Shown: one piece after another, positions 1-64,000 of the stretch | Position numbering within the stretch: the first letter of the stretch is position 1 | How the letters are laid out: each line of letters opens with the position of its first letter | NCBI RefSeq assembly: GCF_900109465.1 | Contig: NZ_FOAZ01000004.1 | Location: 186,001 to 250,000, forward strand | DNA from: Streptacidiphilus jiangxiensis | GTDB taxonomy: Bacteria > Actinomycetota > Actinomycetes > Streptomycetales > Streptomycetaceae | Length of the DNA stretch: 64,000 bases | Reading direction: 5' to 3' | Notes under the pieces: model-generated | Database searches by the model: none | Seen by the model: only the letters and a program-made list of their open reading frames with translations | What the model was told of the DNA's origin: nothing | Program-made: the position numbers and the translations under genes

Positions 1-94
1 TCGCCCGCGCGAGCGCGGCGAAGCCGAGGCGGGTGTCCGCACGAGCGGCCAGGGGCGGTGCGGCCAGTGGGGTGGTCAGGGTCGTGGCGGTCAT
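1..94 (-). CDS. Unidentified protein, N-terminus only (cut by window edge)
   Basis: A reverse-strand frame opens with ATG at 92-94 and stays open to the window edge, giving 31 residues that begin MTATTLTTPLAAPP and run into a hydrophobic, Ala- and Arg-rich segment. The start overlaps the TGA of the asparagine synthetase-type gene (91-93) in an ATGA arrangement, so the two are probably translationally coupled and work in the same pathway. Too little is visible to name a family. The coupling, rather than similarity, is the reason for calling it a gene. Confidence 0.6.
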   Translation of the reverse strand, partial: MTATTLTTPLAAPPLAARADTRLGFAALARA

Positions 95-1926
95 GACGCC
101 ACCTCCAGCAGTTCTCGGTCCTCGGCCGGGCGCGCCGGGGCGCGGCGCACCGCGAACTCCTCACGCCACAGCTCGAACATCAGCAGCGACCAGGTCGCCA
201 GGGCCAGGCAGTCCGCCGGACGGGTCTGCTGCGCCCGCAGCAGCCGCTCCACGGCCGCCGGGTCGAGCAGGCCGCCGGTGCGCAACCGGGCGGGGGAGAG
301 CACCTCACGGGTGAAGGCCCACAGGGGGGTTCCGGGCGCGAGCATCGCGGTGACCGGCAGGGTGAAGGGCTGCTTGGGCCGGTCCAGCACGCTGCGCGGC
401 AGCAGGCCGCGCGCGGCCGCGTAGAGGGCGACCTTGCCGCGCCCGCCGTCCGGCGAGAGCCGTTGCGCCTGCGGCAGCGCGCGGGCGAGCTCGCGCACCG
501 GCCGCTGGCAGAACGGCAGCCGGACCTCGACGGCGTGCGCCATGCTCAGGTGGTCGACCCGCCGCAGGTGGTAGGCGGGCAGCCGGACCTGCGTCTCGAA
601 GTCGGTGAGGACGTCGAGGCGCGGCCGGTGCTCGGCCTGCTGCCGCAGCTCCTCGGTGATCGCGTCCGAGGCGCTGCCGCGCTCGGCGACGAACGCCCGG
701 TAGTCGGCGCTGTAGAGGCGCGGCCGGGCCTCGGCCGGGATCGCCGCGAGTGCGTCCACGTAGGCGGGCAGCCACGCGCCGGGCGCGGTGGCGGCGGCGT
801 GGACCCGCCCGTACCCGGCGAAGACCTCGTCGGCGGCGTCGCCGGTCAGCGCCACCTTGAACCCGGCGCGGTGCACGGCCTCGAACAGGCCGTAGGTGCT
901 GAGCGTGATCGGGTCCGCGTTGGGCTGGCCGAGGTGCCAGGCCACGGCCGGCAGCAGCTCGGGGAAGCGTGCCGCGTCCAGCTCCACCTGGTGGTGCGCG
1001 GTGCCCGCGCGCTGTGCGACCTCGCGGGCGAAGTGCCGTTCGTCGTGCGGCCATTCGCCCCGGTAGGCGATGTTGAACGAGTGGACCCGCCGCGCCCCGG
1101 CCGCCGGGTCGGCGGCCATCATCGCGGTGACCAGGCTGGAGTCCAGGCCGCCGCTGGTGATCGCGCACACCGGCGCGTCGGCGATCGCCAGTCGCCGGAC
1201 CTCGCCCGTCAGCGCCTCCCGCACCTGCTCGCCCGGCTCCCCTCCGGTGACGGCCGGGCGCTCCGGCGCAGGACGTCGGTACAGCCGCAGGCCGCGTGAG
1301 CGCGAGCAGACGGCGGTGGTGCCGGGCGGCAGCACCCGCACCCCGTCGACGAGGGTCTGCTCGCCGAACGGCGTCTTGGTCGCCAGGTAGCTGTCCAGCC
1401 CCGGTTCCCACAGCGCGGGCCGCTCCTGTCCGAGCGCCAGCAGTGCGGGCAGCTCGGAGGCGAAGCGCAGGTGCCGGCCGTCCCAGCGGTAGTAGATCGG
1501 CTTCATCCCGGCGTCGTCCGTGGCGAGCACGAGCGTCGGCTCCGCGCGCAGGTCGACGAGGGCGACGGCGAACATGCCGTCGAGGTGCTCGGCGAAGTCC
1601 TGGCCCAGCTCCTGGTAGAGCGCGGGGAGGACCGCCCCGTCGCAGTGGTCCGCGAAGCGGTGGCCGCGGCCCTCCAGCCGGGCCCGGAGCTCGGCGTGGT
1701 TGTAGATCTCGCCGTTGAAGACGGCCTTGAGCCGCCCGCCGTCCCCCTCGTAGGGCTGGTGTCCGCCGGCAGGGTCGGTGATCGCGAGCCGGTTGCTGCC
1801 CAGCGCCCAGCCGGGCCCGTGGGCCAGCCGCGCCTCGTCCGGTCCGCCGTGCCGCTGGAGCGCGCCGGCGGCGCGCAGGTCGTGCGGCGAGAGGTCGGCG
1901 TCGAAGTGGCCGTGGATTCTGCACAT
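91..1926 (-). CDS. asnB: Asparagine synthase (glutamine-hydrolysing) family protein
   Basis: Class II glutamine amidotransferase fused to an ATP-dependent synthetase, 611 aa. The family converts aspartate to asparagine with glutamine and ATP in the cytoplasm. The start is set at ATG 1926 because the protein then begins MCRIHG, which puts the catalytic Cys at position 2, as N-terminal-nucleophile amidotransferases require. A second in-frame ATG lies 9 nt upstream. The glutaminase domain (about residues 1-190) holds an FNGEIYNH segment. The synthetase domain has the PP-loop motif SGGLDSS near residue 240 and a TGDAADEVFAGY segment. Most family members read MCGI; here Gly is Arg. Homologues also act in natural-product amidation, and lasso-peptide cyclases share the C-terminal fold, but the intact N-terminal Cys favours a true amidotransferase. 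It is coupled to an unknown downstream gene, so a specialised role is possible. Confidence 0.85.
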   Translation of the reverse strand: MCRIHGHFDADLSPHDLRAAGALQRHGGPDEARLAHGPGWALGSNRLAITDPAGGHQPYEGDGGRLKAVFNGEIYNHAELRARLEGRGHRFADHCDGAVLPALYQELGQDFAEHLDGMFAVALVDLRAEPTLVLATDDAGMKPIYYRWDGRHLRFASELPALLALGQERPALWEPGLDSYLATKTPFGEQTLVDGVRVLPPGTTAVCSRSRGLRLYRRPAPERPAVTGGEPGEQVREALTGEVRRLAIADAPVCAITSGGLDSSLVTAMMAADPAAGARRVHSFNIAYRGEWPHDERHFAREVAQRAGTAHHQVELDAARFPELLPAVAWHLGQPNADPITLSTYGLFEAVHRAGFKVALTGDAADEVFAGYGRVHAAATAPGAWLPAYVDALAAIPAEARPRLYSADYRAFVAERGSASDAITEELRQQAEHRPRLDVLTDFETQVRLPAYHLRRVDHLSMAHAVEVRLPFCQRPVRELARALPQAQRLSPDGGRGKVALYAAARGLLPRSVLDRPKQPFTLPVTAMLAPGTPLWAFTREVLSPARLRTGGLLDPAAVERLLRAQQTRPADCLALATWSLLMFELWREEFAVRRAPARPAEDRELLEVAS

Positions 1927-2031
1927 GATCGCCATGCCTTCCTCCCCCGGCCTTCGGCCAGGGGCACCCTCAGGGGTCTCTCGGTGCCTCCAAGTTCTCC
2001 GGCCCGCCGTCCCGCCCGCCTGAGCCCACGG

Positions 2032-2124
2032 TCCCGTCCGCGCCCGGGTCCGGGTCCCGTCCGGGCCCGGGTCCGGGTCCCGTCCGGGCCCGGGTCCGGG
2101 TCCCGTCCGGGCCAGGTCTGGGTC
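2032..2124. repeat. 23-bp tandem repeat, about four copies
   Basis: The spacer between the divergent asnB-like and aquaporin genes holds about four copies of a 23-bp GC-only unit built on GGGTCCCGTCCGGGCCC, for example with GGGTCCCGT at 2052, 2075 and 2098. The last copy is degenerate. It is non-coding and lies upstream of both genes, so copy-number change could alter promoter spacing. The rest of the spacer (1927-2221) holds only the ribosome binding site GGCGGGGGG before the aquaporin. Confidence 0.8.
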
Positions 2125-2221
2125 CCGGGCTCCGGAATGCGGGCGGGTGGTGTCGCGGGAGGCGGGGCTGTGGCAGGATGCGCCGCACAGGATCGGTTGA
2201 CATTTTGTTGAAGGCGGGGGG

Positions 2222-2986
2222 ATGGACGCTTCGCTGGGCAGGCGTGCCGGGGTGGAGTTCGTCGGGACGCTGGCGCTCGTCGCGGTGGTCGTCGGGTCGG
2301 GTATCCAGGCGGTGCGGCTGACGCCGGACATCGGCGTGGAACTGCTGGTGAACGCCCTGGTCACCGCGTTCGGGCTGGGGGTGCTGATCACGCTGCTCGG
2401 GCCGGTCTCCGGGGCTCACCTGAACCCCGTGGTCACCCTGGCGAGTTGGTGGACCGGGCGGCGTGAGGGCGGACCCCGGCCGGTCGAGGTGGGCGTCTAC
2501 GCACTCGCGCAGACCGCCGGCGCGGTCGGCGGGGCGTTGCTCGCGGACGCGATGTTCGGCGGGCCGACGCTGCGGTTCTCCCGGCAGCCGCACGACGGTT
2601 GGCACCTGTGGCTCGGTGAGGCGGTGGCCACGGCCGGGCTGGTGCTGCTGGTCGTCGGGTTGGGCAGGATCGGCCGGGAGGCGCTCGCGCCCGTCCTCGT
2701 GGCCGCGTACATCGGCGCGGCGATCTGGTTCACCTCGTCGGGCTCCTTCGCCAACCCCGCCGCGACGGTCGGCCGGGCCTTCACGGACAGCTTCACCGGG
2801 ATCGCCCCCGCCTCCGTGCCGCCCTTCGTGGCCGCCCAGGCGGTCGGCGCCGTCGCCGGACTCGTCCTGGTGACGCTGCTGTTCGGCCGGGTGACGGAGG
2901 CGGCGGGGAGACGAAGCCGCGTCGCCATCGATGCCGATCCGTGCTGTCCCGCCCCGCGGGCCGCTGCGGACAATCAGGCGGTGTGA
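2222..2986 (+). CDS. MIP-family channel (aquaporin/glycerol facilitator)
   Basis: 254-residue integral membrane channel for water or small neutral solutes. Both half-helix motifs are visible: the first is changed to Asn-Pro-Val (GAHLNPVVT, near residue 62), the second is a standard Asn-Pro-Ala (SFANPAATVGR, near residue 180). About six hydrophobic segments fit the family fold. The C-terminus carries an unusual Cys-Cys pair (DADPCCPAP). The start ATG 2222 follows a strong GGCGGGGGG site. The stop overlaps the GTG start of the next gene (GTGA, 2983-2986), so the two are probably coupled. The substrate cannot be read from sequence. Some actinobacterial homologues sit with arsenic genes, but none are seen here. 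Confidence 0.85.
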   Translation: MDASLGRRAGVEFVGTLALVAVVVGSGIQAVRLTPDIGVELLVNALVTAFGLGVLITLLGPVSGAHLNPVVTLASWWTGRREGGPRPVEVGVYALAQTAGAVGGALLADAMFGGPTLRFSRQPHDGWHLWLGEAVATAGLVLLVVGLGRIGREALAPVLVAAYIGAAIWFTSSGSFANPAATVGRAFTDSFTGIAPASVPPFVAAQAVGAVAGLVLVTLLFGRVTEAAGRRSRVAIDADPCCPAPRAAADNQAV

Positions 2987-4347
2987 GCCCAGCCCCCGAC
3001 CAGAAGCCCGCCCCGGTCCGAGTCCGAGTCCGGGACCGAAGCCGAGAGCCCGAGCGGGACCGCTACCTGGACCTGCTGCGGGCGCTCGCCATCTCCTGCG
3101 TGGTGGTCGGGCACTGGCTCATCACCGCGCTGACACACCGTGACGGTGCCCTGGCCGCACCGGAGTTGCTGGCGACCGTGCCCTGGACGCAGTGGCTGAC
3201 CCTGGTCTTCCAGATCATGCCGCTGTTCTTCCTGGCCGGCGGCTGCGCCGCAGCCGGGTCGTGGAGCCGCGCGCAGGGCCGTGCGTGGCCGTGGATCCGG
3301 CAGCGGACGGTCCGGCTGCTGCTGCCGACGGGCGTGTACGCGGGCCTGGCCCTGCTCGCCGTCGCGGTCTGCGCGGCAGTCGGGGTGGATCCGGGCCTGC
3401 TGGCCATGGTCGGCTGGGCGCTGGCCATGCAGTTCTGGTTCCTGCCCGTCTATCTGCTGATCACCGCGCTGACCCCGGCCCTGCATGCGGCGCACCGCCG
3501 GTTCGGCCTGGCCGTCCCTGCCGTGCTCGCGCTGACCGCTGTCGCCGTCGACGTCACCGTGCTGCGGGCCGACGCGCCTGTGCTCGGGTCGCTCAACTAC
3601 GTGCTGGTCTGGGCCGTCGCCTACCAGTTGGGCTTCTGCTGGGCCGACGGACTGCTGACGCGCCACCCCGCGCTGCCGTGGGCGCTGGCCCTCGGGGGAG
3701 GGCTCGGATTCGCGCTGCTCGTGGCCTGGGGCCCGTTCCCGGTCAGCCTGATCCTTGTCTCCACGGAGACCGTCTCCAACACGGACCCGCCGTCGGTGGC
3801 GATGCTGGCCTGGGTCGTCGCGCAGTGCGGCCTCTGCGTCGCGATCGCCCCGGCGGCACGCCGCCTGCTGCGCCGGGAGTGGTTGTGGCGCGTCGTCCGG
3901 CCGGTGGGCCGGGCGTCGATGTCGGTCTACCTGTGGCACATGGTCCCTGTCCTGGCGGCCGCCGGACTGTTCTACCTCACCCGACTCGCCCCCGAGCCTG
4001 CGATCGGATCGGGTGCCTGGTGGGTGCTGCGACTGCCCTGGCTCGCAGTTCTGACGGTCCTGCTGCTGGCCCTGCTCGCGGCCCTGACCCCCCTCGAACG
4101 CGCGCTGCGTGCGCTGGCCTCCCGGCTGCGGCCGGAAGCGACGGTGCGCTTCCGGCCCGCCTTCGTGCTGGGCTTCGCGGCGGTGGTCTGCGCCCTCGCC
4201 GTCTTCGCGCGCCACGGCTTCGCCTTCGACGGCCGCTTCCCGCTCCTGGCGGCTGCCTCCTTCGTCACCGGGCTGCTCCTGACCTGCTGGCCCGGCCCCG
4301 CGCCTGCGCTGGAGCCTCCGCCGGAGGCGGAGGTCGTCGGCGCGTAG
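2983..4347 (+). CDS. Acyltransferase 3 family membrane protein
   Basis: 454-residue polytopic membrane protein of the OafA/acyltransferase-3 family, which transfers acyl groups to cell-surface or small-molecule acceptors. The diagnostic N-terminal motif RDRYLDLLRALAISCVVVGH, with its conserved His, occurs near residue 30. About ten hydrophobic helices follow. An extended start at GTG 2941 exists, but GTG 2983 forms a GTGA overlap with the aquaporin stop and is preferred. The acceptor is unknown and nothing in the neighbourhood points to one. Confidence 0.8.
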   Translation: MSPAPDQKPAPVRVRVRDRSREPERDRYLDLLRALAISCVVVGHWLITALTHRDGALAAPELLATVPWTQWLTLVFQIMPLFFLAGGCAAAGSWSRAQGRAWPWIRQRTVRLLLPTGVYAGLALLAVAVCAAVGVDPGLLAMVGWALAMQFWFLPVYLLITALTPALHAAHRRFGLAVPAVLALTAVAVDVTVLRADAPVLGSLNYVLVWAVAYQLGFCWADGLLTRHPALPWALALGGGLGFALLVAWGPFPVSLILVSTETVSNTDPPSVAMLAWVVAQCGLCVAIAPAARRLLRREWLWRVVRPVGRASMSVYLWHMVPVLAAAGLFYLTRLAPEPAIGSGAWWVLRLPWLAVLTVLLLALLAALTPLERALRALASRLRPEATVRFRPAFVLGFAAVVCALAVFARHGFAFDGRFPLLAAASFVTGLLLTCWPGPAPALEPPPEAEVVGA

Positions 4348-4432
4348 GGGCGCGCCCCGGCGCCCCGGCGGCCGGCGGCCGATCGGCCGGGCGGGTCGGC
4401 GCCCTGGCGGCCGGCGGGTCGGCCGGGTCGGG

Positions 4433-4900
4433 CTACGGGAGGCCGGCCTGGTTGGCGAGGAGGCGCAGCGCCTCGTCGAGCGCGGCACGCTGAGCAACCG
4501 TGAGCCCGGCGGCGAGCTCGTCGTCGAGGGCGCGGCCCGCAGCCTCGCAGCGGTCGAGGAGGCGGCGGCCGTCCGATGTCAGGGTCAGCACCTGGCGTCG
4601 GCGGTCGTGGGGATCGCGGACGCGCTGCACGGCGCCGAGCTGCTCCAGATGGTCCGCGAGGGAGACGACCAGGCTCGGGGCGACGCCCATTCGGGCAGCC
4701 AGCTCCTGCTGGGACGCGGCGGCTCCGGCGCCGAGGACCACCATCACGGCGACGTGTTTGGGCTTCAGGCCGAGCTCGAAGGCGTCCAGTGCGCGAGTGA
4801 ACCGGTCGGTCGCCACCGTGCCGAGCGTGCCGAGCTTGAAGACCAGCGTGGCGGTGAGCCCCGGGAGTTGATCCGTCCGCGGGCTGTTGACATCACTCAT
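4433..4900 (-). CDS. MarR-family transcriptional regulator
   Basis: 155-residue winged-helix repressor. The DNA-binding region reads SQQELAARMGVAPSLVVSLADHLEQLG, followed by the MarR wing with the hallmark DPHDRRRQVLTLT. The reading frame stays open upstream, but ATG 4900 (MSDVNSPRTD) gives a normal family length, and the upstream extension is unlike any MarR N-terminus. It is divergent from two small membrane-protein genes, and the shared 61-bp intergenic region holds an inverted repeat that is a likely operator. The model is autoregulation plus control of the divergent genes; the ligand is unknown. Confidence 0.88.
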   Translation of the reverse strand: MSDVNSPRTDQLPGLTATLVFKLGTLGTVATDRFTRALDAFELGLKPKHVAVMVVLGAGAAASQQELAARMGVAPSLVVSLADHLEQLGAVQRVRDPHDRRRQVLTLTSDGRRLLDRCEAAGRALDDELAAGLTVAQRAALDEALRLLANQAGLP

Positions 4901-4904
4901 GGGT

Positions 4905-4931
4905 TGAATGATAGCGTGTCGATATCGTTCA
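4905..4931. promoter_or_regulatory. Candidate MarR operator
   Basis: TGAATGATA (4905-4913) and TATCGTTCA (4923-4931) form a nine-base inverted repeat with one mismatch around a nine-base spacer. A further half-site (GAATGATT) follows at 4938. It lies directly upstream of the marR start and 30 nt before the divergent membrane-protein gene, as expected for an autoregulatory MarR site. Confidence 0.55.
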
Positions 4932-4961
4932 CAGCTCGAATGATTCAGGGGGAGATGCACT

Positions 4962-5336
4962 GTGGCATCGTCATCCGTTCTGCTGACCGTGCTCCTCGGT
5001 GTCAACGCCGTGGCTGCGCTGGTCTCTTCCGGCTCTGCTCTCGCGGGCATGCTGCGACCCGGCCTGGCGCTCGCGTCCGGCGAAGCCGTCACCGGAGGCG
5101 TGCGGTTCTACGCCTCCGCCTACGCCCTGCGGGCCGTGCCGTTGGGTCTGCTCACGGCCGCGCTGGCCGTCGTGGGGGATCGCCCCGCGCTTGTGCCGGT
5201 GCTCGTCGTTGCGGGGCTGGTGCAGGTCGGCGACTCCACGCTCGGCGCCCGTCGGCGCCACCTCGGCATGGCCTTCGGAGCCGGGCTCTTCGCCGCTCTC
5301 CATCTCGCCACGGCCCTCTGGCTCAGCATCCGTTGA
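4962..5336 (+). CDS. Small four-helix membrane protein (DUF4267-like)
   Basis: 124-residue protein with four hydrophobic segments and an Arg-rich loop near residue 98 (GARRRHLG). I associate this pattern with small DUF4267-type proteins, with moderate confidence. The start GTG 4962 follows an AGGGGGAG ribosome site. It is divergent from marR, with the candidate operator between them, and is followed 43 nt later by another membrane protein, so MarR probably controls a two-gene unit. No catalytic motif is visible. Confidence 0.75.
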   Translation: MASSSVLLTVLLGVNAVAALVSSGSALAGMLRPGLALASGEAVTGGVRFYASAYALRAVPLGLLTAALAVVGDRPALVPVLVVAGLVQVGDSTLGARRRHLGMAFGAGLFAALHLATALWLSIR

Positions 5337-5379
5337 CACACCCCGAAGCCAACGTTCCCATTCACGAGGAGAGACGACG

Positions 5380-6051
5380 ATGACCACGAACGCCACCCGC
5401 CCCCAGTCCCCCGCGGTCCGGCCCCGCCGCTCCGCGCTGCTGCACCCGCTCGCGCTGACGGGTATCGCCTACACCGTCAGCTGGACCGCCGGACTCTCGA
5501 TCGGTGCGCCGAGCCCCGGCATGCACGACTCCGGATCCTCGATCGTGGCCCAACTGCGGGGCCACAGCGGCATGATGGACCTGCAGTTCGTCCTCACCGA
5601 GGGGTTGCCGGCCATCGGACTGGTCCTGATCTGCCTCGGTCTGGCGCGGGGGGCCGCAGGAACGCGCGGGGCCCGCACACTGGGCGCGGCCGGGCTGGCG
5701 GCTGCGCTCGTCTCGGCCGTGCAGTGCGTCCTCGGCCTGCTGCTCGTCTCGGCGAGCGCGCCCGGCACGGTGCAGGCGCTGTGGCAGACCACCGTGCGAC
5801 TGGACGGCGCGAAGATGCTCGCGCTCGCCGTCGTCGGGGCGGTGACGGCTGCGAGCGCGTCCTTCCCGAGGTTCCTGCGGCTGCTCGGCGGCGGGCTCGC
5901 CGTCTCGCTCATCGCCTCGGCTCTCGCCTACGGACTGCTGCTGCCCTCCCTTGCCTGGCTGGCCTACCCGGGCGGGCTGCTCCTGCTGGCCTTCGTCACG
6001 GCCGCGGGTATCGTGCTGGCCCGCGCCCGCGTCGGCCGGTCGGTCAGCTGA
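5380..6051 (+). CDS. Integral membrane protein (DUF998-like)
   Basis: 223-residue protein with about six hydrophobic helices after a short basic N-terminus (RPRRSALLHP). The start ATG 5380 is preceded by GAGGAGAG; the frame is open further upstream through the previous gene, but that is a shadow. The overall pattern resembles DUF998-type membrane proteins, without diagnostic residues. It probably shares the MarR-controlled promoter with the gene before it. Confidence 0.7.
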   Translation: MTTNATRPQSPAVRPRRSALLHPLALTGIAYTVSWTAGLSIGAPSPGMHDSGSSIVAQLRGHSGMMDLQFVLTEGLPAIGLVLICLGLARGAAGTRGARTLGAAGLAAALVSAVQCVLGLLLVSASAPGTVQALWQTTVRLDGAKMLALAVVGAVTAASASFPRFLRLLGGGLAVSLIASALAYGLLLPSLAWLAYPGGLLLLAFVTAAGIVLARARVGRSVS

Positions 6052-6214
6052 GGCTGAGGCTGCAACCCTCCGACACCGGTGCGACCGGGGGTGATGCGGC
6101 CGCGGACGCGCCCGGGGCGTCTGCGGCAAAGCGGGCGAACGGCCTCGGGCGGTCGAGGCTCCGGCGCCGTTCCGGGGTCGGACGGGGGCGCGGACGAGGG
6201 GAGTGAGGCAGTTG

Positions 6215-7036
6215 ATGAGCGGGACGAACGCCGGGGTGGGCGCGATGGGCGAGAGGGGTGGGTCGGTGGTGCTGGAGAGCGGCGTGACCTACGGGGTGTC
6301 GGGCGAGGCGATGGACGTGCACCGCCCAGCGGGGGAGCCGGTCGGGACGGTGCTGCTCTGGCACGGGCGCGGTCCACGGGAGCGGGACGTGCTGGGGGCG
6401 CTTGCCGCGGAGGCTGCGGCGCGCGGACTGTTGGTGCTCGTGCCGGACTGGCGCCCCTACGCGGAGGACGCCGGGTGGACGCAGCTGCGGGAGTCGGTCG
6501 CGTTCCTGCGCGCCCACGCGGCCGAGTGGGGCGGGGACGCCGACCGTGCCGTGCTGGCGGGCTGGTCGCTGGGTGCGCGGGCGGCGGCGGCCGTGGCCCT
6601 GCGGGCCGACGCGCTGGGTGCTGGCGTGCTGGGGGAGGCCGGCGTCGGCTGGCGTCCGGCCGCGGTGGTCGGGATCGCGGGGAACTACCTGACCTCGCAC
6701 GATCCGAGGATGGGGCCGCCCGCGATCGAGGACCTGGCGGGCACGCGGCAGAAGCCGATCCCGGTTCGGCTGGTGCACGGCACGGCGGATCCGGTGGTGG
6801 ACGCGCGGAACACGCAGGAGTTCGCCGCCGCGCTGGAGGCGAGCGGGTGGCCGGTGGGCCTGGCGCTGCCCGGGACCGACCATGCGGGCGTGGTGATGAC
6901 GGAGTTCGTGCCGGAGTTGGGCCGCTGCCGTGCGCTGCTCACGGGTCACGCCCGCGAGGGCGGATTGGCAACCGTACGGGCCCTGGTGGAGGCAGCGGAG
7001 GCGGTGGAGGCAACGGAGGAAACGCGTCAGGCCTAG
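6215..7036 (+). CDS. Alpha/beta hydrolase (dienelactone hydrolase-like)
   Basis: 273-residue soluble hydrolase. The nucleophile elbow is GWSLGA (Ser near residue 115), the acidic residue is in HGTADPVVDA and the catalytic His in GTDHAGVVM, in the right order for an alpha/beta hydrolase triad. An early HGRG segment may form the oxyanion hole. ATG 6215 is preferred over GTG 6203 because GAGG lies about 7 nt upstream of it. The substrate is unknown. The gene stands alone between a membrane protein and the operator-rich yrdB promoter. Confidence 0.75.
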   Translation: MSGTNAGVGAMGERGGSVVLESGVTYGVSGEAMDVHRPAGEPVGTVLLWHGRGPRERDVLGALAAEAAARGLLVLVPDWRPYAEDAGWTQLRESVAFLRAHAAEWGGDADRAVLAGWSLGARAAAAVALRADALGAGVLGEAGVGWRPAAVVGIAGNYLTSHDPRMGPPAIEDLAGTRQKPIPVRLVHGTADPVVDARNTQEFAAALEASGWPVGLALPGTDHAGVVMTEFVPELGRCRALLTGHAREGGLATVRALVEAAEAVEATEETRQA

Positions 7037-7040
7037 GGGC

Positions 7041-7128
7041 GAGAGCGTCGCTCACAAACGAGAGCACTGCTCTTGACTGCGCCGCCCGCTCTCCTGGACA
7101 CTGGTCTCAGGCGAGAGCGGTGCTCTCG
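7041..7128. promoter_or_regulatory. Three GAGAGC-N3-GCTCTC palindromes upstream of yrdB
   Basis: Inverted repeats occur at 7041-7055 (right arm degenerate), 7060-7074 (one mismatch) and 7114-7128 (perfect, extending to CGAGAGC-N3-GCTCTCG). A lone half-site GCTCTC lies at 7089-7094. TTGACT at 7073-7078 overlaps the second palindrome and could be a -35 element. The first two centres are 19 bp apart. This is the layout expected for several dimers of a TetR-type repressor, but no such regulator is encoded next to it. Confidence 0.65.
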
Positions 7129-7160
7129 AACTGCCTTCGATCTCGACCGAGGAGCACGCC

Positions 7161-7526
7161 GTGATTCCCAAGCCACTGCACCACGCCAACGAGCTGCTTG
7201 CGTTCGTCCTGGAGCTGGTGGCCCTGGGCGGGCTCGCCTGGTGGGGCTTCCACACCGGCCACAACCTCGCCCTGCACCTGCTGCTCGGTATCGGTGCACC
7301 GCTGCTGATGGCCGTGGCCTGGGGCACCTACGCCGCCCCGCGGGCCAAGCGCCCCCTGCCGATCCCGGCGCTGCTCGTCTTCAAGCTGGTCGTCTTCGGC
7401 CTGGCGGCCGCCGCGATCTACGCCACCGGCGCGCACACCTTCGGCCTGGTCTTCGCCGCCGTGGCGGTGGTCAACACCCTGCTGGCCACCGCCGACCGCA
7501 ACTCCCTGGCCCGCCAGACCCACTGA
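7161..7526 (+). CDS. YrdB-family membrane protein (DUF2568)
   Basis: 121 residues with four hydrophobic helices and the family-type motifs ANELLAFVLELVAL at the N-terminus and WGTYAAPRAKRPL in the middle. The start is GTG 7161 after an AGGAGC site. Function is not established for the family. The promoter carries the three GAGAGC-type palindromes, so expression is probably tightly repressed. A GC-rich hairpin separates it from the convergent acyl-CoA synthetase gene. Confidence 0.8.
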   Translation: MIPKPLHHANELLAFVLELVALGGLAWWGFHTGHNLALHLLLGIGAPLLMAVAWGTYAAPRAKRPLPIPALLVFKLVVFGLAAAAIYATGAHTFGLVFAAVAVVNTLLATADRNSLARQTH

Positions 7527-7537
7527 CCCGACCGGGC

Positions 7538-7567
7538 GGGCCCGCCGGGCGCTGCCCGGGCGGGCCC
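7538..7567. terminator. Hairpin between convergent genes
   Basis: GGGCCCGCC (7538-7546) pairs with GGCGGGCCC (7559-7567), and an inner GGG/CCC extends the stem. It lies 12 nt after the yrdB stop and 16 nt from the stop of the convergent acyl-CoA synthetase, so it can serve both strands. There is no clear U-tract, which is common in Streptomyces. Confidence 0.6.
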
Positions 7568-7582
7568 GTTTCCGCGCGGCTC

Positions 7583-9343
7583 CTACCCGCGCGGCAAGTC
7601 CTCCTCCCAGAACTCACGGTCGCCCCGAGGCGTGGCTGCGCCTGCACCGTGCAGGTCGTGGAGCTTCTCTTCCTGGCCGCGCAGTTCGACGCGGCGGATC
7701 TTGCCGGAGATGGTCTTGGGGAGGTCGGCGAACTCGATGCGGCGGATGCGCTTGTAGGGGGCGAGTCGCCGGCGGCAGAAGGCGAGGATGGAGCGGGCGG
7801 TCTCGGCGTCCGGTTCGTGCCCGGGGGTCAGGACGATGAACGCCTTGGGCACGGAGAGCCGCAGCGGATCGGGGGAGGGGACGACCGCTGCCTCAGCCAC
7901 CGCCGGGTGCTCGATCAGCACGCTCTCCAACTCAAACGGCGACAGCCTGTAATCGCTGCTCTTGAATACGTCGTCACTCCTACCGACGAAGAGGTAGTAG
8001 CCGTCGGCGTCTCGCTGGGCGACGTCGCCGGTGTGGTACCGGTCGCCGGCCATGGACTCGGCGTGCCGCTTGGGGTCGTCCTGGTAACCGGCCATCAGGC
8101 CCAGCGGCCGGCTCGTCAGCGGCAGGCACAGTTCGCCGTCGACCCCGTCCTCGGTGATCTCAGCGCCGGTCACCACGTCGACCAGGACCACGTCGTAGCC
8201 GGGCAGCGGGCGGCCCATGGAGCCGGGCTTGACCGGCTGACCGGGGGCGTTGCCGATCTGTGCGGTGGTCTCGGTCTGGCCGTACCCGTCGCGCAGGGGG
8301 ACGCCCCAAGCCTGTTGGATCCGCTCCACCACCTCGGGGTTGAGCGGCTCGCCGGCCCCGACGAGTTCGCGCAGCGGCGGCTGCCACTGGGTGAGGTCCT
8401 CAAGTAGCAGCATCCGCCAGACCGTGGGCGGCGCGCAGAACGAGGTGACCTCGTGCCGGACCATGGCGTCCAGGAGCGGTCGGGCGGCGAAGCGGGGCTG
8501 GTTGACGATCAGGATCTCCGCGCCGGCGTTCCAGGGGGCGAAGAAGTTGCTCCAGGCGTGCTTGGCCCAGCCGGGGGAGGAGACGTTGAGGTGGACGTCG
8601 CCGGGGCGCAGCCCGATCCAGTACATGGTGGACAGGTGGCCGACGGGGTAGGAGCGGTGGCTGTGCTGGACGAGCTTGGGGCTGCTGGTGGTGCCGGAGG
8701 TGAAGTAGAGCAGTAGCGGGTCCTCGGCGCGGGTGGGCCCGTCCGGGGTGAACGCGCCGGTGTGGTGGGCCGTGTCGGCGTAGTCGAGCCAGCCCGCGAC
8801 GGGGGCACCGACAGAGATCCGGGTCCAGTCGCCGTCCAGTCCGGTGAAGCCGGGAGTGAGCGCGGACTCGGCGACCACGTGCCGCACACGGCCGCGGGCG
8901 AGCCGGTCGGCCAGGTCGTCCGGGGTCAGCAGGGTGCTGGCGGGGATGACGACGGCGCCGAGTTTGATCGCGGCGAGCATGACCTCCCACAGGGCGACCT
9001 GGTTGCCGAGCAGCAGCAGGATCCGGTCGCCGCGGACCACCCCCTGGGCACGCAGCCAACCGGCCGTGCGGTCGGAGCGCTCGCGCAGTTCGGCGAAGGT
9101 CAGTGCGGTCTCGCGCAGCAGCGTGCCGTCCGCGTCCAAGTCGACCACGCGCAGGCCGACCGCGTGGTTGTCTTCGGCCTCCACGTCGAACCAGTCCAAC
9201 GCCCAGTTGAAGTGCTCGCCCTCCGGGCGCGGGAACGCCCGGGCGGCCTCCAGGTCGCCCCGGCTCGCCAGCAACTGGTCCCGGGCGGCCCGGAAGTCGC
9301 GGTAGGCGGCAGAATCCCGTCGAGCGGTCGTGCCCGATGCCAT
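7583..9343 (-). CDS. AMP-dependent acyl-CoA synthetase
   Basis: 586-residue adenylate-forming enzyme that would activate a carboxylic acid with ATP and transfer it to CoA. The ATP-binding P-loop is YFTSGTTSSPKLVQHSH (near residue 210); the A5-type motif is DGYGQTETT; the A7/A8 region is YHTGDVAQRDADGYYLFVGRSDDVFK; and the C-terminal catalytic Lys lies in PKTISGKIRR. The pattern best fits medium-chain or ACSM-like synthetases. ATG 9343 is chosen over an upstream ATG because GAGGGA precedes it at good spacing. It is divergent from the first RiPP precursor; whether it supplies an acyl group to that pathway cannot be judged, and it could simply be the neighbour. Confidence 0.88.
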   Translation of the reverse strand: MASGTTARRDSAAYRDFRAARDQLLASRGDLEAARAFPRPEGEHFNWALDWFDVEAEDNHAVGLRVVDLDADGTLLRETALTFAELRERSDRTAGWLRAQGVVRGDRILLLLGNQVALWEVMLAAIKLGAVVIPASTLLTPDDLADRLARGRVRHVVAESALTPGFTGLDGDWTRISVGAPVAGWLDYADTAHHTGAFTPDGPTRAEDPLLLYFTSGTTSSPKLVQHSHRSYPVGHLSTMYWIGLRPGDVHLNVSSPGWAKHAWSNFFAPWNAGAEILIVNQPRFAARPLLDAMVRHEVTSFCAPPTVWRMLLLEDLTQWQPPLRELVGAGEPLNPEVVERIQQAWGVPLRDGYGQTETTAQIGNAPGQPVKPGSMGRPLPGYDVVLVDVVTGAEITEDGVDGELCLPLTSRPLGLMAGYQDDPKRHAESMAGDRYHTGDVAQRDADGYYLFVGRSDDVFKSSDYRLSPFELESVLIEHPAVAEAAVVPSPDPLRLSVPKAFIVLTPGHEPDAETARSILAFCRRRLAPYKRIRRIEFADLPKTISGKIRRVELRGQEEKLHDLHGAGAATPRGDREFWEEDLPRG

Positions 9344-9552
9344 GTCGTCGTCCCTCGGTTTCGGCTGCCCGGTCGCATTTCCTGCGGTCAGCGGTGGGTT
9401 CATCGGCACGCTGCCACTCCTGCCGAGTTCTGGTCAAGGACCCACGGTTCAGCGGTGCCTCCGCGTCGGGCTGCCCGAGGGTGGCCCGGGGCCTTGATCG
9501 TCCGGCCAGGCGCGGCTCAACGATTCGTGGAGCAGACCGGGTGCGACCTAGA
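9344..9552. other. Intergenic DNA upstream of the first RiPP precursor
   Basis: Holds the ribosome site of the acyl-CoA synthetase (reverse strand) and otherwise no gene. No repeat or clear promoter was recognised before the duplicated element that starts at 9553. Confidence 0.5.
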
Positions 9553-9654
9553 CCATCTGCTGCTCCCGAGGATCGATCGGATGTCAGAAGACGGCCGGTG
9601 TGCCGTTTGACAGGCTCTTCAGCAGATGGCGATTCGTCAAAGAGGGGGAACGAC
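9553..9654 (+). promoter_or_regulatory. Duplicated upstream element, copy 1 (precursor 1)
   Basis: About 102 nt before the ATG of precursor 1 match 27565-27667 before precursor 2 at roughly 85 percent over the first 88 nt, far better than unrelated non-coding DNA. Shared segments include ATCGATCGGATG, CAGAAGACGGCCGG, a TTGACA/TTGGCA hexamer (9607-9612 here) and GCGATTCGTC. Copy 1 also has a perfect ten-base inverted repeat, CCATCTGCTG (9553-9562) and CAGCAGATGG (9620-9629). The ribosome site AGAGGGGGAA ends 4 nt before the start. It probably carries the promoter and the binding site for the cluster regulator. Confidence 0.7.
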
Positions 9655-9810
9655 ATGGAAATGAGCGACCTGATGGCCGAGGGCCTGACTGTCGACGACC
9701 TGACCATCGAGGAGCTGAACGACGTGGCTGCGGGCGGTTGCGTCAGCTCTGCGTCCTCCGTCAGCACGCCGGTCAGCAGCGTGGGCAGCCTGGCCTCCGC
9801 CTGCCTCTGA
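9655..9810 (+). CDS. RiPP precursor peptide 1
   Basis: 51 aa. The acidic leader (about 27 residues) contains LTVDDLTIEELNDV, of the type bound by leader-recognition domains of azole and thiopeptide enzymes. The last 24 residues are the predicted core, made almost only of Ser, Cys, Thr, Val, Ala and Gly, with STP at core positions 10-12 and Cys at 2 and 23. The leader-core junction reads AAGG before Cys, a double-glycine-type site that suits the C39 peptidase encoded downstream. The 24-residue core aligns without gaps to those of precursors 2 and 3. ATG 9655 has a strong ribosome site. A stem-loop follows before the P450 operon. Confidence 0.88.
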   Translation: MEMSDLMAEGLTVDDLTIEELNDVAAGGCVSSASSVSTPVSSVGSLASACL

Positions 9811-9882
9811 TCTCCGCCGTGCCTGCGCCCCGGGCGGAGTCGTCATGGCGAGCGAGGCCCTGACCGCCCAGCTGAACAGTTC

Positions 9883-9920
9883 GTTGCCGATGGCGTCGGC
9901 CGGCTGACGCCATCGGCAAC
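9883..9920 (+). terminator. Stem-loop between precursor 1 and the biosynthetic operon
   Basis: Fifteen perfectly paired bases (9883-9897 with 9906-9920) around an eight-base loop, 73 nt after the precursor stop and 23 nt before the P450 start. There is no U-tract. In lantibiotic clusters a leaky hairpin here lets the structural gene be transcribed more than the enzyme genes; the same role is inferred. Confidence 0.7.
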
Positions 9921-9943
9921 ACCACGGAGAGAGTTGGCAGTTG

Positions 9944-11206
9944 ATGGACGAGTTGGCAGCATCGGTGCTCCGCTTCATCGCGGACCCGAAATCCCAGCCG
10001 ATCGGCGACAACGAGATGTTCGCGCGGCTCGTGGTCGAGAAGCCGTTGATGCGGGTGGGTGAGGTTTGGGTCGCCTCTCGGCATGACGTGGTCAGCGCCC
10101 TGGCCAGGCACCCGAACTGTGTCCTGCGGATGCCGGACGGGTGGTCCGGGAGCCAGCACGCCGACGACAGGATCGGCGAGTTGCTGGAGGGACTGCTGCC
10201 CATCCAGCCGACCGCCGACCACCGGCGACTGCGACGCCTCGTCTCCGGCGGATTCAGTGCCAAGTCGATCTCCGGCCTGCGGCCGGTGGTTCAGTCCATC
10301 GTGGACGAGTTGTTCGCCGAGCCTCTCGAGCGGGGCGAGTGCGAGTTCATCGGTGAGGTGTGCGGTCCGCTGCCGGTGTACACGACCGTCGCCATGCTCG
10401 GTCTCCCCGAAGCAGACCGTCCGCAGGTCTTCGAGTGGGCCCGTGCCGTCAACGCTCTGGTCCTCGCCGAGGTCACCGGCCGGTTCGGCGGCTGGTCGGG
10501 AGCCGCAGCCCCCAGCGAGGCCGGCACCGCCGGCCTGACCGAGGTGGTCGGCTACGTCGAGGACCTGGTCCGACGGCGACTGGCCGATCCCGGCGAGGAC
10601 CTGATTTCCCGCCTCGCCCGGGAATCCTCGGGCGAGGACGGCAAGCTCTCTCATGCCGAACTGGTGTCCATGGTCCTCACCCTCTTCATGGCCGGCATCG
10701 ACACCGTGGGCAGCGGGCTGGCCAACGTCGTGACGGCGCTTGACCAGAACCCGGAGGCGTGGCGGCGGGTGGTGGTCGATCCGAGCCTGGCCCGCGCCGC
10801 ATACGTGGAGGGCACGCGGCTGCTGCCGGCCCTGCCGATGATGGGACGGATCGTCGACGCGGATGTCGAACTGCACGGAATCGTCATCCCCGCGGGCAGC
10901 ACGGTGCTGCTGATGTACGGGGCTGCCAACCTCGACCCCGCCGCGTTCACCGACCCGACCCGCTTCGACCTGGACCGGACCGAGACCAACCACCTCTCCT
11001 TCGGACACGGACCCCACTACTGCCTCGGCGCGGGCCTCGCGATGCTGCAGGGCGAGATCGTTCTGGAGACGCTGGCCCGGCGGGCCCCGGGGTTCCGCAT
11101 TGTCGACGGGCCCGCCGAGCGCCGGGGCGAGTTGGCCTTCCACAGCAGGGCCAGCATGCGGCTTCGGTTCGCCTCCGGGGAACCGCTCGTGGGTGCTGTG
11201 GCATGA
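9944..11206 (+). CDS. Cytochrome P450 of the RiPP cluster
   Basis: 420-residue soluble bacterial P450. The I-helix oxygen-activation motif is FMAGIDTVGSG (near residue 250), the ExxR element is EGTR (near 289), and the heme-binding loop is FGHGPHYCLG with the proximal Cys near residue 360. ATG 9944 is used; TTG 9941 is also in frame. Its stop overlaps the ATG of the next gene (ATGA, 11203-11206). As the first gene of the operon it most likely hydroxylates or otherwise oxidises the modified peptide. This enzyme class is not part of the goadsporin set as I recall it. The partner ferredoxin is not encoded here. Confidence 0.9.
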   Translation: MDELAASVLRFIADPKSQPIGDNEMFARLVVEKPLMRVGEVWVASRHDVVSALARHPNCVLRMPDGWSGSQHADDRIGELLEGLLPIQPTADHRRLRRLVSGGFSAKSISGLRPVVQSIVDELFAEPLERGECEFIGEVCGPLPVYTTVAMLGLPEADRPQVFEWARAVNALVLAEVTGRFGGWSGAAAPSEAGTAGLTEVVGYVEDLVRRRLADPGEDLISRLARESSGEDGKLSHAELVSMVLTLFMAGIDTVGSGLANVVTALDQNPEAWRRVVVDPSLARAAYVEGTRLLPALPMMGRIVDADVELHGIVIPAGSTVLLMYGAANLDPAAFTDPTRFDLDRTETNHLSFGHGPHYCLGAGLAMLQGEIVLETLARRAPGFRIVDGPAERRGELAFHSRASMRLRFASGEPLVGAVA

Positions 11207-13411
11207 GCGTTCTGGCCGGCCTGCGGGCCGTCGCGCGTAGCCCGGGCAGACCGGGGGACCGAGACCCCGATCGTCGCCCAGGCGGAGGAAGCCGACTGCG
11301 GCCCCGCGTGCCTCGGCATCCTCCTCGGTCATCGTGGAACGCCGGTACCTGCCGCCCAACTGCGGTCGGACTGCGGAGTCTCGCGCGACGGGACGACGGC
11401 AGCGGACCTGATCCGTGCCGCCGGGAAGTACGGCCTCGTCGGCCGGGGCGTGCGGCTGCGCGGCGTCGGAGCGGGAGGACGAGCAGGAGCAGGAGCCGAG
11501 GCTGTACTGGAGGCCCTGCGAGCGCTGGGCCGCCCCTCGATCGTGCTGATCCGCACGAGTCACTTCGTCGTTCTGGAGGCGGTGGCCCCGGACGGGACGG
11601 TGTCCGTCAACGACCCAGGCCGCGGCCGTTACCGACAGTCCGGGGCCGACTTCCTCACCGAGTTCAGTGGCGTCGCGCTGACCTTCACGGGCGGGGCGCC
11701 GGCGCGGGGCGGGCGTGCCCGGCTGCCGTGGGTGAGCATCTGCAGGGCCTGGCTTGCGCCGGCGCGCAGGAGCGTGGCCCTCGCGGCCCTCCTCGGTCTG
11801 CTGGGCGGCACGCTCCTGGCGGCGGAGGCGCTCGTGCTCGGGCGCGTCGCGGCGGGCGTGGCGACCGGGCACCGGGTGGACGGCCCCGCTCTGGTGGCTG
11901 CCCTGGCCATCGCCGCGGCCGCGACGGCCGTCGGCTTCGGTCAGCGGCGACTGCTCACCTCGACGCTCGCCGGGGTGTCCGCCGTACGTGTCCGAGGCCT
12001 GCTGGAGCGGATCCTGACGCTCCCGACCTGGTTCACCCTGCGTCGTCCGGTTTCCGCCCTGCTCAGCCAGGTCCGCTTCGCCGAGACCGCCGCAGTTCTG
12101 CTCGCCCACCGGGTGGTTCCGCTGGTCAGCGGTACGGCCTTCCTGCTGCCGGTGACGGTTGTGCTGTACGTGCTCTCACCCGCTCTGGCACTCACCGCCG
12201 TGATCGGCGTCGCCGCGGCCGGGGTGCTGCGGGCGACCGGGGACCGGCGCTCGGCTGCGCCTCGTCGACTGCTCGTGAACGAGGTCACCCGGCGCAACGC
12301 GACGGCTCATGCCGCACTTTCGCGCATGGCGGCCATGCACGCTGCCGGCTCCGACAGCGACCTGTTCGCGGAACTGACCGGGCTGCAGGGGCGCGACCTG
12401 CACGCCCGGGACCAGGCAGCCGCCCGGGCGCGCCCGTGGCAGGCCGCCGCCGCGGCGACGGAGACGGCCATGGTGGCCGCGGCCTGCGTCCTGGCGGCGG
12501 AGACGGCTGTCGCAGGCTCCGCCGCCATCGGGCACGCGGTTGGCGCCCTCGTCACGCTGGCCCCCTTCGCGGTGACGGCTCGGACTGTCGTCGACACGCT
12601 CCAGGAACTCCCGGAGTTCGTCGGCCGGATCGCCGTCCTGGACGAGGTGGCGGAGGCGGTTCCCGAGCCCCGCTACCAGAGGCACGCCAGGGCGGACCGT
12701 CCGGCTCCCAAGCTGCAGGGTCGGCTCGAGGTGGCCGACCTCGCCTTCGGCTACGCACCCAACCGCCCGCCCCTGCTGGACGGCCTCGACGTCACGCTCG
12801 CACCGGGCGAGCGCATCGTGCTCCTCGGAGCCGCCGGCAGCGGCACGTCGACACTGCTCCGACTGCTGGTCGGGGCTCTGCAGCCGTCACGGGGGCGGAT
12901 CCTGCTCGACGGCACGCCCATCCAGGACCTCCCGCGCGAGGTTCTGCTCGGCTCCGTGGGGTATGTGCCCCAGACCCCGTGCCTGTACCCGGCGAGCGTC
13001 GCGGACAACGTCACGCTGTTCGACGACGCGATCGACGCCGCACAGGTGGTGCGGGCTCTGCGCGACGCCTGCCTGGACGAGGTGGTCGCCCGGCGCGGTG
13101 GCCCGTCGGTTGCCCAGGTCGCCCCGGGCGGCCGGAACTTCGGTGGTGGTGAACGCCAACGCATGGCGTTGGCGCGGGCGTTGGTCAGGGAACCGTCGAT
13201 CCTGCTGCTCGACGAACCTGTCAGCGCGGTGGATCCGTCCCTGGCCGCACGTCTGGACGCCATGCTTCGCCGCCGGGGTGTGACCGTCGTCGTCGCGACG
13301 CAGCGCGCTGAGATGATCGGCCCCGCCGATCGGGTCCTGAGACTTGAGAACCGCCGCCTCACGCCCAGCACCCCCGTTGACGCGGGAGCCGTCAAAGCGG
13401 TGCTCCGGTGA
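11203..13411 (+). CDS. C39 peptidase-ABC exporter subunit (apparent frameshift)
   Basis: NHLM/LanT-type exporter subunit that would cleave the leader and export the core. ATG 11203 overlaps the P450 stop, but its frame (MSVLAGLRAVARSPGRPG) must shift +1 near a run of five G (11253-11257) to reach the conserved protein; the frame-corrected product is about 735 aa. No ATG, GTG or TTG exists in the main frame between the P450 stop and GTG 11450, which would lose the active site. The peptidase domain has Cys in EEADCGPACL, His in TSHFVVLE and Asp in VNDPGRG. The transmembrane part spans about residues 180-440. The ATPase domain is unusual: Walker A reads GAAGSGTST (Lys replaced by Thr), the signature is FGGGERQR, Walker B is SILLLDEP, and the H-loop His is Gln. 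It is probably the degenerate half of a heterodimer with the next gene. Confidence 0.8.
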
Positions 13412-15414
13412 GCGGGCCGGGGCGCCGGCCCACCGCCGACCGGCAGGTCCTCGACCCCTGGGAAGCGGTGTTCCGGGAGGCGTTCGACCGTCTCGACCCG
13501 ACTCCTGTGGACGAGTGGGCAGCGTCGGTGCCACCGACATGCCTGGACCCGGTGAGCGCCGCCGCGCTCGCATGCGGTGCCCGGGCCGTGCGCATCGCGC
13601 CGACCGACCTCACCTCGCCGGTCCTGGCACCGGCCCTGGTCATCGACGCCGTAGGGCGGGTGGCCACTCTGCTGCCGGGTGAGCGCCGTTCGGCGGAGGA
13701 GGCTGCGACCGATCGGGTCGCCTGGCGTCTCCACCGCAGACTGCCGGAGGAGGTCGGCGGGCTGCGGGGCCTGGTCGCGCAGGCGCGGGCCGGACTGGGG
13801 CGGACGGCGCCGCTCGTGGTGCTCGCGGCCGGCCTGCTCGCGGCTGCCGTCGTTGCTCTCCTGCCCGTCCTCGCGGTCGAGCTCGGCGAGCGCCACGGGA
13901 CGCAGGCGTTCCTGGTCGTCGCGCTCGCCGTGCCGTTGCTCGCACTTGTGCTCGGGCTCCGCGAGCGGGCCGCCACGAGTGTGCAGCGGGGCGTCCACGC
14001 CGCGTTGGAGCCGGCGCTGTGGGACCGGGTGCTGGACCCGCAGTCGCGCGCGCTACGGGGCCGCTCGCCGCGCACCTTGCTGGGTGCCGCGGGTGTGGTC
14101 ACCCAACTGCGCAGTCTCGTGGCGGGAGCGCTGCTCGACGGACTCCTGGCGTTCTCCCTGGTCGGCTGCACCCTCGCGCTGCTCGCCGTGGTGGAGGTCC
14201 GGCTGGCGATCGCGGCTCTGGCGGTGCTGGTCTCCGGGATGGGCCTGCTCTGGTTGCGTGCCTCCTCGGTCGGAGTGCCCGTCGATTCGGGCGGCCCGAC
14301 CGAGGAGGCGGGCGCCCTGGTGCAGGCGGCGCTGACCGGTCTCGACGAGATCCACCTGTACGCCCGTGAGGCCGCGGTCCTCGACCGTGCCGCCGACGCG
14401 CTCCCGGCCGCGCGGACCGATGGAGCCGAGGAACAACTGGCGGCCGTTCGAACCGCCTTGTGCATCCTGCTGCCCATCGCGGTTCTCGCGACCGGGTGGT
14501 TCAGCGGTGTCGGCCAGGCTCGGCTGCTCGCGGCCTGCGCGGCGGTCACCCAACTGGCCTTCGCCTTGGGGCGTGTCGACAACCTTGCTCGGCAACTTCT
14601 GATACTCGGCCGGGATCTGGTCGGCGGAACCCTCGCGGTGCTCCGGGCGACGGACCGGCCGGCAGAGGACCGGCTGCCTGCCGGCGTCCTGCGCGGCGAG
14701 ATCGAGGTTGCACGGGCGACGTTGACGTACGACGGCGCCGACCGGCCCGCGCTCGCTCAGGTCACCCTGCGCGTCGAACCGGGAGAGTTCGTGGCCTTCG
14801 TGGGCCCGTCGGGCGCGGGAAAGTCGTCCCTGCTCCGCCTGGTTGCCGGGCTCGAGGATCCGGAGCACGGCGAGGTCCGTCTCGACGGCACGCCGCTGTC
14901 GCGCCTGATCCCGGCCACGGTGCGGACACAGACCGGGTTCGTGCCGCAGGACGCCGAGGTCCCGAGAGGCACCGTGCGCTCCGTCGTCCTGGGGACGGAC
15001 TTGCCCGGACTCGACCAACTGGCGTGGGAAGCGCTGGGGGACGCCGGTCTCGCCGACCAGCTCCGGGCGCTTCCGATGGGACTTGCCACGGGCGTCTCCG
15101 GCGGGACCAGCGGCTTCTCCGCCGGTCAGCTCCAGCGGATGCTGCTGGCCCGGGCATTCGCCCGCCGGCCGCGACTCCTGCTGCTGGACGAGATCGATGC
15201 CGTGGCCGGGGAGCGGCTCTGCCGTCACCTGCGGGGCCTGCGAATGACCAGGATCGTCGTCACTCACAGTGAGCTCCTGGCGCGGGCGGCCGACCGGGTG
15301 GTCGTGCTGGACGGCGGGGCCGTGGCGGAGACAGGGCCCTACGACGAGCTGATGGCCGGCCGAGGCGCACTGTTCCGCCTGTTCCATGCGATTTCCGAGG
15401 TTGATGACTCGTGA
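13408..15414 (+). CDS. ABC exporter subunit, NHLM type (no peptidase)
   Basis: 668-residue membrane-spanning ABC half-transporter with an N-terminal soluble region of about 130 residues in place of a peptidase. The ATPase domain is intact at Walker A (GPSGAGKSS, near residue 465), Q-loop, signature (FSAGQLQRM), Walker B (RLLLLDEID) and H-loop (VVTHSEL). It starts at GTG 13408, overlapping the stop of the C39 subunit in a GTGA. The pairing of one peptidase-bearing and one peptidase-free subunit is the pattern of NHLM-type bacteriocin exporters. The likely role is export of the mature RiPP; it would supply the working ATPase site. Confidence 0.85.
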   Translation: MSGPGRRPTADRQVLDPWEAVFREAFDRLDPTPVDEWAASVPPTCLDPVSAAALACGARAVRIAPTDLTSPVLAPALVIDAVGRVATLLPGERRSAEEAATDRVAWRLHRRLPEEVGGLRGLVAQARAGLGRTAPLVVLAAGLLAAAVVALLPVLAVELGERHGTQAFLVVALAVPLLALVLGLRERAATSVQRGVHAALEPALWDRVLDPQSRALRGRSPRTLLGAAGVVTQLRSLVAGALLDGLLAFSLVGCTLALLAVVEVRLAIAALAVLVSGMGLLWLRASSVGVPVDSGGPTEEAGALVQAALTGLDEIHLYAREAAVLDRAADALPAARTDGAEEQLAAVRTALCILLPIAVLATGWFSGVGQARLLAACAAVTQLAFALGRVDNLARQLLILGRDLVGGTLAVLRATDRPAEDRLPAGVLRGEIEVARATLTYDGADRPALAQVTLRVEPGEFVAFVGPSGAGKSSLLRLVAGLEDPEHGEVRLDGTPLSRLIPATVRTQTGFVPQDAEVPRGTVRSVVLGTDLPGLDQLAWEALGDAGLADQLRALPMGLATGVSGGTSGFSAGQLQRMLLARAFARRPRLLLLDEIDAVAGERLCRHLRGLRMTRIVVTHSELLARAADRVVVLDGGAVAETGPYDELMAGRGALFRLFHAISEVDDS

Positions 15415-15428
15415 GGAGAGCTCTGAGG

Positions 15429-17711
15429 ATGACTGTTCGATTCAAGAGGTTCATGCGGGCCGACGTGGTCGCCGGCGACGGCGTCTACCTGACGTCCGAG
15501 CGATCCGGCCAGATCCGGTTGCAGGGCGCGCTCGTCGAGAGCCTGGCCCCATGGCTGGACGGTAAGCACGACCGGGGCGAGATCCTCTCCGCTCTCGCCG
15601 ACCGGTTCTCCGTCGAGCGCGTGAACGCCGTGCTGGACAAGCTGGTTTCGGTGGGGCACGTGATCGAGGGGGAGCTGGCGGAGGACGAGCGGGCGGCCGG
15701 CTTCTGGGAGATGCACGGCAGGAACGGCGATGCCGCCCTGACGTCGGTGCGCGACAGCAGGGTGCAGTTCGTCCGGTTCGGGGACGTCTCCGAGGAGGGG
15801 ATCGCCGCTGCCGCGGCCGCTGCCGGGCTCAGCCTGGGTGGGACGGACCCCTCCCTGACGGTGGTCCTGGTCGACGACTACCTCCACCCGGAGCTGCAGG
15901 CGTTCAACGAGGAGTCCCTGCGTGCCGGGAGGCCATGGCTGCTCGCCAAGCCGATCGGTGGTGTGGTCTGGGTGGGGCCGGTGTTCGAGCCGGGCCGGAC
16001 GGCCTGCTGGTCCTGCCTGGCCGTGCGCCTGAGCTCCAACCAGATGGTCATGCACTACCTGCAGCAGCGCAACGGACTGGCCTCGCCGCCGGTGACCTCG
16101 CTCGCGGACCTGTCGGCGACTCGCCGGATGGGCGTCGAGTTCGCCGCCCTGCACGCGGCCAAGTGGCTCGCGGGCGGTCTGGCCGCGGAGCTGCCGACGT
16201 CGGGGCCGGATGCGGGCACCGGGTACCGACGCACCGAGGTCGTCACCTTCGACCTGGTGGGGCTGCAGAGCCAGAAGCATGTGCTGACCCGTCGCCCGCA
16301 GTGCCGTGCCTGCGGCGACCCGGGCCTGCAGAGCCGCTTGCAGGAGACGCCCGTGCGGCTGACCAGCCGCCCCAAGCTGGAGGTGGTGGACGGCGGCCAC
16401 CGGTCGAAGTCGCCCGAGAAGCTCCTGGCCGAGTACGAGCCGCTGATCAGCCCGATCACCGGTCCGGTGAAGCAACTGATCAAGACGCCGATGGAGATGG
16501 AAGGCCTGCACACCTACTACGCAGGTCAGAACTTCGCCGTGCCGATGGGGCATGTCTCCGACCTGCGAGCAGGGCTGCGCAGCGCCGCGTCCGGCAAGGG
16601 GATGAGCGATGTCCAGGCCCGCGCCTCGGCGGTCGGTGAGGCGATCGAGCGGTACAGCGGCCTGTTCCGCGGCGACGAGGCCCGGATCACCGCGTCCTAT
16701 CGCGAGTTGGGGCCGGAGCGGGCGATCGCTCCCAACGAACTGCACCAGTACAGCGACGCCCAGTTCGCCACGCGCGACGAGTGGAACGCCCGAGGGTCGC
16801 ACTTCCAGCGGGTCTGCGACCCGTTCGATCCGGAGCAGCGGATCGACTGGACCCCGGTGTGGTCGCTGAGCCGACAGCAGACCCGGTATCTGCCGACCGC
16901 CAGCCTGTTCTTCGGCTACCCGCTCGAGCGAGGCAACCGGTACGGCGGCGCCGACTCCAACGGCAACGCGGCCGGCACCTCGTTGGAGGACGCCGTGGTC
17001 CAGGGCTTCATGGAGTTGGTGGAGCGCGACAGCGTGGCGATCTGGTGGTACAACATGGTGCGCCGGCCCGGTATCGACCTGGCCGGCTTCCAGGATCCGT
17101 ACTTCGAGACCTGGCAGCAGCGTTACCGCGCGGCGGGGCGTGAGACGTGGGCCCTGGACCTCACCACCGATCTCGGCATTCCGACGGTGGCAACGGTCTC
17201 GCGCCGCATCGACAAGCCGGTCGAGGACATCCTGATCGCCTTCGGCGCGCATTTCGACGTGAAGATCGCCATCTCCCGCGCGATGACGGAGATGAACCAG
17301 TTCCTGCCCGCGGTGATGCATGCGACCGCCGAGGCCGAGAACTACACGTTCCCCGATCCGGACCAGCACAACTGGTGGCGGACCGCCACCCTGGCCAACC
17401 AGCCGTACCTGAGGCCTCTCGACGGGCGACTGCGGGCGGCGTCCGACTTCACCGCTCCCGGCACCACCGACCTCGTCGAGGACGTGCGACTCGCCCAGCG
17501 GATCGTGGAGGGGGCGGGCATGGAGATGCTGGTGCTGGACCAGACCCGCCCCGACATCGGTCTTCCCGTGGTGAAGGTGCTGGTCCCCGGGATGCGGCAC
17601 TTCTGGACGCGGTACGCCCCGGGGCGCCTGTACGACGTCCCGGTGGCCATGGGCTGGCTCGACCGGCCGATGTCCGAGGCGGATCTGAACCCTGTCGCGA
17701 TGTTCCTGTGA
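15429..17711 (+). CDS. Fused leader-binding/YcaO azoline cyclodehydratase
   Basis: 760 aa. The N-terminal ~95 residues resemble a winged-helix leader-binding domain, followed by an E1/ThiF-like part with two CxxC pairs for zinc (CWSC near 193, CRAC near 294). The C-terminal half is a YcaO ATPase with SAVGEAIERYSG near 404 and a GTSLEDAVVQGFMELVERDS helix. The enzyme makes thiazolines and (methyl)oxazolines from Cys, Ser and Thr in the precursor core. This fused arrangement is that of goadsporin-type and other linear azole peptide pathways. The C-terminus (NPVAMFL) lacks the PxPxP tail of some homologues. ATG 15429 with AGGAGAG upstream is preferred over GTG 15411. Confidence 0.9.
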   Translation: MTVRFKRFMRADVVAGDGVYLTSERSGQIRLQGALVESLAPWLDGKHDRGEILSALADRFSVERVNAVLDKLVSVGHVIEGELAEDERAAGFWEMHGRNGDAALTSVRDSRVQFVRFGDVSEEGIAAAAAAAGLSLGGTDPSLTVVLVDDYLHPELQAFNEESLRAGRPWLLAKPIGGVVWVGPVFEPGRTACWSCLAVRLSSNQMVMHYLQQRNGLASPPVTSLADLSATRRMGVEFAALHAAKWLAGGLAAELPTSGPDAGTGYRRTEVVTFDLVGLQSQKHVLTRRPQCRACGDPGLQSRLQETPVRLTSRPKLEVVDGGHRSKSPEKLLAEYEPLISPITGPVKQLIKTPMEMEGLHTYYAGQNFAVPMGHVSDLRAGLRSAASGKGMSDVQARASAVGEAIERYSGLFRGDEARITASYRELGPERAIAPNELHQYSDAQFATRDEWNARGSHFQRVCDPFDPEQRIDWTPVWSLSRQQTRYLPTASLFFGYPLERGNRYGGADSNGNAAGTSLEDAVVQGFMELVERDSVAIWWYNMVRRPGIDLAGFQDPYFETWQQRYRAAGRETWALDLTTDLGIPTVATVSRRIDKPVEDILIAFGAHFDVKIAISRAMTEMNQFLPAVMHATAEAENYTFPDPDQHNWWRTATLANQPYLRPLDGRLRAASDFTAPGTTDLVEDVRLAQRIVEGAGMEMLVLDQTRPDIGLPVVKVLVPGMRHFWTRYAPGRLYDVPVAMGWLDRPMSEADLNPVAMFL

Positions 17712-17734
17712 GGACCGTTCTTGTGAGGACCGAC

Positions 17735-19300
17735 ATGCAGAACAGCTCCACCCTTGCCACCCTTGCTCCGCCCGCTGCGCCGGCGGAGATCCGCGAGTGT
17801 CCGGTCGGCTTCCGTTCCGACGTGGTGATCGACGTCCGCGACGGGGTGCTCCGGCTGCTCAGCCCCATCGGCGGCTACGCGCTGAACGGTGTCGCCCCAG
17901 CGGTCGTCGAGGCGCTGCGCGACATCGTGGCATCCGGCACCGCGCTGGCCGACGGCGTCGAGAAGCTCTCGGACACCGAGGCGGGCCAGTTGTACACGAT
18001 CGCGGAACGGGCGCCCAAGCTGGCCGAGTTCGGCATCCTTCTCGGGGGCCGACTGCTGGTGAAACTGGAGGCGACCGCCCGGGACGCGCACTACGAGAAG
18101 GCGGCAGTACCGCTCGACGTCCGCGTCAAGCTGTCGAAGTTCGTGCTGCTCCGCTCGCACGCCGGGGCCCTGGTGCTGGAGTCGCCGCTCGCGCGCCACC
18201 GGGTCACGCTCGTGGCCCCCGCAGCCGGTGCGGCGATCACCGCCCTGGGAGGGGGCTGCACCGGAGCGGATCTGCTGGGAGAGCTGCCGGAGGCGGCGGT
18301 CAGCAGCCTACTGGGGCACCTGGTCGGGGCGGGTTTCGTGGAGACCGAGGCCGTCGACGGCGGGGTGAACGGCTTTCCGTCCGACACCGATCCCGTGCTG
18401 CGCCAGTGGGACTTCCACGATCTGGTGACTCACTCCCGGGCCCGCACCGGCCGGTTCGACCAGCCCTTCGGGGGCATTTTCCCCTTCCTCGGCGAGATCG
18501 AACCGCAGCCGGCGCTGAAGCCGGTTCCGACGGGTCCGTCGATCGTGTTGGACCGGCCCGAACTCGAGGACATCCTGGCGGTCGACCCCTCGCTCACCAC
18601 GGTTCTCGAGGCCCGCACCTCGGTCCGGGACTACGGCGAGACCCCGCTGTCCGTGGCGCAGATCGGGGAGTTCCTCTACCGGACAGCGCGGGTGCGGGCC
18701 GTCTACGGCCCGTCGGAGGCCACCCCCTACGAGGCCTCCACCAGGCCGTATCCCTGTGGTGGCGCCGCCTACGAGCTGGAGCTGTACCTGACCGTGCGCC
18801 GGTGCGACGGCATCGAGCCGGGATGCTACTACTACGACCCCGTCGGGCACCGTCTCGTGCTCGTGAACGAGGACCCGAGCGATCGTCAGGCGATGTTGCA
18901 CGCCGCCTCGGTCGCCACCGCGATGCAGGCCAACGCGGACATCCTGATCACCATGACCGCACGGCATCAGCGCCTGTCGTGGAAGTACCGGTCCATGGCG
19001 TACTCGGTCAGCCTCAAGCACGCCGGTGTGCTCTACCAGACCATGTACCTGGTGGCCACCGCGATGGGACTGGCGCCCTGCGGCCTCGGCAGCGGTGACG
19101 CCGACCTGGCTGCGAGGGTGCTGGGGCTGGACTACCTGACCGAGTCCAGCGTCGGCGACTTCATCCTCGGTAGTCGTGCCGTCCCGCAGGAGGGAGCGAC
19201 CGCCAGGCGGCTGCCGGAGAACTGGCGGCCGGTCAACGACCCCCAGTGGGGTGTGCAGTCGCAGTCGACGCTCTTCCGGCGGTTCCGAGGACCGGCGTGA
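17735..19300 (+). CDS. SagB-type FMN azoline dehydrogenase
   Basis: 521 aa. The C-terminal half is a nitroreductase-fold flavoprotein: ARTSVRDYGETPLS near residue 292, the substrate/FMN region YPCGGAAYELELY, and GLAPCGLGSGDAD late in the domain. It oxidises azolines made by the YcaO enzyme to aromatic azoles. The N-terminal ~270 residues form a winged-helix region often fused to SagB in this class. ATG 17735 has GAGGA five bases upstream; GTG 17708, which overlaps the previous stop, is an alternative. Its stop overlaps the next start (GTGA). Confidence 0.9.
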   Translation: MQNSSTLATLAPPAAPAEIRECPVGFRSDVVIDVRDGVLRLLSPIGGYALNGVAPAVVEALRDIVASGTALADGVEKLSDTEAGQLYTIAERAPKLAEFGILLGGRLLVKLEATARDAHYEKAAVPLDVRVKLSKFVLLRSHAGALVLESPLARHRVTLVAPAAGAAITALGGGCTGADLLGELPEAAVSSLLGHLVGAGFVETEAVDGGVNGFPSDTDPVLRQWDFHDLVTHSRARTGRFDQPFGGIFPFLGEIEPQPALKPVPTGPSIVLDRPELEDILAVDPSLTTVLEARTSVRDYGETPLSVAQIGEFLYRTARVRAVYGPSEATPYEASTRPYPCGGAAYELELYLTVRRCDGIEPGCYYYDPVGHRLVLVNEDPSDRQAMLHAASVATAMQANADILITMTARHQRLSWKYRSMAYSVSLKHAGVLYQTMYLVATAMGLAPCGLGSGDADLAARVLGLDYLTESSVGDFILGSRAVPQEGATARRLPENWRPVNDPQWGVQSQSTLFRRFRGPA

Positions 19301-21828
19301 CGGCGCTTCGCGTGCCCGACATCGGAACCCTGCCGCCCGCTCAGGACGCCAAGCCTCACGTGTCACTCGTGACGGTCCTGCGCGCGGCGGGCCTCCCGGC
19401 GGCGGCGGTGGACGAACTGGCGGCCCCCGGGACGATGCGTGCCCTGCGGGAGGCCGCCCGGCACGAGTCGACGGCAGCGGAGCTGGCGGCCGTCCTGACC
19501 GACGACCTCTACCGGGTGGTGCCGTCGCTGGAGGACAAGCGAGGTCGCAGAGCCGCAGTGGCCCTGCGCCGGGACGTCCACAACGGCCGCCTCTCTGCTG
19601 CGGGCGAGGCCCGCCTGCAGGTGCTGGCCCCGTCCCTCTCCGACGCGTTGCACGGCCGCATCGAGCGATGGGCCGGGCTGCTGAGGACGGCGGGGGAACG
19701 CCGGAGCGAGGCCGCAGACCTGCTGGACGCGGAGGCTGCCCGGGCCGGAGAGGCACTGGCCCGGCACCTGTCGACGCCGCGCATCACCTCCGGGCTGGCG
19801 CTGGCCAGCCCGGAGTTCACCGACCGTCTGCTGGCAGGCCCGCTGTCCTGGCGGCCGGAGTCGCGCGCGGCGCGCAGCGCCACCGCCTATCTCACCCGGA
19901 TCGCGCTCAAGACCAGCCCGTTCAGCTCGCTGACCAGCGTCGGGGTCTCGTCCTTCGCAGGAAGTGCTCCCGGCGGCGGCGCCCTGCCGACCGCCGGAAC
20001 ACGGGTCGTCAGCTCCGCGCGCCCGCTCGCGGTGGCGCTGCTGCTGGCCATGGTCCGCCACCCGGAGGCCGCCTCCGTACTCGACGTCGCCCGGGTGCAC
20101 GGACTGCGTTCCGTCGACGGTCGACGGCTGGCCACCCTCCCGGACCGTTGGGTGTCGCAGCGCACGGCCTTCCGGGTGGACGCGCTCACCGACTGCGGCC
20201 TCTACGCGTGGCTGCTCGACCTGCTGCCCGAGAAAGGCGTCCGGTTCGGCGATCTGGCGGTGAACGCCACTCCGGTCGGGGCCGACGCCGGGCTCGCCCG
20301 CCGTCTGGTCGAGATCGGACTGCTCCAACCCGTGCTGCCCTGGCGTGCCGCCTCGGGCCGCGACTTCCGCGCGCTGGCCCAGTGGGCCGGCCGCCGGCTT
20401 CCCCCCACGCTGAGCCCACTGGCCGAGGCGCTGGCCGGGTTGGCGGAACAGGAGCGGATCGTCGTCGAGGAGACGGCCGCGGCGCGACGTACCGTCGCGG
20501 TCAGAGCCGCTCGATCGGCTGCGGCGGACGCCTTCGAGGCACTCGGTCAGGCGACGCCCCCGTGGGTGCGTGATCATCCGCTGTTCCACGAGGTCGACGC
20601 CTCACCTCGGACGGCGGGCCCGGAGCTTCCCCCGCCCGTCCGCGACGATCTCGCGGAGGTGGGGCGTTGGCTGGTGCCCCACACCTGGCGGCATCCTCTC
20701 TACGACGAGCTGCTGCGGTGCTTCGTCCGACGCCACGGTGCCGGCGCCACGGGGGTGGACCTGGTGGAGTTCCTCTACGCCTTCCTGGATCGCGCTGATC
20801 CGACCGCGCTGGCCGGCCTCGTGCCGAAGGCCGACCGGGCGACAGCGGGGGACCCGCAGCGCCTGCTGGGCGACGGCACGGTCGCGCCCGCTCATCACAC
20901 GGTCTTCTTCCAGGTGTCCGCGGGCACGGCGGCCCAGGTCGCGGCCGGGGAGCACGAGACCGTGGTCAACGCGGTCCACACCGGCGGGATGGGCCTGCTC
21001 GGCCGATGGGCGGGTGTGCCTGTGATCGGGGAGCGGCTCGGTGCGCCCCTGGCTGACTGGGCGTACCAGCTCCACCCCGGCTGCCGGGTGTACCAGGTGT
21101 CGCCGTGGGCGGACTGGTCGGACCTGCAGCGGCCGGTCCTGCGAGCCCTGCCTCTGTTGCGTGCTCCGGGTGATCTGCCCACTCAGGGTGACCTGGAGGA
21201 CGCCGAAGAGGCGACCGGGATGGACGGCCTGACCTTGGCGCACCAGCCTCGCGGCGCAACCCTGCAGGTTCTGGGACGCGACGGTCATCCGGTGGCCTTC
21301 AGCTACCTCGGCTCCATCCCCCAGCACCTGTTGACCGGCTTCGCCCAGCTGCTCTGCCTGTTGTCCAATCCCTGGCTCACCATCGGCCGGATCGACCGGG
21401 ACCGGCATGTCCTCGACGACGACGACGGGGGACGGCCGGTCTTCCGGCCTCGGCTGCAACAAGGACGGATCGTCTGGGCGAGGGCGCGATGGACCTTCCC
21501 GGCCGAGGCGCTTCCGCGACCCCAGGAACACGGTTCGGTCCTGGACTTCATCGATTCCGTGCACCGATGGCGGGAGCAGCACGGTCTCCCGGCGGAGGTG
21601 TTCGCCACGCGGCTCAGCCGTTCGCCGGGCCGGGTCGTCAAGGAGAAGCCGCAGTGGCTCGGCTTCGACCACCCGCACGCGATCTGGGCCGCGCTCGGAC
21701 ACATCCCGCCGGGTGTCACGGCAGTTGACTTCGCCGAGGCTCTGCCGTCCCGGAGCGGGCACTGGGCGCTGGACTCGGAGGGGCGAGGGGTTGCGACGGA
21801 GTTTCTGGGGATGATGCGGCATGGGTGA
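19297..21828 (+). CDS. Split LanB dehydratase, glutamylation domain
   Basis: 843-residue protein of the lantibiotic dehydratase N-terminal family. In thiopeptide and goadsporin pathways such proteins use glutamyl-tRNA to glutamylate Ser and Thr of the precursor, the first half of dehydration to Dha and Dhb. Supporting segments are RIALKTSPFSSLTSVGV near residue 205, DLVEFLYAFLDRAD, and AGEHETVVNAVHTGGMGLLGR. The length fits stand-alone glutamylation enzymes, which lack the elimination domain; that domain is encoded by the next gene, whose ATG lies 8 nt inside this one. GTG 19297 forms a GTGA overlap with the SagB stop. Confidence 0.88.
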   Translation: MTALRVPDIGTLPPAQDAKPHVSLVTVLRAAGLPAAAVDELAAPGTMRALREAARHESTAAELAAVLTDDLYRVVPSLEDKRGRRAAVALRRDVHNGRLSAAGEARLQVLAPSLSDALHGRIERWAGLLRTAGERRSEAADLLDAEAARAGEALARHLSTPRITSGLALASPEFTDRLLAGPLSWRPESRAARSATAYLTRIALKTSPFSSLTSVGVSSFAGSAPGGGALPTAGTRVVSSARPLAVALLLAMVRHPEAASVLDVARVHGLRSVDGRRLATLPDRWVSQRTAFRVDALTDCGLYAWLLDLLPEKGVRFGDLAVNATPVGADAGLARRLVEIGLLQPVLPWRAASGRDFRALAQWAGRRLPPTLSPLAEALAGLAEQERIVVEETAAARRTVAVRAARSAAADAFEALGQATPPWVRDHPLFHEVDASPRTAGPELPPPVRDDLAEVGRWLVPHTWRHPLYDELLRCFVRRHGAGATGVDLVEFLYAFLDRADPTALAGLVPKADRATAGDPQRLLGDGTVAPAHHTVFFQVSAGTAAQVAAGEHETVVNAVHTGGMGLLGRWAGVPVIGERLGAPLADWAYQLHPGCRVYQVSPWADWSDLQRPVLRALPLLRAPGDLPTQGDLEDAEEATGMDGLTLAHQPRGATLQVLGRDGHPVAFSYLGSIPQHLLTGFAQLLCLLSNPWLTIGRIDRDRHVLDDDDGGRPVFRPRLQQGRIVWARARWTFPAEALPRPQEHGSVLDFIDSVHRWREQHGLPAEVFATRLSRSPGRVVKEKPQWLGFDHPHAIWAALGHIPPGVTAVDFAEALPSRSGHWALDSEGRGVATEFLGMMRHG

Positions 21829-22723
21829 GCGCCTCGCGACGACGGCGGTCCCGGCGGACGAGTGGCTCTACTACCGGATTCACGTGGATGCCGCTGACGC
21901 CGGGGACCGCCTGCTACGTGAGGTCGTCTCCCCGGTGATCGGACAGCTGAGCGCCGGGCTGCCCGAGGACTCGCGATTCCGATGGTTCTTCCTCCGCTTT
22001 GCCGACCCCTCGGGCCTGCACATCCGGCTGCGGCTGAACGCGTCACGTCATTCGCTCGGTGAGGTCGAGAGGACGCTGGACGCGGCTCTTTCCGCCGCGG
22101 CCCGCCAGGAGACACCGATCTGCGATTCGTACAGGAAATACCTCTATGCGCCCGAGGGGTGGAAATTCGGCGCAGGAGCCGGAATCCGCCACGCGGAGGA
22201 ACTGTTCCAGGCCGGCAGTGAAATGGCGCTGGAGGTTCTCGCGGAGCCGGGGCCGGCCTCGCGGGTCGACTACGGTGCGGCTCATCTGCTCATGATGGTC
22301 GGGGCGTTGCCGCCGGCCCAGCAGGCGAGCTTTCTGCATCAGTACGCCTGGTACTGGTCGGGCGGACCGACCAGGCGACCGGGCATGGCCCCCAGGGGCG
22401 GACCGTTGCACCGTGACCGCTCAGCCGGAGAGTTGGAGCGTCTCCTGGCCGGGGCGCGCCGCGCGCTGGACGCGCCGGCGGGAGGCTTGGCGCTGCTCCG
22501 GTACGGCCATCGGGTCCGCAAGGCGATGCGGGCGAGCGGCAGGAGTCCGATCCCCAGGTCCGACTACTTCCTCCTGTTCCACCACCTCCACCTCACCAAC
22601 AATCGCATCGGCGTTTTCCCGGCTGCGGAGTCCGCGCTGGCGAGAATGCTCTGGCTGGCCATGCGCCGAGGAATTGTCCAGCCGTCAACGCCCGACATGA
22701 CACATGTCATGCCGAACGCATGA
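21821..22723 (+). CDS. LanB elimination-domain (SpaB_C-like) protein
   Basis: 300-residue protein with the start typical of this family (EWLYYRIHVDA) and the motif FFLRFADPSGLHIRLRL. It resembles the C-terminal elimination domain of LanB, which removes glutamate to leave dehydroalanine or dehydrobutyrine. Thiopeptide clusters carry two such proteins, one for elimination and one for pyridine-forming cycloaddition; only one is present, and beside a glutamylation protein it is most likely the elimination partner. It is the last gene of the overlapping chain. A 16-bp palindrome lies in its final codons. Confidence 0.85.
   Translation: MGERLATTAVPADEWLYYRIHVDAADAGDRLLREVVSPVIGQLSAGLPEDSRFRWFFLRFADPSGLHIRLRLNASRHSLGEVERTLDAALSAAARQETPICDSYRKYLYAPEGWKFGAGAGIRHAEELFQAGSEMALEVLAEPGPASRVDYGAAHLLMMVGALPPAQQASFLHQYAWYWSGGPTRRPGMAPRGGPLHRDRSAGELERLLAGARRALDAPAGGLALLRYGHRVRKAMRASGRSPIPRSDYFLLFHHLHLTNNRIGVFPAAESALARMLWLAMRRGIVQPSTPDMTHVMPNA
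22696..22711. promoter_or_regulatory. Palindrome at the end of the operon
   Basis: CATGACACATGTCATG is a perfect 16-base palindrome inside the last codons of the elimination gene, about 80 nt before the next ABC gene. A second short hairpin, ACGCAT with ATGCGT, follows around 22717-22732. It could be an operator for the ABC/two-component unit or part of a weak terminator. Confidence 0.35.
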
Positions 22724-22791
22724 ACAATGCGTACGGAGCTGGTGACCTCTACAACTGGTGGCCGCGCGACGAAATGACATAGCATCATTCC

Positions 22792-23709
22792 ATGCTCAAT
22801 GAGTCAGTCATCGAGGTCCGCGATCTCCGCAAGAAATACGGTGATTTTCCGGCGGTCGACGGAATTTCGTTCGAGGTACGACGCGGCCAGATCTTCGCGC
22901 TGCTGGGTACGAACGGCGCGGGCAAGACGACCACGCTCGACGTGCTGGGAGGCTTCCTGCGACCCACGAGCGGCTCGGTCCGGGTACTCGGCCTGGACCC
23001 GGCCCGGGACCGGGCCAAGCTCGGCTCCCGCCTGGGGATCATGCTGCAGGAGGCCGGCTTCTTCGAGAGTCTCACCGTCGCCGAGACGATCGACGCCTGG
23101 CGTCGGTTCACCCCAGGGGCGCGGCCCCGCGCGGAGGTGCTGGAGCTGGTCGGGCTGACCCACAGGACGTCAACCGGGGTCGGTCGTCTGTCCGGTGGCG
23201 AGCGGCGGCGCCTCGACCTCGCGCTGAGCCTGCTGGGCGGACCCGAAGTGCTGTTCCTCGACGAGCCGACCACGGGGCTGGACCCGGAAGCACGACGCAA
23301 CACCTGGAACCTCCTGCGGGAGTTGGCGCAGCGCGGGATGACCGTCCTGCTCACCACCCACTACATGGAGGAAGCCGAGTTCCTCGCGGACCGCCTCGCG
23401 ATCATGGATCGGGGCAGCATCGTCCGGGAGGGTTCGCTCGCCGAGATCCGGGCGAGAACCGCGTCGACCATCACCTTCAGTCTCCCGGCACCGCTGACCC
23501 TGGCAGACCTGCCCCGGCCGGAGAACACGCAGGTGGAAGAAGAGGCGGGCCAGGTCAGCGTCACCACCCGGGAGCCACAGCGGACACTCGGGCTCCTGCT
23601 CGGTTGGGCCGACACGCGGAACCTGGACCTCACCGACATCCATGTGGACGCCGGCTCGCTGGAGGACGTCTTCCTGGACATCGCGACCGGCGAAAGGACG
23701 ACTCGATGA
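22792..23709 (+). CDS. ABC transporter ATPase (drug/immunity type)
   Basis: 305-residue stand-alone ATPase of the DrrA/CcmA type. Walker A is GTNGAGKTT, the signature LSGGERRRLDLA, Walker B VLFLDEPTTGLDPE, and the H-loop TTHYMEE. It pairs with the permease whose ATG overlaps its stop. As no resistance gene for a known target is visible in the cluster, this pair is the best candidate for self-protection or extra export. ATG 22792 has no clear ribosome site, and AT-rich TAGCAT lies 6 nt upstream, so a leaderless transcript is possible. Confidence 0.9.
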   Translation: MLNESVIEVRDLRKKYGDFPAVDGISFEVRRGQIFALLGTNGAGKTTTLDVLGGFLRPTSGSVRVLGLDPARDRAKLGSRLGIMLQEAGFFESLTVAETIDAWRRFTPGARPRAEVLELVGLTHRTSTGVGRLSGGERRRLDLALSLLGGPEVLFLDEPTTGLDPEARRNTWNLLRELAQRGMTVLLTTHYMEEAEFLADRLAIMDRGSIVREGSLAEIRARTASTITFSLPAPLTLADLPRPENTQVEEEAGQVSVTTREPQRTLGLLLGWADTRNLDLTDIHVDAGSLEDVFLDIATGERTTR

Positions 23710-24464
23710 CCTGGCTCACCTACGCCGCCGCCCAGTTCCGGCTGTCCCAGCAGGTGTACTGGAAGCGCATCGGCATCGCGCTGACGGGCACGGCACTGCC
23801 TCTGGGGCTCGGAGCGTTCCTCCCGCTGCAGGCCCGACACACCGTCATCTCGCGTATGCCGGGCAGCCTCTACGTGCTCACCGGGCTCATGGCCTTCGCC
23901 CTGTTCTTCACCGTCTACAACCTGGTGAACGCGGTCACCTCGCGGCGGGACGCGTTGATCTACAAGCGGCTCCGGGCTTCGGCCCTGCCCGACAGCTCGA
24001 TCTTCGCGGGCGAGGCCCTGGCGGCCGCGATCCCGAGCTGTGTGGTCGCCAGTCTGCTGATGGTCTACGGCGCGGTGTTCCTGGGCTCGGGGGCACCACA
24101 TGACATCGCTCTGCTGGTCCTGGGCATCCTGCTGGGTTCAGCCATGTTCACCATGCTCGCCATCGGTGTCTCGGGCGTCCTGCCGGGCGCGGACACCGCC
24201 ATGTGGATCGTCACGCCGGCCATGGTGGTGTCCATGTTCTGCTCCGGGGTCTACTCCCCGGTCTCCCAACTACCCGCCTTCCTGCGGCTGGTCGCGCCCT
24301 ACCTCCCGATGACACCGGTCGTGCGCGTTGTGCGTACCGCCTACCTGGGGCAGGAGTCCTTGCCGACGGATCTCGGTGATCTCGGTGTTATGTTGGCATG
24401 GACCGTCATCGGCTTCGCCCTGGCCCGGAGACTGTTCCGCTGGGATCCCAGGCGGACGAGTTGA
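23706..24464 (+). CDS. ABC-2 type permease
   Basis: 252-residue protein with six hydrophobic segments and the ABC-2 family region VSMFCSGVYSPVSQLPAFLRLVAPYLPMTP before the last helix. The start ATG overlaps the stop of the ATPase gene (ATGA), which fixes the pair. Likely function is export of the cluster product or protection of the producer. It is followed 53 nt later by the sensor kinase, a common order for kinase-controlled ABC exporters. Confidence 0.88.
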   Translation: MTWLTYAAAQFRLSQQVYWKRIGIALTGTALPLGLGAFLPLQARHTVISRMPGSLYVLTGLMAFALFFTVYNLVNAVTSRRDALIYKRLRASALPDSSIFAGEALAAAIPSCVVASLLMVYGAVFLGSGAPHDIALLVLGILLGSAMFTMLAIGVSGVLPGADTAMWIVTPAMVVSMFCSGVYSPVSQLPAFLRLVAPYLPMTPVVRVVRTAYLGQESLPTDLGDLGVMLAWTVIGFALARRLFRWDPRRTS

Positions 24465-24517
24465 CGACACGACGGAGCCCGCGGTGACCCCGTCGGCGGC
24501 GTGGAGGTGGGGGAACG

Positions 24518-25699
24518 ATGGGGACACGGTCGCGCCTGGCCGCTGCCCGCTCGGTGACCGTCCTGCTGATGTCCCTCTGCGTCCTCTACGGCGTGGAGCC
24601 GCTGTTCTCCTCCGGGTTCAGCCGGTTGAACGCTGCCCAGTCCGGTGTCGCACTGGGGGGCATGGCGGCCTTCTTCGCAGCTCTGCTCCTCGCTGTTCGG
24701 CACGGCGGCCAGGCCGGTCCGAGATGGGGCAACAAGCCGTGGTCCCTGGTCTGCCTCGGCGTCATCGCTGTCGGCCTCTACCTGCAGTTCGGTCCGGCGC
24801 TGGTCGCACTGCCGGCCCTCTTCGGCGGAACCGCCGGGTTCGCCCTGAGCCGCTACCGGGCGGTGCCGGTCGTGCTCGGCACCCTGGCGAGCATCTATCT
24901 CGCGATCTCGCACCAGGGGCTCCCCGAGGCGCAGGTCGTGGATCTGATGGGACGTGCGGTGATCGAGATGTCGGTGATCTACGCCGTGGGGAAGATCGCC
25001 TTGCTGAGCCGCGAGATCGAACGCAATCGGGTGGAGTTGGCACGGCTGGCGGTGGTCGAGGAGCGTCTCCGGTTCTCTCGGGACCTGCACGACGTGCTCG
25101 GCCACAGCCTCTCGGTGATCTCCATCAAGGGCGAGGTCGCGGCGAGGCTGACCGACCGGGACCCGTGCACCGCGACCGAGGAGATGAACGCCGTGGTCGA
25201 GATCGCCCGGCGGTCTGCAGGGGAGATCCGCAGTCTCGTGCGCGGCTACCGCGGGCAGTCCCTGGACGCGGAGCTCGAAGGAGCGGTCAGTGTGCTGGAG
25301 GCGGCGGGAATCCGGAGCTCGGCGGATGCCGTACCGCGGGCGCTGCCGGCCCAGGTTCAGGAAGTCCTGAGCTGGGTGATTCGGGAGGGCGTGACCAACG
25401 TGCTCAGACACAGCCGGGCCACCCGGTGCGAGATCACCATGCGCGCCGTCGGCGGAGACCTCGTCCTGGACCTCGTCAACAACGGGATCCGAGCGGATCG
25501 GCAGGCCCAGGGGAGGGGGGCGGGCAGCGGTCTTGTCGGCCTTGCCGAACGACTGGCCGGTATCGACGGGAGGCTGTCCGGTGAGCGGATCTCCGAGGAC
25601 GAGTTCCGGCTGAGGGCCACGGCACCGCTCGTACGCGGCGGGACCCACGACCCGACCGGGGAGCCCTGGGGCCAGGCGGAGAAGGAGGGAGAATCGTGA
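24518..25699 (+). CDS. Sensor histidine kinase (NarL-partner type)
   Basis: 393 aa. About four to five hydrophobic helices fill the first 150 residues, followed by a HisKA_3 dimerisation motif, FSRDLHDVLGHSLSVI, with the phospho-accepting His near residue 190, and an ATPase domain with VIREGVTNVLRHSRA and GSGLVGLAERL. The stop overlaps the response-regulator start in a GTGA. The membrane sensor has no obvious extracellular domain, so it probably senses within the membrane, possibly the product or the cell-envelope state. ATG 24518 follows GGTGGGGGAA. Confidence 0.9.
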   Translation: MGTRSRLAAARSVTVLLMSLCVLYGVEPLFSSGFSRLNAAQSGVALGGMAAFFAALLLAVRHGGQAGPRWGNKPWSLVCLGVIAVGLYLQFGPALVALPALFGGTAGFALSRYRAVPVVLGTLASIYLAISHQGLPEAQVVDLMGRAVIEMSVIYAVGKIALLSREIERNRVELARLAVVEERLRFSRDLHDVLGHSLSVISIKGEVAARLTDRDPCTATEEMNAVVEIARRSAGEIRSLVRGYRGQSLDAELEGAVSVLEAAGIRSSADAVPRALPAQVQEVLSWVIREGVTNVLRHSRATRCEITMRAVGGDLVLDLVNNGIRADRQAQGRGAGSGLVGLAERLAGIDGRLSGERISEDEFRLRATAPLVRGGTHDPTGEPWGQAEKEGES

Positions 25700-26301
25700 T
25701 CCGGGTTCTGATCGCGGAGGACCAGGAGCTTGTTCGCACCGCACTTGCGAGACTCGTCTCACTGGAGGACGACATCACCGTGGTGGCCGAGGCCGCCGAC
25801 GGTGAGGAGACGATGGTGCTTGCGACACAGGTCGCTTGCGATGTGGCGGTGCTCGACATCGACATGCCGGGCATGGACGGTCTGATCACCGCGGAGAAGC
25901 TCCGCGTCGCCCACCCGGAGATCTCGGTGCTCCTGCTGACCAGCCATGGGCGCCCTGGCTATCTGAGACGCGGGGTCCAGGCGGGGGCCCGGGGATTCGT
26001 CACCAAGAACATCTCCGGCAGCCGGCTCGCCGACGTCATCCGAGAGGTCCACGCAGGTGGGCGGTACCTTGATCCCGAGATTGCCGCCGACGCCATGTTC
26101 ATCGGCGAATGCCCGCTGGGACCAAGGGAGTTGGAGATCCTTCGGCTTGCCGAGGACGGTCGGCCGCTCGCGAGCATCGCGCACGACCTGGCGCTGAGCG
26201 AGGGGACCGTCCGCAACTACATGTCGGCGGCCGTCACCAAGCTAGGGGTCGGCAACAGGGCCGGCGCCGTCCGATACGCCCAGAGCATGGGCTGGCTGTA
26301 A
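25696..26301 (+). CDS. NarL/LuxR-type response regulator
   Basis: 201 aa. The receiver domain has the acidic pair EDQ near residue 8, the phospho-acceptor Asp54 in AVLDIDMPGMDG and the conserved Lys in FVTKN. The C-terminal LuxR helix-turn-helix reads LGPRELEILRLAEDGRPLASIAHDLALSEGTVRNYMSAAVTKLG. It partners the kinase that overlaps it, and candidate targets are its own operon and the duplicated elements before the precursors. Confidence 0.92.
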   Translation: MIRVLIAEDQELVRTALARLVSLEDDITVVAEAADGEETMVLATQVACDVAVLDIDMPGMDGLITAEKLRVAHPEISVLLLTSHGRPGYLRRGVQAGARGFVTKNISGSRLADVIREVHAGGRYLDPEIAADAMFIGECPLGPRELEILRLAEDGRPLASIAHDLALSEGTVRNYMSAAVTKLGVGNRAGAVRYAQSMGWL

Positions 26302-26326
26302 ATACCACCAGAATGGGAGAGGCACG

Positions 26327-26506
26327 ATGAGTCTGTTCCGGAAGAAGGACGAGAACAAGGACGACTCCGGCCACGAGCCGCTGGAGAAGGTCATCGGCTA
26401 CAAGGGCGACAAGGGCAAGAAGAAGTCCGAGGACAAGGACGACGCCGCCGCTCGCAAGGACAAGATCAAGCGCATCTCGGGCGGCTTCGGCGCCAACGCG
26501 AGCTGA
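26327..26506 (+). CDS. Small highly charged protein with a Gly-rich tail
   Basis: 59 residues, starting MSLFRKKDENKDD. Lys and Asp/Glu make up about half of it, ending in a different segment, RISGGFGANAS. GGGAGAGG lies at good spacing before ATG 26327, 25 nt after the response regulator, and a strong terminator follows at once, so it looks like a real last gene of the operon. It is unlike the three Ser/Cys-rich precursors and has no Cys. I do not recognise a family. It might be a further peptide precursor (core in the C-terminal tail), an immunity peptide or a small regulator; none of these is shown. Confidence 0.65.
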   Translation: MSLFRKKDENKDDSGHEPLEKVIGYKGDKGKKKSEDKDDAAARKDKIKRISGGFGANAS

Positions 26507-26514
26507 TACACAAG

Positions 26515-26564
26515 AGTCCCGGTGGCGTGGAAGTCGCATCGACTTCCACGCCACCGGGACTTTT
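26515..26564. terminator. Strong bidirectional terminator
   Basis: Twenty-two perfectly paired bases (26515-26536 with 26540-26561) followed by TTTT. It lies between the convergent 59-aa gene and the orphan LuxR regulator and can serve both strands. It is the clearest intrinsic terminator in the window. Confidence 0.92.
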
Positions 26565-26578
26565 GCTCGGGAGTGCCG

Positions 26579-27226
26579 TTACCTCATTTCCATGGCGAGC
26601 GAGGAAAGCCCTAATTCATAGGCGGCGGCGACCGCCTGCGCCCGGCTGCGTACCGAGAGTTTCTGCAGAATGTGATGCACGTGCGATCTGACCGTGGATC
26701 CGGAGATGAAAAGGCGATCGGCCACCTCGGAATTTGAAAGGCCTCTCGCCAGCAGACCGAGGACATCAGTCTCCCGCTCGGTCAGTTGCGTGATCGAGGC
26801 ACCGACCCGGGAAGCGGACGAGTTCTGCATGACGGAATCGATGTGCCGGGAGACCGTGAGGGGTATCAGGACGGCATCTCCGGCTGCGACCACCCGAATC
26901 GTCTGGATGAGCTCCCCGGGCGTCACGCTCGGCGTGAGCACGGCCCGCGCGTTGAGTGTCAGCACGTCAGAGGGGCTGAGCTCTACTCCGATGTCCGCGA
27001 GGGTCACCACCTTGGCAGCCGTCGCCATCTCTCGGTGGGCCGCGATGTCGATCTCCGACAGCGACACGACGGCCACATCCGGACGTGTGTCCCTCATTTT
27101 CTGGACCGTCTCGCCGGCGCTCGAGGACTGGCCGATCACCTCGAAATCCTCCTGCGCCGCCAGCAGTGCGCCCAGTCCCGCACCGGAGAGCGGGTCGTCG
27201 GAACAGACGGAGATGGTTATCCTCAA
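26579..27226 (-). CDS. Orphan LuxR regulator with degenerate receiver
   Basis: 215 aa. The C-terminal LuxR helix-turn-helix is clear: LTERETDVLGLLARGLSNSEVADRLFISGSTVRSHVHHILQKL. The N-terminal domain aligns with NarL receivers (SDDPLSGAGL near residue 9), but the phospho-acceptor Asp is Ser55 (VAVVSLSEID) and the conserved Lys is replaced by Thr. It is therefore probably not controlled by ordinary phosphorylation and may bind a ligand or act constitutively, like other atypical receivers of antibiotic clusters. The start is TTG 27226 with GGGGGAAA upstream. It is a likely pathway-specific regulator of the RiPP genes. Confidence 0.85.
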   Translation of the reverse strand: MRITISVCSDDPLSGAGLGALLAAQEDFEVIGQSSSAGETVQKMRDTRPDVAVVSLSEIDIAAHREMATAAKVVTLADIGVELSPSDVLTLNARAVLTPSVTPGELIQTIRVVAAGDAVLIPLTVSRHIDSVMQNSSASRVGASITQLTERETDVLGLLARGLSNSEVADRLFISGSTVRSHVHHILQKLSVRSRAQAVAAAYELGLSSLAMEMR

Positions 27227-27564
27227 GGTTTTTCCCCCAGATTGCTTGAGACCGGCGCCTATCCTGTTCTTGTATCAGATCATGCATCATCGATGTGCAC
27301 AGATCAAGAACTGGACGGTTGCTTGAGCATCATTTGAGACTCAAGGGTCCAGGGTTGCAAGATGCTGGACAAACAGGACATAGCGTCCATGAATCGGATG
27401 GGCCGACTCCACTTCTTCTGTATTGTTGAATACTGTCCCAACGAATTCATTCGGAAAGTCGGCGGATTCCAATTCGCTCCGGACTGAAATGCAGGTGTCC
27501 CGGCCGTTGGCCTGTCGGTCGGCAGCTCCTCAACGAAAGGCTGAGTGCACGGGCGTCGCGTAGG
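27227..27564. promoter_or_regulatory. Regulatory region between LuxR gene and precursor 2
   Basis: Lower in GC than its surroundings and without a gene. It holds the ribosome site and presumably the promoter of the reverse-strand LuxR gene. TTGAG motifs recur (27246, 27323) and one forms a perfect palindrome, TTGAG-A-CTCAA (27334-27344). These are candidate sites for the LuxR regulator; no such motif was noticed before precursor 1. Confidence 0.4.
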
Positions 27565-27667
27565 CCATCCGCTGCTCCCGAAGATCGATCGGATGCCAGA
27601 AGACGGCCGGCGTGCAGTTTGGCAAGCTTTTCGGCAGAGAGCGATTCGTCTGGGAGGAGGGAACGAA
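27565..27667 (+). promoter_or_regulatory. Duplicated upstream element, copy 2 (precursor 2)
   Basis: Matches 9553-9654 upstream of precursor 1 with one indel. The TTGACA-like hexamer is TTGGCA here (27619-27624), and the ten-base inverted repeat of copy 1 is lost. GCGATTCGTC and the ATCGATCGGATG block are kept. A GGGAGGAGGGAA ribosome site follows. Conservation in non-coding sequence points to a shared promoter and regulator site. Confidence 0.7.
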
Positions 27668-27811
27668 ATGGAAACGACTGAGCTCATGGTCGAGGACCTG
27701 ACCATCGAGGAGCTGAACGACGTGACCGCGGCTGACAGCTGCGCCGGCTGCGCGTCCAGCGTCAGCACGCCGGTCAGCAGCGCGGCCTGCGTCGGCACCG
27801 CCAGCTTCTGA
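27668..27811 (+). CDS. RiPP precursor peptide 2
   Basis: 47 aa. The leader (about 23 residues) keeps the VEDLTIEELNDV motif of precursor 1. The 24-residue core shares ASSVSTPVSS with core 1 at identical positions, while positions 5, 18, 21 and 23 change among Ser, Thr and Cys, and the last residue is Phe instead of Leu. The junction reads TAAD before Ser, which is not a double glycine, so cleavage may need a different site or be less efficient. ATG 27668 has a strong ribosome site. It is followed 34 nt later by precursor 3. Confidence 0.88.
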   Translation: METTELMVEDLTIEELNDVTAADSCAGCASSVSTPVSSAACVGTASF

Positions 27812-27845
27812 TCCACACCGGGCACATGCCAAGGGAGGGGACGTC

Positions 27846-28010
27846 ATGTCCAACGAGAACCAGATCACCGGCGACGCGCAGGTCCTGACGGTTGAGGACC
27901 TGGGCATCGAGGAGCTGGACGAGGTCGCGGGCGCGGGCTCGTTCAGCTGTGTCGGCACGGCCAGCACCCCGGCGAGCCTCGGCAGCGCCGCCTGCTGGAG
28001 CAGCCTCTAG
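27846..28010 (+). CDS. RiPP precursor peptide 3 (divergent)
   Basis: 54 aa. The leader (about 30 residues) has LTVEDLGIEELDEV followed by AGAG. The 24-residue core keeps STP at core positions 10-12 and Ser14 but otherwise differs, with Cys at 5 and 20 and Trp at 21. AAGGGAGGGG precedes ATG 27846. It is probably cotranscribed with precursor 2 and ends just before a strong terminator. The cluster enzymes must accept both core types if all three are processed. Confidence 0.85.
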   Translation: MSNENQITGDAQVLTVEDLGIEELDEVAGAGSFSCVGTASTPASLGSAACWSSL

Positions 28011-28020
28011 GCTGACGACT

Positions 28021-28051
28021 GAAGGGGCCCCTCTGTCAGAGGGGCCCCTTC
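28021..28051 (+). terminator. Perfect palindromic terminator after the precursors
   Basis: A 31-base palindrome with fifteen-base arms around a single T, ten bases after the stop of precursor 3. A real hairpin would open the innermost pairs to form a loop. It marks the likely right end of the RiPP cluster. Confidence 0.85.
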
Positions 28052-28324
28052 GGGCTTCCGTCGGGCTGTCGGCTCGCTCCTCGGTCAGAGTGTGGGCTCG
28101 AACGTGGGCCCTGAACCGTCTGGGCCCTGTCCCGGGTGTGCCCAGCGACCGCGCCGACGAGTGCGCGCCGCGCAGCCGGTTGGCCACCTGTCGGAGCGCG
28201 AGCTCGGGGCGGCGAAGCTCGGCTGGTCGCGCGCCACACGGAACTCGGTGTCATCGCGTCCTTCTCCCGCGGCGGAGCCGCAAGTCGGCAGAGCCCCGCG
28301 CCCCTGGATGGTGCAGGGGCAGCC
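28052..28324. other. Non-coding gap between RiPP cluster and ptsH
   Basis: No gene recognised. The last part (28297-28318) reads CCCCGCGCCCCT then ATGGTGCA, which matches the right end of the long inverted-repeat family seen at 37.3, 43.9, 54.1 and 61.3 kb; the left arm is missing. This could be a decayed copy at the junction of the accessory cluster with the conserved core. Confidence 0.5.
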
Positions 28325-28603
28325 TCAGGCGGCGGGCAGCTCGTCGAGGCCCTCGCCGACCAGCTTCGCGAGGCGGTCCAGTGCCGCGTCCGCGTCCGCC
28401 GCGTCGGAGGCGAGGACGACCTCCTCGCCGGCCTGGGCGCCCAGTCCCAGCAGGGCGAGCATGGACGCGGCGTTGACCGGGTCGCCGCCGTTCTTGGAGA
28501 TGGTCACCGGCACGCCCACCGCACCGGCGGCGCGGACGAAGATCGAGGCGGGACGGGCGTGCAGGCCCTCCGGCCAGCCGATGGTGACGCGGCGCTCAGC
28601 CAT
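28325..28603 (-). CDS. ptsH: Phosphocarrier protein HPr
   Basis: 92-residue HPr of the sugar phosphotransferase system. The active-site His lies in GLHARPAS (near residue 16) and the Ser-46-like region is NAASMLALLGLGA. It takes phosphate from enzyme I and passes it to sugar-specific IIA proteins in the cytoplasm. In Streptomyces, ptsH belongs to the DasR regulon for N-acetylglucosamine uptake, and a DasR-type site lies upstream (28688-28703). It is single, without ptsI beside it. Confidence 0.95.
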   Translation of the reverse strand: MAERRVTIGWPEGLHARPASIFVRAAGAVGVPVTISKNGGDPVNAASMLALLGLGAQAGEEVVLASDAADADAALDRLAKLVGEGLDELPAA

Positions 28604-28687
28604 GGTGCGTGCCTTTCGCGTGGTGCAGGAAACTCGGACAACTCAGGATATTCGGAACATTCGGCTCCACGGTGGAACCTCGTCCCA

Positions 28688-28703
28688 TGTTGTCTAGACC
28701 ATT
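28688..28703. promoter_or_regulatory. DasR-type (dre) operator upstream of ptsH
   Basis: TGTTGTCTAGACCATT matches the published dre consensus ACTGGTCTAGACCAGT at 12 of 16 positions, with the central GTCTAGACCA intact. It is 85 nt upstream of the ptsH start. DasR, with glucosamine-6-phosphate as its effector, controls PTS genes in S. coelicolor. Confidence 0.75.
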
Positions 28704-28852
28704 CTGGCACGCCTCCCGCTGGAGCGGACCGTCCTGCTCCGGATCGGGACCTATTCGGGCCCAACGTCCCGCCCGGTCCCACCGGAAAAGTCGCCCACGA
28801 CCGCTTCTGCGTCGCACCGTACCCGTGCCGGTTCCGCGGTTAACCTGAGCGA

Positions 28853-31800
28853 GTGAGCGAGAGCCGCGAGAGCTACCCGGCCCACTGGGAGGCCGACATC
28901 GTGCTGCGAGACGGCGGCACGGCCCGGATCCGCCCGATCGTCCCGGACGACGCGGACCGGCTCGTCGCCTTCTACCAGCTGGTGTCGGACCAGTCGAAGT
29001 ACTACCGCTTCTTCGCTCCCTACCCGCGGCTGTCCGCCAAGGACGTCCGGCACTTCACCCACCACGACTTCGTCGACCGGGTCGGCCTGGCCGCGCTCGT
29101 CAACGACCAGTTCATCGCGACCGTCCGCTACGACCGCATCGACGAGACCGGCCGGCCGTCCGGCACCGGCACCGAGGCGGAGGTCGCGTTCCTGGTGCAG
29201 GACGCGCACCAGGGCCGCGGTGTCGCCTCCGCGCTGCTGGAGCACATCGCCGCGACCGCGCGCGAGCGCGGCATCCGCCGCTTCGTCGCCGAGGTGCTGC
29301 CGGAGAACCGCAAGATGGCCAAGGTCTTCACCGAGGCCGGCTACACCCAGCAGCGCAGCTTCACCGACGGCGTGCTCCATTTCGAGCTCGACCTGGCGCC
29401 GACCGAGGAGTCCCTCGCGGTCATGCGCGCCCGCGAGCACCGCGCCGAGGCGCGGTCGATGCAGCGCCTGCTCGCACCCCGCTCCGTCGCGGTGATCGGC
29501 GCCGGACGCAACCCCGTGGGCGTCGGCCGTACGCTGCTGCGCAACCTGCTGGCGGGCGGCTTCACCGGCCCGCTCTACGCGATCAACCGTGCCGCCGCCG
29601 ACCCGACCGCAGAGCTCGGTGAGCTCGACGGCGTGCCCGTCCACGCCTCGATCGCCGACGTCGCGGAACCGGTCGATCTCGCCGTCGTCGCCGTCCCCGC
29701 CGAGCAGGTGCCGGACGTCGTCGCGGACTGCGGTGCGGCGGGCGTGCGCGGGCTGGTCGTGATCACCGCCGGGTACGCCGAGACGGGCCTCGACGGCCGT
29801 GCCCGCCAGCGTGAGCTGGTCCGTCAGGCACGCGCGGCGGGCATGCGCGTGCTCGGCCCGAACGCGTTCGGGTTGATCAACACCGATCCCGCCGTGCGGC
29901 TCGACGCCTCCCTCTCGCCGCAGCTGCCCCGGCGCGGGCCGCTCGGCATCTTCACCCAGTCCGGTGCGATCGGCGCCGCGCTGCTGGAGGCCGCGCACCG
30001 ACGCGGCCTCGGCATCTCCTCGTTCGCCTCGGCCGGCAACCGGGCCGACGTCTCCGGCAACGACCTGCTCCAGTTCTTCGAGGAGGACGAGGCCACCGGC
30101 GTCGCACTGCTCTACCTGGAGTCCTTCGGCAACCCCCGCAAGTTCAGCCGCCTGGCGCGGCGGGTGGCCGCGCGCAAGCCGCTCGTCGTGGTCAAGGGCG
30201 GCCGTGACACCCGCAGCATCCCCGCCGGGCACGCGGCGGCGATCCGTCGCATCGCCGACTCCACCGTCGACACCCTCTTCCAGCAGGCGGGCGTCATCCG
30301 CGTGGACACCATCACCGAGCTGTACGACGCGGCCGACCTGCTCGCCCACCAGCCGCTGCCCGCGGGCCCGCGTCTGGCCATCGTCGGCAACTCCGACTCC
30401 GTCGGCCTGCTCACCCACGACGCGGCGCTCGGCGCCGGGCTGCAGCCGCTGCTCCCGCACGACCTCACCACCAGCGCCACCCCGGACGACTTCCGCCGCG
30501 GCCTGCGTGCCGCGATCGACCGCCCCGACAGCGACGCGGTCGTCGCCGTCGTCATCCCCCCGATCGGCGCAGGCGGCTTTCCCAGCTTCCCGGGCTCCGG
30601 GCTGATCAGCCGCACCAACCTCCCGCCGGTTGCGGAACGCCTCCCCCTCCTCGACCTCGCCCCTCTCGCCGCCGCCCTCCGCGACAGCGCGGCGCGCGCC
30701 CGTGACGCGGGCAAGCCCATGGTCGTCGTCCACCTCGCCATGCCGGAACTGGTGGACCTGATCAGCGAGCCCCCAGCAGAGCCGACCACGCCCGCCCCCG
30801 CTCCGGGCTCCACGCCGGGTGTCGCGCCCGGGCAGGCGGCTGCCTTGGTGCCCGCTGGCTCCGCGCCGGGTGCCGCGCCCGCGCAGGCCGCTGCCTCGGT
30901 GTCTGGTGGTTCGGTGCCCGCTGGCTCCGCGCCGGGTGTCGCGCCCGGGCAGGCGGCTGCCTCGGTGCCCGCTGGCTCTGCGCCGGGTGTCGCGCCCGGG
31001 CAGGCGGCTGCATCGGTGCCAGCTGGCTCCGCGCCGGGTGCCGCGCCCGCGCAGGCCGCTGCCTCCGGTGGGGCGGGCGTGCCCACGGTCGGTGGCCCAG
31101 CGCCCTCGGCCGCGCCGGGAGTGCGGGGCGCGCCCGCGGTCACTGCCGCCGAGCCCGTGCCAGGCGGCTCCGCCGCCTCCGGCGGGCCGGGGGAGGGGAA
31201 CGAGCCCCCGGCCCAGCCGCGGGCCGGGAGGGTGCCCGGGTATCCGCGCCCCGAGCGGGCGGTGCGGGCGCTCGCGCATGCCGCGCGGTACGCGCAGTGG
31301 CGGGTGTGGAGTGCCGAGCCGCGGGCGTTCCCGGAGTTCGACGACGTCGCCGAGCAGCGGGCGCGCGCGATCGTCGCCGAGGCGCTCGGGGGCAGCAAGG
31401 AGGCGGTGCTCGACGCGGCGACCGCCGCCCGGCTGCTGGCCTGCTACGGAGTCCGGGTCGAGAGCGGCGATCCCGGCCCGAAGGAACCCGGCGCCGTCGA
31501 CACGACCGTCTCCGCCAGCGTCGATCCGGCGGTCGGCGCGATCCTCGCCTTCGGGCTCGCGGGCGTCGCCTCCGAGCTCCTCGGGGACGTCGCACACCGG
31601 CTCGTTCCGGCCACCGCGGCGGAGTCCGCCGGGCTGATCCGGGAGATCAAGGCCGCACCGCTGCTCTTCGGCTGGCACGGCTCGGAGCCGGTCGACACCG
31701 ACGCGCTGGAGCTGCTCCTGCTGCGCGTCTCGCAGCTCGTGGACGACCTGCCCGAGGTGGCCTCGCTCACGTTGGAGCCTGTTCGGGTGGGGCGGAAGGG

Positions 31801-31879
31801 CCTGACGGTGCTGGGAGCGGAAGTCCGGCTGGCCCGGTTGCCCGCCCGGACCGACCTCGGACCGCGCGCGCTGGCATGA
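28853..31879 (+). CDS. GNAT acetyltransferase/acyl-CoA ligase fusion, incomplete ATP-grasp
   Basis: 1008 aa. The order is an N-terminal GNAT domain (acetyl-CoA loop QDAHQGRGVASALL near 122), then CoA-binding and succinyl-CoA-ligase-like domains of the ADP-forming acyl-CoA synthetase family (SVAVIGAGRNPVGVG near 209, ITAGYAETG, FTQSGAIGAALLEAA, EDEATGVALLYLES), then a C-terminal piece of ATP-grasp. Such proteins are protein lysine acetyltransferases in actinobacteria. Residues about 640-790 are a low-complexity linker of Pro/Ala/Gly repeats. After LLACYGVRVESGDPG the sequence jumps to VDTTVSASVDPAVG, so the ATP-binding middle of the ATP-grasp domain seems missing, by comparison with the family from memory. 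Acetyltransferase activity may remain; ligase activity is doubtful. Confidence 0.85.
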   Translation: MSESRESYPAHWEADIVLRDGGTARIRPIVPDDADRLVAFYQLVSDQSKYYRFFAPYPRLSAKDVRHFTHHDFVDRVGLAALVNDQFIATVRYDRIDETGRPSGTGTEAEVAFLVQDAHQGRGVASALLEHIAATARERGIRRFVAEVLPENRKMAKVFTEAGYTQQRSFTDGVLHFELDLAPTEESLAVMRAREHRAEARSMQRLLAPRSVAVIGAGRNPVGVGRTLLRNLLAGGFTGPLYAINRAAADPTAELGELDGVPVHASIADVAEPVDLAVVAVPAEQVPDVVADCGAAGVRGLVVITAGYAETGLDGRARQRELVRQARAAGMRVLGPNAFGLINTDPAVRLDASLSPQLPRRGPLGIFTQSGAIGAALLEAAHRRGLGISSFASAGNRADVSGNDLLQFFEEDEATGVALLYLESFGNPRKFSRLARRVAARKPLVVVKGGRDTRSIPAGHAAAIRRIADSTVDTLFQQAGVIRVDTITELYDAADLLAHQPLPAGPRLAIVGNSDSVGLLTHDAALGAGLQPLLPHDLTTSATPDDFRRGLRAAIDRPDSDAVVAVVIPPIGAGGFPSFPGSGLISRTNLPPVAERLPLLDLAPLAAALRDSAARARDAGKPMVVVHLAMPELVDLISEPPAEPTTPAPAPGSTPGVAPGQAAALVPAGSAPGAAPAQAAASVSGGSVPAGSAPGVAPGQAAASVPAGSAPGVAPGQAAASVPAGSAPGAAPAQAAASGGAGVPTVGGPAPSAAPGVRGAPAVTAAEPVPGGSAASGGPGEGNEPPAQPRAGRVPGYPRPERAVRALAHAARYAQWRVWSAEPRAFPEFDDVAEQRARAIVAEALGGSKEAVLDAATAARLLACYGVRVESGDPGPKEPGAVDTTVSASVDPAVGAILAFGLAGVASELLGDVAHRLVPATAAESAGLIREIKAAPLLFGWHGSEPVDTDALELLLLRVSQLVDDLPEVASLTLEPVRVGRKGLTVLGAEVRLARLPARTDLGPRALA
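30790..31075 (+). repeat. In-frame tandem repeats in the acyltransferase linker
   Basis: Five imperfect units of mostly 60 bp, one longer, encode Ala-Gly-Ser-Ala-Pro-Gly and Gln-Ala-Ala-Ala stretches, keeping the frame. They lie between the catalytic domains and probably form a flexible linker. Such repeats expand and contract easily, so length may vary between strains. Confidence 0.75.
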
Positions 31880-31910
31880 GCCGGGCCCGGCTCGTGCCAG
31901 GATGGTAGGT

Positions 31911-32504
31911 ATGGCGAAGACCGGTACGACGACCACCACCCAGGGGCTGCGCTCCGCGATCGAGCGCAGCGGCTACTACCCGACCCTCGTGTCCGAGGCC
32001 GTCGAGCAGGCCGTGGGCAACGAGGGTGTCGAGGCCTACCTGGTGCACCAGGAGACCACCTTCGACGCCAACGAGGTCCGCCGCCACGTCACGGTGCTGG
32101 TGCTGACCGACACGCGCTTCATCGTGAGCCACACCGACGAGCAGGGCGCGGACGACACCTCGCCGGTGCCGTACGCGACGACCTCCACCGAGAGCGTCAA
32201 GATCGGCCAGATCTCCTCCGTCGTCGTGAGCCGCGTCGTGGCGAACCCGGAGACCTACGTCCGTGGCTCGCTGCCGCGCGAGGTCGTGCTCACGATCGGC
32301 TGGGGCGCCGTCTCCCGGATCGACCTGGAGCCCGCCGCCTGCGGCGACCCGAACTGCGACGCCGACCACGGCTACACCGGCTCCACGACCGCCGACGACC
32401 TCTCGCTGCGCGTCAGTGAGGCGGGCGACGGCCCGGAGACCGTCGGCCAGGCGCTCGCCTTCGCCCGCGCCCTCTCCGAGGCCACGGCGCGTACGGCGGA
32501 CTGA
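31911..32504 (+). CDS. DUF5998-family protein
   Basis: 197-residue soluble protein conserved in actinobacteria, without known function. Characteristic segments are QGLRSAIERSGYYPTLVSEAVEQAV near the N-terminus and a Cys-containing GDPNCDADHGYTGS near residue 155. ATG 31911 is preferred to ATG 31902 because of the usual family start MAKTGT. It sits between the GNAT/ligase gene and a phosphatase-family gene on the same strand. Confidence 0.75.
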   Translation: MAKTGTTTTTQGLRSAIERSGYYPTLVSEAVEQAVGNEGVEAYLVHQETTFDANEVRRHVTVLVLTDTRFIVSHTDEQGADDTSPVPYATTSTESVKIGQISSVVVSRVVANPETYVRGSLPREVVLTIGWGAVSRIDLEPAACGDPNCDADHGYTGSTTADDLSLRVSEAGDGPETVGQALAFARALSEATARTAD

Positions 32505-32568
32505 CCTCGGTTCCCTGCGCAGCCCGTCCGCGTCGTCCACGTCGCCCGTGTCCCGTAGAAACGACTTG

Positions 32569-33753
32569 ATGACTCTCCCTCACACCGCCGCGCCCGTCCC
32601 CGCCTACGGCACGGCCGCCCTGGCGGACGTCCTGCCCGCCGTCGCCGCGGGCCTCGGGCTCACCGAGGCCGACGGCGTGCCCACGACGGGCCTGACGCTC
32701 CCCGCCGCCGACCGCGTCTGCGTCTTCCTGATCGACGGTCTGGGCTGGGAGCTGCTGCGCGGCCACCCGGACGAGGCGCCGTTCCTCACCTCGCTGCTGC
32801 CCAGCTCGCTCGCGGGCACCGGCCGCCCGCTGACCGCGGGCTTCCCGGCGACGACGGCCACCAGCCTCGGCTCCTTCGGCACCGGCCGCCCGCCCGGCGA
32901 GCACGGCCTGGCCGGCTACCTGGTGCGGATCCCCGGCCAGCGCCGGCTGATGAACCAGCTGCGCTGGCAGCCGCACGTCACCCCGCGCAGTTGGCAGCCC
33001 TATCCGACGGTCTTCCAGCGCGCCCACGCGGCCGGTGTGGCCACCTGCCAGGTCTCCTCGCCGACCTTCGAGTTCACCCCGCTGACGGAGGTCGCCCTGT
33101 CCGGGGGCGAGTTCCACGGCCGGCTGACCGGTGAGGAGCGGATGGACCTCGCCGCCGAGCGGCTGGCCGCCGCCGACCGCGCGCTCGTCTACACCTACTA
33201 CAGCGAGCTCGACGGCATGGGCCACCGCCACGGCGCCGACTCCGACGCCTGGCGCGGCCAGCTGATGGCCGTGGACCGGCTCGCCCAGCGCCTCGCCGAG
33301 CAGCTGCCGCCCCGCTCCGCGCTCTACGTCACCGCCGACCACGGCATGGTCGACGTGCCGACGGACCCCGCGGTCGGGGCCCGCATCGACCTGGACGCCC
33401 CCGAGCAGGAGGACCTGCGCGCGGGCATGCTCCTCCTCGGCGGCGAGGGCCGCGCCCGCCACCTCTACGCCCGCCCGGGCGCCGAGGCCGACCTGCTCGC
33501 CGCCTGGCGCGAACGCCTCGGCGACCGGTTCTGGATCGCGTCGCGGGACGAGGCGATCGCGGCGGGCTGGTTCGGCCCCGTCGTGGAGGACCGGGTGCGT
33601 GAGCGCATCGGCGACGTCGTCGCCGTCGCGGCCTCCGACGCGGCGGTCACCGCGACCCGGCGCGAGCCGGGGGAGTCGTCGATGATCGGCATGCACGGCT
33701 CGCTGCTCGACTCGGAACTGCTGGTGCCGCTGCTGGAGGTGCGTCGTGGCTGA
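32569..33753 (+). CDS. Alkaline phosphatase-superfamily hydrolase (nucleotide pyrophosphatase-like)
   Basis: 394 aa. Metal and catalytic residues of the superfamily are visible: VFLIDGLGWE near residue 50 with the first Asp, the nucleophile region FPATTATSLGSF (Thr), YYSELDGMGHRHG, and VTADHGMVD. It would hydrolyse a phosphodiester or pyrophosphate bond. No signal peptide is seen, so it is probably cytoplasmic. The stop overlaps the thymidine kinase start by 8 nt, so they are coupled. Confidence 0.85.
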   Translation: MTLPHTAAPVPAYGTAALADVLPAVAAGLGLTEADGVPTTGLTLPAADRVCVFLIDGLGWELLRGHPDEAPFLTSLLPSSLAGTGRPLTAGFPATTATSLGSFGTGRPPGEHGLAGYLVRIPGQRRLMNQLRWQPHVTPRSWQPYPTVFQRAHAAGVATCQVSSPTFEFTPLTEVALSGGEFHGRLTGEERMDLAAERLAAADRALVYTYYSELDGMGHRHGADSDAWRGQLMAVDRLAQRLAEQLPPRSALYVTADHGMVDVPTDPAVGARIDLDAPEQEDLRAGMLLLGGEGRARHLYARPGAEADLLAAWRERLGDRFWIASRDEAIAAGWFGPVVEDRVRERIGDVVAVAASDAAVTATRREPGESSMIGMHGSLLDSELLVPLLEVRRG

Positions 33754-34420
33754 GCTGGTCTTCTTCTCCGGGACCATGGACTGCGGCAAGTCCACGCTGG
33801 CGCTGCAGATGGACCACAACCACCGCGCCCGCGGCCGGGCCGGCATCATCTTCACCCGCAACGACCGCGCGGGTGAGGCGACGCTGTCGAGCCGGCTCGG
33901 GCTGAGCACGGCCGCCGTCGAGGTCGACGACGGCATGGACTTCCACCACCACGTGGTCAAGCTGCTGTCCGCCGGCGAGCGGATCGACTACCTGATCTGC
34001 GACGAGGCCCAGTTCTTCGACGCGACCCAGGTCGACCAGCTGGCCCGGATCGTCGACGACCTCGCCATCGACGTCTTCACCTTCGGCATCACCACGGACT
34101 TCCGGACCCGACTGTTCCCCGGCTCGGCGCGGCTGATCGAGCTGGCGGACCGGGTGGAGGTGCTGCAGGTCGAGGCCCTGTGCTGGTGCGGCGCGCGGGC
34201 GACGCACAACGCGCGCACGGTCGGCGGCGTGATGGTGGTCGAGGGCGCGCAGGTCGTCGTCGGCGACGTGGTCGTCAACGACGACCAGATCGGCTACGAG
34301 GTGCTGTGCCGCCGGCACCACCGCAAGCGCATGACGTCCGCGACGGCGCGGGCAGGTGCCCTCTCGCCGGACGTCCTCCCCTTCGACGGCGCCCACCCGA
34401 TGCTGGGTCAGCAGCGCTAG
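33746..34420 (+). CDS. tdk: Thymidine kinase
   Basis: 224-residue type II thymidine kinase for nucleoside salvage. The P-loop is FFSGTMDCGKSTLAL at the N-terminus, the Walker B-like acidic region is DYLICDEAQFF, and the late part has the lasso region and Cys residues for zinc (LCWCGARATHNAR, EVLCRRHH). The start GTG 33746 lies inside the end of the phosphatase gene. Confidence 0.93.
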   Translation: MAELVFFSGTMDCGKSTLALQMDHNHRARGRAGIIFTRNDRAGEATLSSRLGLSTAAVEVDDGMDFHHHVVKLLSAGERIDYLICDEAQFFDATQVDQLARIVDDLAIDVFTFGITTDFRTRLFPGSARLIELADRVEVLQVEALCWCGARATHNARTVGGVMVVEGAQVVVGDVVVNDDQIGYEVLCRRHHRKRMTSATARAGALSPDVLPFDGAHPMLGQQR

Positions 34421-34525
34421 ACCCCGGTCGGGGCGGCAGCTCTGACGGGCCGAGGCCCGCCGGTCGGACGGCAGGCGCACAACACCGACATGACCGTCGA
34501 CCTGTTGAGCCGCCGGGCAGGTTCG

Positions 34526-35431
34526 TCAGACCGTCTGGAACTCCGCTGCGGCGCGCGCGGCGGAGGCGGCGAACGGGAGGCCGTCGAGGGTCCAGTGGCG
34601 GTCCGGGGTGAGGCCGAGGGAGGCGAAGATCTGGGGGACGACGTCGACGTGCCGCAGCGGGCCGGTGACCGAGCCGGGAGTGAACTCCGGGCCCGCGCAG
34701 GCGATCCACGCCGTGCGCTCCAGCAGGCTGTCGCCGCCGTGGCCGCCCTCGTCGACGTGGCCGTGGTCGGTGACGACGATGACCGTCCAGTCCTCGTCGG
34801 CGTAGGTGGGCCGGGCGCGGACGGCGTCGAGGAGACGGCCGAGGCGCTCGTCGGCGCGCAGGATCGCGGCACGGTAGTCCGCGCCGCAGCCGCGCAGGTG
34901 CGCGGTCTCGTCGACGGCACCGAGGTAGACGAAGGACGCCTCGGGGTCCTCCTCCCGCAGCACCGCGACCGCGTCGCGGACCATGCGCTCGTCGACGGCC
35001 TCCCAGTCCTCGCAGGTCTCCGCTGCGGGGGCGACGAAGCTGAGCCGCCCGGGGCCGTTGAACAGAGGCCCGCCCGCGCGCGCCAGCACCAGCGGCTCCC
35101 AGGCGGCGGCGACGTACGTGCGGCGGCCGAACCCGTGGGTGAGGCGGGTGAGGAAGTCGGGGAAGACCGCCAGGCGGTGCCCGGTGAAGTCGTTGTTCCA
35201 CACCGCGTGCTTGGTGACGTGTACGCCGGTCGCGATGGTGGCCCAGCACGGTCCGGACATGGTCGGCGTGCCCGGGTCGATCAGCACGGGGGCCAGGAAG
35301 CCCGCTGCGGCGATCTCGTCCAGCCGTGGCGTGTCCAGCTCGCCGAGCAGGTCGAGGCGGACGCCGTCGATGCCGACGACGAGGACGCGACGGGCGCGCG
35401 CGTGCGGGTCGGACTGGTGCGGGAGGTGCAT
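34526..35431 (-). CDS. Alkaline phosphatase-family phosphodiesterase
   Basis: 301 aa. Superfamily motifs: VLVVGIDGVRLDLL at the start (metal Asp), the Thr nucleophile in GTPTMSGPCWATIATGV, GAVDETAHLRG, and VVTDHGHVDEGGHGG with metal-binding His and Asp. The family hydrolyses nucleotide or phospholipid esters; the substrate cannot be read. ATG 35431 after AGGGGC is preferred to the longer frame. It converges with tdk, and a short hairpin CGGGCC/GGCCCG at 34446-34459 lies between. Confidence 0.82.
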   Translation of the reverse strand: MHLPHQSDPHARARRVLVVGIDGVRLDLLGELDTPRLDEIAAAGFLAPVLIDPGTPTMSGPCWATIATGVHVTKHAVWNNDFTGHRLAVFPDFLTRLTHGFGRRTYVAAAWEPLVLARAGGPLFNGPGRLSFVAPAAETCEDWEAVDERMVRDAVAVLREEDPEASFVYLGAVDETAHLRGCGADYRAAILRADERLGRLLDAVRARPTYADEDWTVIVVTDHGHVDEGGHGGDSLLERTAWIACAGPEFTPGSVTGPLRHVDVVPQIFASLGLTPDRHWTLDGLPFAASAARAAAEFQTV

Positions 35432-35557
35432 GTGGTGCCCCTGGGCTTCGGCGGGCGATCGGACTCCCGTCACCCTAACGGCGGAGCAGGGGGTGGGTAA
35501 GCGCTTTCCATGCCTTCGGGCCGGTGAACTTGTCACGACAACTCGGTGAACGCGGGC

Positions 35558-36337
35558 TCACGGCTCCGAGAGGCGGACCAGCGCGAACGGCCCGCCCTGC
35601 GGGTCGCGCAGGAACGCCGCGGCGCCGTAGCGGGCCGGGGGCGGGGTCTCCTCCAGGCTGCCGCCCAGCGCCAAGGCCGTCTTGACCGACACCTCGAGGT
35701 CGGCGACGGCGAAGTAGACGCGCCAGCGAGGGCGGGGATCCCCGGGGCCGGTCTCGCGGATGCCCGCGACACGGTGGCCGCCGTAGCGCAGCAGCATCGC
35801 GCCGTCGTCGCGGCCGATCTCGGCGCGGCCCGCATGGACGGCCGCGAGCCCGAAGGTCTTGGCGTAGAAGTCGGCGGCGTTCAGCGGCGAGGGGGTGCGC
35901 AGTTCGCTCCAGACGACAGAGCCGGGCGCGCGGCGCAGCTGCCAGCCGTAGTGGGCGCGCGGCTCCCACAGGCCGAAGACGGCGCCGGCCGGGTCCGCCG
36001 CGACCACCAGCCGACCGGCGTCGTCGGCGGAGTCGATGGGGCCGAGCGCGACCGTACCGCCGCAGTCGCGTACCCGGCCCGCCACCTCGTCGGCACTGTC
36101 CACGGCGAAGTAGGTGATCCAGTCGACGGGGAAGCCGACCGAGTCGTCGACCTGCCCGATCCCCGCGACGAACAGGCCGTCCACCGTCGCCCGCACGTAC
36201 GGGCCGAGCCGGCCGGGGCCGCGATGGAACTCCCAGCCGAGCAGGGCGGCGTAGTAGGCGCGGGCCGCGTCGAGGTCGTGCGCCATCAGGCTCACCCAGC
36301 AGGGGGTGCCCTGCGGTAGCCGCAAGCTCTCCGTCAC
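35558..36337 (-). CDS. Two-domain VOC (glyoxalase-fold) protein
   Basis: 259 aa made of two VOC modules: WVSLMAHDLDAARAYYAALLGWEF at residue 14 and VVWSELRTPSPLNAADFYAKTFGL near residue 140. VOC proteins include glyoxalases, dioxygenases and resistance proteins; the two-module Streptomyces type (CFP30/hydroxylase-like) has no settled function. It is divergent from the sulfurtransferase gene with an 86-bp shared promoter region. Confidence 0.82.
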   Translation of the reverse strand: MTESLRLPQGTPCWVSLMAHDLDAARAYYAALLGWEFHRGPGRLGPYVRATVDGLFVAGIGQVDDSVGFPVDWITYFAVDSADEVAGRVRDCGGTVALGPIDSADDAGRLVVAADPAGAVFGLWEPRAHYGWQLRRAPGSVVWSELRTPSPLNAADFYAKTFGLAAVHAGRAEIGRDDGAMLLRYGGHRVAGIRETGPGDPRPRWRVYFAVADLEVSVKTALALGGSLEETPPPARYGAAAFLRDPQGGPFALVRLSEP

Positions 36338-36423
36338 CTCCCTGATGCTGCCACCTCGGGACGGCGAACGCTGCGGTTGGCGCGAGAATGTCCCCTGGCG
36401 GGGCGTATCGGGATACTGGGGCC

Positions 36424-37278
36424 ATGACTCAGCCCGCCTCCCTCCTGATCGGCCCTGACGACCTCGCCGCCCTGCTCACCGGGGAGCACCCCCCGGCGGT
36501 GCTCGACATCCGCTGGAGTCTGGGCGGACCGCCCGGCGCGGAGGAGTACGCCAAGGGCCACGTGCCGGGCGCGCACTACGTCGACCTCGACCGAGAGCTC
36601 GCCTCCGCGCCCGGCACGGGCGGCCGCCACCCGCTGCCGACGCCGGAGGTGCTCCAGGCGGCACTGCGGCGCGCCGGGGTCCGCGCGGACCGCGAGGTCG
36701 TCGTCTACGACGCGGCCACCTCGATGTCGGCAGCCCGCGCCTGGTGGCTGCTGCGCTGGGCCGGCCACGGTCACGTGCGGGTGCTGGACGGCGGCCTGCA
36801 GGCGTGGACCGAGGCGGGCCACCCGCTCTCGCTGACGGAGCCGGAGGCCGAGTCCGGCGACTTCACCGTCGTCCCCGGCTCGGTGCCGACGATCGACGCC
36901 GACGGCGCGGCGTCCTGGGCGGACGGCCACGCCCGGGTGCTGCTGGACGCCCGTGCGGGGGAGCGCTACCGCGGCGAGACCGAGCCGGTGGACCCGCGCG
37001 CGGGCCACATCCCCGGTGCGACCTCGGCGCCGACGTCGGAGAACGTGGACGCGACCGGCCGCTTCCTGCCTGCGGCGGACCTCGCCGCCCGCTTCCGCGC
37101 GCTGGGCGCGCGCGAGGACACGGAGATCGCCGTCTACTGCGGCTCCGGCGTCACGGCCGCGCACGAGGCGCTGGCCCTGGAACTCGCGGGCCTGCGGGCC
37201 ACGCTCTACCCGGGCAGCTGGAGCGAGTGGTCCGCCGACCCCTCCCGCCCCGCAGCCACCGGCCCGGACCCGCGCTGA
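36424..37278 (+). CDS. Thiosulfate/3-mercaptopyruvate sulfurtransferase
   Basis: 284 aa with two rhodanese domains. The N-terminal one is inactive (AVLDIRWSLGG). The C-terminal one has the active-site Cys in IAVYCGSGVTAAH near residue 240, preceded by VLLDARAGERYRGE. CGSGVT is typical of 3-mercaptopyruvate sulfurtransferases (SseA-like). ATG 36424 is used although the frame opens 36 nt upstream. A long inverted repeat follows the stop. Confidence 0.88.
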   Translation: MTQPASLLIGPDDLAALLTGEHPPAVLDIRWSLGGPPGAEEYAKGHVPGAHYVDLDRELASAPGTGGRHPLPTPEVLQAALRRAGVRADREVVVYDAATSMSAARAWWLLRWAGHGHVRVLDGGLQAWTEAGHPLSLTEPEAESGDFTVVPGSVPTIDADGAASWADGHARVLLDARAGERYRGETEPVDPRAGHIPGATSAPTSENVDATGRFLPAADLAARFRALGAREDTEIAVYCGSGVTAAHEALALELAGLRATLYPGSWSEWSADPSRPAATGPDPR

Positions 37279-37289
37279 GGGAAGCCCTC

Positions 37290-37392
37290 GGGGCGCGGGG
37301 AACTGCGCGACAACCCACCGACCTGCGGACGGTCCTCACCGAGCGGGGCCATTCGCACGCCGGTGGTTGCTCGCGCAGGTCCCCGCGCCCCT
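37290..37392. repeat. Long inverted repeat, family copy 1
   Basis: Left arm GGGGCGCGGGGAACTGCGCG and right arm CTCGCGCAGGTCCCCGCGCC flank a variable centre, total about 103 bp, 12 nt after the sulfurtransferase stop. Three further full copies lie at 43.9, 54.1 and 61.3 kb. It could act as a transcription terminator or mRNA stabiliser. Confidence 0.85.
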
Positions 37393-37545
37393 CAATGGTG
37401 CACCTAGCTGAAGGAGCACAGCCGGCCAGGTCGCGCCCGCACGGCGGAGCCGGTTGCGCCGATCTGCGGCTGCGCCGCGTGGCAGCAGAGCCTCGTGTCT
37501 CCGGAGAGTGCTCAAGCTCAGGCAAGAGCGAGAAGTGACAGAGCG

Positions 37546-38646
37546 TCAGTCCTGCTTCTTGCGGCGGGTACCGAAGACGATCTCGTCCCAGCTCGGCACG
37601 GCCGCCCTGCGGCCCGGGCGGACGCCGTCCGCCTCGGCCTGGCGGTCGGTGGAGCCGATGAGGCGGTCGCGGTGGGGGGTGGCCATACGAGGCATCAGGA
37701 TGTCGGCGTAGGCCGCACCCGCACCCGCACCCGCTGCAGCCGCCGCGGACGGGATCTCGGTCTCGGCCGCGGTGAGGGTGGACTCGTCCGCCAGCGCCGA
37801 CGGCAGAGCCGTGGGCACGACGTCGAGGAAGTCGACCGAGTCCAGTTGGTCCGCCACCGATGCGGAGGCCGCGGACGCCGCCGCGCTCGCCGCGGGCGAC
37901 ACCGCCGGCTCCGGCCCGCGCTCGACGCGTTCCACGCGCTCGACCCGCTCCGGCCGCTCCAGTGAGAGCCGCTCGATGGAGGGCCGCTCGGGCGCGTGCG
38001 GGCGCATGCCCATGCCGCGGTCGGCTCCGGGGAGCCGGGCGATGCGGGGGACGAAGGGGTGGGTCGGCTCGGCCGCCAGTGCGGGTGACTCGCCGATCAG
38101 CGCGCGGGCCTCGTCGTCGCAGGGCTGGACCAGCCGGCGCGGCGGGTCGTAGGTCCAGCGCGCCTGACGGGCCGTCGCGTCGGCGCGGAAGCCGAGAATG
38201 ATCTCCCAAGTGCCGTCGTCGCGGCGGTAGGAGTCCCAGACCGTGCTGTCCTTCTCCGCGCCGCGCAGCAGCAGGCGCTCGGCGACGGCGTCGCCGAGCT
38301 GCGGGCCGGTGGACTCGCCCGCGCGGCGCACAGGCGTCTTGCGGGCGCGCTCGGCCATGAACGCGCGCTCGGCCAGGACGGGGCCCTCGAAGCGCCGGAC
38401 GCGCTCGACGGAGATGCCGGCCTGCTGGGCGACCTCCTCGGCCGTCGCGCCGGCGCGGATGCGGGCCTGGATGTCACGGGGGCGGAGGTGGCTCTCGACG
38501 TCGATCTGACCGAGGCGGGGCCGGTCACCGCGCACGGCGGCGCGCAGCCGCTCGTCAATCGGAAGGAAGTATTCCGTCGAATCGGCAGCCTTGAGCACCA
38601 GTCGTGAGCCGTCACTGCTGACGGCTACGACGCGCAGTTCGGGCAC
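37546..38646 (-). CDS. sepH: Septation protein SepH
   Basis: 366 aa. The N-terminal DUF3071 region starts VPELRVVAVSSDGSRLVLKAAD and includes a helix-turn-helix-like segment (ATAEEVAQQAGISVERVRRFEGPV). The middle is rich in Glu-Arg-Val repeats, and the C-terminus ends basic (VFGTRRKKQD). SepH stimulates FtsZ assembly during sporulation septation in Streptomyces. GTG 38646 with GGGAGG is used rather than an upstream start. The gene position beside a sulfurtransferase matches the Streptomyces core order as I recall it. Confidence 0.9.
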   Translation of the reverse strand: MPELRVVAVSSDGSRLVLKAADSTEYFLPIDERLRAAVRGDRPRLGQIDVESHLRPRDIQARIRAGATAEEVAQQAGISVERVRRFEGPVLAERAFMAERARKTPVRRAGESTGPQLGDAVAERLLLRGAEKDSTVWDSYRRDDGTWEIILGFRADATARQARWTYDPPRRLVQPCDDEARALIGESPALAAEPTHPFVPRIARLPGADRGMGMRPHAPERPSIERLSLERPERVERVERVERGPEPAVSPAASAAASAASASVADQLDSVDFLDVVPTALPSALADESTLTAAETEIPSAAAAAGAGAGAAYADILMPRMATPHRDRLIGSTDRQAEADGVRPGRRAAVPSWDEIVFGTRRKKQD

Positions 38647-39117
38647 GGTTACCTCCCGGGTGGTGCCTGCCGACGTCACCTGCGTCGCTGCTCCCGTAAC
38701 GAGTGTGGCGTGCCGACGGGCGGCGGACCACAACATTGCAGAGTTACCCGGCGGGTCAGCCTCGGTCCGCGACTCACCGTTATGGCACAGTTACTTCTTT
38801 TGACTGCCTGTCACTGTTCCATTGTTCCGACTCCCGGGCGTCGCGCCTTGCGCGGCGAGCACCCCGGGACGAGCGTCGCCGACCGCGCGCAGCCGGGCTT
38901 CACGCAACACTACTCCAAACGTGGCCCCCGGATGGTGCGGCTCGCGGCTCAAGTCTGCCGCGAATCGCTGGATTCTCAAGGGTCGCCACTCCGATGGCGG
39001 TCGTCCGCGCGGCTTACGGTGATCATCTTCACACATTTCGGCCATCCGGAACCACGGGGTCCTTCGAACGGTCGTACCTGGTGCACCATGGACAAAAGGC
39101 AGCATCGAGGGGCGTTG
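38647..39117. other. Divergent promoter region of sepH and a membrane-protein gene
   Basis: About 470 bp without a gene that can be supported. It must contain both divergent promoters. No inverted repeat or clear -10/-35 pair stood out. Confidence 0.5.
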
Positions 39118-39993
39118 ATGGAGGATCTGGACAACAAGGGCGGGAAGCCCAAGCGCAGGACCCTCGATCTGAGCCTCACGCAGGTGGCCTCGAGCGCGCT
39201 CGCGGCCGTGGTCGGTGCGGTGCTCGCGTCGCAGTTGGGCGTCTACGGGACGTTCCTCGGCGCGGCCGTGGTCAGCATCGGGGCGACGACCGGAACGGCC
39301 GTGTTCCAGCACGTGTTCCGGCGCACCGGCGAGCAGTTCCGGGAGATGGCCACGACGCCGACGCCGGTCGAACACGCGCACCGCGCGGACGCACCGGCCG
39401 AGGCCGAGAAGGCGCAGGTCTTCGACCCCTTCGACCCGGGCGGCGAGCACACCCGGATGATGGCGCGAATCAATCCCCCGGAGCAGGGCGAGGCCGTCGG
39501 CGTCTACCGAGGTCGCACCAGTCTCAAACCCAAGAGTTGGAAGGTCTACGCCGTCACGGCCACGATCGTCTTCGTGGTCGCGATGGCCACCGTCGGGATC
39601 ATCGAGCAGGCCTCCGGCACGCCCGCTTCCCAGTTCTTCGGTGGCGGCGGTGGTGGCGGCACGCCGGACACCGGCACGTCCGCCCCGGCGGATCCCTCAT
39701 CGGGGGCGTCGACGGAACACTCGGGCGGCAGCGGTGGGAAGAACGGCGGCGCGTCGACGGAGCCGAGCAGTCCGAGCACCTCGCCGAGTCCGCACCCGAG
39801 CGGCAGCGCCGGCCCGACCCCGGACCCGGCCCCGCCGACCCCGAGCCCGCAGGGTTCCACGGGCTCGGGCGACTCGGGCTCCGGCAGCTCGGGCTCCAAC
39901 TCGGGTACGGGCAACTCGGGTTCGGGCGGCGCGGATTCGGGCAAGGGCACGTCCGGGGACGCCGCCACCCCGCAGGGCGCGCCGTCCCCGTAG
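39118..39993 (+). CDS. Membrane-anchored protein with Ser/Gly/Pro-rich exterior
   Basis: 291 residues. Basic N-terminus (GGKPKRRTLDLSL), two hydrophobic segments near residues 22-60 (SSALAAVVGAVLASQLGVYG), a cytoplasmic stretch, then another transmembrane helix near 150 (VYAVTATIVFVVAMATVGII), and a long C-terminal tail of Ser, Gly, Pro and Thr that probably lies outside the membrane. No catalytic motif. ATG 39118 has AGGGG at good spacing; ATG 39088 is an alternative. It is divergent from sepH; a link to division is only positional. Confidence 0.72.
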   Translation: MEDLDNKGGKPKRRTLDLSLTQVASSALAAVVGAVLASQLGVYGTFLGAAVVSIGATTGTAVFQHVFRRTGEQFREMATTPTPVEHAHRADAPAEAEKAQVFDPFDPGGEHTRMMARINPPEQGEAVGVYRGRTSLKPKSWKVYAVTATIVFVVAMATVGIIEQASGTPASQFFGGGGGGGTPDTGTSAPADPSSGASTEHSGGSGGKNGGASTEPSSPSTSPSPHPSGSAGPTPDPAPPTPSPQGSTGSGDSGSGSSGSNSGTGNSGSGGADSGKGTSGDAATPQGAPSP

Positions 39994-40012
39994 CGGCGGC
40001 CGGCCCCCGGGC

Positions 40013-41329
40013 TCAGTCGCCCAGGACCTGCCGCAGGTAGTCGTTGGCGAAGCGGCGCTCCGGGTCGACCTTGTCGCGCAGGGCGGTGAAGTCGCCGAAG
40101 TGCGGGTAGGCGCCCGCGAGGTACTCCGCGTCGCGGGTGTGCATCTTGCCCCAGTGCGGTCGGCCCTGATGGGCTGTCATGATCCGCTCCACCTCGGTGA
40201 AGTAGCTCTGCTGCGCGCTGCCGCGGTACAGGTGCACCGCGATGTAGGCGGTGCTGCGGCCGCTCGCCGTGGAGAGCCAGAGGTCGTCGGCGGGGGCCAC
40301 GCGGACCTCGACAGGGAAGGAGATCTTCCAGTCGGAGCGCTCGACCGCACGCTTGAGCTCGCGCAGTACCGTGGTGGCCGCCTCGCGCGGGACGGCGTAC
40401 TCCATCTCGACGAAGCGGACCCGGCGCGGGCTGGTGAAGACCTTGTAGGACACGTCCGTGTAGGTCCGGTCCGACCAGGCCTTTCCGGCGATCTTCGCGA
40501 TCGTCGGGATCGTCTTCGGGAAGGTCCGGCCGACCCGGCAGGCGCCCTCCCAGACGGTGTTGGAGAGGAAGTCGTCGTCGAGCCAGCGCTTGAAGTCCGG
40601 CAGGGGGGCGGCGGGGCCGCTGCTGCGGTTGTTGCGCTTGGTGGTGCAGCTCTCCGTGTGCGGGAACCAGTAGAACTCGAAGTGCTCGTTGCCGTTCGCG
40701 AGTTCGTCGAAGCGGTCGATCACCTCGGCGAACGACATCGGCGCCTCCTTCGCGGTCAGCAGGAAGGCCGGCTCCACGCCGAAGGTGATCGCGCTGACCA
40801 CGCCCAGCGCGCCGAGCCCGAGCCGGGCGCCGGCGAACAACTCGGCGTTCTCGGTGGGGGAGCACTGCGTGACGGTGCCGTCCGCGAGGACGATCTCCAG
40901 AGCCTTGATCTGCGCGGCCAGCGAGGCGGAGGTGCGGCCGGTGCCGTGCGTGCCGGTGCTGGTCGCCCCGGCGACGGTCTGCACCATGATGTCGCCCATG
41001 TTGGTCAGGGCCAGGCCCGCGTGCTCCAGCAGCAGGTTGAGCCGCTCCAGTGGGAGGCCGGACTCGACGGTGACGGTGCCGCCCTTGTGGTCGATCTCCC
41101 TGATCGCCGTCAGCCTGTCGGGGCGGACCAGGACGCCGTCCGTGGCGGCTATCGCGGTGAACGAATGACCGCTGCCGACGGCCTTGACCGGGAGTCCGGC
41201 GGCCGCGGCCGCGGCGATCAGCTCCGACAGTTCCGCGACGGAGCCGGGTGCGACCACCCGCCTCGGCCGTGCCGTCTGGTTACCGGCCCAGTTGCTCCAC
41301 AGGCCTGGCTGGGTCGTCTGACTCGACAC
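40013..41329 (-). CDS. FAD-linked D-arabinono-1,4-lactone oxidase-type enzyme
   Basis: 438-residue VAO/PCMH-fold oxidase. FAD-binding segments are VVAPGSVAELSELIAAAA and VKAVGSGHSFTAIAATDG; the His in GSGHS aligns with the covalent FAD site of sugar-lactone oxidases. The C-terminal part has PHWGKMHTRDAEYLAGAYPHF, typical of the ALO domain. GTG 41329 is chosen because AGGAGG ends 6 nt before it. The 5' end overlaps the 3' end of the upstream MFS gene by 50 nt, so the two form an operon. Confidence 0.87.
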   Translation of the reverse strand: MSSQTTQPGLWSNWAGNQTARPRRVVAPGSVAELSELIAAAAAAGLPVKAVGSGHSFTAIAATDGVLVRPDRLTAIREIDHKGGTVTVESGLPLERLNLLLEHAGLALTNMGDIMVQTVAGATSTGTHGTGRTSASLAAQIKALEIVLADGTVTQCSPTENAELFAGARLGLGALGVVSAITFGVEPAFLLTAKEAPMSFAEVIDRFDELANGNEHFEFYWFPHTESCTTKRNNRSSGPAAPLPDFKRWLDDDFLSNTVWEGACRVGRTFPKTIPTIAKIAGKAWSDRTYTDVSYKVFTSPRRVRFVEMEYAVPREAATTVLRELKRAVERSDWKISFPVEVRVAPADDLWLSTASGRSTAYIAVHLYRGSAQQSYFTEVERIMTAHQGRPHWGKMHTRDAEYLAGAYPHFGDFTALRDKVDPERRFANDYLRQVLGD

Positions 41330-42548
41330 GTGCACCCTCCTGCTGCTCCGGCGCCGACCGGAGCCGGCGCGACCCGAGGAACGCCGTGACGACCGAGAGC
41401 GCCGCCGCGGCCACGGTCACCCAGTAGCCGGCGGAGGCACCCGCGGCGTCCACCACCCAGCCCGCGGCCGAGGAGCCGAAGGCGACCCCCACGGCCAGCC
41501 CGGTGGTGGTCCAGGTCATGCCCTCGGTCAGCTTGGCCGGAGGCACGATCCGTTCCACCAGCCCCATGGTGGTGACCATGGTGGGGGAGATGGACAGCCC
41601 GGCGACGAACAGCGCTGCCGCCAGGGCCACGAGGTTCTTCACGAATAGGAGCGGCAGCATACTCACCGCCAGTGTGATGATCCCCACCAGGAAGCGACGG
41701 GAGAGCGGACCCTTCAGCTCGAGCGCGCCGAAGACGATGCCGGCGATGCAGGAGCCGAGCGCGTAGACCGCCAGCACGACGGAGGAGAGCGCCTTGTGGT
41801 GCAGGTGGTCCGCGAAGGCCACCGTGGTCACCTCGACGCTGCCGAAGACCGCGCCGGTGCCCACGAAGGTGATCACCAGAACCAGCAGGCCGCGGGTGCG
41901 CAGTGCGGAGCTGCCGGAGGCGTGCGCATGCGGGTGGACGGGCGGCTCGGTCCGCCCCTGGGCGCAGAAGAGCAGCGTGCCGACGGCCAGCAGCACCGTG
42001 GCCAGCAGCGGCCCGGCCTCGGGGAACCACGAGGTGGACAGGCCCACCGCGAGGATCGGGCCGACGATGAAGACGATCTCGTCGACGACCGACTCGAACG
42101 AGTAGGCGGTGTGCAGCAGCGGCGAGCCCTGATAGAGGTGGGCCCAACGGGCCCGGACCAGCGAGCCCATCGCGGGCATGCAGCCGACCACGAGCGCGCA
42201 GACGAAGAGCGTCCAGTCCGGGGCGCCGAACGCGGCGCACAGGAGCAGCGCGCCCATCGCGGCCACGGTGACGCCCGTGGCCCGCAGCGCGATCCGGCTC
42301 TGCCCGTAGCGGTCGACCAACCGTGCGACCTGCGGCCCGAGCAGTGCCGCCGCCAGGGCCATGGTCGCCGAGACCGCCCCGCCGAGCGCGTAGTCGCCGC
42401 GCAGCGAGGAGAGCATGGTCACCATGCCGATGCCGACCATCGACATCGGCATCCGCGCGATGAATCCGGCGGCGGAGAAGGCGAGGCTGCCGGGAGCCTC
42501 GGCGAAGATCCGGCGGTAGGTGGAGAGCGCGGACGACGCGGCGGACAC
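41280..42548 (-). CDS. MFS transporter
   Basis: 422-residue membrane protein with about twelve hydrophobic segments, starting [26 protein letters not shown], with [13 protein letters not shown] between helices 2 and 3 as in MFS carriers. The substrate is unknown. GTG 42548 after GGAG is preferred over the longer frame, which runs through the hemH promoter region. It is divergent from hemH. Confidence 0.83.
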
Positions 42549-42693
42549 AGACAGCTCCGTAAGGAATATGGGTGGTTTAGACAGCTTACGTGGAGCCCTG
42601 GCGACCCGCCCGGGGATTCCCTCATCCGAGACGGCGGCCGTGGCGGCGTGGACAGGCCGCAGGTCCGCGGCGGGTGCGTGCAAAGATCGGGGC

Positions 42694-43836
42694 ATGTCCG
42701 ACGCGCATGCTCCGTACGACGCCCTGCTCCTGCTCTCCTTCGGCGGCCCGGAGGGCCCCGAGGACGTCGTGCCCTTCCTGGAGAACGTCACCCGGGGGCG
42801 CGGCATCCCCAAGGAGCGTCTGGCCGAGGTCGGGCAGCACTACTTCCTCTTCGGCGGCGTGAGCCCGATCAACGCCCAGAACCGCGAGCTGCTGGCGGCG
42901 CTGCGCGCCGACTTCGCCGACCACGGGCTGGACCTGCCGGTCCACTGGGGCAACCGCAACTGGGCCCCCTATCTCGTCGACACGCTGCGCGAGATGGCGG
43001 CTGACGGCCACCGGCGCGTGCTGGTCCTGGCCACCAGCGCCTACGCGAACTACTCCGGCTGCCGCCAGTACCGGGAGAATCTGGCCGCCGCACTCACCGC
43101 GCTGCGCGAGGAGGGCGCGCCGGGCGCGGCCGAGCTGCGGGTGGACAAGCTGCGGCTCTTCTACAACCACCCCGGCTTCGTCGAGCCGATGATCGAGTCC
43201 ACGCTCGCCGCGTTGGAGTCCCTGCCGGAGACGGTCCGGGCCGGCGCACGTCTGGCGTTCACCACGCACTCGATCCCGGACGTCCTGGCGGACACCTCCG
43301 GCGCACCCGCGGACCCGGCCCGGAGCACGCCCGGCGGCGCGTACGTGGCCCAGCACCGGGAGGTCGCCCGCCTGATCGCCACGGCGGTCGCGGAGGCCAC
43401 GGGCGTGGTGGACCGGCCGTGGGAGCTCGTCTACCAGAGCCGCAGCGGCGCCCCCCACATCCCGTGGCTGGAGCCGGACATCTGCGACCACCTGGAGGCC
43501 GAGCAGGCCGCGGGTGCGGCGGCGGTCGTGATGGTGCCGATCGGCTTCGTCTCCGACCACATGGAGGTCAAGTACGACCTCGACACCCAGGCCCGGGAGA
43601 AGGCCGACGAGCTGGGCCTGCCGGTGGCGCGGGCCGCCACGGTCGGCGCGGACCCGCGCTTCGCCGCGGCCGTCCGCGACCTCGTCCTCGAACGTGCGGC
43701 CCGCGAGCGCGGCGAGCGGGTCGGCCCTTGCACGCTGGGAGCGCTCGGGGCTTCCCACGACGTCTGCCCGGTCGGCTGCTGCCCCGCCGCGCGCGGCGCG
43801 GCACCGGCAGCGGCAGGCGAGGACTGGATCAACTGA
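42694..43836 (+). CDS. hemH: Coproporphyrin/protoporphyrin ferrochelatase
   Basis: 380 aa. Inserts Fe2+ into the porphyrin; actinobacteria use the coproporphyrin route. Visible: [25 protein letters not shown] at the start, TTHSIPD with the catalytic His near residue 193, [11 protein letters not shown], and [14 protein letters not shown] with the metal-site residues. The C-terminal Cys cluster (Cys349-type CTLG, CPVGCCP) fits the [2Fe-2S] site of actinobacterial enzymes. A long inverted repeat follows the gene. Confidence 0.95.
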
Positions 43837-43857
43837 GGGCCAGTTGCAACGCCCTGA

Positions 43858-43960
43858 GGGGCGCGAGGAACTGCGCGGCCAGCCACCCTGCGTGGCGAGT
43901 CCCCGAACGAGCAGGGCCACCCGCACACCGGTGGTGTCTCGCGCAGTTCCTCGCGCCCCT
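43858..43960. repeat. Long inverted repeat, family copy 2
   Basis: Arms GGGGCGCGAGGAACTGCGCG and CTCGCGCAGTTCCTCGCGCC. Paired changes (GAGG/CCTC versus GGGG/CCCC in other copies) keep the stem, so pairing appears to be under selection. It lies between the hemH stop and the phosphatase start. Confidence 0.85.
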
Positions 43961-43994
43961 GGGGGAGTGCAACCCATTCACGGAGGCAAGTTCA

Positions 43995-44801
43995 ATGACT
44001 GATCGTCAGAACCTCTACGCCGAGCTCCTCGACGTCGCCGTCGAGGCTGCGTCGCGAGCCGGGGTCCTGCTCAGGGACGGCCGCCCGGCCGATCTCGGCG
44101 TCGCGGCGACGAAGAGCTCCGCGGTCGACGTGGTCACCGAGATGGACCTCGCCGCCGAGAAGCTGATCACCGAGCTGCTTGCCGAACGGCGCCCGGACGA
44201 CGGGCTGTTGGGGGAGGAGGGTGCTTCCCGGCAGGGGACCAGTGGGGTGCGGTGGGTGATCGACCCGCTCGACGGGACGGTCAACTACCTCTACGGGCTG
44301 CCCGCATGGGCCGTCAGCATCGCCGCCGAGCTGGACGGCGAGGTCGTCGTGGGGGTCGTCGAGGTGCCGCCGCGCGGTGAGCGCGTGCAGGCCGTGCGCG
44401 GGCAGGGCGCGGCGTTGAACGGGCGGGCGCTCGCGGTGAGGACCGCGCCCCCGATGGACCGGGCGCTGATCGGGACCGGCTTCGGCTACCTGCAGGCGCG
44501 CCGCGCGCGCCAGGCTGAGGTCGTCGCCGCGCTGCTGCCGCGCGTGCGGGACATCCGCCGGGGCGGCTCCGCCGCGGTGGACCTGTGCGACGTCGCGGCG
44601 GGGCGGCTGGACGGGTACTACGAGCGGGGGCTGAACCCCTGGGACTACAGCGCGGGAGCGCTCATCGCCGCGGAGTCGGGCGCGCTGGTCTCCGGGCGCC
44701 CGGGTGAGCCCGCGAGCCCGGAGCTCACCGTCGCGGCGCCGGACGGGCTCTTCCAGCCCCTCCAGGACGCCTTGGAGAGCCTCGGCGCCTGGCACGACTG
44801 A
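43995..44801 (+). CDS. suhB: Inositol monophosphatase-family protein
   Basis: 268 aa. The Mg2+-binding motifs are complete: VTEMDLAAEKLI (motif 1 region), LLGEEG, WVIDPLDGTVNYLYGLP, and GGSAAVDLCDVAAGRLDGYYE with NPWDYSAGALIAAESGA at the C-terminal site. It dephosphorylates inositol-1-phosphate or related substrates. The position near DUF4193, DUF3093 and dut matches the mycobacterial suhB neighbourhood. The symbol is by family and context. Confidence 0.88.
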   Translation: MTDRQNLYAELLDVAVEAASRAGVLLRDGRPADLGVAATKSSAVDVVTEMDLAAEKLITELLAERRPDDGLLGEEGASRQGTSGVRWVIDPLDGTVNYLYGLPAWAVSIAAELDGEVVVGVVEVPPRGERVQAVRGQGAALNGRALAVRTAPPMDRALIGTGFGYLQARRARQAEVVAALLPRVRDIRRGGSAAVDLCDVAAGRLDGYYERGLNPWDYSAGALIAAESGALVSGRPGEPASPELTVAAPDGLFQPLQDALESLGAWHD

Positions 44802-44833
44802 ACGGAAGCCCGGCGGGAGCCGAGGCCCGCGCA

Positions 44834-44900
44834 GCCCTCGCCCCGGCAACGACTGCGCCCCGGACGTGGTCCGGGGCGGGCGGGTGCGGGGCGAGGGTGG
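44834..44900. terminator. Nested hairpins between convergent genes
   Basis: An inner perfect stem, GCCCCGGAC (44857-44865) with GTCCGGGGC (44869-44877), sits inside outer arms CCCTCGCCCC and GGGGCGAGGG. It separates the phosphatase gene from the small reverse-strand gene and can serve both. Confidence 0.6.
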
Positions 44901-44926
44901 CGAGGGTTGTGTGGGACCGGGAAGGT

Positions 44927-45112
44927 TCAGGCGGCCGTGCGCGGGGCGGCGGGCATCAGTTCGATGCCGTGCTCCGCGGCGAGCCGGCGCAGGTCGTCGA
45001 GCTCGGACTGTTCGACCTCGGCCAGGAAGTCGTCACCCGACTCCAGGGCCCGATGCAGGTCCTGCTCGGCGGTGCGAATGCGCTGGAGGATGCCGGCGGT
45101 GAAGGCGTCCAT
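44927..45112 (-). CDS. Small conserved acidic protein
   Basis: 61 residues, predicted all helical (MDAFTAGILQRIRTAEQDLH, then an acidic EVEQSELDDLRRL heptad-like segment). The frame is compact, ends before a terminator and begins 380 bp from cutR. I recall similar short proteins at this position in streptomycetes, but no function is known. Confidence 0.65.
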   Translation of the reverse strand: MDAFTAGILQRIRTAEQDLHRALESGDDFLAEVEQSELDDLRRLAAEHGIELMPAAPRTAA

Positions 45113-45492
45113 GAGGCTGACCCCCTTGCTGGTGTCGTGGCGGCCCCGGGATCACGGGGGACCCGGCGCGGATGGCCGCACGGCGGGCGGGTGCGAGGCA
45201 CGTGTGGAAACGCACGTGTGACTGGAGCGCACAGTGCGCTTGTGCATCGCGGGTGTAATGAGCGTCCTGCCCAAGCGGCCCGAGGCGGAAACCTCGCCGC
45301 GAAAGCGAAATGGGTCACACTCGCCGGTTCCGCGCCGGGGTCGACCCGTCCCACGCCCCGGGTCGTCCCTTGTCACGCCCTGCTTACCAGTGCTTTACGG
45401 CGGGTCGAGGCAGGATGGAAGCCTGGCCGGACCTGCCGTGCCACCCGTGTGCACGCCCTTGCCGGGGCGTGCCCGTTCCGAAGGGACCCTTG
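45113..45492. other. Divergent region upstream of cutR
   Basis: No gene that can be supported. The promoters of cutRS and of the small reverse-strand gene must lie here. The reading frame upstream of the chosen cutR start is open but encodes a Pro/Arg-rich sequence unlike a receiver domain. Confidence 0.5.
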
Positions 45493-46146
45493 GTGCGAGT
45501 TCTCGTGGTCGAGGACGAGCAGTTGCTCGCCGACGCTGTCGCCACCGGCCTGCGCCGTGAGGCCATGGCCGTGGACGTGGTCTACGACGGCCAGGCCGCG
45601 CTGGACCGGATCGCCCTCAACGAGTACGACGTCGTGGTGCTCGACCGGGACCTCCCGCTCGTCCACGGCGACGACGTCTGCCGCAAGCTCGTCGAGGAGG
45701 CGCTGCCGACCCGCGTGCTGATGCTGACGGCCGCCGGTGACATCAGCGACCGCGTCGAGGGTCTGGAGCTGGGGGCCGACGACTACCTGCCGAAGCCGTT
45801 CGCTTTCAGCGAACTCGTCGCGCGGGTGCGGGCGCTGGGGCGGCGGGCGACGACGCCGCTGCCGCCGGTGCTGGAGCGTGCCGGGATCTCGCTGGACCCG
45901 GGCCGCCGGGAGGTGCTGCGCGACGGCAAGCCGATCGCGCTGGCGCCCAAGGAGTTCGCGGTGCTGGAGGTGCTGATGCGGGCCGGTGGCGCCGTGGTCT
46001 CCGCCGAGCAGCTGCTGGAGAAGGCCTGGGACGAGCACACCGACCCGTTCACCAACGTCGTCCGGGTCACCGTGATGACGCTGCGCCGCAAGCTCGGCGA
46101 GCCGCCGGTGATCATCACCGTGCCGGGTTCGGGATACCGGATCTGA
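45493..46146 (+). CDS. cutR: Response regulator CutR
   Basis: 217-residue OmpR-family regulator. Receiver: VEDE near residue 6, phospho-acceptor Asp51 in VVVLDRDLP, Lys in YLPKPF. The winged-helix output domain has LAPKEFAVLEVLMRAGGAVVSAEQLLEKAW and ends VPGSGYRI. GTG 45493 with AAGGGA at 6 nt gives exactly the receiver start. Length, partner and position after hemH and the monophosphatase fit CutR of S. coelicolor/S. lividans, where CutRS represses antibiotic production. Confidence 0.88.
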   Translation: MRVLVVEDEQLLADAVATGLRREAMAVDVVYDGQAALDRIALNEYDVVVLDRDLPLVHGDDVCRKLVEEALPTRVLMLTAAGDISDRVEGLELGADDYLPKPFAFSELVARVRALGRRATTPLPPVLERAGISLDPGRREVLRDGKPIALAPKEFAVLEVLMRAGGAVVSAEQLLEKAWDEHTDPFTNVVRVTVMTLRRKLGEPPVIITVPGSGYRI

Positions 46147-46149
46147 GCC

Positions 46150-47439
46150 GTGGCCAGTGCAGACACCTCCGGCGGCCGGACCGATCACTCGGACCGCATC
46201 GACATCAGGGAGTCGCTGCTTCCCTTCCGGCCCACCCTGCGCATCCGGCTGACCATGTTCTACGGCGGGATGTTCCTGCTCGCCGGGCTGATCATGGTCC
46301 TGGTCATGTACCTCTTCGTCGACCAGGCCTTCGGCAGTGCGACGCAGTTCCCGCCGATCAGCATCGGCGCGAACGTGCAGGTGCACCTCTCCGACGGCAC
46401 GCCGCTGACCGGTGACCAACTGCGTCACTACCTCGACGCCTACCAGCGGGCCCACACCGACGCCGCGCTGCACCTGCTGGTGTGGAAGTCGCTGGCGGCG
46501 CTGCTCGCGCTGCTGATCCTCGCGGTCTTCTTCGGCTACGCCATGGCGGGCCGGGTGCTCAGCCCCCTCGGGCGGATCACCCGCACGGCGCGCCAGGTGG
46601 CCTCCTCGGACCTGCACCGCCGGATCGAGCTGGACGGTCCGGACGACGAGCTCAAGGAGCTCGCCGACACCTTCGACGACATGCTCGACCGGCTCGACCG
46701 GGCGTTCGAGTCGCAGCAGAAGTTCGTCGCCAACGCCTCGCACGAACTGCGCACGCCGCTGGCGATCAACCGGACCCTGCTGGAGGTGCAGCTCTCCGAC
46801 CCGGCGGCGCCGCCGGAGCTGACGCAGCTGGGCAAGACCCTGTTGGCCACCAACGAGCGCAGTGAGCAGCTGGTCGAGGGCCTGCTGCTGCTGGCCCGCA
46901 GCGACAACGAGTTGACCGAGCGCAAGCCGGTGGACCTCGCCGAGGTGGCCCGGCAGGCGCTCGAACAGACCCGTGGCGACGCCGCCGCGCGGGGGGTGCG
47001 GATCCGCTCCGCGCTGCCGGAGCCGGCGGGCGAGGTGATGGTCTCCGGCAACGGCGTGCTGCTGGAGCGGGTGGCGCTGAACCTGATCCAGAACGCGGTC
47101 AAGTACAACCTGGCCCAGGACGGCTGGGTGGACGTGCAGGTGCACTCCGCGGTCAACGGCGGCGGCGAGCTCGTGGTGGTCAACAGCGGGCCCGTGGTGC
47201 CCGGCTACGACATCGAGAACATATTCGAGCCGTTCCGGCGCGGAAAGGGCCGCGAGCGGACGCGGAGCGACAAGGGCGTGGGTCTCGGGCTCTCGATCGT
47301 CCGCTCGGTCGTGCGGGCGCACAACGGCGCCATCGAGGCCGTGCCGCGCGCCGAGGGCGGTCTGCTGATCCGTGTCCGGATTCCCGCCGCCAAGGCGCCG
47401 ACGCTGCCGCCGGCGCCCGTCCGGGGTGCCATCGGCTGA
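46150..47439 (+). CDS. cutS: Sensor histidine kinase CutS
   Basis: 429 aa. Two transmembrane helices near residues 35-58 and 117-137 flank an extracytoplasmic domain of about 58 residues; then HAMP (GRVLSPLGRITRTARQV), HisKA with NASHELRTPLAI (His near 200), and HATPase motifs NLIQNAVKYN, FEPFRRGKG and GVGLGLSIV. It starts 3 nt after the cutR stop. The small sensor domain fits CutS. It would phosphorylate CutR. Confidence 0.88.
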   Translation: MASADTSGGRTDHSDRIDIRESLLPFRPTLRIRLTMFYGGMFLLAGLIMVLVMYLFVDQAFGSATQFPPISIGANVQVHLSDGTPLTGDQLRHYLDAYQRAHTDAALHLLVWKSLAALLALLILAVFFGYAMAGRVLSPLGRITRTARQVASSDLHRRIELDGPDDELKELADTFDDMLDRLDRAFESQQKFVANASHELRTPLAINRTLLEVQLSDPAAPPELTQLGKTLLATNERSEQLVEGLLLLARSDNELTERKPVDLAEVARQALEQTRGDAAARGVRIRSALPEPAGEVMVSGNGVLLERVALNLIQNAVKYNLAQDGWVDVQVHSAVNGGGELVVVNSGPVVPGYDIENIFEPFRRGKGRERTRSDKGVGLGLSIVRSVVRAHNGAIEAVPRAEGGLLIRVRIPAAKAPTLPPAPVRGAIG

Positions 47440-47590
47440 GACCCGGCCCCACCCGTCACCAGGCCGACCTGCGGCGCTGCGGAATTCACCCTTCCGCGCC
47501 GCGGGTCGGCTTTCGTTTGCCGACCGGCAAGTAACCAAATCCCCAGGTTGTGACCTTGCACCGGCGCCCTTGCCAGGGTTCGCCTCGTCA

Positions 47591-47623
47591 ACCTACGGTG
47601 GCGTAACCTACGGAACCGTAGGT
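47591..47623. promoter_or_regulatory. Tandem TACG-N4-CGTA operators upstream of the desaturase
   Basis: Two palindromes, TACG-GTGG-CGTA (47594-47605) and TACG-GAAC-CGTA (47609-47620); the second extends to perfect ACCTACGG-AA-CCGTAGGT. Their centres are 15 bp apart, about 80-95 nt before the desaturase start. This geometry fits a TetR-type lipid-responsive repressor. Confidence 0.65.
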
Positions 47624-47695
47624 GAGAGTGCTCCACGCCGTGTGCACCGCCGTCCGCAGTGCCGCACTGCGAGCCGTACCGAGAGTTGGATTGCC

Positions 47696-48676
47696 GTGAC
47701 GATCGCCCCCGACCGCCCCGCCGGCCGTACCCACTGGTCCGACGCGCAGCTCCTCCACGCCCTGGAGGAGGTCGTCGAGCGCGAGCTCAACCGTCACCTC
47801 GGCGTGGCCAAGGAGTGGATGCCGCACGAGTACGTGCAGTGGAGCCTCGGCCGCGACTTCGACGGGATCTTCGGCGGCGAGGCCTGGGCGGTCCAGCAGT
47901 CCCCGGTCACCGACGTCGCGCGGGTCTCCCTCGTGGTGAACCTGCTCACCGAGGACAACCTCCCGAGCTACCACCACGAGATCGCCTCGATGTTCGGTCG
48001 TGACGGCGCGTGGGGCACCTGGGTGCACCAGTGGACGGCCGAGGAGGGCCGCCACTCCATCGTCATGCGCGACTACCTGCTGACCTCGCGCGCGGTCGAC
48101 CCGGTGGCGCTGGAGCGCGCCCGGATGACGCACATGGCCGAGGGCTTCGAGTCGGACAACAACCACTCGATGCTGCACTCGGTGGCCTACGTGGCCTTCC
48201 AGGAGCTCGCCACCCGCATCTCGCACCGGAACACCGGCCACAACTCCGGAGACCCCGTCTGCGACCGGATGCTGGCCCGGATCGCCACCGACGAGAACCT
48301 GCACATGGTCTTCTACCGGAACCTGCTCAAGGCCGCCCTGGAGATCGCCCCGGACCAGGCCATGCGCGCCATCGCCGACGTGGTGACCGGCTTCCGGATG
48401 CCCGGCCACAGCATGCCCGGCTTCGAGCGCGCGGCCGTGCAGATCGCCGTCGGCGGCATCTACAACCTGCGGATCCACCACGACGACGTGCTGCAGCCGG
48501 TGCTGCGCAAGCTGAAGGTCATGGAGATCACCGGCCTGGGCCCCGAGGGCCTGGAGGCCCAGCAGGAGCTCGGTCTCTTCCTCGACGGGCTCGACACCCA
48601 GGCGACCCGCTTCGACGAGCGCCAGGCGGCCATTCTGGCCCGCCGACAGGCCGCGCAGGAGCGCCGCGCGGGCTGA
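47696..48676 (+). CDS. Acyl-ACP desaturase
   Basis: 326-residue soluble di-iron desaturase that introduces a double bond into acyl-ACP. Ferritin-like ligand motifs are visible: EEVVERELNRH, EDNLPSYHHE, WTAEEGRHSIVMRDYL, and ATDENLHMVFYR. The start GTG 47696 (MTIAPDRPAG) gives the usual length. It belongs to the plant-type acyl-ACP desaturase family of actinobacteria. The twin operator in its promoter suggests fatty-acid-dependent control; no regulator gene is adjacent. Confidence 0.9.
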   Translation: MTIAPDRPAGRTHWSDAQLLHALEEVVERELNRHLGVAKEWMPHEYVQWSLGRDFDGIFGGEAWAVQQSPVTDVARVSLVVNLLTEDNLPSYHHEIASMFGRDGAWGTWVHQWTAEEGRHSIVMRDYLLTSRAVDPVALERARMTHMAEGFESDNNHSMLHSVAYVAFQELATRISHRNTGHNSGDPVCDRMLARIATDENLHMVFYRNLLKAALEIAPDQAMRAIADVVTGFRMPGHSMPGFERAAVQIAVGGIYNLRIHHDDVLQPVLRKLKVMEITGLGPEGLEAQQELGLFLDGLDTQATRFDERQAAILARRQAAQERRAG

Positions 48677-49153
48677 CCGACGGCTGAACGTCCGCTGGGT
48701 GTCCGCTGAGAGCCTGCTGACCGTCCGCGCACTCCGGCTCGCGCAGGGTAGCGGGAGGGCTCGACGGACGCCCGACAAGTCCGGACTTTCCAGAACCGTG
48801 ATGAAGCTCACAAAGAGGTGTGTCACTGTGGGTGTGCGCACATTTTCAGCCAAAGTGGCGCGAGAAGGCTGATGACGGACAGTGATCGAGCGGGTCGGCG
48901 CACGGCCCCTTGGTTTCGGTGTTTCCGCTCGTCATGATCACGGTAAGTGGTCAGTGGAGGGTATCCGCCGGAGCCCTCGTGACCTCCCCGAATCGACCTC
49001 GCGATCACCTCTTCGGGGGTCTGGTCGGGTGTCGATTGAGTAACGGGCCTTGAAGTAAGGCAAAATCTCGCCCTCGGGTCGGGCACAAGTCCGACTCCCT
49101 GCGCGTTACGTGCGCTGGAGACAACCGCAACACGCCCAAAGGGGGAGAGTGAT
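48677..49153. other. Intergenic region upstream of the DUF4193 gene
   Basis: 477 bp with no supportable gene; a reverse frame of 87 codons at 48823-49086 is considered chance. The segment near 49036-49066 has TTGAGT and an A-rich CAAAAT, which might be promoter elements for the DUF4193 gene, with poor spacing (19 nt). Confidence 0.45.
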
Positions 49154-49453
49154 ATGGCGACTGACTACGACACCCCACGCAAGACCGACGACGACCTCGA
49201 ATCGGACAGCATCGAGGAACTCAAGGCACGCCGGAACGAGAAGACGACCAGCTCGGTCGATGTCGACGAGTTCGAGGCTGCAGAGGGTCTGGAGCTGCCC
49301 GGAGCGGACCTCAGCAATGAGGAACTGTCCGTGCGGGTCCTGCCTCGTCAGGCCGATGAGTTCACCTGCTCGAGCTGCTTCCTGGTGCACCACCGGAGCC
49401 AGCTGGCCAATGAGAAGAACGGCCAGCCGATCTGCCGGGACTGCGCCGCCTGA
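49154..49453 (+). CDS. DUF4193-family protein
   Basis: 99 residues: a strongly acidic N-terminal half (DDDLESDSIEEL) and a C-terminal zinc-ribbon-like part with two CxxC motifs (FTCSSCFLVHHR and PICRDCAA). It is conserved through actinobacteria next to dut and DUF3093; function unknown. The start ATG 49154 follows GGGGGAGAG. Confidence 0.9.
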   Translation: MATDYDTPRKTDDDLESDSIEELKARRNEKTTSSVDVDEFEAAEGLELPGADLSNEELSVRVLPRQADEFTCSSCFLVHHRSQLANEKNGQPICRDCAA

Positions 49454-49479
49454 TCGAGCGGTGCGAGGAAGGGGACTTC

Positions 49480-50322
49480 ATGGGACCGTTCCGCAAGCCG
49501 CAAAGATCCGTAGGCGCCGGGCAGGAACCTGCCGTGGACAAGTCCGTCGAGGACGAGACCACGGCCGACCTCGCCCGGATCGCCGACGAGATGGAGGTCT
49601 GGGACGGGTCCGCGGGTGCGGACTCCGTCCCCGCCGCCGAGCAGGGCCGTATGGCCGCGCTCGCGCGGAAGCTGGGGCGCAGCCTCGGCAGGGGCGCCAA
49701 GGACGGTGCGGTCGGCCTGGTCGACCGCCTGATGGCGGCGGCGCCCCGGATCAAGGTGCGCGACGTCGCGACGTTGCGCGCCCACCACCCCGACGCGCGT
49801 AGCGCGGAGGAGCTGGCCGACCGGATCGCCGCGGCCGGCGCACGCGCGTCCGGCGCCGTCGGTGCGGGCGCGGGCGCCGCCGCGATGATGCCGGTGCCGG
49901 CCGCCATGCCCGTCGAGATCGCAGCCGAGCTGCTCGCGGTCGCGTCGGTCGAGTTCAAGATGATCGCGGAGCTGTACGAGGCCTACGGCCAGCCCGCGCA
50001 GGGCAATGCCAAGCAGCGAGCCCTGGCGTACCTGTCCGTCTGGTCCGAGCGCCGCGGCCTCGATGTGGCCTCACCGGCGACGATCCTGGCCCTCAGCAAG
50101 ACTGCGGGCCTGCGCACGGCGCTGCGCAAGCGGCTCACCCGTGCGGGCGTCCGCAAGCTGCCCTCCCTGGCCCCGCTGATGGTCGGCGCCGCGGCGGGCG
50201 CCTACGTCAACCGCCGCGACACCGCCAAGCTCGCCGCCGAGATCCGCCGCGACCTGCGCGAACGCCGCCCCTCCGACCCGTCCTACTGGCTCACGGCCCG
50301 CCCGGACCCCGACGAGCCGTAG
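49480..50322 (+). CDS. Conserved hypothetical protein
   Basis: 280 residues without a recognised catalytic motif. Charged N-terminus, a helical Ala-rich centre with one hydrophobic stretch (GAGAGAAAMMPVPAAMPVEIAAELLAV, about residues 126-155), and a basic C-terminus. The layout recalls EcsC-type proteins but I cannot confirm that. It follows DUF4193 by 26 nt and may be cotranscribed. Confidence 0.68.
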   Translation: MGPFRKPQRSVGAGQEPAVDKSVEDETTADLARIADEMEVWDGSAGADSVPAAEQGRMAALARKLGRSLGRGAKDGAVGLVDRLMAAAPRIKVRDVATLRAHHPDARSAEELADRIAAAGARASGAVGAGAGAAAMMPVPAAMPVEIAAELLAVASVEFKMIAELYEAYGQPAQGNAKQRALAYLSVWSERRGLDVASPATILALSKTAGLRTALRKRLTRAGVRKLPSLAPLMVGAAAGAYVNRRDTAKLAAEIRRDLRERRPSDPSYWLTARPDPDEP

Positions 50323-50353
50323 CCACCCCGCCGAGCCCTGCCGGCGACCCCAC

Positions 50354-51170
50354 GCTGCCCGAGGGGCTTGTGGACGCCAGGAGCGGGCTTCCGCCATGCC
50401 CTGGCGGCCCCTGAACGGCATGACGTTCCCGGGGCCTCGGCCCTTTGGCCCCCTGGGCCCCGACCCTTCAGCCTTGGGCCCCTCCCTCGGCCCCGGGCCT
50501 GCCCCCGGTTTCCCGGCCCGTGGCCCCCGCGCAGCCGCTCCGGGCGGTGCCGCCGCCTCGCGCTGCCCCGAGGGGGCTCGTGGACGCCGCGAGCGGGCTT
50601 CCGCCATGCCCTGGCGGCTCCTGAACGGCGTGACGTTCTCTGGGCCTCGGTCCGTGGCTTGGCCCCTTGGGCCCCGGCCCCGGCCTTTCAGCGCTGGGCC
50701 CCTCCGGCTGCCTCTGGGCCTGCCCTCGGCTTGCCGGCCCGGGCCCCGCGCAGCCGCTCCCGGCGCTGCCGCCGCCTCGCGCTGCCCCGAGGGCCTCGTG
50801 GAGGCCGGGAGCGGGCTTCCGCCATGCCCCGGCGGCCCCTGAACGGCATGACGTTCTCTGGGCCCCGCCCCTTTGGCCCCCTGGACCCCGGCCCCGACCC
50901 TTTCAGCCTGTGGGCCCCTCGGGCTGCGCCTGGGCCTGCCCCAGTTCCTCGGCCCGTCGCTTGGCACCTGGCCCCAGCCCCAGCCCTCCAGCCGGTGGGC
51001 CCGCCCGCGGCCCCTGGCCCTGTCCTCGGCTTCCCGGAGCTTGGCGCCGCCCCCAGCTCCTCGGCCCGTGGGCCCCCGGCTCCCGCCACCGGCCCCTCGG
51101 TCCCCCAGCTCCTCGGCCTCGGCCCCCCAGCTCCTCGGCCTCGGCCCCCCAGCCCCGGGGCCCGCACCCG
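50354..51170. repeat. Array of ~215-bp tandem repeats plus shorter units
   Basis: Three imperfect copies begin near 50354, 50564 and 50781. Each contains GGAGCGGGCTTCCGCCATGC, then CCTGAACGGC and GACGTTC at equal spacing, and the first two also share CGCAGCCGCTC and CGCGCTGCCCC at their ends. The third runs into shorter units of CAGCTCCTCGGCC repeated four times up to about 51170. Pro-rich and Arg-rich frames run through on several strands, which is expected for such composition; none is convincing as a gene. Confidence 0.75.
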
Positions 51171-51171
51171 T

Positions 51172-51697
51172 CATGGGTGACGGTGTGGCCGCGGTTGCCG
51201 TCAGGGAGGCTGTCAGGAGGGTCAGGACGGACCAGGGAAGGCTGGCGGGCCGACGCTGTTCAGGAGGGCGCCGCCGAGGCGCGTGGCGGTGTTCCAGGTG
51301 GCGACCAGGGGCGGCTGGGCCCGGGCGCCGCCGGTGACGGCCGAGGCGGTGGGGAGGGAGGGTGGAGGCTCCGCCCCAGTGGAGGCCCCAGAGGGCCGTG
51401 GCGGCGTACAGGAGGGCCGCGGAGTGGCCCGGGAGGGTCCGCAGCGCGGCGGCCAGCAGGGAGAGCACCACGCTCGCGAGCGTCAGCGCGCGTAGCGCGG
51501 TCGATGAGGGCGACGGTGACGGCTGTGCCGACGACGGAGGCCCCCCCGGGCACCAGCAGCGCCCCACCCCGGCGGCCGAGGAACGCCGCGATGCGTCGCC
51601 GACGCCACCGCGGAGACCGTCGCCGCCATCGCGGCCGCGCGCGACAGGGTGGCCGCGCGCGTCGCGTGCCGGTCGCGCAGTCTGGCGGCGGTCTCGG
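51172..51697 (-). pseudogene. Decayed membrane-transporter fragment (MFS-like)
   Basis: Reverse-strand pieces in different frames read like consecutive parts of one transporter: GGASVVGTAVTVALIDRA, ALTLASVVLSLLAAALRTLP followed by ALLYAATALWGLHWGGAS, TASAVTGGARAQPPLVATWN, and SLPWSVLTLLTASLTATAA. At least two frameshifts separate them and no start is found. The order fits the C-terminal part of an MFS-type carrier. It ends at the tandem repeat array, which may have helped disrupt it. Confidence 0.5.
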
Positions 51698-51698
51698 C

Positions 51699-52157
51699 CT
51701 ACTTGGAGGCCGTGGCGGCGTCCTGACGGGCTGCCTCCAGGGCCGCGGCGAGGCGGTCCGGGGTGCGCGTGGAGAGGTACAGGTACGGCGTCGGGTCCTC
51801 CGGGTCGGTGACGACGACGCGCAGGGCGGTCGGGATGTATCCGCGCATCAGCATGAACGCGCGGGCGTCGGCCTTGGTGGTGCGCCAGGCGAAGGCCGCC
51901 TCCCGGTCCAGCGGCTCGGCCTCGCCGAGCGCGGTGACGGGGATCTTCGCCTCGCCGGCGAGCAGGTGGCCCTGGGTGACCCGGATCCGCGGCGAGCCGT
52001 AGCTGCTCAGCAGCACGGCCCCGCCGACGCCGCCCGCGACCAGGCCCAGCAGCGCCGCGATCGGGCTGAAGACGAGCAGGACCAGCATGAAGGAGATGCC
52101 GCAGCCCACCGGCAGCAGCCACAGGACCGCCGGGGCGGAGAGGCGTTCGTCGTACAT
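51699..52157 (-). CDS. DUF3093-family membrane protein
   Basis: 152 residues. Two adjacent hydrophobic helices near residues 8-50 (PAVLWLLPVGCGISFMLVLLVF), then a soluble domain with RIRVTQGHLLAGEAKIPV and AFMLMRGYIPTALRVVVTDPEDPTPYLYLSTR. It is conserved near dut in actinobacteria; function unknown. ATG 52157 gives the usual MYDERLSAP start; ATG 52166 is an alternative. It is divergent from the thioesterase gene. Confidence 0.87.
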   Translation of the reverse strand: MYDERLSAPAVLWLLPVGCGISFMLVLLVFSPIAALLGLVAGGVGGAVLLSSYGSPRIRVTQGHLLAGEAKIPVTALGEAEPLDREAAFAWRTTKADARAFMLMRGYIPTALRVVVTDPEDPTPYLYLSTRTPDRLAAALEAARQDAATASK

Positions 52158-52235
52158 GGCGTCCATTGTGCGCCGCGCGGGCGGCGCGCCCGACCGCGGG
52201 GCGGGTGAAACGTCCACTGCCTGTAGGGTCACCGA

Positions 52236-52823
52236 GTGACCGATGCAGCACGACCCAGCCTCACCCCGCCGCCGGACGCGGTTGCGCCCGTCCGCCACCC
52301 GGACGCGCCCGCGCCCGGGCAGTTGATCGAGCCGCACTACGAGTTCTGCTTCGGCTGCGGTCCGGCCCAGCCGTCCGGCCTGCACCTGGCCGCGCGGGCC
52401 GGTGAGGGCGTGGAGATCTTCGCGGAGTTCACCGTCGCGCCCACCCATCAGGGCGGCCCCGGTCTGGCCCACGGCGGTGTGCTGGTCACGGCCATGGACG
52501 ACGCGCTCGGCACGCTGAACTGGCTGCTGCACTCCACCTCGGTCACGGCGCGGCTGGAGACCGACTTCCGCCGCCCCGTCCCGGTCGACTCGACCCTCTA
52601 CCTGCACACCTGGGTCGAGGCCGTCGCCGGCCGCAAGATCTTCTGCCGCGGCGAGGCCCGGCTGGACGCGCCGGACGGCCCGCTCGCGCTGACCGCGCAG
52701 GCGCTGTTCATCCAGGTCCCGCTGGAGCACTTCGTCAACCACGGCCGTCCCGAGGACATCAAGGCGGCCATGGACAACCCCGACCTGCACAAGCGCGTCC
52801 GCGCCTTCGAGGTGAACCCGTGA
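52236..52823 (+). CDS. PaaI-family hotdog thioesterase
   Basis: 195 aa. The hotdog core with the family signature GGPGLAHGGVLVTAMDDALG (residues about 68-87) and CFGCG upstream, as in actinobacterial acyl-CoA thioesterases. It would hydrolyse an acyl-CoA. The stop overlaps the dut start in a GTGA, so translation is coupled. Confidence 0.85.
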   Translation: MTDAARPSLTPPPDAVAPVRHPDAPAPGQLIEPHYEFCFGCGPAQPSGLHLAARAGEGVEIFAEFTVAPTHQGGPGLAHGGVLVTAMDDALGTLNWLLHSTSVTARLETDFRRPVPVDSTLYLHTWVEAVAGRKIFCRGEARLDAPDGPLALTAQALFIQVPLEHFVNHGRPEDIKAAMDNPDLHKRVRAFEVNP

Positions 52824-53338
52824 GCTCCGACCTGCACCCCGTCGACGTCCTGATCCGGCGGATCGACGAGGACCTGCCCGTCCCCGCGTACGAGCACCCC
52901 GGCGACGCCGGTGCGGACCTGCGCACCACCGTCGACGCCGTCCTGGAGCCCGGCGAGCGGGCCGTCCTGCCGACCGGTGTCGCCATCGCGCTGCCGGACG
53001 GGTACGCGGCCTTCGTACACGCGCGCTCCGGTCTGGCCGCGCGGTGCGGCATCGCCCTCGTCAATGCCCCCGGAACGGTCGATGCCGGGTACCGTGGTGA
53101 GATCAAGGTGATCGTCGTCAACCTCGACCCGCGCGAGCGGGTGGTCTTCCACCGGGGGGACCGGATCGCCCAGCTGGTCGTCCAGCGGGTGGAGAAGGTC
53201 CGCTTCCACGAGGTGGCGGAACTGCCGGGGTCGGCGCGCGCCGCAGGAGGCTTCGGGTCGACGGGGGGCCATGCCGCGGTTAGCATTCCCGCGGCCGGGC
53301 AGAAAGACTCTTCGGTACCCGACCGGGAAGGACAGTGA
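52820..53338 (+). CDS. dut: dUTP diphosphatase
   Basis: 172-residue trimeric dUTPase, converting dUTP to dUMP and PPi. Conserved motifs in order: DAGADLRTT (1), HARSGLAARCG (2), NAPGTVDAGYRGEI (3), RGDRIAQLVV (4) and the mobile C-terminal GGFGSTG (5). The C-terminus extends about 25 residues beyond motif 5, longer than usual. The arrangement with DUF3093 and DUF3710 is conserved in actinobacteria. Confidence 0.95.
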   Translation: MSSDLHPVDVLIRRIDEDLPVPAYEHPGDAGADLRTTVDAVLEPGERAVLPTGVAIALPDGYAAFVHARSGLAARCGIALVNAPGTVDAGYRGEIKVIVVNLDPRERVVFHRGDRIAQLVVQRVEKVRFHEVAELPGSARAAGGFGSTGGHAAVSIPAAGQKDSSVPDREGQ

Positions 53339-53340
53339 CC

Positions 53341-54108
53341 GTGTTCCGTCGTCGCGCCAAGGGCGAGGACGCTGGCAATCAGCTCGACGAGCTGGCCGAC
53401 GCCGACAGCAACGAGTTCGAGGACGCCTCCGACCTGGAGGACGGCGAGGGGGAGCGGGTCGGCCTGCCGCCGGCGCCGCGTCCCGAGGGCCCGTTCGACA
53501 TCAACGAGGTCGAGGGCGCCGCCAAGGACGGCCGGGTGGACCTGGGCGGTCTGCTGGTCCCCGGCGTCGACGGCATGGAGCTGCGGGTCGAGGTCGCGGG
53601 CGACGCGATCGTCGCGGCCACGCTGGTGCTCGGCAACAGCGCCATCCAGCTGCAGGCCTTTGCCGCGCCGCGGTCCGAGGGCATCTGGGGCGAGGTCCGC
53701 GACGAGATCGCGGACGGCATCCGGCAGCAGGGCGGTGTGGTCGACGAGGAGGAGTCCAACCTCGGCTGGGGCCTGCGCGCCCAGGTCCCGGTGCAGCTGC
53801 CCGACGGCACGCGCGGGGTCCAGCTGGTCCGCTTCGTCGGCTGCGACGGGCCGCGGTGGTTCCTGCGCGGCGTGATCAGCGGCCAGGCGGCCATGCAGGA
53901 CGATGCGGCGGCGGTGCTGGAGCAGGTCTTCCGCCAGACGATCGTCGTCCGCGGTGACTCGCCGATGGCGCCCCGCGACCCGATCGTGCTGCGCCTTCCC
54001 GAGGACGCCCAGATGGTCCCGGACGGCATGCCCCAGCAGGGGCGTCCCGCCTCCATGGGCGACCTCAACCCCTTCGACCGGGGCCCGGAGATCACCGAGG
54101 TCCGGTAG
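53341..54108 (+). CDS. DUF3710-family protein
   Basis: 255 residues, acidic N-terminus followed by the conserved core GPFDINEVEGAAKDGRVDLGGLLVPGVDGMELRVEV and later WFLRGVISGQAA. Conserved next to dut in actinobacteria; function unknown. GTG 53341 (MFRRRAKG) is 8 nt from GGGAAGGA and is preferred to GTG 53335, which overlaps the dut stop. Confidence 0.88.
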   Translation: MFRRRAKGEDAGNQLDELADADSNEFEDASDLEDGEGERVGLPPAPRPEGPFDINEVEGAAKDGRVDLGGLLVPGVDGMELRVEVAGDAIVAATLVLGNSAIQLQAFAAPRSEGIWGEVRDEIADGIRQQGGVVDEEESNLGWGLRAQVPVQLPDGTRGVQLVRFVGCDGPRWFLRGVISGQAAMQDDAAAVLEQVFRQTIVVRGDSPMAPRDPIVLRLPEDAQMVPDGMPQQGRPASMGDLNPFDRGPEITEVR

Positions 54109-54121
54109 CGCACCACCCGTA

Positions 54122-54223
54122 GGGGCGCGGGGAACGGCGCGAGCAACCACCCTGTGCGGATGGCCCTGTCCGATGAGGACCATCCGCAGGTCGGTGGCTT
54201 GTCGCGCAGTTCCCCGCGCCCCT
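54122..54223. repeat. Long inverted repeat, family copy 3
   Basis: Arms GGGGCGCGGGGAACGGCGCG and GTCGCGCAGTTCCCCGCGCC flank a centre that differs from the other copies. It starts 14 nt after the DUF3710 stop, between convergent genes. Confidence 0.85.
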
Positions 54224-54254
54224 TGGTGTGGCAACTACCTGCGGGAGCGCACGC

Positions 54255-55685
54255 TCACCAGAGTGACGGCTTGCGGGTGGCCCACGGGCGGGCGGATTCC
54301 AGTTGGGCGGACAGGGAGATGAGGGTGCTCTCCTCGCCGTAGCGGGCGCCCAGCATGACGCCGATGGGCAGGCCGTCCGCCGTCCAGTGCAACGGCAGGC
54401 TCACCGACGGCTGGCCCGTCGCGTTGTACAGCGGGGTGAACGGCGTGAACGACGCGATCGCGTCGAACTCCGCCGCCGGGTCGGCGTCGTTGCGGAGGCC
54501 GCCGACCGGTGCCGGGGGCTGGGCGAGGGTGGGGGACAGGATCACGTCGTAGGCCTCCATCAGCTGGGCGACCAGCAGGCCCACCGCGCGGAACGCGTAG
54601 AGCGCCATGGCGAAGTCGGGGCCGGGTACCTCGCGGCCGAGCGCCCGCAGGTGCCGGGTGAGTGGCATCAGCTTGGACTCGTCCTCCTCCGCCACCGGCG
54701 TCTGCGTCGCCATGACCGCCCAGACCTGGCCGAAGACGTTGCGCAGGGTGTCGTCCGCCGGAAGGTCGAGGGTCTCGACCGAGTGCCCGAGCGAGGCCAT
54801 CAGCTCGGCCGCGGACTCCGTCGCGGCCAGGCAGTCCGCGTGGACCTCCACGCCCGGCACGGGCGCCTGCGTCAGGACGGCCACCCGCAGCGCGCCGGGC
54901 TCGCGGTCGGCGAAGCCGCGGAAGGTCTCGCCCGCCCCCAGGGAGGGCGCCGCGTAGGGCTCCCCGGGCATGCTGCCGGCCAGGACGTCCAGCAGAGCGG
55001 CGGCGTCCCGCACGGTGCGGGCCAGCGGGCCGGAGGTCGAGAGCCCGGAGATGTCGTAGAACGTAGGCCCGGACGCGACGCGCCCGCGGCTCGGCTTGAT
55101 GCCGAACAGCCCGCACACCGACGCGGGGATGCGGATGGAGCCGCCGCCGTCGCTTCCGTGGGCGAGGGGGGCGAGGCCGGAGGCCACCGCCGTGCCCGCG
55201 CCGCCGCTGGAGCCGCCCGCGGAGCGCTCCAGGTCCCAGGGGGTGCGGGCGGGGGGAGCGACGAGGTTCTCGGAGTAGCAGGGGAGACCGAACTCGGGGG
55301 TCTGGGTCTTGCCGAGCAGGACCGTCCCGGCGGAGCGCAGGCGGGTGACGACGTGGTCGTCGACGGCCGGAACGTTCTCGGCGTAGGCGACCGAGCCGAG
55401 CGTGGCCCGCACGCCCGCGACGAAGTTCAGGTCCTTGACGGGCACCGGGACGCCGAAGAGGGGCGACAGCGGGCGCTCCTCGCGGCGGGCCTCGGCCGCG
55501 TCCGTCTCGGCCTGGCGGGCCTGTTCACGGGCAATGTCCGCGGTGACCGTGACGTACGCGCCGACCGTTTCGTTGAGCCGGTCGATCCGTTCCAGGTAGT
55601 GCTCGGTCAGTTCGACGGGGGAGAGCTTGCCCGTCGCGATCAGCTCACCTTGCTCCAACGCGGTCAGGTCGTGCAGCTGGGTCAT
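54255..55685 (-). CDS. Amidase (amidase-signature family)
   Basis: 476 aa. The Ser-cisSer-Lys triad is visible: Lys in VPVPVKDLNFV near residue 84, and the signature GGSSGGAGTAVASGLAPLAHGSDGGGS near 157-183 with both serines. It hydrolyses a carboxylic amide; the substrate is unknown. It lies downstream of nagB on the same strand, separated by a possible terminator. Confidence 0.9.
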   Translation of the reverse strand: MTQLHDLTALEQGELIATGKLSPVELTEHYLERIDRLNETVGAYVTVTADIAREQARQAETDAAEARREERPLSPLFGVPVPVKDLNFVAGVRATLGSVAYAENVPAVDDHVVTRLRSAGTVLLGKTQTPEFGLPCYSENLVAPPARTPWDLERSAGGSSGGAGTAVASGLAPLAHGSDGGGSIRIPASVCGLFGIKPSRGRVASGPTFYDISGLSTSGPLARTVRDAAALLDVLAGSMPGEPYAAPSLGAGETFRGFADREPGALRVAVLTQAPVPGVEVHADCLAATESAAELMASLGHSVETLDLPADDTLRNVFGQVWAVMATQTPVAEEDESKLMPLTRHLRALGREVPGPDFAMALYAFRAVGLLVAQLMEAYDVILSPTLAQPPAPVGGLRNDADPAAEFDAIASFTPFTPLYNATGQPSVSLPLHWTADGLPIGVMLGARYGEESTLISLSAQLESARPWATRKPSLW

Positions 55686-55719
55686 GCCCCGGCCTCCTCA
55701 ACGTCCCTACTTATGGGTA

Positions 55720-55748
55720 ACTCCCGGCGCGATCCTCGCACCGGGAGT
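55720..55748 (-). terminator. Hairpin downstream of nagB
   Basis: ACTCCCGG (55720-55727) pairs with CCGGGAGT (55741-55748) around a 13-base loop, in the 98-bp gap between nagB and the amidase gene. No U-tract. Confidence 0.45.
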
Positions 55749-55783
55749 CGGAGACCCGCCAGGGGCCTGCACGGAGGAGCGCT

Positions 55784-56569
55784 CTACAGCCCCTGCCAGT
55801 GCGGCTTCGCCGCGTAGGTCGCGCGGAAGTAGTCGGCCAGCTTCAGTCCCGCCGCCGCGGCCTCGTCCACGACCACGGTCGCGTGCCGGTGCAGCTGCAG
55901 CGCGGAGGCGGGGACGAGGGCGGAGACGGGGCCCTCGACGGTCGCCGCGACGGCCTCGGCCTTGCCCGCGCCGGTGGCCAGCAGGACGAGGTGACGGGCG
56001 TCGAGGATGGTGCCGATGCCCTGGGTGATGACGTGGTGCGGCACCTGGTCGATGTCGTCGTCGAAGAAGCGCGCGTTGTCGACCCGGGTCTGCTCGGTGA
56101 GCGTCTTGATCCGGGTGCGGGAGGCCAGCGAGGAGCACGGCTCGTTGAAGCCGATGTGGCCGTCGGTGCCGATGCCCAGCAGTTGCAGGTCGACGCCGCC
56201 GGCGTCGGCCAGGGCCTGGTCGTAGGCCTCGCAGGCGGCGGTGATGTCCGCGGCGTTGCCGTCGGGGCCGAGGAAGGAGGACTCGCCGAGGCCCAGCGGC
56301 TCGACGACCTCGCGCAGCACGGTGGAGCGGTAGGACTCCGGGTGCCCGGCGGGCAGGCCGACGTACTCGTCGAGCTGGCAGATCCGGGCGCGGGAGGCGT
56401 CGACCCCGCCGGAGCGGACCTTCGCGGAGAGCGCGGTGTAGATCGGCAGCGGAGTCGAGCCCGTGGCCACGCCCAGAAGCGCGTCCGGCTTCCGGGCCAG
56501 CAGGTCGGCGATCGCCGTGGCGATGAGCTCGCCGCCCGCTGCGGCGTCAGGAACGATCACAACTTCCAC
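55784..56569 (-). CDS. nagB: Glucosamine-6-phosphate deaminase
   Basis: 261 aa; converts glucosamine-6-phosphate to fructose-6-phosphate and ammonia. Active-site segments: GVATGSTPLPIY (phosphate loop), CQLDEYVGLP with the catalytic Asp, GIGTDGHIGFNEPCSSLASRTRI with Asp-His, and GAGKAEAV. A DasR-type operator lies 42 nt upstream, which fits control of this step by its own substrate, the DasR effector. Confidence 0.94.
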   Translation of the reverse strand: MEVVIVPDAAAGGELIATAIADLLARKPDALLGVATGSTPLPIYTALSAKVRSGGVDASRARICQLDEYVGLPAGHPESYRSTVLREVVEPLGLGESSFLGPDGNAADITAACEAYDQALADAGGVDLQLLGIGTDGHIGFNEPCSSLASRTRIKTLTEQTRVDNARFFDDDIDQVPHHVITQGIGTILDARHLVLLATGAGKAEAVAATVEGPVSALVPASALQLHRHATVVVDEAAAAGLKLADYFRATYAAKPHWQGL

Positions 56570-56610
56570 GCTGGCCTACCGATCTGGAGAGAGTGGTGCC
56601 ACCTGCACCA

Positions 56611-56626
56611 TGTGGTATAGACCAAT
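56611..56626. promoter_or_regulatory. DasR-type (dre) operator upstream of nagB
   Basis: TGTGGTATAGACCAAT contains the dre core TGGTCTAGACCA with one mismatch. It lies between nagB (reverse) and kdpD (forward), so it could also affect kdpD, but the distance favours nagB. Confidence 0.8.
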
Positions 56627-56767
56627 CTAGCAGCAGCGCACCCGCCCGCGCTCCCCCTCTTTCGTAACAGCGTCCGAGGTCAGCTGCCGCACCACTACTC
56701 CGCACGGGTGGCCAGGTCACGTACCCTCGTGGGGGCCGAAAGCGGCTCGGGCAGGAGAATGGTCGGC

Positions 56768-59353
56768 ATGGGACGCGGCAGGCTGCGCATCTATCTGGGG
56801 GCGGCCCCGGGTGTGGGGAAAACCTTCGCCATGCTCGGCGAGGGGAAGCGCCGTGCCGAGCGCGGCACGGACGTGGTCGCCGCGTTCGTGGAGACGCACG
56901 GACGGGTGCACACGGCCGACCAGGTCGAGGGCCTGGAGGTCGTGCCCCGCCGGACCATGACCCACCGCGGTGCCGACTTCACCGAGATGGACCTCGACGC
57001 GGTCCTGGCCCGCCGCCCCGCCGTCGCCCTGGTGGACGAGCTCGCCCACACCAACGTGCCCGGCTCGCGCCACGACAAGCGCTGGCAGGACGTGGAGGAA
57101 CTGCTCGACGCCGGGATCGATGTCATCTCCACGGTCAACATCCAGCACCTGGAGTCGCTCGGCGACGCCGTCGAGGGCATCACGGGCGTACGGCAGCAGG
57201 AGACCGTCCCCGACGAGGTGGTGCGCCGGGCCGACCAGATCGAGCTGGTCGACATGGCGCCCGAGGCGCTGCGCCGCCGCCTCGCCCACGGCAACGTCTA
57301 CGCGCCCGAGAAGATCGACGCCGCGCTCGCCCACTACTTCCGTCCCGGCAACCTCACCGCCCTGCGCGAGCTGGCGCTGCTCTGGGTCGCCGACCGGGTC
57401 GACGAGTACCTGCAGCGCTACCGCGCCGAGAACCACATCGCCTCGACCTGGCAGGCCCGCGAGCGCATCGTCGTCGGCCTCACCGGCGGGCCCGAGGGCC
57501 GGACCCTGATCCGCCGCGCCGCCCGGATCGCGGCCAAGGGCTCGGGCAGCGAGATCCTCGCCGTCTACGTCTCCCGCAGCGACGGGCTGACCAGCGCCTC
57601 GCCCAAGGAGCTGACGGTCCAGCGCGGCCTGGTCGAGGACCTCGGCGGCACCTTCCACCACGTGCTCGGCGACAACGCGGCCGAGGCGCTGCTCGATTTC
57701 GCCCGCGGCGTCAACGCCACCCAGATCGTCCTCGGTTCCAGCCGCCGCAAGCCGTGGCAGTGGATCTTCGGCCCCGGCGTCGGCGCGACCGTAGCCCGTG
57801 AGGCCGGCGACATCGACGTGCACATCGTCACCCACGAGCAGGTGGCCCGCGGCCGCGTGCGACCGATCCGGCGGATCGCCAACCTCGGCCTGCCGCGCAC
57901 CGTGGCCGGCTGGCTCGTCGGCGTCGGCGGGCCGCTGCTGCTGACCTGGCTGCTGGGCTACTTCCCGGACACCAGCTCAAACCACACCGAGATGCTGCTC
58001 TACCTGGGCCTGACCGTGGGCGCGGCGCTGCTCGGCGGGCTCTTCCCGGCGCTGGCCTCGGCGGCGGTCGGCTCCCTGCTGATCAACTGGTTCTACACCC
58101 CGCCGCTGCACACCCTGACGATCAGCTCGGTGCAGAACATCATCGCCGTGGCGGTCTTCCTGGCCGTGGCGCTCTCGGTGGCCTACGTCGTCGACCTCGC
58201 CGCCCGCCGCACCGCCGAGGCGGCCCGCAGCCGGGCCGAGGCGGAGACGCTGAGCTTCCTCGCGAGCACCGTGCTCGGCGGCAACAGCGGGCTGCCGGCC
58301 CTGCTGGAGCGGGTCCGGGAGACCTTCCAGATGGAGTCGGTGGTGATGCTGGAGCGCCCCGACGAGTTCACCCCGTGGCGCACCGCCGGCTGCCTCGGGC
58401 CCAACCCCGTCAGCCGCCCCGAGGACGCCGACGTGGACGTGCCGGTCGGCGACCACCTCGCGCTCGCGCTCAGCGGGCGGGTCCTGCCGGCCGGCGACCG
58501 CCGCGTGCTCGTCGCCTTCGCCGCCCAGGCGGCCGTGCTGCTGGAGAAGCGCCGCCTGGAGGAGGAGGCCGCCGAGGCGCGCCGCCTGGCCGAGGGCAAC
58601 CGCATCCGCACCGCGCTGCTCGCCGCCGTCTCGCACGACCTGCGCACGCCGCTGGCCGGGATCAAGGCGTCCGTCACCTCGCTGCGCTCCGACGACGTGG
58701 CCTGGGAGCCCGAGGACGAGGCCGAGCTGCTGGCCGGGATCGAGGCCGGCGCCGACCGCCTGGACCACCTGATCGGCAACCTGCTCGACATGAGCCGGCT
58801 GCAGACCGGAACGGTCGTGCCGATCGTCCGCGAGATCGATCTGGACGAGGTCGTCCCGCTCGCCCTGCTCGGTGTCGCCTCGGACGCGGTGCGCACCGAG
58901 ATCCCCGAGACGCTGCCGATGATCTCCGCCGACCCGGGCCTGCTGGAGCGGGCGCTCGGCAACGTGATCGAGAACGCGGTCAAGTACAACGCCGGCAACC
59001 GGGCCGGCGCCGACGGCGGGACCTGCCGGGTCGCGGTCTCCGCGAGCGAGCTGAACGGCCGCGTCGAGGTGCGCGTCGCCGACCACGGCCCGGGCATCCC
59101 GGACGAGGCCAAGGACAGGGTCTTCGAGCCGTTCCAGCGCTACGGGGACGCCCCGCGCGGGGCCGGCGTCGGCCTCGGCCTCGCGGTGGCCCGAGGCTTC
59201 GTCGAGGCCACCGGCGGCACGCTGACGGCCGAGGACACGCCAGGCGGCGGGCTCACCATGGTGTTCACTCTTCCGTGTGCGGCCGCGGCTGTGGCCGTGG
59301 TTCCGCCGCTCACCCACCCAGCGCTCACCCCTGAAAGGCAGCAGCTCACATGA
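56768..59353 (+). CDS. kdpD: Osmosensitive K+ sensor kinase KdpD
   Basis: 861 aa. N-terminal KdpD domain with an ATP-binding GAAPGVGKTFAML and DELAHTNVPGSRHDKRWQDVEEL (residues 1-210); a USP-like domain (about 230-350) ending VLGSSRRKPWQWIFG; four transmembrane helices near 385-490; GAF-like region; HisKA with VSHDLRTPLAGIK (His near 622); HATPase with NVIENAVKYN and GLGLAVARGF. ATG 56768 is chosen; upstream starts have poorly placed ribosome sites. The stop overlaps kdpE (ATGA). No kdpFABC genes are present in the window. Confidence 0.94.
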   Translation: MGRGRLRIYLGAAPGVGKTFAMLGEGKRRAERGTDVVAAFVETHGRVHTADQVEGLEVVPRRTMTHRGADFTEMDLDAVLARRPAVALVDELAHTNVPGSRHDKRWQDVEELLDAGIDVISTVNIQHLESLGDAVEGITGVRQQETVPDEVVRRADQIELVDMAPEALRRRLAHGNVYAPEKIDAALAHYFRPGNLTALRELALLWVADRVDEYLQRYRAENHIASTWQARERIVVGLTGGPEGRTLIRRAARIAAKGSGSEILAVYVSRSDGLTSASPKELTVQRGLVEDLGGTFHHVLGDNAAEALLDFARGVNATQIVLGSSRRKPWQWIFGPGVGATVAREAGDIDVHIVTHEQVARGRVRPIRRIANLGLPRTVAGWLVGVGGPLLLTWLLGYFPDTSSNHTEMLLYLGLTVGAALLGGLFPALASAAVGSLLINWFYTPPLHTLTISSVQNIIAVAVFLAVALSVAYVVDLAARRTAEAARSRAEAETLSFLASTVLGGNSGLPALLERVRETFQMESVVMLERPDEFTPWRTAGCLGPNPVSRPEDADVDVPVGDHLALALSGRVLPAGDRRVLVAFAAQAAVLLEKRRLEEEAAEARRLAEGNRIRTALLAAVSHDLRTPLAGIKASVTSLRSDDVAWEPEDEAELLAGIEAGADRLDHLIGNLLDMSRLQTGTVVPIVREIDLDEVVPLALLGVASDAVRTEIPETLPMISADPGLLERALGNVIENAVKYNAGNRAGADGGTCRVAVSASELNGRVEVRVADHGPGIPDEAKDRVFEPFQRYGDAPRGAGVGLGLAVARGFVEATGGTLTAEDTPGGGLTMVFTLPCAAAAVAVVPPLTHPALTPERQQLT

Positions 59354-60033
59354 CCCGGGTCCTGGTCGTCGACGACGAACCCCAGATCGTCCGCGCCCTG
59401 GTGATCAACCTCAAGGCCCGGCACTACGAGGTGGACGCCGCCCACGACGGCACCTCCGCACTGGAGCTGGCCGCCGCCCGCCACCCCGACGTGGTCCTGC
59501 TCGACCTCGGCCTGCCCGACATGGACGGCACCGAGGTGATCCGCGGCCTGCGCGGCTGGACCAAGGTGCCGATCATCGTCCTGTCGGCCCGGCAGACCTC
59601 CGACGAGAAGGTCCAGGCGCTGGACGCCGGCGCCGACGACTACGTGACCAAGCCCTTCGGCATGGACGAGCTGCTGGCCCGGCTGCGTGCCGCGGTCCGG
59701 CGCGGGGCGCCGGTCGGACCCGAGTCCGAGAGCGCGATCGTCGCGACGGACACCTTCACCGTCGACCTGGCCGCCAAGCGGGTCACGCGGGAGGGCAAGG
59801 ACATCCGGCTCACCCCGACCGAGTGGCACCTGCTGGAGGTCATGGTCCGCAACAGCGGACGGCTCGTCAGCCAGAAGCAGCTGTTGCAGGAGGTCTGGGG
59901 CCCCGCCTACGGCACGGAGAGCAACTACCTGCGCGTCTACATGGCGCAGCTGCGCCGCAAACTGGAGCTCGACCCGAGCGCGCCGCGGCACTTCGTCACC
60001 GAACCGGGCATGGGGTACCGCTTCGAGTTGTAA
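59350..60033 (+). CDS. kdpE: Response regulator KdpE
   Basis: 227-residue OmpR-family regulator. Receiver: VDDEP near 8, phospho-acceptor Asp52 in VVLLDLGLPDMDG, Lys in YVTKPF. Winged helix: LTPTEWHLLEVMVRNSGRLVSQKQLLQEVWG and YMAQLRRKLE, ending GMGYRFEL. Its ATG overlaps the kdpD stop. It would control K+ uptake genes elsewhere. Confidence 0.94.
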   Translation: MTRVLVVDDEPQIVRALVINLKARHYEVDAAHDGTSALELAAARHPDVVLLDLGLPDMDGTEVIRGLRGWTKVPIIVLSARQTSDEKVQALDAGADDYVTKPFGMDELLARLRAAVRRGAPVGPESESAIVATDTFTVDLAAKRVTREGKDIRLTPTEWHLLEVMVRNSGRLVSQKQLLQEVWGPAYGTESNYLRVYMAQLRRKLELDPSAPRHFVTEPGMGYRFEL

Positions 60034-60082
60034 TGCCTGCGGGTAAGGCCTCCGGGTCACGTGCGGGCTGTACCCTTCGGGC

Positions 60083-60481
60083 ATGAGCAGTGAGATCGCC
60101 GGGGCGCGCCCGCAGGGCCGGTTGCGCCGCATGTTCAGCAAGCTGAGCAGCAGCAACGAGGAGCTGAACGCGGAGCTGCTGCGACAGGACGTCGAAGAGA
60201 CCGGCGCCATCCCGATCGCGGCCTGCGGGGACCGCCAGGAGGTCACCGTCTCCGGCACGCTGCGCGCGGTCACGCTGCGCCCGCGGGCCGGCGTCCCCGC
60301 TCTGGAGGCCGAGCTCTTCGACGGCAGCGACGCGCTGGACGTGGTCTGGCTCGGCCGTCGCTCGATCGTGGGAATCGAACCGGGCCGCAAGCTCATCGCG
60401 CACGGCCGGATCAGCCACGCGCGCGGGCGCCGGGTGCTGTTCAACCCGCGCTACGAGCTGCGCCCCCAGGGACAGGAGTGA
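60083..60481 (+). CDS. OB-fold nucleic-acid-binding protein
   Basis: 132 aa. The OB-fold segment spans about residues 45-125 (VTVSGTLRAVTLRPRAG, LEAELFDGSDALDVVWLGRRSI, LIAHGRISHARGRRVLFNPRYEL). It corresponds to the small OB protein between DUF3159 and DUF3710 in actinobacteria; function unknown. It starts 49 nt after kdpE. Confidence 0.87.
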   Translation: MSSEIAGARPQGRLRRMFSKLSSSNEELNAELLRQDVEETGAIPIAACGDRQEVTVSGTLRAVTLRPRAGVPALEAELFDGSDALDVVWLGRRSIVGIEPGRKLIAHGRISHARGRRVLFNPRYELRPQGQE

Positions 60482-60485
60482 CCGG

Positions 60486-61259
60486 GTGAGCCACCGCGCC
60501 CCCTCCGCCGACGCCGCCGATGCCGGCGACAACGGCGCCGCCAGTCTGATCGAGGCCTTCGGCGGCGTCCGCGGCATGATCGACATGACGCTGCCGGGTC
60601 TGGTCTTCATCGTCGTCTTCACGATCACGAAGGACGTCGCGGTCTCGTCCTGGTCCGCGCTGGGGCTCACCCTGGTGCCGGTCGCCTGGCGGCTGTGGCG
60701 CCGGGAGACCCTCAAGCACGCCTTCGGCGGCGTGCTGGGCGTCGGGATCGGCGCGTTCATCGCGATCGAGTCCGGCAAGCCGCAGAACTTCTACCTGACG
60801 TCGATGATCTACGGCCTGGTGCTGCTGGTCGCCTACGCGGTCTCCGCGCTGGTGCGCTGGCCGCTGCTGGGCGTCATGCTGGGGCCGGTCCTCGGCGAGA
60901 ACATGACCTGGCGGACCCAGAACCCGGGCCGACTGGCCGCGTACACCAAGGCCACCTGGGTCTGGGTCGCGCTGTTCGCGCTGCGCGCCCTGATCCTCTT
61001 CCCGCTGTACTGGGCGGGGCAGGTGACCTGGCTCGGCGTCGCCAAGATCGCGCTGGGCGTTCCGCCGTGGTTGGTCGCGATCTACCTCTCCTGGCTGATC
61101 CTGTCGAAGGCGCCGCCGCCCATCAAGGTGAACCTCGAGGACGACCACGAGACGGAAGCCCCGGAGCAGCAGGCCGCCCGTGCGGTCGATGACGCCGTCG
61201 AGGGTGCTTTCCACGACCTGGCGTCGAGCCCGGTCCCGCAGGAGCGCTCGGAGCGGTAG
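60486..61259 (+). CDS. DUF3159-family membrane protein
   Basis: 257 aa with about five to six hydrophobic helices; family region FGGVRGMIDMTLPGLVFIVVF near residue 25 and MLGPVLGENMTWRTQNP near residue 135. Conserved beside the ceoBC genes in actinobacteria; function unknown. GTG 60486 lies 4 nt after the OB-protein stop, so they are cotranscribed. Confidence 0.88.
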   Translation: MSHRAPSADAADAGDNGAASLIEAFGGVRGMIDMTLPGLVFIVVFTITKDVAVSSWSALGLTLVPVAWRLWRRETLKHAFGGVLGVGIGAFIAIESGKPQNFYLTSMIYGLVLLVAYAVSALVRWPLLGVMLGPVLGENMTWRTQNPGRLAAYTKATWVWVALFALRALILFPLYWAGQVTWLGVAKIALGVPPWLVAIYLSWLILSKAPPPIKVNLEDDHETEAPEQQAARAVDDAVEGAFHDLASSPVPQERSER

Positions 61260-61272
61260 TGGCCACGCGCCA

Positions 61273-61374
61273 GGGGCGCGGGGAACTGCGCGGCAAGCCA
61301 CCCTGTGTGGTGACTCGCCGAACGAGCAGGGCCATCCCGGCAGGGTGGTTGCTCGCGCAGTTCCTCGCGCCCCT
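61273..61374. repeat. Long inverted repeat, family copy 4
   Basis: Arms GGGGCGCGGGGAACTGCGCG and CTCGCGCAGTTCCTCGCGCC with a centre related to copy 2 (both contain CGAACGAGCAGGGCCA). It lies between convergent DUF3159 and trkA genes, 13 nt after the DUF3159 stop. Confidence 0.85.
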
Positions 61375-61385
61375 GGACGTTGCGA

Positions 61386-62048
61386 CTAACTCTCAGCCGC
61401 GAAGAGAGCCTCGAGCTCCGTTTCCTTCTCCGCCGTGGCGACGAAGAGGAGCTCGTCGCCGGCCTCCAGGACGTCGCTGCCGGAGGGGACCAGGACGCGG
61501 CCCTCGCGGATGATGGTGACCAGCGCCGTGTCGTCCGGCCAGGCGATGGACTTGACCTGGGTGCCCACCACCGGCGCGTCCGAGCCGAGGGTGAGTTCGA
61601 CGAGGTTGGCGTCGCCCTGGCTGAAGCGCATGAGGGTGACCAGGTCACCCACGCTCACGGCCTCCTCGACCAGCGCGGACATCAGGCGCGGCGTGGAGAC
61701 GGCCACGTCGACGCCCCAGGCCTCGTTGAAGAGCCACTCGTTCTTCGGGTTGTTCACCCGGGCCACGACGCGCGGGACGCCGTACTCGGTCTTGGCCAGC
61801 AGCGAGACGACCAGGTTGACCTTGTCGTCGCCGGTGGCCGCGATCACGACGTTGCAGCGCTGCAGCGCGGCCTCGTCGAGGGCCGTGATCTCGCAGGCGT
61901 CGGCCAGCAGCCACTCCGCCTGGGGGACCCGCTCCACCGAGATGGACTTGGGGTTCTTGTCCACGAGGAGCACCTCGTGGCCGTTCTCCAGCAGCTCGCC
62001 CGCGATGGAACGACCCACCGCACCGGCTCCGGCGATTGCGACGCGCAT
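61386..62048 (-). CDS. TrkA-type K+ channel/transport regulatory protein (CeoC)
   Basis: 220 aa. An NAD-binding RCK-N domain starts MRVAIAGAGAVGRSIAGELLENGHEVLLVDKN; the C-terminal RCK-C half spans about residues 135-220. It gates K+ uptake in response to NAD(H) or nucleotide ligands. The start overlaps the stop of the next trkA gene (ATGA); in mycobacteria the pair is ceoB-ceoC. Confidence 0.9.
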   Translation of the reverse strand: MRVAIAGAGAVGRSIAGELLENGHEVLLVDKNPKSISVERVPQAEWLLADACEITALDEAALQRCNVVIAATGDDKVNLVVSLLAKTEYGVPRVVARVNNPKNEWLFNEAWGVDVAVSTPRLMSALVEEAVSVGDLVTLMRFSQGDANLVELTLGSDAPVVGTQVKSIAWPDDTALVTIIREGRVLVPSGSDVLEAGDELLFVATAEKETELEALFAAES

Positions 62049-62710
62049 CAGTGCTCCTCCGGGCCCTTCGCGAAGGCGGCCTCGACGGCCTCCAGATCGG
62101 CGGTGCGCAGCATCACATGCACCAGGTCGCCCTCCTGGAGGACCAGGTCGGCGGTGGGCAGGATGCCCTGGCCGAGCCGGGTGACGAACGCCACGCGCAC
62201 GTCGGCGTCCTGCTCCAGCTTGGTGACGCGGTGGCCGATCCACCCGGAGGCGAAGGGGACCTCGGCCAGCTGCACGGCGCCGCTCGGGTCCTGCCAGTGC
62301 GGTTCGGCACCGGAGGGGAGCAGACGGCGCAGCATCTGGTCCGCGGTCCAGCGGACGGTGGCGACAGTGGGGATGCCCAGGCGCTGGTACACCTCGGCCC
62401 GGCGGGGGTCGTAGATCCGGGCGGCGACGTTCTCGACGCCGAAGTTCTCCCGGGCGACGCGCGCCGCGATGATGTTGGAGTTGTCGCCGCTGCTGACCGC
62501 GGCGAAGGCTCCGGCCTCTTCGATCCCGGCCTCGCGCAGTGTGTCCTGGTCGAAACCGACCCCGGTCACGCGCTTGCCTGCGAAGTCCGACCCGAGACGG
62601 CGGAACGCCGTGGGGTCCTGGTCGACGACGGCGACCGAGTGACCCTGCTTCTCGAGGGTGCGCGCGAGGGTCGATCCCACGCGTCCGCATCCCATGATGA
62701 CGATGTGCAC
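62048..62710 (-). CDS. TrkA-type K+ channel/transport regulatory protein (CeoB)
   Basis: 220 aa. NAD-binding fold VHIVIMGCGRVGSTLARTLEKQGHSVAVVDQDP at the start, RCK-C domain at the end. GTG 62710 follows GGAAGGACG and is preferred to the longer frame. It overlaps the second trkA gene and is divergent from an APC permease, so these probably act together in K+ homeostasis. Confidence 0.9.
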   Translation of the reverse strand: MHIVIMGCGRVGSTLARTLEKQGHSVAVVDQDPTAFRRLGSDFAGKRVTGVGFDQDTLREAGIEEAGAFAAVSSGDNSNIIAARVARENFGVENVAARIYDPRRAEVYQRLGIPTVATVRWTADQMLRRLLPSGAEPHWQDPSGAVQLAEVPFASGWIGHRVTKLEQDADVRVAFVTRLGQGILPTADLVLQEGDLVHVMLRTADLEAVEAAFAKGPEEH

Positions 62711-62744
62711 GACCGTCCTTCCGGTGTCGGTTGTTCGAGGTCGA

Positions 62745-62777
62745 TGGTGACACCCTCTTAACGCTCTCTTGTCACCA
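62745..62777. promoter_or_regulatory. Inverted repeat between trkA and the APC permease gene
   Basis: TGGTGACA (62745-62752) and TGTCACCA (62770-62777) form a perfect eight-base inverted repeat around 17 bases, 35 nt before the ceoB-like start and 160 nt before the permease start. It may be an operator shared by the divergent genes. Confidence 0.4.
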
Positions 62778-62936
62778 GGGTGGCACTGTCGGGAGGATTT
62801 GGTACCCAGAGCGCAGCAGTTGGACCATCTTCCCCTCGGAACCCTCACACCAGGTCACCAGGGCTTTCCGCCTGCGATGCCGCAGTTTTGGACCCTCACT
62901 ACCTGCGAACCTTCGGAAGCATCTACCATCCTCTGC

Positions 62937-64000
62937 GTGCCAAAACTCACTGACCTGCCGAAGCGAATCCTTATCGGCCGCGCGTTGCAGAGCGACAAGC
63001 TCGGCGAGACCCTGCTGCCCAAGCGGATCGCTCTGCCGGTCTTCGCCTCCGACGCGCTCTCCTCGGTGGCCTACGCCCCCGAGCAGATCTTCCTGTCCCT
63101 GTCGGTGGCGGGCATCGCCACGATCCACTTCTCCTGGTGGATCGGCGCGATCGTCGGCCTGGTCATGCTGGTCGTCGTCGCGTCCTACCGACAGAACGTG
63201 CACGCCTACCCGAGCGGTGGTGGCGACTACGAGGTCGCCACCGTCAACCTGGGCGGCAACGCGGGCCTCACCGTGGCCGCCGCGCTGCTGGTCGACTACG
63301 TGCTCACCGTGGCCGTCTCCACGACCTCGGGCGTCGCCAACATCGTCTCCGCCGTCCCGTCGCTGCACGGGCACGAGGTGGCGCTGTCGGTCACGCTCGT
63401 GGTCGTCCTGATGGCGATGAACCTGCGTGGCGTGCGCGAGTCGGGCACCGCCTTCGCGATCCCGACCTACGCCTTCATGGGCGGCATCTTCGTGATGATG
63501 GTCTGGGCGGCGGTCCGGAACTTCTTCTTCGACTCGCACATGCACGCCGCCAGCGCCGGCTTCTCGCTGGTGCCGCAGGCCGGGCACGTGGACCCGACCG
63601 GCATCGCGATGGTCCTGCTGCTGCTGAAGACCTTCTCCTCCGGCTGTGCCGCGCTGACCGGTGTCGAGGCGATCTCCAACGGCGTCCCGGCCTTCCGCAA
63701 GCCGAAGAGCAAGAACGCCGCGACCACGCTGCTGATGATGGCCGTGATCGCCGTCACGATGCTCATCGGCATCATCTGGATGGGCAACCTGACCGGCCTG
63801 AAGATGGCCGAGGACACCAGCCAGCTGCACGGCGCCCCCGCGGGCTACCAGCAGAAGACGGCGATCGCGCAGATCTCCGAGGCGGTCTTCTCCAACTTCC
63901 ACCTGGGCTTCTACTTCATCGCCGCGGTCACCGGCCTGATCCTGGTACTGGCCGCCAACACGGCCTTCAACGGCTTCCCGGTGCTCGGCTCGATCCTCGC
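62937..64000 (+). CDS. APC-family permease (K+ or amino-acid transporter), C-terminus cut
   Basis: At least 354 residues, open to the window edge. Starts VPKLTDLPKRILIGRALQSD from GTG 62937. The soluble N-terminus is followed by ALPVFASDALSSVAYAPEQI, typical of the APC/KUP-like permeases linked to TrkA proteins, and about seven hydrophobic helices are visible, with YPSGGGDYEVA in an early loop. The neighbouring trkA pair favours K+ as the substrate, but amino-acid transport cannot be excluded. Confidence 0.88.
   Translation, partial: MPKLTDLPKRILIGRALQSDKLGETLLPKRIALPVFASDALSSVAYAPEQIFLSLSVAGIATIHFSWWIGAIVGLVMLVVVASYRQNVHAYPSGGGDYEVATVNLGGNAGLTVAAALLVDYVLTVAVSTTSGVANIVSAVPSLHGHEVALSVTLVVVLMAMNLRGVRESGTAFAIPTYAFMGGIFVMMVWAAVRNFFFDSHMHAASAGFSLVPQAGHVDPTGIAMVLLLLKTFSSGCAALTGVEAISNGVPAFRKPKSKNAATTLLMMAVIAVTMLIGIIWMGNLTGLKMAEDTSQLHGAPAGYQQKTAIAQISEAVFSNFHLGFYFIAAVTGLILVLAANTAFNGFPVLGSIL

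Follow-up and report, generated by a model that had tools for sequence, protein, structure and literature searches.

A predicted goadsporin-like RiPP pathway that includes a co-inherited cytochrome P450, from a gene cluster of Streptacidiphilus jiangxiensis

Gene content of the locus

The window analysed here is a stretch of 64,000 nt from Streptacidiphilus jiangxiensis, positions 186,001-250,000 on the forward strand of NZ_FOAZ01000004.1 (GCF_900109465.1). A RiPP gene set spans 9655-28010 of this window (Table 1). Alongside three short precursors it encodes a P450, a C39-peptidase ABC exporter and its partner ABC protein, a fused leader-binding/YcaO protein, SagB and a split LanB. To this are added a DrrAB-type pump, a two-component system (histidine kinase, HK, and response regulator, RR), a minus-strand LuxR gene and a small ORF.

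The genes are tightly packed. Six adjacent pairs overlap by 4 bases (ATGA or GTGA), and LanB and SpaB_C overlap by 8. Pfam and NCBIfam agree on the identities of the P450, the C39-ABC protein, the second ABC protein, YcaO, SagB, the N-terminal part of LanB, and SpaB_C. Together with the overlaps, this confirms the preliminary description of the locus, which reported one overlapping chain with YcaO, SagB, split LanB, P450 and C39 exporter genes.

Table 1 Features of the gene set, in window positions.
Feature	Position	Strand	Evidence
Precursor peptide 1 (51 aa)	9655..9810	+	leader motif LTIEELNDV, S/C/T-rich tail, RBS-like sequence
Cytochrome P450 (420 aa)	9944..11206	+	PF00067 6e-24
C39 peptidase-ABC exporter gene	11203..13411	+	PF03412 5e-21, ABC_tran 7e-28, both when read from 11210
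Second ABC permease/ATPase, NHLM ABC2-like	13408..15414	+	TIGR03797 8e-80, below curated cut-off
Fused leader-binding/YcaO cyclodehydratase (766 aa)	15411..17711	+	PF02624 4e-103; TIGR03882, TIGR03604 above cut-off
SagB-type azoline dehydrogenase (530 aa)	17708..19300	+	PF22767, PF00881; TIGR03605 6e-51, above cut-off
LanB glutamylation protein, GodF-like (843 aa)	19297..21828	+	PF04738 6e-13; 9jhq profile match
SpaB_C glutamate-elimination protein (300 aa)	21821..22723	+	PF14028 2e-31; TIGR03891; elimination motifs
DrrA-like ABC ATPase, putative immunity	22792..23709	+	TIGR01188 2e-74, below curated cut-off
ABC-2 permease, putative immunity	23706..24464	+	PF12698, PF01061
Sensor histidine kinase	24518..25699	+	PF07730 9e-17
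LuxR response regulator	25696..26301	+	PF00072, PF00196
Small charged ORF (59 aa)	26327..26506	+	39% identical ORF, same place in L073
20-bp inverted repeat, two-way terminator-like	26516..26560	none
LuxR-type regulator (215 aa, TTG start)	26579..27226	-	PF00196 1e-19
Precursor peptide 2 (47 aa)	27668..27811	+	leader motif, own-genome precursor search, purine-rich upstream sequence
Precursor peptide 3 (54 aa)	27846..28010	+	leader motif, own-genome precursor search, purine-rich upstream sequence

Related loci

Two other records, L073 and L074, one of them a MAG, carry the full set of 11 genes for enzymes, transport and regulation in identical order. The P450 and C39 domains of both were verified by Pfam. 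Because the same 11 genes keep the same order in these two records, the association is more than chance. The small ORF has its counterpart in L073 (tblastn E 0.005 in a search over the compared loci), and the minus-strand regulator is 47% identical to that of L054 across 211 aa.

A locus of Streptomyces sp. WM6378 is alike in its YcaO (52%), SagB (47%), LanB (35%) and SpaB_C (35%), and also has a precursor that shares the leader motif. It differs in that tblastn over the 22 kb examined gave no match to the P450, the C39 exporter, DrrAB or HK/RR, and in its 12-residue core, which lacks a Pro in the same register.

Precursor peptides

Three precursors flank the enzyme chain, as earlier proposed, and several kinds of evidence support them. 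Across all six reading frames of the 64-kb window the leader motif is found three times, one in each precursor. A precursor search of the organism's own genome gave E < 1 only at these three sites. A purine-rich, RBS-like sequence precedes the start codon of each. The leader is acidic, xDLxIEEL, and the predicted cores are 24-25 residues long. Cleaved at the predicted site and left unmodified, the three cores have calculated masses of 2155.01, 2263.94 and 2246.00 Da.

Ten precursors were compared, with the register set by the Leu at -7. All ten share the leader motif and have L, I or V at -12, and a single core Pro. Residues -2/-1 are GG or GA in six, and AG, AA, AA and GT in the other four. 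According to the available text of PMC10885120, C39 peptidases prefer hydrophobic residues at -4, -7 and -12 and a GG-like end.

The C39 exporter gene

The start of this gene is irregular. The ATG at 11203 overlaps the P450 stop, but the C39 frame, open from 11207, is a different one, and no ATG, GTG or TTG start lies in it upstream of 11450. In L073 and L074 the C39 genes open with an in-frame start codon. This might mean that the gene is frameshifted, with the cluster in decay or no export of its peptide. Such decay seems rather unlikely. The C39 frame stays open for 733 codons with the whole PF03412 domain, its codon-position GC resembles that of neighbouring genes, and by eye it holds the Cys, His and Asp that a C39 peptidase should have. 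The remaining cluster genes are open, and the source is a draft genome of 93 contigs in which a base error may be present. Since PF03412 and ABC_tran lie in one frame, a peptidase-ABC exporter is present despite the mismatch.

Azole and dehydration enzymes

The YcaO family profile matches LynD, TruD and MusD at E 2e-231 or lower, and SagB matches CyaGox at 2e-68. For LanB, the family profile reaches 1.1e-177 against PDB 9jhq, named 'Goadsporin biosynthetic protein', and 4.7e-39 against TbtB (6ec7). The locus thus has the goadsporin-type features of a fused leader-binding/YcaO, a SagB-type FMN dehydrogenase and a GodF-like glutamylation LanB. With the SpaB_C domain matches, this supports the view that the azole and dehydration enzymes are of the goadsporin sort.

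Peptide aminoacyl-tRNA ligases are short LanBs that lack an elimination domain, so the LanB might instead be a ligase that adds amino acids to a peptide, and not one half of a dehydratase. This is extremely improbable, given that the gene of an elimination partner overlaps the LanB gene and that the closest solved protein is GodF.

Elimination or pyridine formation

SpaB_C proteins also occur in thiopeptide pathways, and both PF14028 and TIGR03891 cover them. A single SpaB_C might therefore perform the [4+2] pyridine formation of a thiopeptide, with elimination achieved by other means. The tree does not reject a grouping of SpaB_C with the pyridine synthases (AU p 0.11), and the predicted fold is as good a fit to pyridine synthases as to elimination domains.

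The motifs Yx[PS]Exx[KR] and HxxxNR are both kept in 4/4 cluster SpaB_C proteins, 8/8 thiopeptide and 4/4 lactazole-type elimination proteins, 7/7 proteins of a further cluster group and 3/3 full LanBs, but in none of the 15 pyridine synthases compared. The pyridine synthase model NF045556 matches none of the four cluster SpaB_Cs and nothing in the organism's own genome. In the PDB, the SpaB_C profile by sequence best matches class I dehydratase elimination domains, those of MibB (6e-14), MadB (9g04, 4e-9) and NisB (2e-6), ahead of TsrE/TsrL (7cww) at 0.0017. Neither TbtD nor PbtD is among the seven PDB matches at E up to 10.

Motifs, NF045556 and PDB ranking together support a stand-alone elimination protein and the lack of a [4+2] enzyme, which makes the thiopeptide alternative very unlikely. 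The preliminary description had held that a second SpaB_C-type protein for pyridine formation is absent, and the own-genome search bears this out. It had also raised a clear grouping of SpaB_C with pyridine synthases as a point against its reading, and no such clear grouping was found.

The cytochrome P450

The P450 carries FGHGPHYCLG, ExxR and GIDT, presumably in their usual P450 roles. In a tree of 27 rows it forms one clade with the P450s of L073 and L074 (support 100/100), with similarities of 536 and 266 bits; the next best is 184. Their shared descent is established at the level of sequence, and the P450 appears co-inherited with the rest of the gene set in two other bacteria.

A linear, oxidatively modified azole and dehydroamino-acid product had been expected. 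The enzymes fit this product, but 'linear' goes further than they do, because a P450 could also form a cross-link. A P450 joining two residues would give a macrocyclic azole/Dha peptide. Besides the P450's descent with the cluster, the single Pro in every core and the Phe, Trp or Tyr in 9/10 cores would suit this, and the available text of PMC10676384 cites RiPP P450s that cross-link or decarboxylate. Yet no aromatic residue is common to all ten cores, and precursor 1 has none. The best solved matches of the P450 act, by name, on small molecules (biotin pathway, 6-deoxyerythronolide B), which is a poor guide to whether it takes a peptide. On balance a macrocycle is distinctly unlikely.

Comparison with known peptides

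The preliminary description gives goadsporin an SRP54-type immunity protein; the word 'immunity' is absent from the available text of the goadsporin paper (PMC5303826). That text describes, for the god cluster of Streptomyces sp. TP-A0584, an FMN dehydrogenase, a split LanB pair, a short leader and a peptidase-ABC exporter, GodB, all as here; the fused cyclodehydratase is shared as well (PMC4603692). The earlier statement that goadsporin lacks a C39 exporter was therefore wrong.

The differences are in the P450, the precursors and two further genes. The words P450 and cytochrome are absent from the available text of PMC5303826, in line with the earlier claim that goadsporin has no P450. There are three precursors here versus one structural gene there, with cores of 24-25 versus 19 residues. 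The small GNAT gene (GodH) and the extra SRP54-type gene are not in this cluster, as had been noted: no cluster protein scanned with Pfam matched GNAT, and the own-genome SRP54 search gave two strong matches on contig C55 and three weak matches on C84, C76 and C63, with none on the window's contig, C41. The GNAT domain encoded at 28853-31879 belongs to a CoA-ligase-like protein of 1008 aa that is not in the gene chain.

Spongiicolazolicins (Streptomyces sp. CWH03) are linear azole peptides of 28-29 residues, going by the product description in the available text of PMC8838263. That of PMC10676384 names both them and goadsporin as RiPPs with azoles plus dehydroamino acids. Dehydrazoles (carnazolamide) also combine azoles and Dha in one peptide, and one cluster of this kind, from Streptomyces sp. 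SN-593, is reported to have a P450-like gene (PMC10676384). Dehydrazoles use LanMbC dehydration, unlike the split LanB here, and carnazolamide has a long NHLP-type leader where these are short. Thiopeptides, including lactazole, share YcaO, dehydrogenase and split LanB, but have a pyridine synthase as a second SpaB_C-type protein, unmatched here.

Some classes were considered and rejected: thiopeptide, on the absence of NF045556 and the kept elimination motifs; dehydrazole, as DUF4135 LanMbC was unmatched in the Pfam scan of cluster proteins; and class I lanthipeptide, as a LanC-type cyclase was unmatched in the same scan.

Proposed pathway and significance

The LanB match, SpaB_C motifs, synteny, P450 clade and shared leader lead to the main reading, to which we give a probability of roughly 0.8: an azole and dehydroamino-acid RiPP pathway that resembles goadsporin's and includes a co-inherited P450.

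In this pathway, the fused leader-binding/YcaO protein would hold the acidic leader and cyclise part of the core Cys, Ser and Thr, and SagB would oxidise the rings to azoles. LanB would glutamylate remaining Ser/Thr from Glu-tRNA, and SpaB_C would eliminate glutamate to give Dha/Dhb. The P450 would oxidise one site, perhaps, as a guess, the invariant core Pro or a neighbour. The C39-ABC pair would remove the leader by a cut 7 residues past the conserved Leu and export the peptide. DrrAB would protect the producer, and HK/RR and LuxR would regulate.

The apparent co-inheritance of the P450 in two other bacteria suggests that a known peptide group has a new branch here. The suggestion of a new subclass is in this sense plausible, as a sub-branch backed by synteny and by the P450 clade with L073 and L074.

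Few azole plus dehydroamino-acid peptides without a thiopeptide ring were found in the literature: goadsporin, spongiicolazolicins, dehydrazoles and nostatin A. The literature searched holds no oxidative P450 step for such peptides, except for the P450 gene of a single LanMbC cluster in the available text of PMC10676384. A conserved P450 in a split-LanB setting would be an added oxidative step. More tentatively, the three P450-bearing clusters may be a separate azole/dehydroamino-acid class, in which the P450 acts on the core near the conserved Pro by oxidation or cross-linking, conformation and target are unlike those of goadsporin, and one enzyme set serves several cores. With one leader and one fixed Pro, the ten natural cores would be a ready set for studying the choice between azole and Dha at Ser/Thr.

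Gene content and relatives

The window lies on a 532-kb contig of a draft genome of 9.5 Mb. Its RiPP cluster is well supported as a goadsporin-like pathway with a co-inherited P450 and several precursors. Adjacent genes overlap by 4 bases at six pairs.

Features of the RiPP cluster, in window coordinates
Feature	Position	Strand
Precursor 1, first gene of a chain spanning 9655-26301	9655-9810	+
P450, then C39-ABC exporter, then second ABC protein	within 9655-26301	+
Fused leader-binding/YcaO protein, then SagB dehydrogenase	within 9655-26301	+
LanB glutamylation protein, then SpaB_C protein	within 9655-26301	+
DrrA-like ATPase, then ABC-2 permease	within 9655-26301	+
Histidine kinase, then LuxR response regulator	chain end 26301	+
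Small charged ORF, 3' of the response regulator	26327-26506	
20-bp inverted repeat		
LuxR-type regulator, TTG start	26579-27226	-
Precursor 2	27668-27811	+
Precursor 3	27846-28010	+

The YcaO alignment was scanned against the genome contigs of 84,980 species. This gave 120 relatives, of which 80 were searched by tblastn with 11 window proteins (E up to 1e-6). All 11 genes are found, in the same order, in two of these 80. One is L073, a MAG labelled Mycobacterium sp. RYN_182 (identity to the window 75% for YcaO, 52% for LanB, 61% for P450); the other is L074, Streptomyces sp. ISL-87 (58%, 40% and 38%). The small charged ORF has a counterpart in L073 (20986-21141, 39% identity) and no match in L074. 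The minus-strand regulator, in which no receiver domain was matched at E up to 0.01, is 47% identical to the protein at the equivalent place in locus L054.

Predicted enzymes of azole formation and dehydration

The YcaO family profile gives a full-length match to LynD, TruD and MusD, which marks the window protein as a fused cyclodehydratase; SagB matches CyaGox at 2e-68. In a tree of 30 YcaOs, those of the window, L073, L074 and two Nocardia panacis loci form a clade (100/99), adjoined by L076 and L143. The Nocardia loci have no LanB or P450 match inside 22 kb, which suggests that these two genes were gained or lost within the clade. One Nocardia locus, L075, has a short ORF (9736-9906) directly 5' of its YcaO gene, ending in CGCRCGCRCG. 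This locus has no LanB match; the ORF is possibly the precursor of a different peptide.

A profile of four LanBs matches the structure 9jhq, 'Goadsporin biosynthetic protein', at 1.1e-177 over nearly its entire length, and TbtB (6ec7) at 4.7e-39.

Among solved structures, the SpaB_C profile matches by sequence the elimination domains of MibB (5.7e-14), MadB (9g04, 4.2e-9) and NisB (1.8e-6), but the thiostrepton protein 7cww, named TsrE/TsrL, at only 0.0017; TbtD and PbtD chains are absent from the seven PDB matches. In a motif comparison of 41 proteins, Yx[PS]Exx[KR] and HxxxNR are both present in 4/4 cluster SpaB_Cs, 8/8 thiopeptide elimination proteins (one with Ser instead of Pro), 4/4 lactazole-type elimination proteins, 7/7 proteins of an M50-type group and 3/3 full LanBs. 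Each motif is found in none of the 15 pyridine synthases. The elimination residues of NisB presumably fall at these places. An RxR motif discriminates less, being present in both lactazole-type pyridine synthases. Reference roles were set by cluster context: 13 pyridine synthases score above the cut-off of profile NF045556, the two lactazole-type ones were assigned from matches below it, and the elimination proteins by adjoining pyridine synthases.

A tree places the four cluster proteins with the M50 group, apart from pyridine synthases, at 93/90, which is below the starred support level. The AU test does not reject a tree constrained to unite them with the pyridine synthases (p 0.11), and the structure prediction (pLDDT 75.8) agrees equally well with dehydratase elimination domains and with pyridine synthases. 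The protein is assigned to elimination because the motifs are kept and NF045556 matches none of the four cluster SpaB_Cs; tree and fold do not carry this call. NF045556 also has no match anywhere in the organism's own genome. A further PF14028 (SpaB_C) match there, at C67:38332-38946, scores 43 bits and lies within an 806-aa frame.

The P450

All three cluster P450s have the haem-loop Cys, the ExxR motif and the I-helix Asp-Thr, whose roles we take to be those usual in P450s. Their matches to solved P450s are at family level. A tree was built of 27 proteins, being the best matches in a 246-genome sample plus the P450s of the compared loci. The three form a clade (100/100) in which the window and L073 pair together and L074 branches outside them, the order also seen for SpaB_C and YcaO. 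Against the window P450, the cluster members score 536 bits (L073) and 266 bits (L074), and the next best protein 184. From these three members, the P450 seems to be part of the cluster by descent.

Precursors and exporter

Two precursors lie directly 5' of the P450 in L073, and five in L074. With the window's three, all ten share the acidic leader [ED][DE][LIV]xIE[ED]L, a motif that occurs three times in the six frames of the window, confined to the precursors. Each core has exactly one Pro, preceded by Thr in five and Cys in five.

C39 peptidases are described, in an excerpt of PMC10885120, as recognising hydrophobic residues at -4, -7 and -12 and cleaving after GG, GA or GS. If the conserved Leu is numbered -7, all ten precursors have L, I or V at -12; at -4, six have V, L or M and four have A or T; and -2/-1 are GG or GA in six and AG, AA, AA and GT in the others. 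With this rule, a cut seven residues past the Leu is a fair prediction, weaker for the latter four.

Read in frame from 11210, the exporter contains an entire C39 domain (PF03412, 5.4e-21). No ATG, GTG or TTG codon stands in this frame from the P450 stop (11204-11206) up to 11450. That stop is overlapped by an ATG at 11203, an arrangement shared with the cluster's other gene pairs. The first dozen codons read from this ATG look, by eye, like the beginning of the L074 exporter, but their frame is not that of the C39 domain. In both L073 and L074, the C39 frame opens with a start codon at the stop of the P450 gene; the L074 domain matches Pfam at 6e-24, and L073 carries C39-ABC and ABC2 fused in a single 1338-aa ORF (5966-9979). 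The mismatch is one of three things: a genuine frameshift, a mistake in the assembly or an atypical start.

Distribution

LanB matches at E up to 1e-20 in one of 14 genomes of a genus sample, which is the organism's own. In a class sample of 394 genomes, eight match at E up to 1e-30, the organism's own again among them. For the seven others, identity rises above 33% only in G317, where the matching contig is that of L073. The cluster thus looks rare and patchily spread within these samples.

Partial sets also exist. Of the 11 proteins, Streptomyces sp. WM6378 (L076) matched only YcaO, SagB, LanB and SpaB_C by tblastn, and L116 has weak profile matches to LanB and SpaB_C. Seven loci (L077-L082, L125) have tblastn matches to exporter, YcaO, SagB, DrrAB, histidine kinase and response regulator, and none to LanB or P450.

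Another recurring cluster type in the same family (L153-L155, L161-L163, L166) has YcaO, SpaB_C and a LanB matched by the cluster's LanB profile. The three scanned (L153, L155, L161) also encode nitroreductase proteins, together with a protein that matches M50 peptidase and PqqD-like profiles, below cut-offs in L161. The organism's second YcaO locus (C57:411394-413250; 43-49% identity) adjoins a histidine kinase match, with no LanB or SpaB_C match within 20 kb.

Relation to known pathways

The preliminary description held that goadsporin lacks a C39-type exporter. This was wrong: the goadsporin cluster has a peptidase-ABC exporter, GodB, according to a partial text of PMC5303826. Excerpts of PMC4603692 count two goadsporin clusters as of 2015 and describe coryneazolisins as having lanthipeptide-like dehydratases and no [4+2] protein, like goadsporin. 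The portion of PMC10676384 consulted names two main classes with both azole formation and dehydration, thiopeptides and goadsporin/spongiicolazolicins, and adds dehydrazoles, one of whose clusters it reports to include a P450-like gene.

Among the titles and abstract openings found by searching an open library, which covers neither MIBiG nor most subscription papers, none concerned a split-LanB/YcaO cluster with a P450; this does not establish novelty. We infer the product's chemistry, linearity and activity. Besides the goadsporin-like enzymes, the cluster has the co-inherited P450, several precursors and a transporter that may give self-protection.
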